Positions 1-64,000 of a DNA stretch of 64,000 nt are shown one piece after another. This DNA is from Crambe crambe. Taxonomy: Eukaryota > Porifera > Demospongiae > Poecilosclerida > Crambeidae. Made by a program: the position numbers and the translations under genes. Within the stretch, counting starts at the first letter, position 1; each line of letters begins with the position of its first letter. Below the pieces are notes generated by a model, which had not been told where the DNA came from, searched no databases, and saw only the letters and a program-made list of their open reading frames with translations. Where the stretch lies: contig OZ004584.1 in NCBI GenBank assembly GCA_963924555.1, forward strand, positions 5,889,001 through 5,953,000, written 5' to 3'.

Positions 1-474
1 ACAGGCCTGTTGTTATAACAGTACTATTAAAAGGAAATTATTACAGAGGTGTCACGTCCAAGCCCAGATATAATGCAATTGAATACTTGATAATTAGAAA
101 CATTTGCTTGCTGTACTTGCCCAATATGCTAAGGTATTCTAGTATTTTGTCTGCCAGTGTCTGCATATTTTGTTTTATTTTGTGTACAACTAGTGCACGC
201 ACACACGTGCATGCCTGCAAAGGTACAACAACCGGATTGTATTTTGTCCAGCTTGAGACCTTAATCCCCTAGGCTGTATCAAGAGATTCGATAAAGTTAT
301 TTAGAAGAATGCAGAGTACTCTTGAACTGGACAAAATACCATTAAGTTTGCTAGAATTGACCCATAATAATGCCTCTCCTTCTATAATAATATAGCTATA
401 TATCGTCTCCAAAATATTTTATAATTCAGTTAAGAAGTTCTTTCACAATACCTCTAGCACATGTACAATTGCCC

Positions 475-484
475 CTATATAAGC
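475..484 (+). promoter_or_regulatory. TATA box of secreted beta-helix-like gene A
   Basis: The motif CTATATAAGC lies about 90 bases before the first signal-peptide ATG (568). A start site about 30 bases downstream would fall near 505-510 and give a 5' UTR of about 60 bases. The rest of 1-474 is AT-rich upstream DNA with no gene that I can support. A diverged copy of this upstream region, including the TATA-like stretch, recurs at 17243-17685 and in part at 32612-32915. Confidence 0.6.
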
Positions 485-567
485 AATCTAGCACTATTCA
501 CCTCAGCACAAGTTACGATTCTAAATTTCTGAAAAAGATTCTTCAAAGGCTTATTGTTATTAAAGTC

Positions 568-1734
568 ATGACTGAAAGATCAATGCAAAAATTAGCATTA
601 GCTGTTTTTCTTGTGGTGAGTTGGATCTCTTTCTGCTCTGCTCAAGTGCAGTGCAGTGGAACTCTCACTGGCACCATCAACAACAATGTCGCATGCAATG
701 GAGACTGTGTCCTAAATGGAGCAACGATCAATGGCAATGTTCAATGCTCAACAGGCACACTTGTAGCTAATGGAAACACAGTTATCACTGGTACTGTGAC
801 AATCAGTGGCAGTGCAACAAGTGCTACGTTGGAAGATGTCATAGTTCTTGGTGCCACATCTGTCACCAGTGCTTCGTCACTCGTACAATTTACCTTGACA
901 TCTTCAGCAAACCTCACTTCTGTGACAGTCACAGACACACCTGGTGATACAGTCTTAGCTGGCACCATAACGAGCTTCTCCCTCACTAATTCTGGTGATT
1001 TATTTGTGGATGGCCTAACAACGACTGGAAGCATTACAGTCACAGGAGGGAACGGAGTTGTTGAGATTTGCGGGTCTACCATTGGAAGCTTGCTGTTGGA
1101 TCAGCGTACAGGGGATGTGGACATAGACGCAAGTGTTTCAGGCTGCGCTGCAACAACTCTGAATGTGGGATTCACTGCAACTAAAGGCACTGGTGCTGTG
1201 ACACTGAACGGTGCCACCTTATCCAATGGTGATTTCATCGTGTCAGAATACAATGGCGATGTCATTTTACAAGATACTGAAATTAGTGATCTCCTCATTT
1301 CCAAAAGCAAAGGCTCCCTCACAGTGACCAATGTGGATGCTGATAGTGACACAAGTATCACTGAACAGGATGGAAGTGTCACTTTAACTAACTTTGACAG
1401 CCTTGGCGATTTCTTGATCAATGACGTTACTGGAAACTTGGAATTCAAAGACAGTGATTCTGGTTTGGAAGATGTCATTATTTCTTTCGTTGATGGCACA
1501 GTGACCGTTAAGAATAATGTAAACCTGAATCTTGAAGTCAAAGAGACTGGTGGCATGGTTATGATCGCTGATAATACCGTCACCAATAGCAACATCAGCA
1601 AGAATACAGGGGGAGTGAGCATCGTGGGAAACACTTTTAATTCTCTCTCCTGCTCTGACAACACACCTGCCCCCACTGGGAGTGGAAACACCGTCACTTT
1701 CCCTGATGGACAATGTGCAAGTGGATTTCCCTAA
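568..1734 (+). CDS. Secreted, repetitive beta-helix/beta-solenoid-like protein (gene A), single exon
   Basis: The 388-residue protein has an N-terminal signal peptide: a hydrophobic core ALAVFLVVSWISFC ending at a likely cleavage site CSA-Q. The mature part is rich in Ser, Thr, Val, Asn, Gly and Asp. It has an irregular repeat of about 20 residues of alternating beta type (for example TVTISG, SVTLTNF, TVTVKNN, GVSIVGNTF), which is typical of right-handed beta-helix or solenoid folds. Seven cysteines or so sit mainly near the two ends. I see no catalytic motif or membrane anchor, so it may be a structural or surface-binding secreted protein; function unknown. I chose the ATG at 568 because it starts the signal peptide and follows the TATA box at a normal distance; upstream in-frame codons lack an ATG. 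It is the only intact copy here. Broken copies lie upstream of every other ANK gene. Confidence 0.8.
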   Translation: MTERSMQKLALAVFLVVSWISFCSAQVQCSGTLTGTINNNVACNGDCVLNGATINGNVQCSTGTLVANGNTVITGTVTISGSATSATLEDVIVLGATSVTSASSLVQFTLTSSANLTSVTVTDTPGDTVLAGTITSFSLTNSGDLFVDGLTTTGSITVTGGNGVVEICGSTIGSLLLDQRTGDVDIDASVSGCAATTLNVGFTATKGTGAVTLNGATLSNGDFIVSEYNGDVILQDTEISDLLISKSKGSLTVTNVDADSDTSITEQDGSVTLTNFDSLGDFLINDVTGNLEFKDSDSGLEDVIISFVDGTVTVKNNVNLNLEVKETGGMVMIADNTVTNSNISKNTGGVSIVGNTFNSLSCSDNTPAPTGSGNTVTFPDGQCASGFP

Positions 1735-1807
1735 AGAAACAGTCTCTTTACTCTATTAAAAGTCTTGAATGTTAATAGATAATTATGGAATAGGAACATG
1801 ATGTCTA

Positions 1808-1813
1808 AATAAA
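1808..1813 (+). other. Polyadenylation signal AATAAA of gene A
   Basis: A canonical AATAAA lies 74 bases after the gene A stop codon, as expected for a metazoan 3' UTR. Confidence 0.5.
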
Positions 1814-3470
1814 TAATAGTACATTATAAGTTGGTTATTCTTTAAATTGTGGAATGGTTTGGTGGTGATAGCTAGTTAGTGCTAAATATTATAGCCATAG
1901 TTAGCCTAGCTGTTACTAACTATACTTTTCTGCACGTGAATATGCACTTATTCATCAGTTGAAGTCATTGCTATCATCTTATGAATAAGCAGTTTTATAG
2001 TCAATGAATCCTATTATCTGACACGCCCCTTTTTAGAAGAGCCTTTAGAGAAGCAGGATACTTGAGGTATGTTGATAATAATTCTTGCAAGTAGATAACT
2101 ATAGCAGTAACTATTGTACTTGTGTTCACTTGGCATTATAAAGAAATAACTGAGATACGTATACTATGTTGTAATTATGGAGCATTGTAATAATGACAAC
2201 CACCAGCATAACTAATTATGTAGCTGGTTTTTGAAGACCAATAAATCATCACAGAAGTTAACAACTCCAAGTGCTAAGTGATCACAAATACTATGTAGCT
2301 ACACTTTGATAGCTAGCTAGCTATGTTGATAGTGCAGCTAGCAGCATATGATGCCTTACATTATTATATAGCAATCAGCTTAGCTATAGGAGACAAGTAA
2401 ACATAGATACCTTAATAGGACTAAGTGGTCAAATTAGTTATTAATTATCCATTCCTATCAGCTGTCGCTAGAGAATGTGTTGTTACTGTCTCATGATCAC
2501 TATAATAATGCTGATCATTGCCAATGTGCAAAATGCGCTGTGCTAATAATGATCACTGCGCAGTGCTACCCTGTGTGTGCGCATACATACTGTGTTTTCA
2601 ATTGTTGTTGGGGACATCTTTGATCACAATCCAAGCAAACTAACATCAAGTATGTGTACAATATCAATGTAGCTATGTACACTGATGTGGTTATAGCTAG
2701 TTACTATTCTTCTGTATAGTCTCATAGGCTTCTACATGTGAGCATGTACTTACTCATCAGTGAAGTCACTACAATCATCTTTATGAATAAGCAGTTTTAT
2801 GAATCTCATTATCTGACATGCCCCTTTTTGAAAAGCATTTAAAGAAGCAGGTATGCAGTTTATTAGTGTTCACTTGACATTATAGAAGCAACTGAGATAA
2901 ATTATTAGGTAGCTAAAGATATAACGTGTGGAATCATGGAGCATTATGACCACACATAACTAATTAGCTAGCTAAATAGCTAACTATCTGCTGATTTCAT
3001 TTTGATTTCAAGTGAAGGATATAAGTAATTATGATAAAGCCTTAAGAGAAGAGGTAGCTACATAATATTATGTTTACATTAATCCTCATAACCGTATACA
3101 TGTAGCTAACAATACTATAGAGTCTATTGTGTTCACTAGTTCCCTGGAAGTAGTTGTATAGTTAATAAGTTTTGAGAGGTAAATGGAATAAAGGAATAAA
3201 GCCTTATACATGTATGTGTAGGAGCAGTACATACAGTAAATCAATGAATATAGCTATCTGGTAATGTTTATTTTAGTCCAATTAAGATTATTATCTTGAT
3301 CAATCTATAGGGGACGAGTAAATGTAAATAGACTAGCTATACAATGATAGGATACCTTATTATTATTTTTTTACAGGATTAGCTAAAAAGATTGGCTTGT
3401 TATTATCCAGACCTACTAACTGTTGAGAATGTGTAGCTATTGTCTTCTTTCTTGCATGATCACTATAATA
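1814..3470. repeat. 5' flank of ANK1: two diverged tandem copies of an intergenic repeat
   Basis: There is no gene here. Two related segments, about 1929-2560 and 2730-3470, share ordered blocks: a TGTGAGCAT/ACTTATTCATCAG block, a GAATAAGCAGTTTTAT block, a CTGACA(C/T)GCCCCTTTTT block, a TATAGG(G)GAC(A/G)AGTAAA block, and a TGATCACTATAATAAT block at the end. The first carries the perfect palindrome CACTGCGCAGTG. The whole flank recurs before ANK2 (19640-21300), ANK3 (35990-37660), ANK4 (shortened, 43419-44475) and ANK5 (59240-60935 plus 61984-62150). Confidence 0.65.
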
Positions 3471-3783
3471 ACAAGTAAGGGAAAAAGCATTTCGTGAAAT
3501 GAAAAAAAGATGTAGGGATGACCACTGCTCAAAAAAGTAAGGAAATAAGAAGGATGGAAATGGGATCAATCTTTGTTCTGTATATCCAGCCAACAATCCC
3601 TACATATACACACATTACTACACTATAATCTGAAGTTACCTGACGTATATGTAGGGATTGTTGGCTGGATATACAGAACAAAGATTGATCCCATTTCCAT
3701 CCTTCTTGTTTCCTTACTTTTTGAGCAGTGGTCATCCCTACATCTTTTTTTCATTTCACGAAATGCTTTTTCCCTTACTTGTT
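3471..3783. repeat. Hairpin 1: arms of about 139 bp, 35-base loop
   Basis: Bases 3471-3609 pair with 3645-3783 with few mismatches. The sequence next to the loop is TACATATAC versus GTATATGTA, and the outer ends are ACAAGTAAGG versus CCTTACTTGT. Confidence 0.8.
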
Positions 3784-5316
3784 CCTGGTCTTTTTTCCTC
3801 TCTTTTATGGTTTTAGCTATGATTAGAGTTCATTCTTCTATGTGTATGCAGATGAAAGAAGTTCTCCAATAGCATACCAGCCCAATCATTTATCGAGTCA
3901 AGGTGTTGTGTTGTTGAGCCATACTTGGAGGTCGAAGATGCTGAAATAGAGTCTACCGCGGTGAATCTAAATCCCCGAATCGATACAGTAGTCTATCATC
4001 AGCTAGAGCTAGCTAGCTAGCTAGCTAGAGACAGCTGAGTAATATTATGATTTCGAATAATTGGATATTCAAATATATGCGCATGCGTATTATAGAAAAG
4101 ATGGCTTCCTAATTGAATTAGTCGAGTGCTGTGCTCCATAGTGTCTCCTTTTTCATCGACTCTTTCGAGGATCAACGAGTAGAAAAGATCGTAGTTGGTA
4201 GAATTTGGAGTGGATTTGTCCAGAAGTCATGGCTGTAGCATGAGTGGTTCGAGAGATATGGTTGTCTAAGAATAATAATAATAATCAGAGAGTGCGGTAG
4301 CACTCTCTATGTAGGGATGACTCGGACGGCCGCGCGCGCCGCCTATAGACTAATACTAAAGTGAAATTCTAGTTCTCCCACTTAGACCTAACAAAAGCTA
4401 CTGTGAATGATTATCCAGCCTACTAGAGCCTACTACAATGTGCAGACCAAGTTTCAGGACCAGGGAGCTTACCGTTTCAGAAATACGGCAAGCAGGTAAA
4501 TCGCTATATTCTTCTTCTTCTCTATTATCAGAGAGTGCGGTAGCACTCTCTATGTAGGGATGACTCGGACGGCCGCGCGCGCCGCCTATAGACTAATACA
4601 AAAGTGAAATTCCAGTTCCCCCACTTAGACCTAACAAAAGCTACTGTGAATGATTATCCAGCCTACTAGAGCCTACTACAATGTGCAGACCAAGTTTCAG
4701 GACCAGGGAGCTTACCGTTTCAGAAATACGGCAAGCAGGTAAATCGCTATATTCTTCTTCTTCTCTATTATTATTATTATTATTATTATTCTTCTTATTA
4801 TTATTCTTCTTAGACAACCATATCTCTCGAACCACTCAAGCTACAGCTATGATTTCTGGACAAATCCACTCCAAATTCTACGAACTACGATCTTTTCTAC
4901 TCGTTGATCCTCGAAAGAGTCGATGAAAAAGGAGACACTAAGGAGCACAGCACTAGACTAATTCAATTAGGAAGCCATCTTTTCTATAATACGCATGCGC
5001 ATGTATTTGATATCCAATTATTCGAAATTATAATATTACTCAGCTGCCTCTAGCTAGCTAGCTAGCTAGGTCCTAGGTATAGGTATATGTAGCTAGAATA
5101 ATGATGATGATGATAGACTACTGTATCGACTCGGGGATTTAGATTCAACAAGGTAGACTCTATTTCAGCATCTTCTACCTCCACCTTGACTCGTTGATAA
5201 TGATTGGGCTGGTATGCTATTGGAGAACTATTCTTCTTTCATCTGTCCCTGCATACACATAGAAGAATGAACTCTATACATAGCTAAAACCATAAAAGAG
5301 AGGAAAAAAGACCAGG

Positions 5317-5610
5317 AACAAGTAAGGGAAAAAGCATTTCGTGAAATGAAAAAAGATGTAGGGATGACCACTGCTCAAAAAAGTAAGGAAACAAGAAGGA
5401 TGGAATCTTTGTTCTGTATATCCAGCCAACAATCCCTACATATACGTACATTACTACACTATAATCTGAAGCTACCCGACGTATATGTAGGGATTGTTGG
5501 CTGGATATACAGAACAAAGATTCCATCCTTCTTGTTTCCTTACTTTTTTGAGCAGTGGTCATCCCTACATCTTTTTTCATTTCACGAAATGCTTTTTCCC
5601 TTACTTGTTA
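5317..5610. repeat. Hairpin 2: arms of about 130 bp
   Basis: Bases 5317-5446 are the reverse complement of about 5480-5610. The right arm then breaks into an ATT/CTT microsatellite and joins a further unit, which shows internal rearrangement of the foldback cluster. Confidence 0.75.
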
Positions 5611-5643
5611 TTATTATTATTATTATTCTTCTTCTTATTATTC

Positions 5644-6956
5644 TTCTTCTTAGACAACCATATCTCTCGAACCACTCAAGCTACAGCTATGATTTCTGGA
5701 CAAATCCACTCCAAATTCTACCAACTACGATCTTTTCTATTCGTTGATCCTCGAAAGAGTCGATGAAAAAGGAGACACTAAGGAGCACAGCACTCGACTA
5801 ATTCAATTAGGAAGCCATCTTTTCTATAATACGCATGCGCATGTATTTGAATATCCAATTATTCGAAATCATAATATTACTCAGCTGTCTCTAGCTAGCT
5901 AGCTAGCTCTAGCTGATGATAGACTACTGTATCGATTCGGGGATTTAGATTCACTACGGTAGACTCTATTTCAGCATCTTCGACCTCCAAGTATGGCTCA
6001 ACAACACAACACCTTGACTCGATAAATGATTGGGCTGGTATGCTATTGGAGAACTTCTTTCATCTGTCCCTGCATACACATAGAAGAATGAACTCTAATC
6101 ATAGCTAAAACCATAAAAGAGAGGAAAAAAGACCAGGAACAAGTAAGGGAAAAAGCATTTCGTGAAATGAAAAAAAGATGTAGGGATGACCACTGCTCAA
6201 AAAAGTAAGGAAACAAGAAGGATGGAAATGGGATCAATCTTTGTTCTGTATATCCAGCCAACAATCCCTACATATACGTACATTACTACACTATAATCTG
6301 AAGTTACCCGACGTATATGTAGGGATTGTTGGCTGGATATACAGAACAAAGATTGATCCCATTTCCATCCTTCTTGTTTCCTTACTTTTTTGAGCAGTGG
6401 TCATCCCTACATCTTTTTTTCATTTCACGAAATGCTTTTTCCTTTACTTGTTCCTGGTCTTTTTTCCTCTCTTTTATGGTTTTAGCTATGATTAGAGTTC
6501 ATTCTTCTATGTGTATGCAGGGACAGATGAAAGAAGTTCTCCAATAGTCCTCCAATAGCACACCAGCCCAATCATTATCTGAGTCAAGGTGTTGTGTTGT
6601 TGAGCCATACTTGGAGGTCGAAGATGCTGAAATAGAGTCTACCGTGGTGAATCTAAATCCCCGAATCGATACAGTACCGGTAGTCTATCATCATCATTAT
6701 CCAGAGCTAGAGCTAGCTAGCTAGCTAGAGACAGCTGAGTAATATTATGATTTCGAATAATTGGATATTCAAATATATGCGCATGCGTATTATAGAAAAG
6801 ATGAGTCGAGTGCTGTGCTCCATAGTGTCTCCTTTTTCATCGACTCTTTCGAGGATCAACGAGTAGAAAAGATCGTAATTGGTAGAATTTGGAGTGAATT
6901 TGTCCAGAAATCATGGCTGTAGCTTGAGTGGTTCGAGAGATATGGTTGTCTAAGAA
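5644..6956. repeat. Hairpin 3: long palindrome with arms of about 635 bp
   Basis: The left arm 5644-6278 and the right arm 6312-6956 are near-perfect reverse complements around a 33-base loop. Landmarks include TTCTTAGACAACC versus its complement at the outer ends. Such a palindrome is expected to be unstable in cloning and assembly. Confidence 0.75.
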
Positions 6957-7528
6957 TAATAATAATAGAGAAGAAGAAGAATATAGCGATTTACCTGCTT
7001 GCCGTATTTCTGAAACGGTAAGCTCCCTGGTCCTGAAACTTGGTCTGCACATTGTAGTAGGCTCTAGTAGGCTGGATAATCATTCACAGTAGGTCTAAGT
7101 GGGAGAACTAGAATTTCACTTTAGTATTAGTCTATAGGCGGCGCGCGCGGCCGTCCGAGTCATCCCTACATAGAGAGTGCTACCGCACTCTCTGATATTG
7201 ATCCATGCAATATAAATGCACTGCGCTCACTGCGCTCACTGTGTATGGATGCATATGCAGTGTTGATAATGATATGGCAATATAATTATGTAGAGCAAGC
7301 TAACTAGGTGATACATAATGATCTCAACCACTGCAAGAATCTAGCTAATAAGTGGCTATTGTAAGAGTACTCTAGTACTAACAGTTAATGATTGTAATCG
7401 ATTTCATTTTAATTGCAGATTGTGCATAATTATAATTTGAGAGTAGATCATCATTTCATTCGAGGCGTCATCTTTGCAGTAGCTATATTTGGTATTTCTT
7501 CTTGGTTGAATACTCGATCAAAGTGAGA

Positions 7529-7538
7529 TTATAAATAG
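7529..7538 (+). promoter_or_regulatory. TATA box of ANK1 and its short leader with a uORF (7594-7617)
   Basis: TTATAAATAG lies about 30 bases before the likely start site (around 7560) and about 155 bases before the main ATG (7683). The leader holds an upstream ORF of seven codons (ATG at 7594, TGA at 7615-7617) in a different frame from the main ORF. Both the box and the uORF are kept before all five ANK copies, so they may set transcription start and dampen translation. The regulatory effect is inferred. Confidence 0.65.
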
Positions 7539-7682
7539 CGCAGTGCATTTCGATCATATTCTCGTCACCGCCAGTTGTCACATCAGTTAATTAATGGACT
7601 ATTACAAGGGACATTGACTGACAATACTGTGCAGGCTTCAATAATTTCAGAGTCGAGTTATACAATCATTCGATCAAATATA

Positions 7683-10600
7683 ATGTCTTCGTTAAAAGAA
7701 AACATTCACATTGAAACATTAGTATCGGCCTTGAAATCAGGTGATTTCAAGACGGTCTTACCGATATTATTATTGCAACAAAAATCATCATCAGAGCTCA
7801 CTTTTCCCAACAAATTCACACCTCTTCACTATGCCTGTCGTCACGGCAGACTGGATGTGGTTCAATCACTCATTACTAACTGCATTGGGTACACCATTGA
7901 GAGTAGAGATGCAAATGGTTGCACACCTTTACACACTGCAGCAAAGTACGGACACTTCAATATCGTAAAATATTTGATATCAAGGTTATCAATGTCCCTT
8001 ACATCCATAAAAATTAGTACTAAATTATCATCAGCACTAATGTCTTTATTCCAAGGTAAATTAACAGACCAGCATACAAATTTAAATGGCAATACACCAT
8101 TACATGCTGCCTGTATGGGTGGGCACTTGGATATAGTCAAGTTCCTTATCAATACTATTGGCTGTGATCCACTGAGCATTAACATTGAAGGTCTACCCTG
8201 TCTCCACCTGGCAGCAGAGCATGGACACTTGAATGTGGTTGAATACTTATTGGAGGAGGTAGGGAGTGATGTGAACGTTGTGGATGTGCATGGGAGATCT
8301 CCAGCTTACCTTGCAGCTGGAGGAGGACATTTGCAAGTCCTCAAGTATCTCATTGAGACTAAGGGAGCAGATCCTCAATTCAAAACAACTGCAGAATGGA
8401 AAAGTGATGAATTTCATATGGCACCAGGTAGTTCACTAGTACATATAGCAAGTCGTGAAGGGCACCTAAATGTGGTGGAATATTTACTAGGCAGTCACGA
8501 TTGCAGTCCATCTTGTCAGGATGAGGTACATGTTACTCCTCTTCATCTTGCCAGTCAACAGGGACACATGGACATTGTAGTTTACCTGGTAGACACACAT
8601 CACTGTGATCCATTGTGTCAAGATAAAGACAAGATAACTCCATTGCACCGAGCCTCTTCCAACGGTCACTTAAATGTGATGCGATATTTAAATGCTATCC
8701 ACAACTCAGATCCACTAGTGAAGTATACTTATGATGACACACCACTTCATGTTGCTGCATTGGAAGGTAAACTAGATGTGGTCAAGCACTTTATTGAAGA
8801 TATGAAATGTGATCCCAACACTAAAGGACAATGGGATAGGATTCCTCTTCATCATGCGAGTGAACAAGGACATCTAGATGTCGTGAAATACCTCGTAGAA
8901 TCACATCACTGTGATCCATTGTGTCCAGATGAAAAGAAGCGAACTCCGTTGCACCAAGCCTCTTACAATGGACACTTAAATGTGGTGCAATATTTAAATG
9001 CTATCCACAACTCAGATCCACTAGTGAAGAATACTTATGATAACACACCACTTCATGTTGCTGCATTGGAAGGTAAACTAGATGTGGTCAAGCACTTTAT
9101 TGAAGATATGAAATGTGATCCCAACACTAAAGGACACTGGGATAGGATTCCTCTTCATCATGCGAGTGAACAAGGACATCTAGATGTCGTGAAATACCTC
9201 GTAGAATCACATCACTGTGATCCATTGTGTCCAGATGAAAAGAAGCGAACTCCGTTGCACCAAGCCTCTTACAATGGACACTTAAATGTGGTGCAATATT
9301 TAAATGCTATCCACAACTCAAATCCACTAGTGAAGGATACTGATGATTACACACCACTTCAGTATGCTGCATTGCAAGGTAAACTAGATGTGGTCAAGCA
9401 CTTTATTGAAGATATGAAATGTGATCCCAACACTAAAGGACAATGGGATAGGATTCTTCTTCATCATGCGAGTGAACAAGGACATTTAGATGTCGTGAAA
9501 TACCTCGTAGAATCACATCACTGTGATCCATTGTGTCCAGATGAAAAGAAGCGAACTCCGTTGCACCAAGCCTCTTACAATGGACACTTAAATGTGGTGC
9601 AATATTTAAATGCTATCCACAACTCAAATCCACTAGTGAAGGATACTGATGATAACACACCACTTCATGATGCTGCATTACAAGGTAAACTAGATGTGGT
9701 CAAGCACTTTATTGAAGATATGAAATGTGATCCCAACACTAAAGGACAATGGGATAGGATTCCTCTTCATCATGCGAGTGAACAAGGACATCTAGATGTC
9801 GTGAAATACCTCGTAGAATCACATCACTGTGATCCATTGTGTCCAGATGAAAAGAAGCGAACTCCGTTGCACCAAGCCTCTTACAATGGACACTTAAATG
9901 TGGTGCAATATTTAAATGCTATCCACAACTCAGATCCACTAGTGAAGGATACTTATGATAACACACCACTTCATGATGCTGCATTACAAGGTAAACTAGA
10001 TGTGGTCAAGCACTTTATTGAAGATATGAAATGTGATCCCAACACTAAAGGACAATGGGATAGGATTCCTCTTCATCATGCGAGTGAACAAGGACATTTA
10101 GATGTCGTGAAATACCTCGTAGAATCACATCACTGTGATCCATTGTGTCCAGATGAAAAGAAGCGAACTCCGTTGCACCAAGCCTCTTACAATGGACACT
10201 TAAATGTGGTGCAATATTTAAATGCTATCCACAACTCAAATCCACTAGTGAAGGATACTGATGATTACACACCACTTCAGTATGCTGCATTGCAAGGTAA
10301 ACTAGATGTGGTCAAGCACTTTATTGAAGATATGAAATGTGATCCCAACACTAAAGGACAATGGGATAGGATTCTTCTTCATCATGCGAGTGAACAAGGA
10401 CATTTAGATGTCGTGAAATACCTCGTAGAATCACATCACTGTGATCCATTGTGTCCAGATGAAGACAAGCGAACTCCTTTGCACCAAGCCTCTTCCAACG
10501 GTCACTTAAATGTGGTGCAATATTTAAATGCTATCCACAACTCAGATCCACTAGTGAAGGATACTTATGGTAACACACCACTTCACTATGCTGCATTGCA

Positions 10601-13600
10601 AGGTAAACTAGATGTGGTCAAGCACTTTATTGAAGATATGAAATGTGATCCCAACACTAAAGGACAATGGGATAGGATTCCTCTTCATCATGCGAGTGAA
10701 CAAGGACATCTAGATGTCGTGAAATACCTCGTAGAATCACATCACTGCGATCCATTGTGTCCAGATGAAGACAAGCGAACTCCATTGCACCAAGCCTCTT
10801 ACAATGGACACTTAAATGTGGTGCAATATTTAAATGCTATCCACAACTCAGATCCACTAGTGAAGAATACTTATGATAACACACCACTTCATGTTGCTGC
10901 ATCACAAGGTAAACTAGATGTGGTCAAGCACTTTATTGAAGATATGAAATGTGATCCCAACACTAAAGGACAATGGGATAGGATTCCTCTTCATCATGCG
11001 AGTGAACAAGGACATCTAGATGTCGTGAAATACCTCGTAGAATCACATCACTGTGATCCATTGTGTCCAGGTAAGAAAAAGGAAACTCCATTGCACTTAG
11101 CCTCTTTCTATGGACACTTAAATGTGGTGCAATATTTAAATGCTATCCACCACTCAGATCCACTAGTGAAGGATGATAATGGAGAAACTCCTTTCCTTTG
11201 TGCAATAAAAAGAGGACACCTTGAAATTATTAAACACCTCATGACTCATTGCAGATTGGATCCATATACGCAGCCTGACCGAAAGACTCTTCTAAAAATG
11301 AAGTCTCCAGAAATTCAGAAGATTTTTAATGAATATGCTGATCCTCTTCATGAAGCTGCCATAATTGGAGATATGAAGAATATCACTTTTTACATTGAGA
11401 GGAAAAAGTGGAGTCCACTACTGCAGGACAGACATGGAAATAATTTACTCCACAATGCAGCAAAGTACGGTCAATTGGAAGTGGTCAAGTACTTAACTGG
11501 GAGTGGGCAAGAAAATGCGGAACAGGAAAATTCTCTAGTTTCGTGTGATCCATCTATAAAGAATAAGTGTGGCCTAACAGCACGACAAATAGCATCACAG
11601 AGTGGTCATAAACATGTGGAGTCTTATCTTCTTCGTGCTACGACAAGTCTAACTATTTCCAAAAAGTATGCTTTGTCACCTTCTATCTGCATATTGGTGA
11701 TGGGCAATTCTGGGTCAGGAAAATCCACTTTAGTCAAAGCTTTGAGCAAAGAAAAAAGTCTTATTGGAAAAATCAAAAAGGTGAAAGGAGTTGTACCATT
11801 AACAGCTGGTATCATACCCACTACCCTCCAGAGTAAAGTGTTTGGAAGTGTCAGCATTTACGACTTTGCTGGACACGAAGAATACTATGCAAGTCATGAA
11901 ATAATCCTTCAGCAAGTCACTCAACCACTCGTTCTTATAGCAATTGATATTTCACTACCTGCAGCAGATATAAAGAAGCAGATGTTATACTGGCTTTCCA
12001 TATTATCCAATGCAGCTTCTATCAAGAAACATAAAACAGTCCACTTGATAGTTGTGGGTAGTCATGCAGATCAAGTCACTAGTGAAACAAATAGCAGTGT
12101 ACAACAGATTATGACTTCTGCTTTCGTAACATGTGAGAGCATAAAGTATCATGGATCTATTTTCTGTGATTGTCGATATTCAGGATCTAGTGACATGAAG
12201 GAACTGCGACAAAAGTTGAACAGTGTTTGCATGTCTATACGTCAGCGTATCACACGTACTGAGAGTGATTACTCTAACAGGTTATGTGCATCTTTAATGT
12301 ACTACTTGCAAGAAAGTGTGTCTGATCAAGATCCAACAATCACTGTAAGAGAGTTGTGTAACCTGATTAAGGGATTGAGGAGTCCAGGTCCAACTTTAGT
12401 TCAACTTGCTGATCTGAATTTATTGATTGGTACTTGTGAAACTCTATGCTCAAATGGACATCTTATCTTCTTGCCACATGAAAAAAACATAAAGAAAAGT
12501 GTGTTAGTGTTGAATCAAGACATCATGCTTTCCAAGGTCCATGCGAGCCTCAAGTTGATAAAGCAAAACATAACAAATGAAATAGGAATGTTGGAAGCAT
12601 CTCAACTTAAAGAAGTTCTATCTAAATCTTTGCGGAGTGCAATGCCACCAGATTTAGCTATCAAATATCTGATTTTCACTCAATTTTGTACTGAAATAGC
12701 TCCTGATCATCTTCTATCTGCTCCAGAAAATCTTACGAAATCAGTTCATTACTTTTTCCCTAATCTTGTTCTCAGTGAAAAGCCTTCAGATCTGTTTGTC
12801 ACTACTGAAGAGAATTACTCACACCTGTACACCTGGTATCTGAAATGCTCCGATGCCCACCAGTTCTTTACTCCAAGGTTTTTCCACACTTTATTCATTC
12901 AACTTATCAAATGTGAGAGTGGCAGAGAGCAAGCTAAATACATCATTTGGAAAAATGGTATCTTGTTGGTTCACAGCAATGCAACAAGGTGTGTGATAGA
13001 AGTGATAGACCAGACTACAATGCTGTTCCTTACCATGCAATGTATGAGTGGATCTGAATTCCACTTAGTGCAGAAACGATCACTGCTGATCTCCCTCGTC
13101 AAGTCTTTGAAGAATAAGCTCTGTCCTTCACTTCAGCTGAATGAATTATTTACTCTTCCTCAAAGGTCATATCCTCCTGACCTCAGAGTGAGCATACCAT
13201 TAGCCGATGTAGCTAAATCAGTCTTAACCAGTAGCAAAGCAGTGGTAATTAAAGACAGAACAAGCCTGCAGCATATCTTCCTATCTGATCTCTTTTACTT
13301 TGATTCCTTTCATAAAATACAAGAATCTGTCCTTCAGGAACTCTATGCAAATAGCTCTTCACTTGTGAATGTTCCTGACATCACGATAGAAAATGTACGC
13401 AAAGCAATCAAAGAATGTGATTACTTGGCCGAGGCACTTCAAGACGAGACAGAACATTTCAAAATCACTTACAGCAAACTCCATGAAGAGTTGGCCAAAT
13501 TCTCCATATTTGCTGATAGGAATCTTTATGTAAGACAAAAGTTCATGCAGAACTTTCATAATTATGTAGTTACTGATATGTAATTCATTTTCTATTCAGG

Positions 13601-15030
13601 AGTCTGCTGGTGTTGAAGTACCAAAATTAGCCACTAATAAGAAATCTCAACTTACTACTACTCAGGAATCAGCTGGTATTGAAATGTCAAAGTTGACCAC
13701 TACTCAAGAGATCTTAAGTCATCTAATCAAATGTGGTGAGCATTATTATGCATATATAATTAGTACAGGATTTAACTACATATTATGCACATTTTATATA
13801 GATCCTTTGGACATAAGAGATCTCTATATTGTCAATGCTAGACTATCGAAGGTCATTAACAAGTGGAAAGAGTTTGGGATGGCTCTGGGTTTGAATGCCC
13901 ACACTTTAGAAGCGATAAAAAGTAACAATCTTCATGGAGTTAAACATTGCCTGACTGAAGCATTGGCAGCTTGGTTAAATGGAGAAGATAGGCCACAAGA
14001 CTCACCTCCTCCGAACTGGAAGGAAGTGGTTGATGCTCTCAAATTTCCAACTGTGAATTTACAAGCTCATGCTACTCAACTAGCACAGCAATTGACAGGT
14101 AGATGTACACAGCTACATGATAATAGTTATCTACATGTATTGGTATTGTAGTTATGAATGTAGCTAAATGTCTTCAAGGGTTTTATCTAAAGGGGGGGGG
14201 GGGGGGCACAGAGGAAGCAGTACATGAGAATAATCTTCTTGTCTCTCCATGCAATGGTCAGAGGCTTTTTGATTGTCAGGCCCCCTTCCTCCCCTCCTTC
14301 CTTCCTCCTCACCCCCTTCCTCCCCTCCCTTCACCCTCCCTCCTTCCTTCTCACCCCTCTCCCTCCCCTCCCTCCTTCCTACCCTCCCTCCTCACCCCCT
14401 TCCTCCCCTCCCTTCACCCTCCCTCCTTCCTTCTCACCCCTCTCCCTCCCCTCCCTCCTTCCTCCTCACCCCCTCTTCCTTCCTCTTCGCCCCTTCCCTC
14501 CCCCCTTCCTCCCCCAATGGCAACTTCCACCCCAACTCAACAATCCTAAATGAAATTTATAATGCAAGAATTTATTATGTACAAATAGATATTCATGATG
14601 AATCACTGAAAAAACAGGAATTGTTTGACTCAGTGGATAATAGGACCTTGGGTATGTTATATCCATTGAAGATTTGATATTGATACTACTACTATTGGTT
14701 TGATATAATGTAGGCACTGAATCAGTTGCTGTCATGAAAAGATCTGTCCACTCCTTGAGTCGTAAATGGTTCCACCTTGGTCTCTCCCTCGGCCTCAGCT
14801 ACTCCACTCTCAAGAATATTGGGGCCTCCCATCACTATGACGTTGGAGATCGCATGACTGATATGCTCCAAAAATGGCTGGAGGGAGTGGATGAGGAGAT
14901 AGCCAAGGAGTTCAGGGGTCCTCCCAGCTGGAGGTCCCTGGCACTTGCCCTGGACTGTCCTCTGGTGTGTGAACACCAAGTGGCACTCAACATCAAGAGT
15001 GAACATGAAATCCCTGAAATTCACCTTTAA
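7683..15030 (+). CDS. ANK1: ankyrin array-Roc GTPase-COR-like-Death-Death protein, five coding exons
   Basis: Predicted exons are 7683-13529, 13600-13735, 13802-14098, 14589-14651 (symmetric, possibly optional) and 14714-15030. All junctions are GT-AG and in phase, giving 2219 residues. Residues about 40-1335 hold about 36 ankyrin repeats, with eight copies of a 102-residue triple repeat in the middle. The Roc GTPase follows: P-loop GNSGSGKST from residue 1341, Walker B/G3 DFAGHEEYY from 1394, and G4-type SHAD from 1460. A COR-like region ends near the YFFPNL and FTPRFFHTLF segments. Two death domains follow, one in exon 3 (KWKEFGMALGL and PPNWKEVVDAL) and one in exon 5 (KWFHLGLSLGLS and PPSWRSLALAL). 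The layout matches DAPK/Roco proteins without a kinase. It is probably a cytosolic signalling or cell-death adaptor; the ligand is unknown. An upstream in-frame TTG (7575) is rejected as the start because ANK3 and ANK5 do not keep it. Confidence 0.85.
8709..11156 (+). repeat. ANK1 higher-order repeat: 8 copies of 306 bp
   Basis: The block GATCCACTAGTGAAG recurs at spacings of 306 bases from 8709 to 11157 (2448 = 8 x 306), with no indels. Each unit encodes three different 34-residue ankyrin repeats, beginning DPLV, DPNT and DPLC. Units are nearly identical in DNA, including silent sites. Confidence 0.9.
14192..14515. repeat. Intronic G15 run and pyrimidine (CCCTCCTTCC-type) tract in ANK1
   Basis: Fifteen consecutive G (14192-14206) are followed by an almost pure C/T tract (14280-14515) built from shuffled CCTCCCTCCTTCC and CACCCC modules. 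It lies in the intron between the first death-domain exon and the 63-nt exon. The proline-rich ORFs across it are artefacts of this composition. Confidence 0.8.
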
Positions 15031-15879
15031 CTATACAGTAGCCAGTTTTATACCAGTGCATCATGATTAGTTTTTCTTGATTTGTTTATCACGATAGTCC
15101 TTTTCATTAATTCTCAATTTGTACGATCAAAAGACAAATCGACTTATTGACTTGAATGTAATAATCCTTACATGCATGACTGTCACTATTGTAAAGTATG
15201 TGTAACATGTAGCTATACATTACTGCTGGAGCCCAAGGTTCTGTGACCATGACCTGTTACCTTCTCCTGATGGAGTTCTCCAATTCATCAGAAAAAAAAA
15301 ATCAGTTGTGAGTGAGAGTGTGGAGGTACTTTGTTAGGACCAGGAATGGAGTCAAAGGGTACACATGCACGTCATGTCATGTCATGTCATGTCATGGTAC
15401 AGTGGAAGATAATGACACTCCTAAAGAGGACAATCCTCTCAACTGAAAGCATCTTTGTACACTCTAGCTACATAAAGAGGAAGGACTATCTTTCTACAAA
15501 GGACAAAAGGCTGGGTCCCAAGTGTGTCTATTAGCTATTCAGAGGTCATTACACTGCTTTACTTGAGATATATCTGCTTGCATCCCTCACCCATTAAGGT
15601 CTGCCTGCCAATGTCTGTATTATTCATGTTACGTAGAGCTGCAGTGTATGCATGTGCTTGCAAAAGAGCTAATCTTATATTTTATCCAGTTTGAGTTTGT
15701 ATAGCTATGAATTAAGATAATAAAGTTAGCAAGAAATGTGATGGCCAAGCTATTATAGCATTATTGATTTCAGCTAGCTAAACGTGCCAGACTGAGAATT
15801 GAGGGTGACAGCTACTGCCTTTCCTTCAATGATTATACTGGGGATAATAGCACTCCAAAATAAAATGAAGTGATGTGTG
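15031..15879. repeat. Spacer after ANK1, duplicated after ANK2
   Basis: I find no supported gene. The segment is nearly identical to 30748-31600 after ANK2, with small indels, and from about 15668 also to 41639 onward after the ANK3 break. It includes a CATGT microsatellite (about 15370-15396). The shared 67-codon ORF at 15331-15534 and 31049-31252 is preserved simply because the duplication is recent. Confidence 0.6.
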
Positions 15880-16315
15880 GTTCTTTCACAATATCTCATA
15901 TAAACAACCTACGTAGACAATAATTAACCTCTGCATGAGCAATGTGCTGGTCATTCTCTTTTGCAAATTTCTGAATTTTGAAGATCCTTCAAAAGCTCAT
16001 AATTTCATGACTGGAAGGTTGATGCCAGAATTAGCTTCTTCTCTTGTTGCGAGTTGGATCTCTTTCTACTATGCTCAAATACAGGAATTCTCACTCGACA
16101 ACAATGCTGCATGCAATGGAGACTGGAGCAACAATCAATGGCAACATTAGCTAAGTGCTCAGTAGGCATGCACACTCCTACGTAGCTGATGAAAACACAT
16201 TATTAGGGGAGTGAGTATCATAGGGAACACTTTTGATTCTGCTCTGACAACATACCTGCCCACACTGGGAGTGTCAATTTCCCCATCAAATGGTTTTCCT
16301 TTAAAGAAACAGTTT
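15880..16315 (+). pseudogene. Internally deleted relic of gene A (unit 2)
   Basis: The 5' part resembles the gene A leader and signal peptide region (CGAGTTGGATCTCTTTCTAC, then an AACAATGCTGCATGCAATGG stretch as in the mature N-terminus). It then jumps near 16195 to the gene A 3' end (GGGGAGTGAGTATCATAGGG, and the CACTGGGAGTG region). Roughly 800 bases of the middle are missing and stops interrupt the frame. Near-identical relics lie at 31608-32035 and 41857-42285. Confidence 0.65.
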
Positions 16316-16389
16316 TTCCCCCTGTTTTTTTCGAATAGGAAAACATACATTATTGGAATTGTACATTTTAAATAGTGAGAATGGTAGTG

Positions 16390-17200
16390 GTGGTTCACTT
16401 GTGGTTACTACTCTTTTGCATGTGAGCAGTCAATGAATCTTATTATCTGACACGCCCTTTTAGAAAAGCCGTTAGAGAAGCAGGTATGTTGATAGTTGAT
16501 ACTTCTTGTAAGTAGCTAACAGCAACTGTAACTGTATAACTATTGTCTATCAAGTGCTAAAATAAAACAAAATTAATAATGTTTAAGGTAAGAGAGTGTG
16601 TCAGCACTAGGGCTCATTTGTAGATTGCCATAGCTACATAGTATGTAACAGTATTAGCTACTATAGAGTCTATTGCATTCACTTGTTCCCTAGGAGTAGC
16701 TGAAATTATAAGTTTCATGGTATGGAACGAAGGAATAGAGCCTTATTCAGTGCGCAATCAGGAACAGAATATGTAGTTATAAGGTGACCCTTTTTTGGTC
16801 CAATAATGTAGCGAATGATTCGGGGATGAGTACATGCAGACTAGCTACAAAGCTATGGATATGTATAGCTACAATAAAAGATAGGATACCATATAGGATA
16901 TACCTTATCAGTTGCTACTGTGGAAAGGATACATATATATTATTATTCAGTCCTTATGAAAGTATTACTGTCTTCTTTTCTTGCATGATCACTATAATAA
17001 TGCTGATCAATGCAATGTAAATGCGCTGTGCTAATAATTATTGGTCACCGTGCTGTGCTACCAAGCGCATATAGCTATACTTGCACAGCAACACATGAAC
17101 CATGTGAATGATAAAAATTACTGTAAAAACTATTGTGTAAAAGCAACCCATTTAAGGTTATCTGAGTTGTAAATGGCAGCCCCCAGATAACCAAAAAAAA
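16390..17200. repeat. Third diverged copy of the intergenic flank repeat
   Basis: Ordered blocks shared with 1929-2560 and 2730-3470 are recognisable: TTGCATGTGAGCAG, CTGACACGCCC, AGAAGCAGGTATGTTGATAG, and TTGCATGATCACTATAATAA near 16981. No gene is supported. It is repeated after the gene A relics at 32110-32610 and 42360-43180. Confidence 0.5.
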
Positions 17201-17242
17201 AGGAACTCGGATAACCTAGATTCCTATTCTTTTTGCAGTGAT

Positions 17243-17685
17243 GCTTGCTGCACTTGCCCTATATGCTAGTATTTTGTCTGCCATGGAGTGTCTGCATATT
17301 TCATTGTTTTGTGTACATAGTTACACACACGTGTATGCCTGCAAAGGTTCAACAACCTGATTGCATTTTGTCACCCTAGGCTGTGTGATAAAGTTATTTA
17401 GAAGAATGCGGAGCACTGGACAAAATACCATTAAGTATGCCAGAGTTGACCCATAATAATGCCTCTTCCTAAAATAATAATAGTCTATAGTTCGTCTCCA
17501 AAATACGTAAATCAGTTAAGAAGTTCTTTCACAATACCTCTAGCACATGTAGATGATTGTCTCTATATAAGCAATCCAGCACTATTCGCCTCAGCACAAT
17601 CTACGATTTGAATTAGCTATAACTAAGATTCTGCAAAAGCTCAGTGTTAGCTAGTACAGTCATGACTGAAAGGTCAATGCAAGGT
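17243..17685 (+). pseudogene. Gene A promoter and first codons, truncated relic
   Basis: This resembles gene A positions about 105-590: the CTTGCTGCACTTGCCC start, the GCCTGCAAAGGTTCAACAAC block, the CACAATACCTCTAGCACATG block, and CATGACTGAAAGGTCAATGC, which encodes the first residues of the signal peptide. It then breaks off before the mature coding part. A shorter copy is at 32612-32915. Confidence 0.6.
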
Positions 17686-18231
17686 CCAGAATTTTTTGTC
17701 AATTAAGAATACATAAGAAATCATCAAGATTTAACAACTCCAAGTGCTAAGTGATCTCAAACTATGTAGCTACACTTTGATAGCTAGCTAGCTAGCTATG
17801 TTGATAATAATAGATACACAACCATATGTACCTAACAGTATTACTCTCGCATTCACTTGTTCTCTGGCATATGAATATAAAGCCTTATATTATTATAGCA
17901 AGCAGTCTATAGGGGACAAGTAAACGTACAATAGATAAGATACCTTAATAGTTGTTTTTATAGTTGATACAATATATCTTCAGGCCAAGGAGTCGAATTA
18001 GTTATTAATTATCCAATTATCCAGGCCAAGGAGTCGAATTTAGCTATTAATTATCCAATCCTACTAGCTGTAACTAGAGAATGTGTTGTTACTGTCTCAT
18101 GATCACTATAATAATACTGATCATTGCCAATGTGCACAATGCACTGTGCTGATATTATTGATTACTGCACAGTGCTACCCTGTGTGTGTGCATACATATT
18201 TCCAGGAGACATCTTTCGAGTAAACTCATTA
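17686..18231. repeat. Intergenic stretch with flank-repeat fragments
   Basis: No gene is seen. It contains further fragments of the flank repeat (GTTAACAACTCC-type block, TATAGGGGACAAGTAAACG, GAATGTGTTGTTACTGTCTC) and a local duplication of about 45 bases around GGCCAAGGAGTCGAAT (17973-18055). It is nearly identical to 32916-33449. Confidence 0.5.
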
Positions 18232-19517
18232 TCAGAGAGAGTGGTATCTCTCTCTATGTAGGGATGACGCAGATGCTGCATAAATTATACACTAATACAA
18301 AAGTGAAATTCTAGTAGCTATCATGAGAGTGCTACCAACTAAAGCCTATACTACGAAGTGCAGACCAAGTTACAGGACCAGGGATAAGGTTTGCAACATG
18401 AAAAATCGATATCCTAGTTTTGCATAACTTTAAGTAGCTAGAGGGGATTGAAGCTTAAACAGCCGCACCTTCAAATCTTGGGTTTGTGGTTGCTTACTAG
18501 CATGTGAGCATCACTGCAATCATCTTTATGGGCAGTTTATGAATCTGAGACTAATACAAAAGTGAAATTCTAGTTCCCCCACTTAGACCTAATAAAAGCT
18601 ACTGTGAATGATTATCCAGCCTACTACAATGTGCAGACCAACAGGGAGCTTACCGTTTCATCAGAAATACGACAAGCAGGTAAATCTCTCTTCTCTATTA
18701 TTGTTATTCTTCTTCTTAGACAACCATATTATCTCTCGAACCACTCAAGCTACAGCTATGATTTCTGGATAAATCCACTCCAAATTCTACCAGCTACGAT
18801 CTTTTGTACTCGTTGATCCTCGAAAGAGTCGATGAAAAAGGAGACACTACGGAGCACAGCACTCGACTAATTCAATTAGTGGAAGTCATCTTTTCCATAA
18901 GCTTACTACGCATGCGCATGTATTTGATATCCAATTATTCGAAATTATAATATTACTCAGCCATCTCTAGCTAGCTCTGCGCTAGATAACTACTGTCAGT
19001 ACTGTATCAACTCGGGGATTTAGATTCACCAATCCATCTACCGGTAGACTCTATTTCAGCATCTTCAACCTCCAACACAACACCTTGACTCGTTGATTGG
19101 GCTTGGAGAACTATTCTTCTTTCATCTGTCCCTGCATACACAGAAGAATGAACTCTATAGCTACATAGCTAAAACCATATAAAAAGAGAGGAAAAAAGAC
19201 CAGGAACAAGTAAGGGAAAAAGCATTTTGTGAAATGAAAAAGATGTAGGGATGACCACTGCTCAAAAAAGTAAGGAAACAAGAAGGATGGAAATGGGATC
19301 AATCTTTATTCTACATATCCAGCCAACAATCCCTACATATACGTTGGGTAGCTTCAAATATAGTGCAGTAATGTACGTATATGTAGGGATTGTTGGCTGG
19401 ATATACAGAACAAAGATTGATCCCATTTCCATCCTTCTTGTTTCCTTACTTTTTTGAGCAGTGGTCATCCCTACATCTTTTTTTCATTTCACGAAATGCT
19501 TTTTCCCTTACTTGTAG
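18232..19517. mobile_element. Diverged foldback-type element (unit 2)
   Basis: It begins with CAGAGAGAGTGGTATCTCTC and TATGTAGGGATGACGCAG, a decayed form of the end seen at 4284. It contains the same internal blocks (TTAGACCTAATAAAAGCTAC, TCGAACCACTCAAGC, GCATGCGCATGTATTTGA) and ends in a hairpin with arms of about 130 bp around a loop near 19343-19375. A second copy, split by another element, lies at 33450-35874. ORFs inside are palindrome artefacts. Confidence 0.6.
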
Positions 19518-19542
19518 CTATCTGCTGATTTCAATTTGATTG

Positions 19543-19640
19543 TGCTCCCACTGGGAGTGGAAACACCCGATGGACAAGTGGATTTCCTTAAAGAAACAGT
19601 TTCTAAAAGTTGGAATGTTAATGGAATAGGAACATGATGT
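19543..19640 (+). pseudogene. 3' end fragment of gene A (unit 2)
   Basis: CCACTGGGAGTGGAAACACC and GATGGACAAGTGGATTTCC match the last codons of gene A, followed by the same 3' flank (TTAAAGAAACAG, GGAATAGGAACATGATGTC). This shows that the ANK flank was originally joined to a gene A copy. Confidence 0.65.
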
Positions 19641-21647
19641 CAAAATAAATTTAAAAGAATACGTAACAGAATTGGTTACTCTTTAAAATGGTAGATACAC
19701 TGGTGTGGTAGTCCTAAATATTGTAGCTATAGCTAGCCTAGCTGTTCTAGCTATATTCTTCTGCATGTGAGCATGCACTTATTTCATCAGTTTAAGTCAC
19801 TGATGTAATCTTTATGAATAAGCAGTTTTATAGCCAATGAATCCTATTAGCTATCTGACATGCCCCTTTTTAGAAGAGCCTTTAGAGAAGCAGGATACTT
19901 GAGGTATGTTGATAATAATTCTTGCAAGTAGATAACTATAGCAGTAACTATTGTACTTGTGTTCACTTGGCATTATAAAGAAATAACTGAGATACGTAGC
20001 TATGTTGTAATTATGGAGCATTGTAATAATGACAACCACCAGCATAACTAATTATGTAGCTGGTTTTTGAAGACCAATAAATCATCACAGAAGTTAACAA
20101 CTCCAAGTGCTAAGTGATCACAAATTCTATGTAGCTACACTTTGATAGCTAGCTAGCTATGTTGATAGTGCAGCTAGCAGCATATGATGCCTTACATTAT
20201 TATATAGCAATCAGCTTAGCTATAGGGGACAAGTAAACATAGATACCTTAATAGGACTAAGTGGTCAAATTAGTTATTAATTATCCATTCCTATCAGCTG
20301 TCGCTAGAGAATGTGTTGTTACTGTCTCATGATCACTATAATAATGCTGATCATTGCCAATGTGCAAAATGCGCTGTGCTAATAATGATCACTGCGCAGT
20401 GCTACCCTGTGTGTGCGCATACATACTGTATTTTCAATTGTTGTTGGGGACATCTTTGATCACAATCCAAGCAAACTAACTATAATTATGTGTACAATAT
20501 CAATGTAGCTATGTACACTGATGTGGTTATAGCTAGTTACTATTCTTCTGTATAGTCTCATAGGCTTCTACATGTGAGCATGTACTTATTCATCAGTGAA
20601 GTCACTATACAATCATCTTTATGAATAAGCAGTTTTATGAATCTCATTATCTGACATACCCCTTTTTGAAAAGCATTTAAAGAAGCAGGTATGCAGTTTA
20701 TTAGTGTTCACTCGACATTATAGAAGCAACTGAGATAAATTATTAGGTAGCTAAAGATATAACGTGTGGAATCATGGAGCATTATGACCACACATAACTA
20801 ATTAGCTAGCTAAATAGCTAACTATCTGCTGATTTCATTTCGATTTCAAGTGAAGGATATAAGTAATTATGATAAAGCCTTAAGAGAAGAGGTAGCTACA
20901 TGTTTACATTAATCCTCATAACCGTATACATATAGCTAACAATACTATAGAGTCTATTGTGTTCACTAGTTCCCTGGAAGTAGTTGTATAGTTAATAAGT
21001 TTTGAGAGGTAAATGGAATAAAGGAATAAAGCCTTATACATGTATGTGTAGGAGCAGTACATACAGTAAATCAATGAATATAGCTATCTGGTAATGTTTA
21101 TTTTAGTCCAAATAAGATTATTATCTTGATCAATCTATAGGGGACGAGTAAATGTAAATAGACTAGCTATACAATGATAGGATACCTTATTATTATTTTT
21201 TTACAGGATTAGCTAAAAAGATTGGCTTGTTATTATCCAGACCTACTAACTGTTGAGAATGTGTAGCTATTGTCTTCTTTCTTGCATGATCACTATAATA
21301 ATATTGATCCATGCAATATAAATGCACTGCGCTCACTGCGCTCACTGTGTATGGATGCATATGCAGTGTTGATAATGATATGGCAATAATTATAATTATG
21401 TAGAGCAAGCTAACTAGGTGATACATAATGATCTCAACCACTGCAAGAATCTAGCTAATAAGTATGAATGATGGCTATTGTAAGAGTACTCTAGTACTAA
21501 CAGTTGATGATTGTAATCGATTTCATTTTAATTGCAGATTGTGCATAATTATAATTTGAGAGTAGATCATCATTTCATTCGAGGCGTCATCTTTGCAGTA
21601 GCTATATTTGGTATTTCTTCTTGGTTGAATACTCGATCAAAGTGAGA
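19641..21647. repeat. 5' flank of ANK2 (copy of the ANK1 flank without the foldback insertion)
   Basis: It is nearly identical to 1760-3470 plus 7195-7528. Position 21300/21301 is the uninterrupted counterpart of the 3471-7194 insertion. No gene is supported. Confidence 0.7.
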
Positions 21648-21657
21648 TTATAAATAG
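21648..21657 (+). promoter_or_regulatory. TATA box of ANK2 and leader with uORF (21713-21736)
   Basis: TTATAAATAG has the same spacing to the main ATG (21802) as in ANK1. The seven-codon uORF is also identical. Confidence 0.65.
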
Positions 21658-21801
21658 CGCAGTGCATTTCGATCATATTCTCGTCACCGCCAGTTGTCAC
21701 ATCAGTTAATTAATGGACTATTACAAGGGACATTGACTGACAATACTGTGCAGGCTTCAATAATTTCAGAGTCGAGTTATACAATCATTCGATCAAATAT
21801 A

Positions 21802-24800
21802 ATGTCTTCGTTAAAAGAAAACATTCACATTGAAACATTAGTATCGGCCTTGAAATCAGGTGATTTTAAGACGGTCTTACCGATATTATTATTGCAACAA
21901 AAATCATCATCAGAGCACACTTTTCCCAACAAATTCACACCTCTTCACTATGCCTGTCGTCACGGCAGACTGGATGTGGTTCAATCACTCATTACTAACT
22001 GCATTGGGTACACCATTGAGAGTAGAGATGCAGATGGTTGCACACCTTTACACACTGCAGCAAAGTACGGACACTTCGATATCGTAAAATATTTGATATC
22101 AAGGTTATCAATGTCCCTTACATCCATAAAAATTAGTACTAAATTATCATCAGCACTAACGTCTTTATTCCAAGGTAAATTAGCAGACCAGCATACAAAT
22201 TTAAATGGCAATACACCATTACATGCTGCCTGTATGGGTGGGCACTTGGATATAGTCAAGTTCCTTATCAATACTATTGGCTGTGATCCACTGAGCATTA
22301 ACATTGAAGGTCTACCCTGTCTCCACCTGGCAGCAGAGCATGTACACTTGAATGTGGTTGAATACTTATTGGAGGAGGTAGGGAGTGATGTAAACGTTGT
22401 GGATGTGCATGGGAGATCTCAAGCTTACCTTGCAGCTGGAGGAGGACATTTGCAAGTCCTCAAGTATCTCATTGAGACTAAGGGAGCAGATCCTCAATTC
22501 AAAACAACTGCAGAATGGAAAAGTGATGAGTTTCATATGGCACCAGGTAGGTCACTAGTACATACAGCAAGTCGTGAAGGGCACCTAAATGTGGTAGAAT
22601 ATTTACTAGGCAGTCACGATTGCAGTCCATCTTGTCAGGATGAGGAGCATGTTACTCCTCTTCATCTTGCCAGTCTACAGGGACACATGGACATTGTAGT
22701 TTACCTGATAGACACACATCACTGTGATCCATTGTGTCCAGATGAAGAAAAGATAACTCCATTGCACCGAGCTTCTTTAAATGGACACTTAAATGTGGTG
22801 CAATATTTAAATGCTATCCACAACTCAGATCCACTAGTGAAGGATACTTATGGTGACACACCACTTCACTATGCTACATTGCAAGGTAAACTAGATGTGG
22901 TCAAGCACTTTATTGAAGATATGAAATGTGATCCCAACACTAAAGGACGATGGGATAGGATTCCTCTTCATCATGCGAGTGAACAAGGACATCTAGATGT
23001 CGTGAAATACCTCGTAGAATCACATCACTGTGATCCATTGTGTCCAGGTGAGAAGAAGGAAACTCCATTGCACCAAGCCTCTTCCAACGGTCACTTAAAT
23101 GTGGTGCAATATTTAAATGCTATCCACAACTCAGATCCACTAGTGAAGAATACTTATGATAACACACCACTTCATGTTGCTGCATTGGAAGGTAAACTAG
23201 ATGTGGTCAAGCACTTTATTGAAGATATGAAATGTGATCCCAACACTAAAGGACAATGGGATAGGATTCCTCTTCATCATGCGAGTGAACAAGGACATCT
23301 AGATGTCGTGAAATACCTCGTAGAATCACATCACTGTGATCCATTGTGTCCAGATGAAAAGAAGCGAACTCCGTTGCACCAAGCCTCTTACGATGGACAC
23401 TTAAATGTGGTGCAATATTTAAATGCTATCCACAACTCAGATCCACTAGTGAAGAATACTTATGATAACACACCACTTCATGTTGCTGCATTGGAAGGTA
23501 AACTAGATGTGGTCAAGCACTTTATCGAAGATATGAAATGTGATCCCAACACTAAAGGACAATGCGATAGGATTCCTCTTCATGATGCGAGTGAACAAGG
23601 ACATCTAGATGTCGTGAAATACCTCGTAGAATCACATCACTGTGACCCATTGTGTCCAAATGAAGACAAGCTAACTCCATTGCACCAAGCCTCTTCCAAC
23701 GGACACTTTGATGTGGTGCAATACTTTACTGCTATCGACCACTTAGATCCACTAGTGAAGGATACTTATGGTAACACACCACTTCACTATGCTGCATTGC
23801 AAGGTAAACTAGATGTGGTCAAGCACTTTATTGAAGATATGAAATGTGATCCCAACACTAAAGGACAATGGGATAGGATTCCTCTTCATCATGCGAGTGA
23901 ACAAGGACATCTAGATGTCGTGAAATACCTCGTAGAATCACATCACTGTGATCCATTGTGTCCAGGTGAGAAGAAGGAAACTCCATTGCACCAAGCCTCT
24001 TCCAACGGTCACTTAAATGTGGTGCAATATTTAAATGCTATCCACAACTCAGATCCACTAGTGAAGAATACTTATGATAACACACCACTTCATGTTGCTG
24101 CATTGAAAGGTAAACTAGATGTGGTCAAGCACTTTATTGAAGATATGAAATGTGATCCCAACACTAAAGGACGATGGGATAGGATTCCTCTTCATCATGC
24201 GAGTGAACAAGGACATCTAGATGTCGTGAAATACCTCGTAGAATCACATCACTGTGATCCATTGTGTCCAGATAAAAAAAAGATAACTCCATTGCACCGA
24301 GCTTCTTTAAATGGACACTTAAATGTGGTGCAATATTTAAATGCTATCCACAACTCAGATCCACTAGTGAAGAATACTTATGATAACACACCACTTCATG
24401 TTGCTGCATTGGAAGGTAAACTAGATGTGGTCAAGCACTTTATTGAAGATATGAAATGTGATCCCAACACTAAAGGACAATGGGATAGGATTCCTCTTCA
24501 TCATGCAAGTGCACAAGGACATCTAGATGTTGTGAAATACCTTGTAGAATCACATCACTGTGATCCATTGTGTCCAGATGAAGACAAGCAAACTCCATTG
24601 CACCGAGCCTCTTCCAACGGTCACTTAAATGTGGTGCAATATTTAAATGCTATCCACAACTCAGATCCACTAGTGAAGGATACTGATGGTAACACACCAC
24701 TTCATGTTGCTGCATTGGAAGGTAAACTAGATGTGGTCAAGCACTTTATTGAAGATATGAAATGTGATCCCAACACTAAAGGACGATGGGATAGGATTCC

Positions 24801-27800
24801 TCTTCATCATGCAAGTGCACAAGGACATCTAGATGTCGTGAAATACCTTGTAGAATCACATCACTGTGATCCATTGTGTCCAGATGAAGACAAGGAAACT
24901 CCATTGCACCGAGCCTCTTCCAATGGTCACTTAAATGTGGTGCAATATTTAAATGCTATCCACAACTCAGATCCACTAGTGAAGGATACTGATGGTAACA
25001 CACCACTTCATGTTGCTGCATTGGAAGGTAAACTAGATGTGGTCAAGCACTTTATTGAAGATATGAAATGTGATCCCAACACTAAAGGACGATGGGATAG
25101 GATTCCTCTTCATCATGCAAGTGCACAAGGACATCTAGATGTCGTGAAATACCTTGTAGAATCACATCACTGTGATCCATTGTGTCCAGGTGAGAAGAAG
25201 CAAACTCCATTGCACCGAGCCTCTTCCAATGGTCACTTAAATGTGGTGCAATATTTAAATGCTATCCACAACTCAGATCCACTAGTGAAGAATACTTATG
25301 TTAACACACCACTTCATTTTGCTGCATTGGAAGGTAAACTAGATGTGGTCAAGCACTTTATTGAAGATATGAAATGTGATCCCAACACTAAAGGACAATG
25401 GGATAGGATTCCTCTTCATCATGCGAGTGAACAAGGACATCTAGATGTCGTGAAATACCTTGTAGAATCACATCACTGTGATCCATTGTGTCCAGATGAA
25501 GACAAGCTAACTCCATTGCACCGAGCCTCTTCCAACGGTCACTTAAATGTGGTGCAATATTTAAATGCTATCCACAACTCAGATCCACTAGTGAAGAATA
25601 CTTATGATAACACACCACTTCATGTTGCTGCATTGAAAGGTAAACTAGATGTGGTCAAGCACTTTATCGAAGATATGAAATGTGATCCCAACACTAAAGG
25701 ACAATGGGATAGGATTCCTCTTCATCATGCGAGTGAACAAGGACATCTAGATGTCGTGAAATACCTTGTAGAATCACATCACTGTGATCCATTGTGTCCA
25801 GATGAGAAGAAGAAAACTCCACTGCACCGAGCCTCTTCCAATGGTCACTTAAATGTGGTGCAATATTTAAATGCTATCCACAACTCAGATCCACTAGTGA
25901 AGGATACTGATGGTAACACACCACTTCATTTTGCTGCATTGGAAGGTAAACTAGATGTGGTCAAGCACTTTATTGAAGATATGAAATGTGATCCCAACAC
26001 TAAAGGACAATGGGATAGGATTCCTCTTCATCATGCAAGTGCACAAGGACATCTAGATGTCATGAAATACCTTGTAGAATCACATCACTGTGATCCATTG
26101 TGTCCAGATGAAGGCAAGCAAACTCCATTGCACCGAGCCTCTTACAATGGACACTTAAATGTGGTGCAATATTTAAATGCTATCCACAACTCAGATCCAC
26201 TAGTGAAGGATATTTATGGTCACACACCACTTTACTTTGCTGCATTGCAAGGTAAACTAGATGTGGTCAAGCACTTTATTGAAGATATGAAGTGTGATCC
26301 CAACACTAAAGGACAATGGGATAGGATTCCTCTTCATCATGCGAGTGAACAAGGACATCTAGATGTCGTGAAATACCTCGTAGAATCACATCACTGTGAT
26401 CCAAATTGTCCAGATGAAGACAAGCAAACTCCATTGTACCGAGCCTCTTCCAACGGTCACTTAAATGTGGTGCAATATTTAAATGCTATCCACAACTCAG
26501 ATCCACTAGTGAAGAATACTTATGGTGACACACCACTTCACTATGCTGCATCACGAGGTAAACTAGATGTGGTCAAGTACTTTATCGAAGATATGAAATG
26601 TGATCCCAACACTAAAGGACGATGGGATAGGATTCCTCTTCATCATGCGAGTGGACAAGGACATCTAGATATCGTGAAATACCTCGTAGAATCACATCAC
26701 TGCGATCCATTGTGTCCAGATGAAGACAAGGAAACTCCATTGCACCGAGCCTCTTCCAACGGACAATTTGATGTGGTGAGATATTTTATTGCTATCCACC
26801 ACTCAGATCCACTAGTGAAGAGTGATAATGGAGAAACTCCTTTCCTTTGTGCAATAAAAAGAGGACACCTTGAAATTATTAAACACCTCATGACTCATTG
26901 CAGATTGGATCCATATATGCAGCCTGACCGAAAGACTCTTCTAAAAATGAAGTCTCCAGAAATTCAGAAGATTTTTAATGAATATGCTGATCCTCTTCAT
27001 GAAGCTGCCATAATTGGAGATATGAAGAATATCACTTTTTACATTGAGAGGAAAAAGTGGAGTCCACTACTGCAGGACAGACATGGAAATAATTTACTCC
27101 ACAATGCAGCAAAGTACGGTCAATTGGAAGTGGTCAAGTACTTAACTGGGAGTGGGCAAGAAAATGCGGAACAGGAAAATTCTCGAGTTTCGTGTGATCC
27201 ATCTATAAAGAATAAGTGTGGCCTAACAGCACGACAAATAGCATCACAGAGTGGTCATAAACATGTGGAGTCTTATTTTCTTCGTGCTACAACAAGTCTA
27301 ACTATTTCCAAAAAGTATGCTTTGTCACCTTCTATCTGCATATTGGTGATGGGCAATTCTGGGTCAGGAAAATCCACTTTAGTCAAAGCTTTGAGCAAAG
27401 AAAAAAGTCTTATTGGAAAAATCAAAAAGGTGAAAGGAGTTGTACCATTAACAGCTGGTATCATACCCACTACCCTCCAGAGTAAAGTGTTTGGAAGTGT
27501 CAGCATTTACGACTTTGCTGGACACGAAGAATACTATGCAAGTCATGAAATAATCCTTCAGCAAGCCACTCAGCCACTCGTTCTTATAGCAATTGATATT
27601 TCACTACCTGCAGCAGATATAGAGAAACAGATGTTATACTGGCTTTCCATATTATCCAATGCAGCTTCTATCAAGAAACATAAAACAGTCCACTTGATAG
27701 TTGTGGGTAGTCATGCAGATCAAGTCACTAGTGAAACAAATAACAGTATACAACAGATTATGACTTCTGCTTTTGTAACATGTGAGAGCATAAAGTATCA

Positions 27801-30765
27801 TGGATCTATTTTCTGTGATTGTCGATATTCAGGATCTAGTGACATGAATGAACTGCGACAAAAGTTGAACAGTGTTCGCATGTCTATACGTCAGCGTATC
27901 ACACGTACTGAGAGTGATTACTCTAACAGGTTATGTGCATCTTTAATGTACTACTTGCAAGAAAGTGTGTCTGATCAAGATCCAACAATCACTGTAAGAG
28001 AGTTGTGTAACCTGATTAAGGGATTGAGGAGTCCAGGTCCAACTTTAGTTCAACTTGCTGATCTGAATTTATTGATTGGTACTTGTGAAACTCTATGCTC
28101 AAATGGACATCTTATCTTCTTGCCACATGAAAAAAACATAAAGAAAAGTGTATTAGTGTTGAATCAAGACATCATGCTTTCCAAGGTCCATGCAAGCCTC
28201 AAGTCGATAAAGCAAAACATAACGAATGAAATAGGAATGTTGGAAGCATCTAAACTTAAAGATATTTTATCTAAATCTTTGAAAAATGCTCTATTACCAG
28301 ATTTAGCCATCAAATATCTGATTTTCACTCAATTTTGTACTGAAGTACCTCCTGATCATCTTCTATCTGCTCCAGAAAATCTCATGAAATCTGTTCATTA
28401 CTTTTTCCCTAATCTTGTTCTCAGTGAAAAGCCTTCAGATCTGTTTGTCACTACTGAAGAGAATCACTCACACCTGTACACCTTGTATCTGAAATGCTCC
28501 GATGCCCACCAGTTCTTTACTCCAAGGTTTTTCCACACCTTATTCATTCAACTTATCAAATGTGAGAGTGGCAGAGAGCAAGCTAAATACATCATTTGGA
28601 AAAATGGTATCTTGTTGGTTCACAGCAATGCAACAAGGTGTGTGATAGAAGTGATAGACCAGACTACAATGCTGTGCCTTACCATGCAATGTATGAGTGG
28701 ATCTGAATTCCACTTAGTGCAGCAACGATCACTGCTGATCTCCCTCGTCAAGTCTTTGAAGAATAAGCTCTGTCCTTCACTTGAGCTGAATGAGCTATTT
28801 ACTCGTCCTCAAATGTCATATCCTCCTGACCTCAGAGTGAGCATACCATTAGCCGATGTAGCTAAATCAGTCTTAACCAGTAGCAAAGCAGTGGTAATTA
28901 AAGACAGAACAAGCCTGCAGCATATCTTGCTATCTGATCTCCTTTACTTTGATTCCTTTCATAAAATACAAGAATCTGTCCTTCAGGAACTCTATGCAAA
29001 TAGCTCTTCACTTGTGAATGTTCCTGACATCACGATAGAAAAAGTACGCAAAGCAATCAAAGAATGTGATTACTTGGCCGAGGCACTTCAAAACGAGACA
29101 GAACATTTCAAAATCACTTACAGCAAACTCCATGAAGAGTTGGCCAAATTCTCCATATTTGCTGATAGGAATCTTTATGTAAGACAAAAGTTCATGCAGA
29201 ACTTTCATAATTATGTAGTTACTGATATGTAATTCATTTTCTATTCAGGAGTCTGCTGGTGTTGAAGTACCAAAATTAGCCACTAATAAGAAATCTCAAC
29301 TTACTACTACTCAGGAATCAGCTGGTATTGAAATGTCAAAGTTGACCACTACTCAAGAGATCTTAAGTCATCTAATCAAATGTGGTGAGCATTATTATAC
29401 GTATATAATTAGTACAGGATTTAACTACATATAATGCACATTTTATATAGATCCTTTGGATATAAGGGATCTCTATATTGTCAATGCTAGACTATCGAAG
29501 GTCATTAACAAGTGGAAAGAGTTTGGGATGGCTCTGGGTTTGAATACCCACACTTTAGAAGCGATAAAAAGTAACAATCTTCATGGAGTTAAACATTGCC
29601 TGACTGAAGCATTGGCAGCTTGGTTAAATGGAGAAGATAGGCCACAAGACTCACCTCCTCCGAACTGGAAGGAAGTGGTTGATGCTCTCAAATCTCCAAC
29701 TGTGAATTTACAAGCTCATGCTACTCAACTAGCACAACAATTGACAGGTAGATGTACATACATGACACATGGTTATCTACATGTAAGGGCTTGGTATTGT
29801 AGTTATGTACATATGTAGCTAAATGTCTTCACAGGGTTTCATCTAAAGTGGGTGGGGGTGGTGGGAGGGGAGGCACAGAGGAAGCTTAATTAATTTCCCC
29901 CCTTTGAAAGAATATTTAGTACATGAATACGATTGTTAAACATAAGTCTTCTTGTCTCTCCATGCAATGGTTAGAGATTTTTTGATTATCAGGCCCCCTC
30001 CCTCCCCTCCCTCCTTCCTCCTCACACCCCTCCCTCCCCCCTCCTTCCTCCTCACCCCTTCCCCCCTCCCTCCCCTCCCTCCTTCCTCCTCACACCCCTC
30101 CCTCCCCCCTCCTTCCTCCTCACACCCCTCCCTCCCCCCTCCTTCCTCCTCACACCCCTCCCTCCCCTCCCCTTCCTCCTCACCCCCTCCTCCTTCCTCC
30201 TCATCCCCTCCTCCTTCCTCCTCACCCCTTCCATCCCCCCTTCCTCCCCCTATGGCAACTTCCACCCCAATTCAAAAATCCTTATAATACAAGAATTTAT
30301 GCACAAATATAGATGTTCGTGATGAATCACTGAAAAAACAGGAATCGTTTGACTCAGTGGATGATAGGACCTTGGGTATGTAATATCCATTGAAGATTGA
30401 TATTGATACTACTACTATTGGTTTGATATTATGTAGGCACTGAATCAGTTGCTGTCATGAAAAGATCTGTCCACTCCTTGAATCATAAGTGGTTCCACCT
30501 TGGTCTCTCCCTCGGCCTCAGCTACTCCACTCTCAAGAGCATTGAGGCCTCCCATCACTACGATATTGGAGATCATATGACTGACATGCTCCAAAAATGG
30601 CTTGAGGGAGTGGACGAGGAGATAGCCAAGGAGTTCAGGGGTCCTCCCAGCTGGAGGTGTCTGGCACTTGCCCTGGACTGTCCTCTGGTGCGTGAACACC
30701 AAGTGGCACTCAACATCAAGAGTGAACATGAAATCCCTGAAATTCACCTTTTAACTATACAGTAG
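21802..30765 (+). CDS. ANK2: longest ankyrin array-Roc GTPase-COR-like-Death-Death protein
   Basis: Predicted exons are 21802-29178, 29249-29384, 29451-29747, 30313-30375 and 30437-30765, all GT-AG and in phase, giving 2733 residues. The first exon of 7377 bases holds about 51 ankyrin repeats, including 13 copies of the 102-residue triple repeat, then the Roc GTPase (GNSGSGKST, DFAGHEEYY, SHAD) and the COR-like region. Exons 3 and 5 encode two death domains; exon 4 is a symmetric 21-codon linker. The 66- and 70-base introns are typical of compact sponge genes. It is very close to ANK1; the main difference is the repeat number. One extra T near the end shifts the last codons, so the protein ends four residues later than ANK1. 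Probable role: a large cytosolic recognition and signalling protein, by analogy with DAPK and other Roco proteins. Confidence 0.85.
22828..26805 (+). repeat. ANK2 higher-order repeat: 13 copies of 306 bp
   Basis: The block GATCCACTAGTGAAG recurs every 306 bases from 22828 to 26806 (3978 = 13 x 306) without an indel. Codon differences cluster at the tips and helix starts of the ankyrin repeats. Confidence 0.9.
29994..30250. repeat. Intronic pyrimidine tract in ANK2
   Basis: This C/T-rich minisatellite (CCTCCCTCCTTCCTCCTCAC modules) sits at the same intron position as in ANK1 but with a different module order and length. The G15 run of ANK1 is replaced by a shorter G-rich stretch near 29850-29875. 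Confidence 0.8.
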
Positions 30766-31607
30766 CCAGTTTTATACCAGTGCATCATGATTAGTTTTTC
30801 TTGATTTGTTTATCACGATAGTCCTTTTCATTAATTCTCAATTTGTACGATCAAAAGACAAATCGACTTATTGACTTGAATGTAATAATCCTTAGCTACA
30901 GTACATGCATGACTGTCACTATTGTAAAGTACATGTAACATGTACATTACTGCTGGAGCCCAAGGTTCTGTGGAATGTGACCATGACCTGAGTTCTTCAC
31001 TTCATCAGAAAGAAGAAAATCAGTTGTGAGTGAGAGTGTGGAGGTACTTTGTTAGGACCAGGACTGGAGTCAAAGGGTACACATGCATGTCATGTCATGT
31101 CATGTCATGTCATGGTACAGTGGAAGATAATGACACTCCTAAAGAGGACAATCCTCTCAACTGAAAGCATCTTTGTACACTCTAGCTACATAAAGAGGAA
31201 GGACTATCTTTCTACAAAGGACAAAAGGCTGGGTCCCAAGTGTGTCTATTAGCTATTCAGAGGTCATTACACTGCTTTACTTGAGATATATCTGCTTGCA
31301 TCCCTCACCCATTAAGGTCTGTCTGCCAATGTCTGTATTATTCATGTTATGTAGAGCTGCAGTGTATGCATGTGCTTGCAAAAGAGCTAATCTTATATTT
31401 TATCCAGTTTGAGTTTGTATAGCTATGAATTAAGATAATAAAGTTAGCAAGAAATGTGATGGCCAAGCTATTTTATAGCATTATTGAATTCAGCTAGCTA
31501 AACGTGCCAGACTGAGAATTGAGGGTAACAGCTACTGCCTTTCCTTCAATGATTATACTGGGGATAATAGCACTCCAAAATAAAATGAAGTGATGTGTGG
31601 TTCTTTC
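30766..31607. repeat. Spacer after ANK2, copy of the spacer after ANK1
   Basis: It matches 15031-15879 closely, including the CATGT microsatellite (about 31088-31114). No gene is supported. Confidence 0.6.
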
Positions 31608-32035
31608 ACAATACCTCATATAAACAACCTACGTAGCACAATAATTAACCTCTGCATGAGCAATGTGCTGGTCATTCTCTTTTGCAAATTTCTGAATTTT
31701 GAAGATCCTTCAAAAGCTCATAAGTTCATGACTGGAAAGTTGATGCCAGAATTAGCTTCTTCTCTTGTTGCGAGTTGGATCTCTTTCTACTATGCTCAAA
31801 TGCAGGAATTCTCACCCGACAACAATGCTGCATGCAATGGAGACTGGAGCAACAATCAATGGCAACATTAGCTAAGTGCTCAGTAGGCATGCACACTCCT
31901 ACGTAGCTGATGAAAACACATTATTAGGGGAGTGAGTATCATAGGGAACACTTTTGATTCTGCTCTGACAACATACCTGCCCATACTGGGAGTGTCAATT
32001 TCCCCATCAAATGGTTTTCCTTTAAAGAAACAGTT
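31608..32035 (+). pseudogene. Internally deleted relic of gene A (unit 3)
   Basis: It has the same structure and the same internal deletion as the relic at 15880-16315, so the deletion predates the duplication of the units. Confidence 0.65.
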
Positions 32036-32611
32036 TTTCCCCCTGTTTTTTTTTTCGAATAGGAAAACATACATTATTGGAAGTGTATTTTTTAAATAGT
32101 GAGAATGGTAGTGGTGGTTCACTTGTGGTTACTACTCTTTTGCATGTGAGCAGTCAATGAATCTTATTATCTGACACGCCCTTTTAGAAAAGCCGCTAGA
32201 GAAGCAGGTATGTTGATAGTTGATACTTCTTGTAAGTAGCTAACAGCAACTGTAACTGTATAACTATTGTCTATCAAGTGCTAAAATAAAACAAAATTAA
32301 TAATGTTTAAGGTAAGAGAGTGTGTCAGCACTAGGGCTCATTTGTAGATTGCCATAGCTACATAGCTAGTATGTAACAGTATTAGCTACTATAGAGTCTA
32401 TTGCATTCACTTGTTCCCTAGGAGTAGCTGAAATTATAAGTTTCATGGTATGGAACGAAGGAATAGAGCCTTATTCAGTGCGCAATCAGGAACAGAATAT
32501 GTAGTTATAAGGTGACCCTTTTTTGGTCCAATAATGTAGCGAATGATTCAGGGATGAGTACATGCAGACTATCTACAAAGCTATAGCTACAATAAAAGAT
32601 AGGATACCATG
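32036..32611. repeat. Copy of the flank-repeat spacer with a private deletion
   Basis: It matches 16316-16884. At about 32611 it jumps to the counterpart of 17384, so about 500 bases present in units 2 and 4 are missing here. No gene is seen. Confidence 0.55.
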
Positions 32612-32915
32612 TGTGATAAAGTTATTTAGAAGAATGCGGAGCACTGGACAAAATACCATTAAGTATGCCAGAGTTGACCCATGATAATGCCTCTTCCTAA
32701 TAGTCTATAGTTCGTCTCCAAAATACGTAAATCAGTTAAGAAGTTCTTTCGCAATACCTCTAGCACATGTAGACGATTGTCTCTATAAGCAATCCAGCAC
32801 TATTCGCCTCAGCACAATCTACGATTCTAAATTTATGAATTAGCTATAATAACTAAGATTCTGCAAAAGCTCAGTGTTAGCTAGTACAGTCATGACTAAA
32901 AGGTCAATGCAAGGT
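32612..32915 (+). pseudogene. Shortened gene A promoter/first-codon relic (unit 3)
   Basis: It matches 17384-17685 and ends in the same truncated signal-peptide start (CATGACTAAAAGGTCAATGC). Confidence 0.55.
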
Positions 32916-33449
32916 CCAGAATTTTTTGTCAATTAAGAATACATAAGAAATCATCAAGATTTAACAACTCCAAGTGCTAAGTGATCACAAACTATGTAGC
33001 TACACTTTGATAGCTGGATGTTGATAATAATAGATACACAACCATTATGTACCTAACAGTATTACTCTCGCATTCACTTGTTCTCTGGCATATGAATATA
33101 AAGCCTTACATTATTATAGCAAGCAGTCTATAGGGGACAAGTAAACGTACAATAGATAAGATACCTTAATAGTTGTTTTTATAGTTGATACAATATATCT
33201 TCAGGCCAAGGAGTCGAATTAGTCATTAATTATCCAATTATCCAGGCCAAGGAGTCGAATTTAGTTATTAATTATCCAATCCTACTAGCTGTAACTAGAG
33301 AATGTGTTGTTACTGTCTCATGATCACTATAATAATGCTGATCATTGCCAATGGTTAAAATGCACTGTGCTGATATTATTGATTACTGCACAGTGCTACC
33401 CTGTGTGTGTGTGCATATGTATTTCCAAGAGACATCTTTCGAGTAAACT
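32916..33449. repeat. Intergenic stretch, copy of 17686-18231
   Basis: It is nearly identical to the unit 2 stretch. I see no gene in it. Confidence 0.5.
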
Positions 33450-35874
33450 CATTATCAGAGAGAGTGGTATCTCTCTCTATGTAGGGATGACGCAGATGCT
33501 GCATAAATTATACACTAATACAAAAGTGAAATTCTAGTAGCTATCATGAGAGTGCTACCAACTAAAGCCTATACTACGAAGTGCAGACCAAGTTACAGGA
33601 CCGGGGATAAGGTTTGCAACATGAAAAATCGATATCCTAGTTTTGCATAACTTTAAGTAGCTAGAGGGGATTGAAGCTTAAACAGCCGCACCTTCAAATC
33701 TTGGGTTTGTGGTTGCTTACTAGCATGTGAGCATCACTGCAATCATCTTTATGGGCAGTTTTATGAATCTGAGACTAATACAAAAGTGAAATTCTAGTTC
33801 CCCCACTTAGACCTAATAAAAGCTACTGTGAATGATTATCCAGCCTACTACAATGTGCAGACCAACAGGGAGCTTACTGTTTCATCAGAAATACGACAAG
33901 CAGGTAAATCTCTCTTCTCTATTGTTGTTATTCTTCTTCTTAGACAACCATATTATCTCTCGAACCACTCAAGCTACAGCTATGATTTCTGGATAAATCC
34001 ACTCCAAATTCTACCAGCTACGATCTTTTGTACTCGTTGATCCTCGAAAGAGTCGATGAAAAAGGAGACACTACGGAGCACAGCACTCGACTAATTCAAT
34101 TAGTGGAAGCATAGATATAAGAGGTTTTACGGGATTGGAAACGCCCAATGAACTGCACAACCGAGGCGCGTTGACAGATGCGCACGCGCATGCAGCATTA
34201 ATTATATTAATGGCCGTGAAAGGAGATCAATATTCACTCCTTTCAAGGCAGTTAAAGTGATGTTCTGCCCCTACAGCTCACAGAATAGTACAAGTAAGCT
34301 AAGGGGAAGGTATTGAAGAAGTGAAGAGTCAGAGAGTTGAAGTTGGAGAGTCTGAGGAAGGAAGTTATTAATTATTCATAACTTTTTCCCTTGTAATTAT
34401 AACTATGAGTACCTATCATTGCTCATTATACATTAATTTTATGTGATTGATTTGAAAGAAAGGCCAGAATGACTTTTGGTATTAAAATTAGACATAAATT
34501 CATCATTATTATAGCTAGATAATTTTGCCCCAAAGTTATCCGCCAGTTTCTGCTCAGTTCTCCCTCATCAACATTATTGCAATACTTCCAGCTTTTGGCT
34601 GTTGGGTTTTGACACCATCCACCTCAAGAATTCGGCTCAGTCAGCTGTCCTGTGGACCCTATGGATATTAGGGGGGAAATATAGTAAGCTTGCCATCTCC
34701 ATAGGATGACTATTGTATAGAAAACGAATGCACCAATTCCATTTACTGTTCTATCCTTTCCCTGAAACTACTAATACAGTTTCAATATTGTTAATCTATT
34801 TCTTGGGAGAGGGATTACAGTTTTAACACCACTTGCAAATGCTAGAGACAATATATGTCAGCTAATACAAAAACCAACATTACTATTCCATGTAGCTAAA
34901 GTTTACATGCCTTTTGATCAGAAAATGGGCAACAGCAATTGATTCCATCAAGCGTGAGAGGGATTACAGTCCCATTAACCACTACAGTAGTATTTGTAGG
35001 AATAAACTTGAAAATCTGAGCTGAAATTTATTTCATACAGTAAATCTATGCCCTAGTGTATTATAGTATTATTGGCATAAGTCTTACCTCACGGATCTTG
35101 TCAGAACAGCAACTTTGACAAAAGTGCTATGTCATTCAGCTGTCAACGCGCCTCGGTTGTTAGTTGCTAACGAGAGCACGTGATCCGTTTCCAATCCCGT
35201 AAACCTCTTATATCTATGGTGGAAGTCATCTTTTCGATAATACGCATGCGCATGTATTTGATATCCAATTATTCGAAATTATAATATTACTCAGCCGTCT
35301 CGAGCTAGCTAGCTAGCTCTGCGCGCGCTAGATAACTACCGTCAGTACTGTATCAACTCGGGGATTTAGATTCACCAATCCATCTACCGGTAGACTCTAT
35401 TTCAGCAATCTTCAACCTCCAACACAACACCTTGACTCGTTGATTGGGCTTGGAGAACTATTCTTCTTTCATCTGTCCCTGCATACACAGAAGAATGAAC
35501 TCTATACATAGCTAAAACCATATAAAAAGAGAGGAAAAAAGACCAGGAACAAGTAAGGGAAAAAGCATTTTGTGAAATGAAAAAAAGACGTAGGGATGAC
35601 CACTGCTCAAAAAAGTAAGGAAACAAGAAGGATGGAAATGGGATCAATCTTTATTCTACATATCCAGCCAACAATCCCTACATATGCGTTGGGTAGCTTC
35701 AAATATAGTGCAGTAATGTACGTATATGTAGGGATTGTTGGCTGGATATACAGAACAAAGATTGATCCCATTTCCATCCTTCTTGTTTCCTTACTTTTTT
35801 GAGCAGTGGTCATCCCTACATCTTTTTTCATTTCACGAAATGCTTTTTCCCTTACTTGTAGCTATGTAGCTATC
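33450..35874. mobile_element. Diverged foldback-type element, split by a TIR element (unit 3)
   Basis: The two parts, 33450-34109 and 35219-35874, together match 18232-19517. The end hairpin arms are about 35550-35690 and 35726-35860. The interruption is the element at 34110-35218. Confidence 0.6.
34110..35218. mobile_element. Non-autonomous TIR transposon (MITE-like), 1109 bp, with 7-bp target duplication
   Basis: The left end CATAGATATAAGAGGTTTTA and the right end ACCTCTTATATCTATG form an inverted repeat of about 33 bp with one extra T on the left. A second inverted pair lies inside: CAACCGAGGCGCGTTGACAG at 34158-34177 and its complement at 35140-35159. GTGGAAG flanks both sides (34103-34109 and 35219-35225) and is present once at the empty site in unit 2 (near 18879). 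No transposase ORF is present. The superfamily is undecided; hAT-like or another class with 7-8-bp duplications is possible. Confidence 0.85.
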
Positions 35875-35892
35875 TGCTGATTTCAATTTGAT

Positions 35893-35985
35893 TGTGCCCC
35901 CACTGGGAGTGGAAACACCCGATGGACAAGTGGATTTCCTTAAAGAAACAGTTTCTAAAAGTTGGAATGTTAATGGAATAGGAAC
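35893..35985 (+). pseudogene. 3' end fragment of gene A (unit 3)
   Basis: It has the same CACTGGGAGTGGAAACACC to GATTTCC segment and 3' flank as 19543-19640. Confidence 0.6.
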
Positions 35986-37997
35986 ATGATGTCAAAATAA
36001 ATTTAAAAGAATACGTAACAGTAAATTATGAATTGGTTACTCTTTAAAATGGTAGATACACTGGTGTGGTAGTCCTAAATATTGTAGCTATAGCTAGCCT
36101 AGCTGTTCTAGCTATACTCTTCTGCACGTGAGCATGCACTTATTTCATCAGTTTAAGTTACTGATGTAATCGTTATGAATAAGCAGTTTTAAATTCTATT
36201 ATCTGACACGCCCTTTTTTAGAAGAGCCTTTAGAGAAGCAGGATACTTGAGGTATGTTGATAATAATTCTTGCAAGTAGATAACTATAGCAGTAACTATT
36301 ATACTTGTGTTCACTTGGCATTATAAAGAAATAACTGAGATACGTATACTATGTTGTAATTATGGAGCATTGTAATAATGACAACCACCAGCATAACTAA
36401 TTATGTAGCTGGTTTTTGAAGACCAATAAATCATCACAGAAGTTAACAACTCCAAGTGCTAAGTGATCACAAATACTATGTAGCTACACTTTGATAGCTA
36501 GCTAGCTATGTTGATAGTGCAGCTAGCAGCATATGATGCCTTACATTATTATATAGCAATCAGCTTAGCTATAGGGGACAAGTAAACATAGATACCTTAA
36601 TAGGACTAAGTGGTCAAATTAGTTATTAATTATCCATTCCTATCAGCTGTCGCTAGAGAATGTGTTGTTACTGTCTCATGATCACTATAATAATGCTGAT
36701 CATTGCCAATGTGCAAAATGCGCTGTGCTAATAATGATCACTGCGCAGTGCTACCCTGTGTGTGCGCATACATACTGTGTTTTCAATTGTTGCTGGGGAC
36801 ATCTTTGATCACAATCCAAGCAAACTAACTATAATTATGTGTACAATATCAATGTAGCTATGTACACTGATGTGGTTATAGCTAGTTACTATTCTTCTGT
36901 ATAGTCTCATAGGCTTCTGCATGTGAGCATGTACTTATTCATCAGTGAAGTCACTATACAATCATCTTTATGAATAAGCAGTTTTATGAATCTCATTATC
37001 TGACATGCCTTTTTTTGAAAAGAATTTAAAGAAGCAGGTATGTAAGTAGCAGTTTATTAGTGTTCACTTGACATTATAGAAGCAACTGAGATAAATTATT
37101 AGGGAGCTAAAGCTAGAACATTTGGAATCATGGAGCACACATAACTAATTAGCTAGCTAAATAGCTAACTATCTGCTGATTTCATTTTGATTTCAAGTGA
37201 AGGATATAAGTAATTATGATAAAGCCTTAAGAGAAGAGGTAGCTACATAATATTATGTTTACATTAATCCTCATAACCGTATACATGTAGCTAACAATAC
37301 TATAGAGTCTATTGTGTTCACTAGTTCCCTGGAAGTAGTTGTATAGTTAATAAGTTTGAGAGGTAAATGGAATAAAGGAATAAAGCCTTATACATGTGTG
37401 TGTAGGAGCAGTACATACAGTAAATCAATGAATATAGCTATCTTGTAATGTTTATTTTAGTCCAATTAAGATTATTATCTTGATCGATCTATAGGGGACG
37501 AGTAAATGTAAATAGACTAGCTATACAATGATAGGATACCTTATTATTATTTTTTTACAGGATTAGCTAAAAAGATTGGCTTGTTATTATCCAGACCTAC
37601 TAACTGTTGAGAATGTGTAGCTATTGTCTTCTTTCTTGCATGATCACTATAATAATATTGATCCATGCAATATAAATGCACTGCGCTCACTGCACTCACT
37701 GTGTATGGATGCATATGCAGTGTTGATAATGATATGGCAATATAATTATGTAGAGCAAGCTAACTAGGTGATACATAATGATCTCAACCACTGCAAGAAT
37801 CTAGCTAATAAGTATGAATGATGGCTATTGTAAGAGTACTCTAGTACTAACAGTTAATGATTGTAATCGATTTCATTTTAATTGCAGATTGTGCATAATT
37901 ATAATTTGAGAGTAGATCATCATTTCATTTGAGACGTAATCTTTGCAGTAGCTATATTTGGTATTTCTTCTTGGTTGAATACTCGATCAAAGTGAGA
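35986..37997. repeat. 5' flank of ANK3
   Basis: It is a copy of the ANK1/ANK2 flank. It contains an uninterrupted CACTATAATAATATTGATCC site, so it lacks the foldback insertion. No gene is supported. Confidence 0.65.
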
Positions 37998-38007
37998 TTA
38001 TAAATAG
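37998..38007 (+). promoter_or_regulatory. TATA box of ANK3
   Basis: TTATAAATAG and the uORF are retained although the gene is broken. The TTG used as an apparent start in ANK1, 2 and 4 is TTA here. Confidence 0.55.
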
Positions 38008-38151
38008 CGCAGTGCATTTCGATCATATTCTCATCACCGCCAGTTAACACATCAGTTAATTAATGGACTATTACAAGGGACATTGACTGACAATACTGTG
38101 CAGGCTTCAATAATTTCAGAGTCGAGTTATACAATCATTCGATCAAATATA

Positions 38152-41100
38152 ATGTCTTCGTTAAAAGAAAACATTCACATTGAAACATTAGTATCGGCCT
38201 TGATTTCAGGTGATTTTAGGACGGTCTTACCGATATTATTATTGCAACAAAAATCATCATCAGAGCTCACTTTTCCCAACAAATTCACACCTCTTCACTA
38301 TGCCTGTCGTCACGGCAGACTGGATGTGGTTCAATCACTCATTACTAACTGCATTGGGTACACCATTGAGAGTAGAGATGTAAATGGTTGCACACCTTTA
38401 CACACTGCAGCAAAGTACGGACACTTCAATATCGTAAAATATTTGATATCAAGATTACTAATGTCCCTTATATCCATAAAAATTAGTACTAAATTATCAT
38501 CAGCACTAATGTCTTTATTCCAAGGTAAATTAGCAGACCAGCATACAAATTTAAATGGCAATACACCATTACATGCTGCCTGTATGGGTGGGCACTTGGA
38601 TATAGTCAAGTTCCTTATCAATACTATTGGCTGTGATCCACTGAGCATTAACATTGAAGGTCTACCCTGTCTCCACATGGCAGCAGAGCATGGACACTTG
38701 AATGTGGTTGAATACTTTATTAGAGGAGGTAGGGAGTGATGTAAACGTTGTGGATGTGCATGGGAGATCTCCAGCTTACCTTGCAGCTGGAGGAGGACAT
38801 TTGCAAGTCCTCAAGTATCTCATTGAGACTAAGGGAGCAGATCCTCAATTCAAAACAACTGCAGAATGGAAAAGTGATGAGTTTCATATGGCACCAGGTA
38901 GGTCACTAGTACATACAGCAAGTCGTGAAGGGCACCTGAATGTGGTGGAATATTTACTAGGCAGTCACAATTGCAGTCCATCTTGTCAGGATGAGGAGCA
39001 TGTTACTCCTCTTCATCTTGCCAGTCAACAGGGACACATGGACATTGTAGTTTACCTGATAGACACACATCACTGTGATCCATTGTGTCCAGATAAAAAA
39101 AAGATAACTCCATTGCACCGAGCTTCTTTAAATGGACACTTAAATGTGGTGCAATATTTAAATGCTATCCACAACTCAGATCCACTAGTGAAGAATACTT
39201 ATGATGACACACCACTTCATGTTGCTGCATTGGAAGGTAAACTAGATGTGGTCAAGCACTTTATTGAAGATATGAAATGTGATCCCAACACTAAAGGACA
39301 ATGGGATAGGATTCCTCTTCATCATGCGAGTGAACAAGGACATCTAGATGTCGTGAAATACCTTGTAGAATCACATCACTGTGATCCATTGTGTCCAGAT
39401 GAGAAGAAGGTAACTCCATTGCACCGAGCCTCTTCCAACGGTCACTTAAATGTGGTGCAATATTTAAATGCTATCCACAACTCAGATCCACTAGTGAAGA
39501 ATACTTATGATGACACACCACTTCATGTTGCTGCATTGGAAGGTAAACTAGATGTGGTCAAGCACTTTATTGAAGATATGAAATGTGATCCCAACACTAA
39601 AGGACAATGGGATAGGATTCCTCTTCATCATGCAAGTGCACAAGGACATCTAGATGTCGTAAAATACCTTGTAGAATCACATCACTGTGATCCATTGTGT
39701 CCAGATGAGAAGAAGGTAACTCCATTGCACCGAGCCTCTTCCAACGGTCACTTAAATGTGGTGCAATATTTAAATGCTATCCACAACTCAGATCCACTAG
39801 TGAAGAATACTTATGATGACACACCACTTCATGTTGCTGCATTGGAAGGTAAACTAGATGTGGTCAAGCACTTTATTGAAGATATGAAATGTGATCCCAA
39901 CACTAAAGGACAATGGGATAGGATTCCTCTTCATCATGCGAGTGAACACGGACATCTAGATGTCGTGAAATACCTCGTAGAATCACATCACTGTGATCCA
40001 TTGTGTCCAGATGAGAAGAAGGTAACTCCATTGCACCGAGCCTCTTCCAACGGTCACTTAAATGTGGTGCAATATTTAAATGCTATCCACAACTCAGATC
40101 CACTAGTGAAGAATACTTATGATAACACACCACTTCATGTTGCTGCATTGGAAGGTAAACTAGATGTGGTCAAGCACTTTATTGAAGATATGAAATGTGA
40201 TCCCAACACTAAAGGACGATGGGATAGGATTCCTCTTCATCATGCGAGTGAACACGGACATCTAGATGTCGTGAAATACCTCGTAGAATCACATCACTGT
40301 GATCCATTGTGTCCAGATGAGAAGAAGGTAACTCCATTGCACCGAGCCTCTTCCAACGGTCACTTAAATGTGGTGCAATATTTAAATGCTATCCACAACT
40401 CAGATCCACTAGTGAAGAATACTTATGATGACACACCACTTCATGTTGCTGCATTGGAAGGTAAACTAGATGTGGTCAAGCACTTCATTGAAGATATGAA
40501 ATGTGATCCCAACACTAAAGGACAATGGGATAGGATTCCTCTTCATCATGCGAGTGAACACGGACATCTAGATGTCGTGAAATACCTCGTAGAATCACAT
40601 CACTGTGATTCATTGTGTCCAGATGAGAAGAAGGTAACTCCATTGCACCGAGCCTCTTCCAACGGTCACTTAAATGTGGTGCAATATTTAAATGCTATCC
40701 ACAACTCAGATCCACTAGTGAAGAATACTTATGGTGACACACCACTTCACTATGCTGCGTCACGAGGTAAACTAGATGTGGTCAAGCACTTTATCGAAGA
40801 TATGAAATGTGATCCCAACACTAAAGGAGGATGGGATAGGATTCCTCTTCATCATGCGAGTGAACAAGGACATCTAGATGTCGTGAAATACCTCGTAGAA
40901 TCACATCACTGTGATCCATTGTGTCCAGATGAAGACAAGCAAACTCCGTTGCACCGAGCCTCTTCCAACGGTCACTTAAATGTGGTGCAATATTTAAATG
41001 CTATCCACAACTCAGATCCACTAGTGAAGAATACTTATGATAACACACCACTTCATGTTGCTGCATTGGAAGGTAAACTAGATGTGGTCAAGCACTTTAT

Positions 41101-41671
41101 TGAAGATATGAAATGTGATCCCAACACTAAAGGACAATGGGATAGGATTCCTCTTCATCATGCGAGTGAACACGGACATCTAGATGTCGTGAATTACCTC
41201 GTAGAATCACATCACTGTGATCCATTGTGTCCAGATGAGAAGAAGGTAACTCCATTGCACCGAGCCTCTTCCAACGGTCACTTAAATGTGGTGCAATATT
41301 TAAATGCTATCCACAACTCAGATCCACTAGTGAAGAATACTTATGATGACACACCACTTCATGTTGCTGCATTGGAAGGTAAACTAGATGTGGTCAAGCA
41401 CTTTATTGAAGATATGAAATGTGATCCCAACACTAAAGGAGGATGGGATAGGATTCCTCTTCATTATGCAAGTGGACAAGGACATCTAGATGTCGTGAAA
41501 TACCTCGTAGAATCACATCACTGTGATCCATTGTGTCCAGATGAAGACAAGCGAACTCCATTGCACCGAGCCTCTTCCAACGGACAATTTGATGTGGTGA
41601 GATATTTTATTGCTATCCACCACTCAGATCCACTAGTGATCTTATATTTTATCCAGTTTGAGTTTGTATAG
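38152..41671 (+). pseudogene. ANK3: truncated and frameshifted ankyrin paralogue
   Basis: It starts at the same ATG as ANK1 and ANK2 and encodes the same N-terminal ankyrin repeats. A one-base insertion near 38716 (TACTTTATTA where the other copies have TACTTATT) ends the frame at 38737-38739. The second open stretch (38702-41671) carries the rest of the ankyrin array with eight 306-bp units. At about 41639 the ankyrin sequence is joined to spacer DNA (TCTTATATTTTATCCAG, as at 31393), so the last repeats, the Roc GTPase, COR and both death domains are gone, and the frame ends after a few foreign codons. Compared with ANK2 the deletion is about 4.6 kb. The frameshift alone could be an assembly error; the deletion is structural. 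Confidence 0.8.
39179..41626 (+). repeat. ANK3 higher-order repeat: 8 copies of 306 bp
   Basis: GATCC landmarks at 39179 and 41627 are 2448 bases apart (8 x 306). Units here share a local signature, DEKKVTPLHRASSNG, repeated in most copies. That indicates recent local homogenisation. Confidence 0.85.
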
Positions 41672-41856
41672 CTATGAATTAAGATAATAAAGTTAGCAAG
41701 AAATGTGATGGCCAAGCTATTTTATAGCATTATTGAATTCAGCTAGCTAAACGTGCCAGACTGAGAATTGAGGGTAACAGCTACTGCCTTTCCTTCAATG
41801 ATTATACTGGGGATAATAGCACTCCAAAATAAAATGAAGTGATGTGTGGTTCTTTC

Positions 41857-42285
41857 ACAATACCTCATATAAACAACCTACGTAGCACAATAATTAACCT
41901 CTGCATGAGCAATGTGCTGGTCATTCTCTTTTGCAAATTTCTGAATTTTGAAGATCCTTCAAAAGCTCATAAGTTCATGACTGGAAGGTTGATGCCAGAA
42001 TTAGCTTCTTCTCTTGTTGCGAGTTGGATCTCTTTCTACTATGCTCAAATGCAGGAATTCTCACCCGACAACAATGCTGCATGCAATGGAGACTGGAGCA
42101 ACAATCAATGGCAACATTAGCTAAGTGCTCAGTAGGCATGCACACTCCTACGTAGCTGATGAAAACACATTATTAGGGGAGTGAGTATCATAGGGAACAC
42201 TTTTGATTCTGCTCTGACAACATACCTGCCCACACTGGGAGTGTCAATTTCCCCATCAAATGGTTTTCCTTTAAAGAAACAGTTT
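41857..42285 (+). pseudogene. Internally deleted relic of gene A (unit 4)
   Basis: It is nearly identical to the relics at 15880-16315 and 31608-32035. Confidence 0.65.
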
Positions 42286-43418
42286 TTCCCCCTGTTTTTT
42301 TTCGAATAGGAAAACATACATTATTGGAATTGTACATTTTAAATAGTGAGAATGGTAGTGGTGGTTCACTTGTGGTTACTACTCTTTTGCATGTGAGCAG
42401 TCAATGAATCTTATTATCTGACACGCCCTTTTAGAAAAGCCGTTAGAGAAGCAGGTATGTTGATAGTTGATACTTCTTGTAAGTAGCTAACAGCAACTGT
42501 AACTGTATAACTATTGTCTATCAAGTGCTAAAATAAAACAAAATTAATAATGTTTAAGGTAAGAGAGTGTGTCAGCACTAGGGCTCATTTGTAGATTGCC
42601 ATAGCTACATAGTATGTAACAGTATTAGCTACTATAGAGTCTATTGCATTCACTTGTTCCCTAGGAGTAGCTGAAATTATAAGTTTCATGGTATGGAACG
42701 AAGGAATAGAGCCTTATTCAGTGCGCAATCAGGAACAGAATATGTAGTTATAAGGTGACCCTTTTTTGGTCCAATAATGTAGCGAATGATTCGGGGATGA
42801 GTACATGCAGACTAGCTACAAAGCTATAGCTACAATAAAAGATAGGATACCATATAGGATATACCTTATCAGTTGCTACTGTGGAAAGGATACATATATA
42901 TTATTATTCAGTCCTTATGAAAGTATTACTGTCTTCTTTTCTTGCATGATCACTATAATAATGCTGATCAATGCAATGTAAATGCGCTGTGCTAATAATT
43001 ATTGGTCACCGTGCTGTGCTACCAAGCGCATATAGCTATACTTGCACAGCAACACATGAACCATGTGAATGATAAAAATTACTGTAAAAACTATTGTGTA
43101 AAAGCAACCCATTTAAGGTTATCTGAGTTATAAATGGCAGCCCCCAGATAACCAAAAAAAGGAACTCGGATAACCTAGATTCCTATTCTTTTTGCAGTGA
43201 TGCTTGCTGCACTTGCCCTATATGCTAAAGTATTCTAGTATTTCGTCTGCCAGTGTCTGCATATTTCATTGTTTTGTGTACGTAGTTACACACACGTGTA
43301 TGCCTGCAAAGGTTCAACAACCTGATTGCATTTTGTCACCCTAGGCTGTGTGATAAAGTTATTTAGAAGAATGCGGAGCACTGGACAAAATACCATTAAG
43401 TATGCCAGAGTTGACACA
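42286..43418. repeat. Spacer, copy of 16316-17440
   Basis: It keeps the segment that unit 3 has lost. It ends at about 43418 (AGTATGCCAGAGTTGACACA), where it joins ANK flank DNA, so the foldback element and the 3' gene A fragment are missing in this unit. No gene is supported. Confidence 0.55.
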
Positions 43419-44815
43419 TAGGACTTAATGGACTAAGTGGTCAAATTAGTTATTAATTATCCACCTATCAGCTGTCGCTAGAGAATGTGTTGTTACTGTC
43501 TCATGATCACTATAATAATGCTGATCATTGCCAATGTGCAAAATGCGCTGTGCTAATAATGATCACTGCGCAGTGCTACCCTGTGTGTGCGCATACATAC
43601 TGTGTTTTCAATTGTTGTTGGGACGTCTTTGATCACAATCCAAGCAAACTAACATCAAGTATGTGTACAATATCAATGTAGCTATGTACACTGATGTGGT
43701 TACACGTAGCTAGTTATTATTCTTTTGTGTAGTCTCATAGGCTTCTGCATGTGAGCATATGTACTTATTCATCAGTGAAGTCACTACAATCATCTTTATG
43801 AATAAGCAGTTTTATGAATCTCATTATCTGACATGCCCTTTTTTGAAAGAAGCAGGTATGTAAGTAGCAGTTTATTAGTGTTCACTTGACATTATAGAAG
43901 CAACTGAGATAAATTATTAGGGAGCTAAAGCTAAAACGTTTGGAATCATGGAGCACACATAACTAATTAGCTAGCTAAATAGCTAACTATCTGCTGATTT
44001 CATTTTGATTTCAAGTGAAGGATATAAGTAATTATGATAAAGCCTTAAGAGAAGAGGTAGCTACATAATATTATGTTTACATTAATCCTCATAACCGTAT
44101 ACATGTAGCTAACAATACTATAGAGTCTATTGTGTTCACTAGTTCCCTGGAAGTAGTCGTATAGTTAATAAGTTTGAGAGGTAAATGGAATAAAGGAATA
44201 AAGCCTTATACATGTGTGTGTAGGAGCAGTACATACAGTAAATCAATGAATATAGCTATCTGGTAATGTTTATTTTAGTCCAAATAAGATTATTATCTTG
44301 ATCAATCTATAGGGGACGAGTAAATGTAAATAGACTAGCTATACAATGATAGGATACCTTATTATTATTTTTTTACAGGATTAGCTAAAAAGATTGGCTT
44401 GTTATTATCCAGACCTACTAACTGTTGAGAATGTGTAGCTATTGTCTTCTTTCTTGCATGATCACTATAATAATATTGATCCATGCAATATAAATGCACT
44501 GCGCTCACTGCGCTCACTGTGTATGGATGCATATGCAGTGTTGATAATGATATGGCAATATAATTATGTAGAGCAAGCTAACTAGGTGATACATAATGAT
44601 CTCAACCACTGCAAGAATCTAGCTAATAAGTATGAATGATGGCTATTGTAAGAGTACTCTAGTACTAACAGTTGATGATTGTAATCGATTTCATTTTAAT
44701 TGCAGATTGTGCATAATTATAATTTGAGAGTAGATCATCATTTCATTCGAGGCGTCATCTTTGTAGTAGCTATATTTGGTATTTCTTCTTGGTTGAATAC
44801 TCGATCAAAGTGAGA
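43419..44815. repeat. Shortened 5' flank of ANK4
   Basis: It corresponds to about 20250-21640 before ANK2. It has the uninterrupted site for the foldback insertion near 44470. No gene is supported. Confidence 0.6.
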
Positions 44816-44825
44816 TTATAAATAG
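44816..44825 (+). promoter_or_regulatory. TATA box of ANK4
   Basis: TTATAAATAG, followed by the conserved leader and uORF, at the same distance from the main ATG (44970). Confidence 0.6.
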
Positions 44826-44969
44826 CGCAGTGCATTTCGATCATATTCTCGTCACCGCCAGTTGTCACATCAGTTAATTAATGGACTATTACAAGGGACA
44901 TTGACTGACAATACTGTGCAGGCTTCAATAATTTCAGAGTCGAGTTATACAATCATTCGATCAAATATA

Positions 44970-47900
44970 ATGTCTTCGTTAAAAGAAAACATTCACATTG
45001 AAACATTAGTATCGGCCTTGAAATCAGGTGATTTTAAGACGGTCTTACCGATATTATTATTGCAACAAAAATCATCATCAGAGCACACTTTTCCCAACAA
45101 ATTCACACCTCTTCACTATGCCTGTCGTCACGGCAGACTGGATGTGGTTCAATCACTCATTACTAACTGCATTGGGTACACCATTGAGAGTAGAGATGCA
45201 GATGGTTGCACACCTTTACACACTGCAGCAAAGTACGGACACTTCGATATCGTAAAATATTTGATATCAAGGTTATCAATGTCCCTTACATCCATAAAAA
45301 TTAGTACTAAATTATCATCAGCACTAACGTCTTTGTTCCAAGGTAAATTAGCAGACCAGCATACAAATTTAAATGGCAATACACCATTACATGCTGCCTG
45401 TATGGGTGGGCACTTGGATATAGTCAAGTTCCTTATCAATACTATTGGCTGTGATCCACTGAGCATTAACATTGAAGGTCTACCCTGTCTCCACCTGGCA
45501 GCAGAGCATGGACACTTGAATGTGGTTGAATACTTATTGGAGGAGGTAGGGAGTGATGTAAACGTTGTGGATGTGCATGGGAGATCTCAAGCTTACCTTG
45601 CAGCTGGAGGAGGACATTTGCAAGTCCTCAAGTATCTCATTGAGACTAAGGGAGCAGATCCTCAATTCAAAACAACTGCAGAATGGAAAAGTGATGAGTT
45701 TCATATGGCACCAGGTAGGTCACTAGTACATACAGCAAGTCGTGAAGGGCACCTAAATGTGGTAGAATATTTACTAGGCAGTCACGATTGCAGTCCATCT
45801 TGTCAGGATGAGGAGCATGTTACTCCTCTTCATCTTGCCAGTCAACAGGGACACATGGACATTGTAGTTTACCTGATAGACACACATCACTGTGATCCAT
45901 TGTGTCCAGATGAAGAAAAGATAACTCCATTGCACCGAGCTTCTTTAAATGGACACTTAAATGTGGTGCAATATTTAAATGCTATCCACAACTCAGATCC
46001 ACTAGTGAAGGATACTTATGGTGACACACCACTTCACTATGCTACATTGCAAGGTAAACTAGATGTGGTCAAGCACTTTATTGAAGATATGAAATGTGAT
46101 CCCAACACTAAAGGACGATGGGATAGGATTCCTCTTCATCATCGAGTGAACAAGGACATCTAGATGTCGTGAAATACCTCGTAGAATCACATCACTGTGA
46201 TCCATTGTGTCCAGGTGAGAAGAAGGAAACTCCATTGCACCAAGCCTCTTCCAATGGTCACTTAAATGTGGTGCAATATTTAAATGCTATCCACAACTCA
46301 GATCCACTAGTGAAGAATACTTATGATAACACACCACTTCATGTTGCTGCATTGAAAGGTAAACTAGATGTGGTCAAGCACTTTATTGAAGATATGAAAT
46401 GTGATCCCAACACTAAAGGACAATGGGATAGGATTCCTCTTCATCATGCGAGTGAACAAGGACATCTAGATGTCGTGAAATACCTCGTAGAATCACATCA
46501 CTGTGATCCATTGTGTCCAGATGAAAAGAAGCGAACTCCGTTGCACCAAGCCTCTTACGATGGACACTTAAATGTGGTGCAATATTTAAATGCTATCCAC
46601 AACTCAGATCCACTAGTGAAGAATACTTATGATAACACACCACTTCATGTTGCTGCATTGGAAGGTAAACTAGATGTGGTCAAGCACTTTATTGAAGATA
46701 TGAAATGTGATCCCAACACTAAAGGACAATGGGATAGGATTCCTCTTCATCATGCGAGTGAACGAGGACATCTAGATGTCGTGAAATACCTCGTAGAATC
46801 ACATCACTGTGATCCATTGTGTCCAGATGAAGACAAGGAAACTCCATTGCACCGAGCCTCTTCCAACGGTCACTTAAATGTGGTGCAATATTTAAATGCT
46901 ATCCACAACTCAGATCCACTAGTGAAGAATACTTATGATAACACACCACTTCATGTTGCTGCATTCGAAGGTAAACTAGATGTGGTCAAGCACTTTATTG
47001 AAGATATGAAATGTGATCCCAACACTAAAGGACAATGGGATAGGATTCCTCTTCATCATGCGAGTGAACAAGGACATCTAGATGTCGTGAAATACCTCGT
47101 AGAATCACATCACTGTGATCCATTGTGTCCAGATGAAAAGAAGCGAACTCCGTTGCACCAAGCCTCTTACGATGGACACTTAAATGTGGTGCAATATTTA
47201 AATGCTATCCACAACTCAGATCCACTAGTGAAGAATACTTATGATAACACACCACTTCATGTTGCTGCATAGGAAGGTAAACTAGATGTGGTCAAGCACT
47301 TTATTGAAGATATGAAATGTGATCCCAACACTAAAGGACAATGGGATAGGATTCCTCTTCATCATGCGAGTGAACAAGGACATCTAGATGTCGTGAAATA
47401 CCTCGTAGAATCACATCACTGTGATCCATTGTATCCAGATGAGAAGAAGCAAACTCCATTGCACCGAGCCTCTTCCAACGGTCACTTAAATGTGGTGCAA
47501 TATTTAAATGCTATCCACAACTCACATCCACTAGTGAAGAATACTTATGATAACACACCACTTCATGTTGCTGCATTGGAAGGTAAACTAGATGTGGTCA
47601 AGCACTTTATTGAAGATATGAAATGTGATCCCAACACTAAAGGACAATGGGATAGGATTCCTCTTCATCATGCGAGTGAACGAGGACATCTAGATGTCGT
47701 GAAATACCTCGTAGAATCACATCACTGTGATCCATTGTGTCCAGATGAAGACAAGCAAACTCCATTGCACCGAGCCTCTTCCAACGGTCACTTAAATGTG
47801 GTGCAATATTTAAATGCTATCCACAACTCAGATCCACTAGTGAAGAATACTTATGATAACACACCACTTCATGTTGCTGCATTCGAAGGTAAACTAGATG

Positions 47901-50900
47901 TGGTCAAGCACTTTATTGAAGATATGAAATGTGATCCCAACACTAAAGGACGATGGGATAGGATTCCTCTTCATCATGCGAGTGAACAAGGACATCTAGA
48001 TGTCGTGAAATACCTCGTAGAATCACATCACTGTGATCCATTGTGTCCAGATGAAGACAAGCAAACTCCATTGCACCGAGCCTCTTCCAACGGTCACTTA
48101 AATGTGGTGCAATATTTAAATGCTATCCACAACTCAGATCCACTAGTGAAAAATACTTATGATAACACACCACTTCATGTTGCTGCATTCGAAGGTAAAC
48201 TAGATGTGGTCAAGCACTTTATTGAAGATATGAAATGTGATCCCAACACTAAAGGACGATGGGATAGGATTCCTCTTCATCATGCGAGTGAACAAGGACA
48301 TCTAGATGTCGTGAAATACCTCGTAGAATCACATCACTGTGATCCATTGTGTCCAGATGAAGACAAGCAAACTCCATTGCACCGAGCCTCTTCCAACGGT
48401 CACTTAAATGTGGTGCAATATTTAAATGCTATCCACAACTCAGATCCACTAGTGAAGAATACTTATGATAACACACCACTTCATGTTGCTGCATTCGAAG
48501 GTAAACTAGATGTGGTCAAGCACTTTATTGAAGATATGAAATGTGATCCCAACACTACAGGACGATGGGATAGGATTCCTCTTCATCATGCGAGTGAACA
48601 AGGACATCTAGATGTCGTGAAATACCTCGTAGAATCACATCACTGTGATCCATTGTGTCCAGATGAAGACAAGCAAACTCCATTGCACCGAGCCTCTTCC
48701 AACGGTCACTTAAATGTGGTGCAATATTTAAATGCTATCCACAACTCAGATCCACTAGTGAAAAATACTTATGATAACACACCACTTCATGTTGCTGCAT
48801 CACAAGGTAAACTAGATGTGGTCAAGCACTTTATCGAAAATATGAAATGTGATCCCAACACTAAAGGACAATGGGATACGATTCCTCTTCATCATGCAAG
48901 TGAACAAGGACATCTAGATGTCGTGAAATACCTTGTAGAATCACATCACTGTGATCCATTGTGTCCAGATGTGAAGAAGGAAACTCCATTGCACCAAGCC
49001 TCTTCCAATGGTCACTTAAATGTGGTGCAATATTTAAATGCTATCCACAACTCACATCCACTAGTGAAGAATACTTATGATAACACACCACTTCATGTTG
49101 CTGCATTGCAAGGTAAACTAGATGTGGTCAAGCACTTTATTGAAGATATGAAATGTGATCCAAACACTAAAGGACGATGGGATAGGATTCCTCTTCATCA
49201 AGCAAGTGCACAAGGACATCTAGATGTCGTGAAATACCTTGTAGAATCGCATCACTGTGATCCATTGTGTCCAGGTGAGAAGAAGGAAACTCCATTGCAC
49301 TGTGCATCTGCTAAAGGTCACTTGGATATAGTTCGATTTTTCATCATTTGTTGCAAGTCTGATCCACTAGTGAAAGATGATTATGGTAATACTTCTCTAC
49401 ACAAAGCTGTGCAGAATAATAGACTTGAAGTGGTCAGATTTTACATTGAAGACATCAAATGTGATCCTAATATCAGGGGTCAGTTTGGTAGTACTCCTCT
49501 CCATGATGCAATCATAAGTGACTCTTTTGATGTTTCTAAATATCTGATTGATTCAAATACCTGTGATGTACAGTTATCGAATAATTCTGGTGAAACTCCT
49601 TTTCGTCTTGCAATAAAAAGAGACGACCTTGAAATTATCAAATTTCTCATGACTTTTTGCAGATTAGATCCATATACACAGCCTGACCGTAAGGCTCTTC
49701 TAAAAATTAAGTCTCCAGAAATTCAGAAGATTTTTGATGAATATGCTGATCCCCTTCACAAAGCTGTCATTATTGGAGATATGGAAAACGTCACATTTTA
49801 CATTGAGAGGAAAAAGTGGAGTCCACTACTACAAGATAGACATGGAAATAACTTACTCCACAATGCAGCAAAGTATGGTCAATTGGAAGTGGTCAAGTAC
49901 TTAACAGGGAGTGGACTAGAAAATGCAGAACAGGAAAATTCTCAAGTTTTGTGCGATCCATCTATAAAGAATAAGTGTGGCCTAACAGCACAACAGATAG
50001 CATCACAGAGTGGTCATAAACATGTGGAGTCTTATCTTCTTCGTGCTACAACAAGTCTAACTATTTCCAAAAAGTATGCTTTGTCACCTTCTATCTGCAT
50101 ATTGGTGATGGGCAATTCTGGGTCAGGAAAATCCACTTTAGTCAAAGCTTTGAGCAAAGAAAAAAGTCTTATTGGAAAAATCAAGAAGGTTAAAGGAGTT
50201 GTACCATTAACAGCTGGTATCATACCCACTACCCTCCAGAGTAAAGTGTTTGGAAGTGTCAGCATTTACGACTTTGCTGGACACAAAGAATACTATGCAA
50301 GTCATGAAATAATCCTTCAGCAAGCCACTCAATCACTTGTTCTTGTAGCAGTCGATATTTCACTACCTGCAGCAGATATAAAGAAGCAGATGTTATACTG
50401 GCTTTCCTTATTATCCAATGCAGCTTCTATCAAAAAACATAAAACAGTCCACTTGATAATTGTGGGTAGTCATGCAGATCAAGTCACTAGTGAAACAAAT
50501 AGCAGTGTACAACAAATTCTAACTTCTACTTTCATAACATGTGAGAACATAAAGTATCATGGATTCATTCTCTGTGATTGTCGTTTTTCAGGATCTAGTG
50601 ACATGAAGGAACTGCGGCAAAAGTTAAACAGTGTTTGCATATCTATACGTCAGCATATCACACGTACTGAAAGTGATTACTCTAACAGGTTATGTGCATC
50701 TTTAATGTACTACTTACGAGAAAGCGTGTCTGATCAAGTTCCAACGATCACTGTAAGCAAGTTGTGTAACCTGATTAAGGAATTGAGGAATCCAGGTCCA
50801 ACTTTAGTTCAACTTGCTAATCTGAATTTATTGATTGATACTTGTGATACTCTATGCTCAAATGGACACCTTATCTTCTTGCCACATGAAAGAAACATGA

Positions 50901-53314
50901 AGAAAAGTGTGTTAGTATTGAATCAAAACATCATGCTTTCCAAGGTCCATGCAAGTCTCAAGTTGATAAAGCAAAACATAACAAACGATGTAGGAATGTT
51001 GGAAGCATCTCAACTTAAAGAAATTCTGTCTAAATCTTTGCGGAGTGCAATGCCACCAGATTTAGCTATCAAATATCTGATTTTCACTCAATTTTGTACT
51101 GAAGTGGCTCCTGATCATCTCCTATCTGCTCCAGAAAATCTCAAGAAATCTGTTCACTACTTCTTTCCAAACTTAGTTGATAATCCAAGGCCTTTGAATA
51201 TGTGGAAAACAGAAGAAGAAAGTTACACACACTTGTACACATGGTGTTTAAAGTGTTCCAATCCTCACCACTTCTTTACCCCCAGGTTCCTCCACACTTT
51301 ATTCATTCAACTATTGGAATATGAACAATATTCATTCAATCCTGTATATCCCATCTGGAAAAATGGCATCTTGTTAGTCCACAGCAATGCCACCAGATGT
51401 GTGATTGAGGTTACAGACCAGACTTCTCAGTTGTGCATAGCAATGCAGTGTGTAAAGGGTTATGAATATAACTTAGTGCAGCAACGATCCACCCTAATCT
51501 CCCTCATCAAATCTTTGAAAACAAAAGTCTGTCCATCAATTGAGCTTGAAGAATTCTTTTATCATCCTCAGAGATCATATCCTCCAGAGATCACAGCAGA
51601 AATACCAATAGCTGAAGTGGCTCACTCTGTCATTAAGGGTGAGCCTACCGTTGTAACTCATGAAGACAGAAGAAATCCTCAACATGTTCTTCTTTCTGAT
51701 CTCCTTCATTTCGATTCCTTTCACAAATTAAGAGAGTCAGTTCTTCAAGAAATTTATGCAAATACTATTGCATCAAATGTGAATGTTCCTGAGAGCACAT
51801 TAAGAAATGTGTATGAAGCAGTCAAGGAGTGTGGGCAGTTAGCTGAGATGCTTCAAGGCCCTGCCCCAGCCACAGAGCACACTGCAATTACTTATCAACA
51901 ACTCCATGACATATTGGCTAAATACTCCATATTCACCCATGGGAATCTTTATGTAAGACTATAATTATAGTAGCAATCACACAGTAAGTTGATTCATCTC
52001 ATGCATGATCTCTCCTTATAGGAAGCAGCTGGAATTGAACTACCAAAGGTCAAAACCATCCAGGGGCCCCCAAATCTTCCAATCAATAGTGGTAAGTCAA
52101 TTTACTGTTGTACTGTCATGCCATGTAGCAGTTTTCATAATGAAAATTGAGTTGTTTTTTTGTTGTTTTTTTGTTTTTGTTTTTTTTTTTCAATTATTTG
52201 ATAAATATTTTACAGCACAAAAATTTTATCTCACAAAATTTCCTGTTATACAGTATGATAATTAATTTTATTCCAGAATATTTCAAGTCAAAAATGATAC
52301 TAGCTTGTTATTATGCACAATTACCATTGTATTCATAACAGCATGGTGGTAAACATTATTATTAAACACCATTTGTTGTAGATCCTTTGTGCATTGAAGA
52401 CCTTTATAGCGTCAATGTCAAGGTGGCTGAAGTGACTAAGTGGAGGGAATTTGGATCAGCTCTCAGGTTGAGAGACTACACCTTAGAACTAATCAGAATC
52501 CGTCATCTCCAAGATGCTCAGCATTGCTTAACAGAAGTACTAGCAGCCTTTTTGAAGGGGGAAGGACAATCGAATGAATCACCTCCAAACTGGAAGGAAG
52601 TGGTTGGTGCTCTCAAGTCTGTAAACATGAATGAATATGCTGAGCAACTCATACGACAATTAACAGGTACGTAGTTGATCAGCAAAGATGAAGCATCCTA
52701 GCTGACTCTAATTTAGTTACATACAGTAAGCCAAGCAATGAAGTACTATCCCATTGACTGCAGTTTCTGTAACAGAAAAATTAATTTCCTATTTACTTGC
52801 TAGTGTTGACTGGTTTTTTTCTATAGATGTTAATTGTGATTCAAATGAAGCATCAAAAGATTTTGCTTCAGTTAACAGTGATCTTATAGGTATGAATGTA
52901 GCTAGATCATGTGACCTTATAAGTAAGCATATAGATAGTAATAAAGAATTATAGCTATAGTTATGGTAGCTGTTGAGTTAGGAACTCATTATTGCAGGAA
53001 GTGACTCCTTTATTGACGTGAAGAGGTATGTTCAACCCCTGAGTCACAAGTGGTTCCACCTTGGTCTCTCCCTCGGCCTCCGCTACTCCACTCTCAAGAA
53101 TATTGAGGCCTCCCATCACCATGACGTTGGGGATCACATGACCGATATGCTTCGGACGTGGCTGAGAGGAGTGGACCCGGATGTCACTGAAAGGGTAAGG
53201 GGTCCTCCCAGCTGGAAGTCCCTGGCCCTTGCTCTGGACTGTCCTCTGGTGCATGAACACCATGTGGCACTCAACATCAAGAGTGAACATGAAATCCCTG
53301 AAATTCACCTTTAA
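44970..53314 (+). pseudogene. ANK4: full-length mosaic paralogue with one frameshift and one nonsense codon
   Basis: All parts of the gene are present. Predicted exons are 44970-51952, 52022-52091, 52382-52666, 52827-52889 and 52998-53314, with the same phases as ANK1. Two lesions break exon 1: a one-base loss near 46142 (CATCATCGAGTG versus CATCATGCGAGTG elsewhere) and a TAG at 47270-47272 where other units have TTG. Beyond them, 1558 codons are open. The first half is almost identical to ANK2. After the 306-bp array come three extra ankyrin repeats (49290-49600), a similar Roc domain (GNSGSGKST, DFAGHKEYY with Lys for Glu, SHAD), and then a COR and death-domain part that is clearly diverged (from about 51170). 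It could be a recent pseudogene, or a functional gene with assembly errors in the repeats. Confidence 0.65.
45996..49360 (+). repeat. ANK4 higher-order repeat: 11 copies of 306 bp
   Basis: GATCC landmarks at 45996 and 49361 are 3365 bases apart. That is 11 x 306 minus one, the missing base being the frameshift in the first unit. Several neighbouring units share DEDKQTPLHRASSNG and HVAAFEGKL. Confidence 0.85.
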
Positions 53315-54689
53315 TATCTAGCAATGTAGCCATGGTAATATGCTGCACCTCTAGTTAGTTCATTTGTTCTCTATTGTAGCTAGCCGAATTTTTTTGTCCT
53401 CAATAAAAGAAGAATGTTGTTTTTGTTGTTGTTGTTGTTGTTGTTGTTTTGTTTGTTTTTTGTCATTTTTTGTTTTTGCCTAAAGAAGCTGATACACAAA
53501 TTTTTTAGCTAGCTACTTTCATTATAACACCATTGTGATTTTTCCTCCCTGTCTTGTCAATGTAACTAACTACATGTACCCACATAATTTTCGGTTAGTA
53601 TTAGGGAGCAATGCACATGTATTGCCATGCACACCAAGTGCTAAGCTCCAGATGACCACACTCCTCCTGGCCAATCATTATTATTGTAGGTTTATTCAAG
53701 AAATGCCACGTCATGGCAGGAAGGATCCATGTGCAGAGATCAGCATTAGTCAGGCAAGAGAGCTAACCCAGAAAGCAGCTGTTCCTATAGCTACCTGTTA
53801 TTGTTTTGTTTTTTTGTTGTTTTTTTCCCCCATCTTGCTAGCCACCAATCCCAGACCTAACCACCATTCACATCTGTCCAGTATGGGCATATTGTACAGA
53901 CAGTAACTCAATTGATCTATAATCTGCCCATGTGTGCATGTTGTTTATGCCTCATGTGACCATATTATTGGGGAAACCCTGAGCACTGGTTAGCTAACAC
54001 CTTGCTTATCATTATCACATGTTATTGCACATGCTGGTGCAGGGTTACTTACTAACTGTAACTAACTGCATGTACTGATCCTTATGTAATCCATTATTAC
54101 AAACACAGATGTAAAATTGCAAGACTTGAGGATAATTTTACAGAGGAATGTTAGCTACAATGATAGCTAGTGAATAAGGACTCGGATGTTGTGAATTAAA
54201 ATACCTCATAGGATTTTCTCTTATAATTATTGTATTGGGGTAGTGATGGTGGTCCAGTTGCTGGGGCAGCCAGGAATGAATTAAGACAAAGTGTTTTCAA
54301 CTTCATGGCTGAATTGGAAGGGCAAGTACCACTAGGTCCACTTCTTAATACTTTGAAAGGAGGATTCATCAGTCCCTGTGACACACATGACAAAACTAAG
54401 GAGCAGAGAAACACAACTATGGTGAGTATCTTCATTTCTGTTTCAGTAGCTAATACAAATCTAACCACTTCAGAACTGTTTCTTATAAAGCATTTCAGGA
54501 TAATAATTAATAGCGTGTGTATTGTCTGATAAAACCATTAAATAATCCCCATGCTGTCGGCTCATAACTCTGTAATCTTCCTTGTAGCTAGTCACAAAAT
54601 TATAATAATGATGAAATCAATGAAGTCCACACAACATAAAAGTTTATTTGTGGTAATGACATGATTTAATTTGGTTAGGTAATGAGTTA
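53315..54689. other. Intergenic DNA after ANK4, with polyA signal and TTG microsatellite
   Basis: AATAAA at 53402-53407 lies 88 bases after the ANK4 stop and is a likely polyadenylation signal. A TTG/GTT microsatellite follows at 53421-53448. The remainder does not match the other units, so this is the least repetitive spacer in the window. Apart from the doubtful minus-strand exon at 54196-54435, I see no gene. Confidence 0.5.
54196..54435 (-). CDS. Possible first exon or fragment of a small secreted protein
   Basis: Read from the minus-strand ATG at 54435, the product begins with Lys and a hydrophobic stretch, ILTIVVFLCSLVLSCVSQ, which looks like a signal peptide. About 55 mostly polar residues with two cysteines follow. 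A TATGAG-GTATTT site close to the end could be a splice donor. I do not recognise the family. A competing plus-strand reading of the same bases (donor GTGAGT at 54421) is also possible, so the call is weak. Confidence 0.25.
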   Translation of the reverse strand: MKILTIVVFLCSLVLSCVSQGLMNPPFKVLRSGPSGTCPSNSAMKLKTLCLNSFLAAPATGPPSLPQYNNYKRKSYEVF

Positions 54690-54785
54690 TAAGTGTCATC
54701 AGTGTGCAACAGGCATGCTCGTAGAAAACACAGTTATCACTGGTGTTGTGACAGTCAATGGCAATGTAACTAAACAAATGCTATG

Positions 54786-54990
54786 TGTAGTGTTTAGTGA
54801 TTTATTATGTATCACAATGACTGTATCATTATTATCTAATTATGTATCACTCTTGTTATTTCCTTGTATCATTAACATGTTATGATGTAATAGATAGACA
54901 TGTGATAGACCTCATGCTTATGTAGACATTGGAAAAGAAATTAAAGAATCCATTATAATCTAGTATCATCCATAGAGTTGGAATACTACA
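54786..54990 (+). repeat. 5' LTR of the gypsy element
   Basis: 205 bp with the terminal pair TGTAG...CTACA. Its final 43 bases recur at 58362-58404. Confidence 0.8.
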
Positions 54991-55038
54991 ACTGGCGACG
55001 AGGATTCAACAAGACAGTTATTTCAAAGTGCTTCAACT

Positions 55039-58000
55039 ATGGCTTTCAAGGTTGAAGTTACGCCGCTCCCAATGTTTGACCCCATGTCAGATCCCAGTTC
55101 CCTCAGTCAACGCTGGAAAGCTTGGAAGAACAGGTTTGAGACATACATCTCAGCCATTAATGTCACAGATGACAAACAAAAACGTGCTTTGCTGTTGTAC
55201 CAAGCTGGGCAGGAGACCCAAGAGTTGTTCGATACGTTCACAGATACAGGAACAGACTATGCAACAGCCATGACTAAATTAGACACTTATTTCAACCCCA
55301 AGAAAAATGTGGACTTTGAAACATTCAAATTCAGACAAGCAACTCAACAAGAGGGTGAGACAGTCGATCAATTTGTCACACGTCTGCGCAAATTGGCAGC
55401 CACCTGTGAGTTCACAGATCTTGACAAAGAGCTCAAGTCAGCTGTAATACAGCATTGTCAGTCAAAGCAGTTACGACGTTTTGCCTTGAGGGAAGAAAAT
55501 CTCACATTGGACAAGCTATTGACCAAGTCTCGAGCATTAGAAGCAAGCGAAAATCAAGCTAGGGGGATAGAACAGTCGAGTCATGAAAAGATCAACTATC
55601 TCCGTGAACCAAAAAAGACAACAGGTCACAGTTCTCAACATAAAAAGCGTACGTTTTCCCAGAATCAATGTCGCAAGTGTGGTTTTAATTGGCCTCATGT
55701 AGAAAGTCCATGTCCAGCAGCAGGAAAAAATTGTCGCAACTGTGGGAAGGCTAATCATTTTGCTAGAATGTGTCAGAGCAATAAGACTCAGCAAGGTCAA
55801 CCTCAGCGAAAGTCAGCACACAAGCATAAATCACAAGTTCATCAGATCTCAGTCACACCACCACAAGACGACAATAGTGATGACGAAGAATTCTTGTTCG
55901 TTGTGGGCCAGGGTGTCAATGATAAGAAAGTACCGAAAGTTACAGCTTCCATCAGTGGAGTTCCAATCAGCATGACCATTGATACTGGAGCTTCGACCAA
56001 CATAATAGATGAAGCAACATTCACGAAAATTGAAAAGCAGTCGTCAATCAAACTTCAATCAACATCTACTCGTATTTTCGCATATGGTTCATCATCCCAG
56101 CTAGTCACACTCGGAAAATTCAACGCTTCCATCACAACTGGGAGTATGAGTACTGAGACAACTTTTCACGTGGTGCGAGGAGCACATGGATCACTCTTGA
56201 GTTATACTACTGCACATGCTCTTGGTGTCGTGGATGTCAAGATTAATGCTATCACAGCTGGAGATGAGTTGACACAGAAGTACCCTACCCTCTTTGATGG
56301 AATTGGAAAGCTTAAAGACTTTGAAGTCAAGTTGCACATCGATCAATCTGTAAAACCAGTTGCTCAACCAGCCAGGAGAATACCATTTCACTTGAGAAAA
56401 CAAGTTGAAGCAGAGCTTGAAAGACTTGAACAGCAGAACATTATCGAAAGGGTAGATGGGCCTACCCCATGGGTTTCTCCTTTGGTAGTAATTCCCAAGA
56501 AGAGTGGTGAGATACGTTTATGCATCGATATGCGAATGGCAAATAAAGCTATACTCAGAGAACGTCACCCGACACCCACAGTGGATGACCTTATACATGC
56601 CATAAATGGGTCAACTGTATTCTCCAAGCTTGATCTGAGATCAGGCTATCACCAATTGTCACTTGCTCCAGAGAGCAGGTACATCACAACCTTCTCAACA
56701 CACAAAGGCCTGAGACGGTTTACAAGACTGAATTTCGGAACTAACTCAGCGAGCGAATTGTTTCAACATGTGGTGAGTGAACAAATCAGGGACATTCCAA
56801 ATGTGATGAATGTGAGTGATGACATCATTATTTTTGGGAAGACACAACAGGAACATGATAATGCTCTAGAAGCCGTCTTCAATCGGTTTGCTAAGATTGG
56901 TCTGACTCTCAACAAGAAGAAGTGTGAATTGAGCAAGAACTCTTTGTCATTTTTTGGATTTGTTTTCTCCTCCACAGGTGTTTCTCCTGATCCGGCAAAG
57001 GTGAAAGCAATTCATGAAGCACAGCCACCAACATTGGCAAGTGGAATCAGAAGCTTTCTCGGTATGGCCACTTACTGTGCAAAGTTTATTCCCAATTTTA
57101 GTGATATCACCAAACCATTGAGAGAATTGATAAAAAAGAATACTCATTTCCAGTGGGGAGATGATCAGCAACAAGCCTTTCAGAGAGTTAAAAATTTACT
57201 CACCAGTGATACTGTAATGGCATATTTTGATAACAACAAAATAACAGAGCTGGTTACAGATGCATCACCATGGGGATTGTCGGCAATTCTCTCACAGCAT
57301 ACATCCGGTCACAATGATCGCAAGATAGTTGCTTTCGTCAGTAGATCACTGTCAGATGTTGAACAGAGATATTCTCAAACAGAAAAGGAGGCACTCGCCA
57401 TTATCTGGGCGGTGGAACGTCTTCACTTGTATCTCTGTGGTGGTCATTTTCAACTCATAACGGATTGCAAGCCAGTGGAGTTGATTCTTAATAATCCAAA
57501 ATCAAAGCCACCTGCTTGAATTCAGAGATGGAATTTGCATCTCCAAGAGTACGATTTCTCAGTAGTCCACACAAAAGGAATCGACAATCCATCTGATTTT
57601 CTGTCAAGGCATCCTAGTCAATATACAACTCCACAACAAGAACAAATGGCTACAAGATACGTAAACTTCATCTCCTCCCATGCTGTTCCCAAGGCAATGT
57701 CACTATCTGAAATTGAGGAAGCAACAAAAGAGGATGTCACATTGCAGAAATTGGCAGATCTCATCCGCACCAATGCTGGGACTCACTAAATGATTTATCT
57801 GACCAGACAGGAGTGAATATGACTGAATTGAAGAAATTTTCAAAGATTAGTGAGGAATTGACAGTGAATGACGAGGCCAGCATTATATTGAGAGGATCTC
57901 AAATTATAATGCCAGAAAAGCTAAGAGAAAGAGCAGTAAACATCGCTCATGAAGGCCATCAGGGCATAGTGAAAACCAAGCAACTTATCAGAGAAAAGAT

Positions 58001-58361
58001 ATGGTTTCCAGGTCTGGATGACGAAGTGAAGAAAGTTGTCAGTGACTGTTTAGCCTGTCAAGCAAATGGACCAGACCAACGTCCTGATCCGTTGCAAATG
58101 TCTCCATTGCCACCAGACCCTTGGCATACTGTACATATTGATTTTTGCGGACCGTTCCCAACTGGAGAGTATCATTTGGTTACAATTGATGCATATTCGA
58201 GGTTTCCTGAAGTTGACATAGTTCGGTCAACCGCAGCCAAAGGGACAATTAGCAAGTTGCAGAGGATCTTTTCTACACATGGTATCCCAAAGATTGTCAG
58301 AAGTGACAACGGTCCACCTTTCACTAGCCATGAATTCAAGATATTCATGAATGAGTATGGC
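55039..58361 (+). pseudogene. gag-pol of the gypsy element, broken
   Basis: The first open part (55039-57519, 826 codons) starts with a gag-like region. A CCHC zinc knuckle follows, starting CRNC at residue 232, preceded by a second cysteine cluster. Next come protease (DTGAS at 315), reverse transcriptase with an SDD rather than YxDD catalytic motif (Asp 594-595), and RNase H (TDAS, Asp 741). A TGA at 57517-57519 interrupts the frame, which continues to 57789; a further frameshift near 57780-57790 moves it to the frame opening at 57813. The integrase has a His-His-Cys-Cys zinc finger and the first two catalytic aspartates (codons at 58140 and 58305). It ends 19 residues after the second, so the catalytic glutamate and C-terminal domain are lost. 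Confidence 0.85.
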
Positions 58362-58404
58362 ATCCATTATAATCTAGTATCATCCATAGAGTTGGAATAC
58401 TACA
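58362..58404 (+). repeat. Remnant of the 3' LTR
   Basis: 43 bases identical to 54948-54990, directly followed by the target duplication CTATG. Confidence 0.85.
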
Positions 58405-59236
58405 CTATGTTGGAAGACGTCATAGTTCTCAGTGCCACAACTCGTAAAATTTACCTTGATATCTTCACTTCTGTGACAGTCACAGACACACCTGGTGATA
58501 TGGTCACTATAACGAGCCTCTCCCTCACTAATTCTGGTGATTTATTCATGGACGACCCAACAGCAACTTGAACATTACAGTCATAGGAGGGAATGGAGTT
58601 GTTGAGATTTGTGGGTCTAACATTGGCAGCTTGCCATACAGGTGATGTGGACATAGACGCAAGTGTTTCAGGATGACTTTGAATGTAGGATTAACTGCGA
58701 CTAAAGGCACTGATGCTGTGACACTGAAAGGTGCCACCTTATCCAGTGGGTGATTCGTGTCTGCAGTGCTACAATGGCGACATCATTTTGCAAGATACTG
58801 AAAATTAGTGATCTCCTCATTTCAAAAAACAAAGGCTCCCTCACAGTGACCAATGTGGATGCTGATAGTGACACAAGTATCACTCAGCAAGATGCAAGTG
58901 TCACTTTAACTAACTTTGACAGCCTTGGCAATTTCTTAATCAACGACGTTACTGGAAACTTGGAATTCAAAGACAGTGATTCCAGTTTGGAAGATGTTAT
59001 TATTTCTTTTGTTGGTGGCACAGTGACCATTAAGAATTAAATCTTGAAGTCAAGGAGACTGGTGGTATGGTTACGATCGCCGATAATGCTGTCACCAATA
59101 GCAACATCAGCAAGAACATGGGGGGAGTGAGCATCGTGGGAAATACTTTTAATTCTCTCTCCTGCTCTGATAACCCACTGGGAGTGGGAAAACTGTCACT
59201 TTCCCCGATGGACAATGTGCAAGTGGATTTCCTTAA

Positions 59237-60935
59237 CTTAAAGAATCATCTTTAACATCAATGGGGAATGGTAGATACACTGGTTGGTGGTAATGGTCTT
59301 AAGTGTTACACCTAGTTAGTAACTACATGTAGCTATACTTTTCTGCACGTGACCATGCACTTGAAGAACTTATTCATCAGTTTAAGTCACTGATGTCATC
59401 TTTATGAATAAGCAGTTTTATAGCCAATGAATCCTATTATCTGACACGCCCCTTTTTAGAAGAGCCTTTAGAGAAGCAGGATACTTGAGGTATGTTGATA
59501 GTAGTTCTTGTAAGTAGATAACTATAGCAGTAACTATTATACTTGTGTTCACTTGGCATTAAAGAAGCAACTGAGATAGCTACATAATTATGTTGGAATC
59601 ATGGAGCATTGTAATAATGACAACCACCAGCATAGATAATCATGTGGCTAGCTAGTTATCTGCTGAGGCCAGAATTATTAATCAAGAATTACATAAGAAA
59701 TCATCACAGAGGTTAACAACTCCAAGTGCTAAGTGATCACAAATAATAAGTAGCTACACTTTTGATAGCAGCTAGCTATGTTGATAATAACCATTATATG
59801 TACCTAACAGTGTTACTCTAGCGTTCACTTGTTCCCTGACATATGAATATAAAGCCTTACATAATTATATAGCAATCAGTCTATAGGGGACAAGTAAACG
59901 TAAAATAGATTAGATACCTTAGTGGTCAAATTAGTCCAATCCTATTAGCTGTAGCTAGAGAATTGTTGTTTACTGTCTCATGATCACTATAATAATGCTG
60001 ATCATTGCCAATGTGCAAAATGCGCTGCGCTAATAATGATCACTGCGCAGTGCTACCCTGTGTGTGCGCATACATACTGTATTTTCAATTGTTGTTGAGA
60101 CGTCTTTGATCACAATCCAAGCAAACTAACATCAAGTATGTGTACAATATCAATGTAGCTAATGCGCTGTGCTAATAATGATCACTGCGCAGTGCTACCC
60201 TGTGTGTGCGCATACATACTGTATTTTCAATTGTTGTTGAGACGTCTTTGATCACAATCCAAGCAAACTAACTATAATTATGTGTACAATATCAATGTAG
60301 CTATGTACACTGATGTGGTTATAGCTAGTTATTATTATTCTGTGTAGTCTCATAGGCTTCTACATGTGAGCATATGTACTTATTCATCAGTGAAGTCACT
60401 ACAATCATCTTTATGAATAAGCAGTTTTATGAATCTCATTATCTGACATGCCCTTTTTTGAAAAGAATTTAAAGAAGCAGGTATGTAAGTAGCAGTTTAT
60501 TAGTGTTCACTTGACATTATAGAAGCAACTGAGATAAATTATTAGGGAGCTAAAGCTAAAACATTTGGAATCATGGAGCACACATAACTAATTAGCTAGC
60601 TAAATAGCTAACTATCTGCTGATTTCATTTTGATTTCAAGTGAAGGATATAAGTAATTATGATAAAGCCTTAAGAGAAGAGGTAGCTACATAATATTATG
60701 TTTACATTAATCCTCATAACCGTATACATGTAGCTAACAATACTATAGAGTCTATTGTGTTCACTAGTTCCCTGGAAGTAGTTGTATAGTTAATAAGTTT
60801 TGAGAGGTAAATGGAATAAAGGAATAAAGCCTTATACATGTATGTGTAGGAGCAGTACATACAGTAAATCAATGAATATAGCTATCTGGTAATGTTTATT
60901 TTAGTCCAATTAAGACTATTATCTTGATCAATCTA
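59237..60935. repeat. 5' flank of ANK5, with a 142-bp tandem duplication
   Basis: This matches the ANK1 flank (1740-3300). Within it, 60020-60161 is repeated as 60162-60303 (about 142 bp, containing the CACTGCGCAGTG palindrome and the TTTCAATTGTTGTTGAGACG block); the duplication is not seen in the other units. No gene is supported. Confidence 0.65.
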
Positions 60936-61983
60936 ATAATGTGACTCAATTTAGGAAAAGGGGGCACTTCACGCAAGATAAATTTTTGAGATATGCGCGT
61001 TTAAACTAGCCTTAGGTAAAAAAATTATTTTTATCCACTTCTTTTCCCTTGCCTCCACAGTATCTTCAGTCCTTTATCTAACTTCCTGCCAAATTTCAGG
61101 AAGTGGGAAGGCTTTGAAGTAGGCAAGCGCTCGAGTTGAAGTGAGCTACCTCACCCGGAACTTATTTCACATCCTACGTGCCCAAATTTCAATCTTCAAT
61201 TACGGAGGATGTATGAGCATAATGCGCGGAAATAAGGGAAATTCCCCACACAACAATAAAAATTCATATTGATGATTTCTACTGAATACAAAGTAGCTAC
61301 ACAGATATTTAGCTAGCTACAGATAGGAAGAGGTTGTGGTAGGAGCCATCCAACTTCATATGTCAGAAGATCCAGATATGGAGGTGCTGGATGAATTCTA
61401 TGTCTCCTTCAACCCCAAGACAGTAGTCAAACACAGCCCAGATCCTACCAGTGTCTAGATTCCAACTCAGGCTAACACCACTTCCACAGGAATCAACCAA
61501 TACAGCAGAGATAGGATCATAAAACTTACAAGTACTTTTAAAACTACTGATGTACAAACATCTATCTACCCAAACTTTACCTGATCATTATTCAGAACTT
61601 GTTCCATATCTAGCATGCCTCAGATAACCCATGCGCTCAAAGATAACAACGTAGTAAAGCTAAGTCTACTTCTTCTCCACACAGCTGCTACACGAGGTGA
61701 GAAAAATTGAATGATGTCATCGCGTTATACGGACTTACGTAAGGATTTACGGAGCATTGGGTATTGACCGGAAGTTCAATGTTTAGACGCTGTTTGTTGC
61801 AAAACGCTTATTCAATCTTTCTCTGAGGTGATGCACTTCAAGCGCTTATAGCTCCGCGGTGGTTTAAGATTTAGCCTCAAGCGTAGTATCGGTGAAATTC
61901 TAAGGTAATGAGCTATAGCGTGGTATTAATAACTCCATTTTAAATTTTTGCGTGAAGTGCCCCCTTTTCCTATAGCCTGTCAC
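60936..61983. mobile_element. Non-autonomous TIR element in the ANK5 flank
   Basis: Inverted repeats TAGGAAAAGGGGGCACTTCA at 60952 onward and the complement ending at 61972 match over about 25 bp. Outside them, GTGAC and GTCAC mark the probable ends. Other units are continuous here (CAATCTATAGGGGAC), which places the insertion and gives a TA or CTA target duplication. The interior is less AT-rich than its surroundings. It holds no transposase, only a 64-codon minus-strand ORF (61363-61557) that reads like a piece of a protein-coding exon and may be a captured fragment. Confidence 0.75.
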
Positions 61984-62538
61984 CTATAGGGGACAAGTAA
62001 ACATAAATAGATCATACCTACAAAGCTATACAATGAAATATAGGATGTTTTTTTTTACAGGATTAGCTAAACTAAATGTGGTCAGACCTACTAACTGTTG
62101 AGAATGTGTTACTATTGTCTTCTTTCTTGCATGATCACTATAACAATGTTGATCCATGCAATGTAAATGCACTATGCTGTGCTATCCTATGGATGCATAT
62201 GCAGCAAAGGCTATATATTTTCAATGCTGTAGCTATTGGCCTGGAGTAATCATTGATAATGATATGGTGTAGAGCAAGCTAACTAGGTGGTCTCAACCAC
62301 TGCAAGAATCTAGCTACGTAATGAGTATGAATGATGGCAATTGGTGTGTACCCACGAGACTTGCCATAACAAACCCTAGTACTAACAGTTTATGATTGTA
62401 ATCAATTTCATTTTAATTGCAGATTGCACATATAATTTGAGAGTAGATTATCATTTCATTCGAGGCATCATCTTTGCAGTATTATTATTTGCTATTTCTT
62501 CTTGGTTGAATCCTTGATTCTTTTGGATCAAAGTGAGA
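61984..62538. repeat. Proximal 5' flank of ANK5, diverged
   Basis: It is collinear with 3315-3470 plus 7195-7528 but with more substitutions and small indels than between ANK1 and ANK4. There is no foldback insertion. No gene is supported. Confidence 0.55.
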
Positions 62539-62548
62539 TTATAAATAG
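62539..62548 (+). promoter_or_regulatory. TATA box of ANK5 and leader with uORF (62617-62640)
   Basis: TTATAAATAG and the seven-codon uORF survive in this most diverged copy, while the upstream TTG codon does not. This supports both the promoter call and the choice of the main ATG. Confidence 0.65.
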
Positions 62549-62696
62549 CGCGGCGCCTTTTGATTGTATTCTCGTCACCGCCAGTCGTCACATCAACACC
62601 TTACATCAATTAATTAATGGACTATTACAAGGGACATTGACTGATAAAACTTCAATAATTTCAGAATTGAGTTATGAAATCGTTCGATCAAGTATA

Positions 62697-64000
62697 ATGT
62701 CTTCGTTAAAAGAAAACATTCACATTGAAACATTAATATCAGCATTGGAATCAGGTGATTTCAAGACGGTGTTACCAATATTATTATTGCAACAAAAATC
62801 GTTACCAGAGCTCACTCTTCCTAATAAATTCACACCTCTTCACTATGCCTGTCGTCATGGCAGACTGGATGTGGTTCAATCACTCATTACTAACTGCATT
62901 GGGTACACCATTGAGAGTAGAGATGCAAATGGTTGCACACCCTTACACACTGCAGCAAAGTACGGACACTTCAATATCATCGAATATGCTATATCGAGCT
63001 TACTCTTCTCCAATACATTGCCATGTATACAAATGGAGATTAATACTAAATTATCTTTAGCACTAATGTCTTTATTCCAAGGTAAATTAAAAGACCAGCA
63101 TACAGATTTGAATGGAAATACTCCATTACATGCTGCCTGTATGGGAGGGAACTTGGATATAGTCCAGTTCCTTGTCAATACTATTGGCTGTGATCCAATG
63201 AGCACTGGAAACTGTCTCCACCTGGCAGCAGAGCATGGACACTTGAATGTGGTTAAATACTTATTGGAGGAGGTAGGGAGTGACGTGAATCCTGTGGATG
63301 TACATGGGAAATCTCCAGCTTACCTTGCAGCTGAAGGAGGACATTTACCAGTCCTCAAGTATCTCATTGAGATAAAGGGAGCAGATCCTCAATTCAAAAC
63401 AACTGCAGAATGGAAAAGTGATTACTTTCATATGGCACCAGGTAGGTCACTAGTACATACAGCAAGTTGTGAAGGGCACCTAAATGTGGTGGAATATTTG
63501 CTATGCAGTCACTATTGCAGTCCATCTTGTCAGGATGAAGAGCATGATACTCCTCTTCATTATGCCAGTTACAAAGGACACATGGACATTGTAGTTTACC
63601 TAATAGACATACATCACTGTGATCCATTATGTGAAAATAAAAAAAAGCAAACTCCATTGAACCATGCTTCCTTCGGCGGACACTTAGATGTGGTGAGATA
63701 CTTTACTGCTATCCACCACTCAAATCCACTAGTGAAGGATACTTATGGTAACACACCACTTCACTATGCTGCATTGCAAGGTAAACTAGATGTGGTCAAG
63801 CACTTTATTGAAGATATGAAATGTGATCCCAACAATAAAGAACGATTGGATAGGATTCCTCTTCATCATGCGAGTGAACAAGGACATCTAGATGTCGTGA
63901 AATACCTCGTAGAATCACATCACTGTGATCCATTGTGTCCAGATGTTTGGAAGGAAACTCCATTGCACCGAGCCTCTTACAAAGGACACTTAAATGTGGT
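62697..64000 (+). CDS. ANK5: N-terminal ankyrin part of a fifth paralogue, cut by the window end
   Basis: The frame from ATG 62697 is open to the last base (434 codons seen). It begins MSSLKENIHIETL like the other copies and has the same series of N-terminal ankyrin repeats (FTPLHYACRHGRLDVVQ, GNTPLHAACMGGNLDIVQ, SPAYLAAEGGHLPVLK). It then enters the 102-residue triple repeat from about 63724 (NTPLHYAALQGKLDVVK, then RIPLHHASEQGHLDVVK). It is the most diverged copy: about ten extra residues near 62990-63040, a shortened repeat near 63200, and many substitutions. No lesion is seen in this part. By homology, Roc, COR and death domains should follow beyond the window. Confidence 0.8.
   Translation, partial: MSSLKENIHIETLISALESGDFKTVLPILLLQQKSLPELTLPNKFTPLHYACRHGRLDVVQSLITNCIGYTIESRDANGCTPLHTAAKYGHFNIIEYAISSLLFSNTLPCIQMEINTKLSLALMSLFQGKLKDQHTDLNGNTPLHAACMGGNLDIVQFLVNTIGCDPMSTGNCLHLAAEHGHLNVVKYLLEEVGSDVNPVDVHGKSPAYLAAEGGHLPVLKYLIEIKGADPQFKTTAEWKSDYFHMAPGRSLVHTASCEGHLNVVEYLLCSHYCSPSCQDEEHDTPLHYASYKGHMDIVVYLIDIHHCDPLCENKKKQTPLNHASFGGHLDVVRYFTAIHHSNPLVKDTYGNTPLHYAALQGKLDVVKHFIEDMKCDPNNKERLDRIPLHHASEQGHLDVVKYLVESHHCDPLCPDVWKETPLHRASYKGHLNV

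What the first reader, a model, noticed from the sequence alone, without database searches (positions are those of the whole stretch)
8709..49360. Differences between repeat units sit at the ankyrin binding-surface positions
Within each 34-residue repeat most positions are fixed, but a few vary: residues just before TPLH (N/D, Y/D, D/G/V, N/D/Y/H; or R/K/E/L/Q/I/V), the one after LH (V/D/Y/F or Q/R/L), and the two after AA or AS (L/S/F then E/Q/K/R; Y/S/L/F then N/D/Y; E/A/G then Q/H/R). These correspond to the turn and first-helix positions used for target binding and chosen for randomisation in designed ankyrin proteins. A homogenised scaffold with a diversified surface suggests selection for new binding specificities, comparable in logic to repeat-based receptors.
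Basis: partly seen in the sequence, partly recalled or inferred. Interest (0 to 1): 0.87.

Follow-up and report, generated by a model that had tools for sequence, protein, structure and literature searches.

The report
Ankyrin repeats with diversified binding surface
A cluster of long, near-identical ankyrin-repeat genes, probably from an animal, keeps the repeat framework constant while changing the few amino acids expected to touch a binding partner, much as some fungal self/non-self recognition genes do.

Summary
The window carries five tandem copies of a gene. Three of them (g1, g2, g4) show an ankyrin (ANK) array, a Roc GTPase, a probable COR region and two Death-like domains; g3 has lost its 3' part and g5 runs off the window. 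Four arrays give 39 complete 306-bp units, each of three 34-residue ANK repeats. By amino-acid entropy the six most variable of 34 positions are 5, 13, 10, 14, 3 and 2, exactly the six randomised in a published artificial-ankyrin library (PMC3308923, found after I saw the ranking).

Replacement changes exceed the pooled synonymous rate there (omega 2.6-3.7 by minimal counts, 4.4 by codon likelihood) and fall below it elsewhere (0.3-0.6). With the surface codons' own synonymous rate the likelihood estimate is 2.2 (p = 0.003); minimal counts on that yardstick are not always significant. Units are reassorted and g4 is a chimera across its array.

Best explanation: diversifying selection on the ANK groove of a recognition protein, with a framework homogenised by unequal exchange. 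Ligand and Death output are inferred. The mode is published for fungal NACHT-ANK and NACHT-WD40 and brown-algal LRR-ROC-COR proteins; my searches found no ANK-Roc-COR-Death case. New variant of a known kind.

The parts
7683..13529 (+). Gene copy 1 (g1), first long exon: N-terminal diverged ANK repeats, homogenised ANK array, Roc GTPase, probable COR; reading frame intact
   Evidence: Open frame 7539-13580; Pfam Ank_2, Roc above cut-off, COR-B below cut-off; MSSLKE start shared by g1, g2, g4 and g5; exon end read by eye
8622..11069 (+). g1 array: 8 complete 306-bp three-repeat units
13600..14151 (+). g1 exons 2-3 with Death domain (match 13843-14106); introns read by eye at about 13530-13599 and 13736-13801
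   Evidence: PF00531 E 4.9e-6, 27.0 bits, above the 22.6 cut-off; GT..AG ends and frame
14764..14967 (+). g1 second Death-like domain
   Evidence: 34% identical to the first; PF00531 21.0 bits, just under the 22.6 cut-off
21802..29184 (+). Gene copy 2 (g2), intact long exon: ANK array, Roc, probable COR
22741..26718 (+). g2 array: 13 complete 306-bp units
29492..29755 (+). g2 Death domain (second Death-like domain at 30484-30690)
   Evidence: PF00531 24.5 bits, above cut-off; tblastn; second 21.3 bits, below cut-off
38152..41640 (+). Gene copy 3 (g3): frameshift near 38720; Roc, COR and Death part absent, the array end being joined to what is downstream DNA in g1
   Evidence: Split tblastn match 38152-38724 / 38717-39034; 41639-43420 is 98% identical to 15672-17455
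39092..41539 (+). g3 array: 8 complete 306-bp units
44970..51958 (+). Gene copy 4 (g4): ANK array with one frameshift (about 46,145) and one in-frame stop, then Roc and probable COR; 5' part recent, 3' part older
46214..49273 (+). g4 array: 10 complete 306-bp units (stop codon at A13 of the fourth)
52432..52668 (+). g4 Death-like domain (second at 53045-53254)
   Evidence: tblastn 55% and 36% to the g1 Death domain; PF00531 18.1 and 19.3 bits, both below cut-off
62697..63998 (+). Gene copy 5 (g5): N-terminal ANK repeats and the start of its array; runs off the window; not used in the counts
   Evidence: tblastn 83% to the g1 N-terminus; first units at 63738 and 63840

Best explanation
This is a tandem family of large proteins with the order ANK array - Roc GTPase - probable COR - Death - Death-like. 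Unequal crossing-over and gene conversion within and between copies keep the ANK framework nearly identical and change the number of repeats. Selection for change acts on residues of the ANK beta-turn and first helix (positions 2, 3, 5, 10, 13, 14, perhaps also 1 and 4), so each array shows a different binding groove. By inference, the array is the sensor of a recognition receptor (immune or self/non-self), the Roc-COR part is the switch, and the Death domains pass on the signal. Shown: architecture (COR inconclusive), homogenisation, mixing of variants among units, replacement excess at the groove positions. Inferred: the exchange mechanism, binding, switching, signalling, and that the pressure comes from recognition.
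For: The top six variable positions equal the published artificial-ankyrin library set 2,3,5,10,13,14. Minimal events 40 N / 5 S at these codons against 33 N / 21 S elsewhere; omega 2.56-3.66 (kappa 1-3.3), p 1.2e-4 to 1.8e-7 against the pooled synonymous rate; without singletons 29/5 against 7/10. Codon likelihood: 4.37 at surface, 0.33 at scaffold, LRT 68.4; with the surface codons' own synonymous rate dN/dS 2.22, p = 0.0026; intact g1+g2 only 2.13, p = 0.02; blocks C, A and B each reject omega = 1 (p 1.4e-7, 3e-4, 0.0027). For the recalled DARPin set the observed LRT is 46.5 against at most 7.94 in 42 null simulations with 0, 30 or 60% reassortment. The 39 units show 35 different 24-residue surfaces (positions 1-5,10,13,14; one contains the stop) while 23 of 39 share one 78-residue scaffold; with the six positions only, 35 surfaces, and 14 of 39 share one 84-residue scaffold. 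301 of 528 informative site pairs show all four combinations. g2-g4 synonymous divergence is 0.005 before the array and 0.388 after it. Arrays have 8, 13, 8 and 10 complete units. Domains.
Against: Synonymous variation is also higher at the surface codons: ratio 2.34 in the tree model, 1.2-1.3 in minimal counts over all 39 units, 2.6-2.7 without singletons, 1.8-2.0 in g1+g2. So part of the excess may be local diversity rather than selection. With local synonymous counts only, minimal-count p values run from 0.006 to 0.071 (all 39), 0.057 to 0.26 (no singletons) and 0.053 to 0.31 (g1+g2). Five synonymous events is a small yardstick, and no simulated null was run for the own-rate test. All-four-combination site pairs can also arise by repeated mutation. 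Position 33 of the DARPin set hardly varies. COR-B is below Pfam's cut-off. Both AlphaFold jobs failed (pLDDT 46 and 33), so the mapping rests on ANK numbering, not on a model. No relatives, alleles or expression data could be obtained.
Confidence: 0.7

Rival explanations
1. Relaxed constraint: the groove residues are simply free to drift, while the rest is held by folding. No selection for change.
For: Scaffold omega is 0.3-0.6, so constraint there is real and would by itself make the surface stand out. Local-synonymous minimal counts are not significant in several versions.
Against: Drift gives omega near 1, not 2-4. Codons 16-34, some of which should also be exposed (recalled, not tested), carry few common variants (2 replacement, 5 synonymous at minor count 2 or more; 22 and 13 with singletons). 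42 null simulations with omega 1 at the surface gave LRT 7.94 at most against 46.5 observed (DARPin set).
Confidence: 0.15
2. A mutation or gene-conversion hotspot covers codons 1-15 of each unit, or the surface codons, and raises all variation there.
For: Tree-based synonymous rate at surface codons is 2.3 times the rest. Synonymous changes are denser in codons 1-15 than 16-34 among common variants, p = 0.07, though not when singletons count, p = 0.36.
Against: Inside codons 1-15 the surface codons have 40 N / 5 S and the other codons 11 N / 8 S (Fisher p = 0.014 for all 39 units; 0.03 without singletons; 0.08 for g1+g2), so the excess lies in replacements. Linked synonymous variants held near selected sites would give the same mild rise.
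Confidence: 0.08
3. The array is a mechanical or scaffolding element, or binds a repeated partner, and surface differences reflect a fixed division of labour among repeats rather than an arms race.
For: Long ANK arrays tend to consist of similar repeats in general (PMC7314423, passages). The C-A-B order holds in all 39 units.
Against: A fixed division of labour predicts the same residue at the same array position in all copies; instead copies differ and variants are mixed among units.
Confidence: 0.05
4. Misassembly of near-identical repeats or uncorrected read errors created or scrambled the variation.
For: WD40 arrays of this kind could not be rebuilt from Illumina assemblies, and long reads can leave false indels (PMC12222747, passages); g3 and g4 carry frameshifts and a stop.
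Against: Read errors should not favour the six groove positions nor give replacements at high frequency (inference); g1 and g2 keep 2002 and 2512 open codons. Order or number of units may still be wrong.
Confidence: 0.02

Closest known systems
Podospora anserina PNP_UDP-NACHT-ANK receptors with high internal conservation (Pa_3_8560; Dyrka et al. 2014, PMC4986451; section 17 read in full, other passages)
   Same: Highly alike ANK repeats, variable repeat number, positive selection at five positions; [quoted passage not shown]
   Different: NACHT, not Roc; PNP_UDP, not Death; array follows the nucleotide-binding domain; fungal; the repeating unit there is one repeat, here a three-repeat 306-bp unit. 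There the data are alleles of wild isolates, here paralogues of one assembly
HET-D/HET-E (NACHT-WD40) heterokaryon incompatibility proteins (PMC12222747, passages)
   Same: Repeats kept alike by concerted evolution with hypervariable sites under diversifying selection on the predicted interaction surface
   Different: WD40 propeller, fungal, partner HET-C known; no partner is known here
Brown-algal LRR-ROC-COR genes with shuffled LRR exons (Teng et al. 2024, PMC11378527, passages)
   Same: Repeat array before a ROC-COR part, reshuffling of repeats, four positively selected sites on the concave face; proposed immune receptors
   Different: LRRs in separate 72-bp exons with alternative splicing; here ANK units in one long exon, and Death domains follow
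DAPK1-type ROCO proteins (PMC6337361, passages; the ANK part of DAPK1 is recalled)
   Same: ANK, Roc, probable COR and Death in the same order
   Different: No kinase domain found by Pfam in g1 or g2; long homogenised array; a second Death-like domain; tandem copies
Artificial ankyrin and DARPin binder libraries (PMC3308923 and PMC8683736, passages)
   Same: Constant framework with variation at positions 2, 3, 5, 10, 13, 14 (PMC3308923)
   Different: Engineered, 33-residue repeats; here natural, 34-residue repeats, with variation also at 1 and 4 and hardly any at 33

Membership tests
ROCO proteins | Roc GTPase domain | tested here: met
   PF08477 28.7, 30.1 and 30.3 bits in P0001, P0002 and P0004 against a cut-off of 27; 15 of 16 PDB sequences matched at E 0.01 or better are named LRRK2, best a 206-residue chain, E 1.3e-7
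ROCO proteins | COR domain directly after Roc | tested here: inconclusive
   PF25497 COR-B at residues 417-504 of the g1 fragment, E 3e-4, 21.0 bits against a cut-off of 27; 20.7 bits in g4; structure prediction failed
DAPK1 group of ROCO proteins | Death domain C-terminal to Roc-COR | tested here: met
   PF00531 27.0 bits in g1 and 24.5 in g2, cut-off 22.6; the g4 domain and the second domains of g1, g2 and g4 are below cut-off
DAPK1 group of ROCO proteins | Kinase domain before Roc-COR | tested here: not met
   No kinase family among the Pfam hits of P0001 and P0002 at E 0.01 or better; a separate upstream exon was not searched for
NLR / STAND receptors with high internal conservation | NACHT or NB-ARC nucleotide-binding domain | tested here: not met
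   Roc GTPase in its place; no NACHT or NB-ARC at E 0.01; nSTAND matches at about 14 bits against cut-offs of about 27
NLR / STAND receptors with high internal conservation | Repeats more than 85% identical over at least 100 residues | tested here: met
   Mean nucleotide difference between 306-bp units 3.5-5.7% within arrays. The 85% is met by the 102-residue three-repeat unit, not by C, A and B compared with each other
NLR / STAND receptors with high internal conservation | Positive selection at interaction-surface positions | tested here: met
   with the reservation on the local synonymous rate
NLR / STAND receptors with high internal conservation | Repeat-number polymorphism among alleles | not testable with these tools
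   One assembly only; copies differ in number (8, 13, 8, 10 complete units)
Brown-algal type shuffled ROCO receptors | Each repeat in its own exon, alternative splicing | tested here: not met
   All array units of g1 and g2 lie in one open frame; splicing itself could not be tested

The most novel reading that the evidence does not exclude
An animal lineage has independently built a repertoire-forming recognition receptor on a DAPK-like ANK-Roc-COR-Death frame. A tandem multigene family, in which three-repeat cassettes are exchanged between copies and between individuals, generates many ANK grooves per genome and couples them to a Death-domain output: an animal counterpart of fungal het genes, serving allorecognition or defence.
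Probability: 0.35. Interest if true: 0.86.

Novelty: new variant of a known kind. Interest (0 to 1): 0.67.

Why it matters
It would show the fungal recipe (homogenised repeats plus diversified contact residues) on a Roc-COR-Death frame, probably in an animal, and would name concrete candidate genes and residues for recognition specificity. It is also a natural parallel to binder-library design: the positions that vary most here are the six that engineers chose. Both points can be tested with long reads from a few individuals.

Tried and rejected
No whole genome is held for the window. Relatives of one region (the g1 part from just after the array to the end of the long exon, 748 residues) were sought in viral contigs and genome contigs: 4 and 27 pattern matches, none confirmed. 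AlphaFold2 on two array units gave pLDDT 45.8 and on Roc-COR with three sequences 33.3; I used neither model and ran no fold search.

The DARPin position set {2,3,5,13,14,33} is recalled, and was first used, after one search had shown which columns vary; a paper that might give it is not held. The set 2,3,5,10,13,14 was found in print after I had seen the entropies, so the exact match of six positions is strong but was not a blind prediction. The null simulations used the DARPin set only, with fitted values and the observed consensus as root. Fisher's test on codon positions of common variants is weak for the six positions (18/6 against 6/9, p = 0.044). A hotspot, drift, fixed division of labour and misassembly were weighed and are kept as rivals.

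The organism could not be identified: an animal is inferred from the Death domains and the Roc-COR-Death order (recalled, and PMC6337361 passages, which give the DAPK1 group as metazoan only). A compact, sponge-like gene structure is suggested by two introns of about 70 and 66 bases that I read by eye. Neither is shown.

That I found nothing in print on diversified ANK-Roc-COR-Death proteins rests on eight searches of an open-licence library only; two more were about designed ankyrins. From most listed papers I saw only the listing. Papers read: section 17 of PMC4986451 in full and passages of it; passages only of PMC8683736, PMC8195603, PMC11378527, PMC6337361, PMC6590788, PMC8229355, PMC7314423, PMC2805694, PMC3308923 and PMC12222747. 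PMC2805694 reports Ka/Ks above 1 in about 40% of 94 tandem-repeat proteins of a sea anemone, so replacement excess in repeats alone is not rare.
Full report
What is there. The 64-kb window is eukaryotic: it holds a Ty3/gypsy-type gag-protease-RT-RNase H frame at 55039-57519 with integrase at 57717-58568. On the + strand are five tandem copies of one gene. Copies g1 and g2 have intact long exons. g3 has a frameshift and lacks its 3' half: its array end is joined to DNA that in g1 lies downstream (41639-43420 is 98% identical to 15672-17455), most simply a deletion. g4 has a frameshift and an in-frame stop in its array. g5 runs off the window. The product of g1 and g2 is: diverged N-terminal ANK repeats, a homogenised ANK array, a Roc GTPase domain above Pfam's cut-off, a COR-B match below cut-off but at the expected place, and two Death-type domains downstream. 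The first Death domain is above cut-off in g1 and g2, the second just below. No kinase, LRR, NACHT or NB-ARC family was among the Pfam hits of P0001 and P0002 at E 0.01 or better.

The repeat. The period is 306 bp, three consecutive 34-residue ANK units that I call C, A and B. One such unit matches 182 distinct PDB sequences at E 1e-12 or better, among the 60 shown ankyrins and DARPins. Of 44 listed units 39 are complete and gap-free (8, 13, 8 and 10 in g1 to g4); five edge or broken ones were left out. Mean nucleotide difference between units is 3.5-5.7% within arrays and 4.2-5.6% between arrays.

Where they differ. Numbering each repeat so that TPLH is 6-9, entropy summed over C, A and B ranks positions 5, 13, 10, 14, 3, 2, 1, 4, then 30 and 9. 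The first six are exactly the positions randomised in an artificial ankyrin library because their side chains face the same exposed surface; that paper also states that position 10 faces the binding surface and that 26 and 33 were kept constant (PMC3308923, passages). I met this paper after seeing the ranking. With the recalled DARPin set (2,3,5,13,14,33), 260 of 1,344,904 six-position sets carry as many replacement changes and 151 as much entropy. Using positions 1-5, 10, 13 and 14, the 39 units show 35 different 24-residue surfaces, while 23 of 39 share one 78-residue scaffold. Using the six positions, there are again 35 surfaces, and 14 of 39 share one 84-residue scaffold out of 20. Position 5 of unit C uses seven codons for seven amino acids, all with A in the third place; position 5 of unit A uses all four first bases with AC behind.

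Selection tests. Minimal mutational steps at each codon: 40 replacement and 5 synonymous at the six positions, 33 and 21 elsewhere; without singletons 29 and 5 against 7 and 10. Against the pooled synonymous rate omega is 2.56, 3.16 and 3.66 for kappa 1, 2 and 3.3 (p 1.2e-4, 3.2e-6, 1.8e-7); elsewhere 0.44-0.61. A codon likelihood on a tree of the units gives 4.37 against 0.33, LRT 68.4; g1+g2 alone 4.84 against 0.42; blocks C, A and B on their own trees 6.0, 3.9 and 3.6. For the recalled DARPin set the values are 3.54 and 0.45, LRT 46.5, and 42 simulated data sets with omega 1 at the surface and 0, 30 or 60% of units reassorted per segment gave at most 7.94. The disrupted copies g3 and g4 show the same pattern with a scaffold omega of 0.23-0.31 (DARPin set), so their damage is recent, an assembly error, or masked by exchange with live copies.

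Results against. When the surface codons are given their own synonymous rate, that rate is 2.34 times the scaffold's and dN/dS falls to 2.22 (LRT 9.1, p = 0.0026; g1+g2 2.13, p = 0.02). With minimal counts and local synonymous changes only, p is 0.071, 0.019 and 0.006 for kappa 1, 2 and 3.3 over all 39 units, 0.26, 0.12 and 0.057 without singletons, and 0.31, 0.12 and 0.053 for g1+g2. Within codons 1-15 the surface codons have 40/5 and the others 11/8 (Fisher p = 0.014; 0.03 without singletons; g1+g2 0.08). So a general hotspot does not explain the pattern well, but the margin over neutrality is about two-fold on the strictest yardstick and rests on few synonymous changes.

Homogenisation and exchange. 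Of 528 pairs of informative sites 301 show all four combinations; repeated mutation can add to this number. Between g2 and g4 synonymous divergence is 0.005 in the N-terminal part and 0.388 after the array, so g4 is a chimera with its joint in or near the array. Units resemble those of their own array more than those of others (1.6 differences on average, permutation p = 0.0015), yet the first-listed nearest relative lies in another gene for 17 of 39 units. This is the expected trace of unequal crossing-over and gene conversion (inference).

How it most likely works. ANK groove residues make contacts, so arrays with different groove residues should bind different partners or variants of one partner. 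Roc-COR would act as a nucleotide-dependent switch and the Death domains as the output, as in the DAPK1 group of ROCO proteins, which is marked by an added Death domain (PMC6337361, passages). All of this paragraph is inference from family knowledge; nothing functional was tested.

Comparison. The same evolutionary mode is published for Podospora NACHT-ANK proteins, with positively selected sites on the concave ANK surface (PMC4986451, section 17), for NACHT-WD40 HET proteins (PMC12222747, passages) and for shuffled LRRs of brown-algal ROCO genes (PMC11378527, passages). [quoted passage not shown]). The present case joins the ANK version of the fungal mode to a Roc-COR-Death frame. It is not an NLR (no NACHT or NB-ARC found) and not a complete DAPK (no kinase found); it works like the former and is built like part of the latter. 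The eight searches that bear on this listed no report of it.

Verdict. The finding is real and its interpretation is well supported as an evolutionary statement; the receptor role is likely but not shown.

Noticed in passing
14764-14967, 30484-30690, 53045-53254: A second Death-like domain follows the first in g1, g2 and g4, each somewhat under Pfam's cut-off (21.0, 21.3, 19.3 against 22.6).
   Followed up: partly
14281-14513 and 29994-30250: Long C/T-rich tracts (CCCTCC-type repeats) lie between the two Death-like domains of g1 and g2.
   Followed up: no
55039-57519 and 57717-58568: Ty3/gypsy-type element with zinc knuckle, protease, reverse transcriptase and RNase H in one frame; integrase in a separate frame.
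   Followed up: no
469-1734, with a relative at 58465-59236: A 421-residue frame with a repetitive, beta-rich looking sequence (weak DUF4097 match, below cut-off); its 3' part recurs at 85% identity downstream of the retroelement.
   Followed up: partly
3465-6967: Dense direct and inverted duplications with a 243-bp tandem repeat, with matches in the spacers near 18.7-19.5 kb and 33.8-35.9 kb: perhaps a mobile element.
   Followed up: no
41639: Joint in g3: the end of its array abuts sequence that in g1 lies about 4.6 kb downstream of the array end; Roc, COR and Death are missing.
   Followed up: yes
7195-8619, 44473-45906 and 11180-13536, 49588-51959: g4 is 98% identical to g1 before the array and 86% after it, a sharp change of age across the array.
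   Followed up: yes
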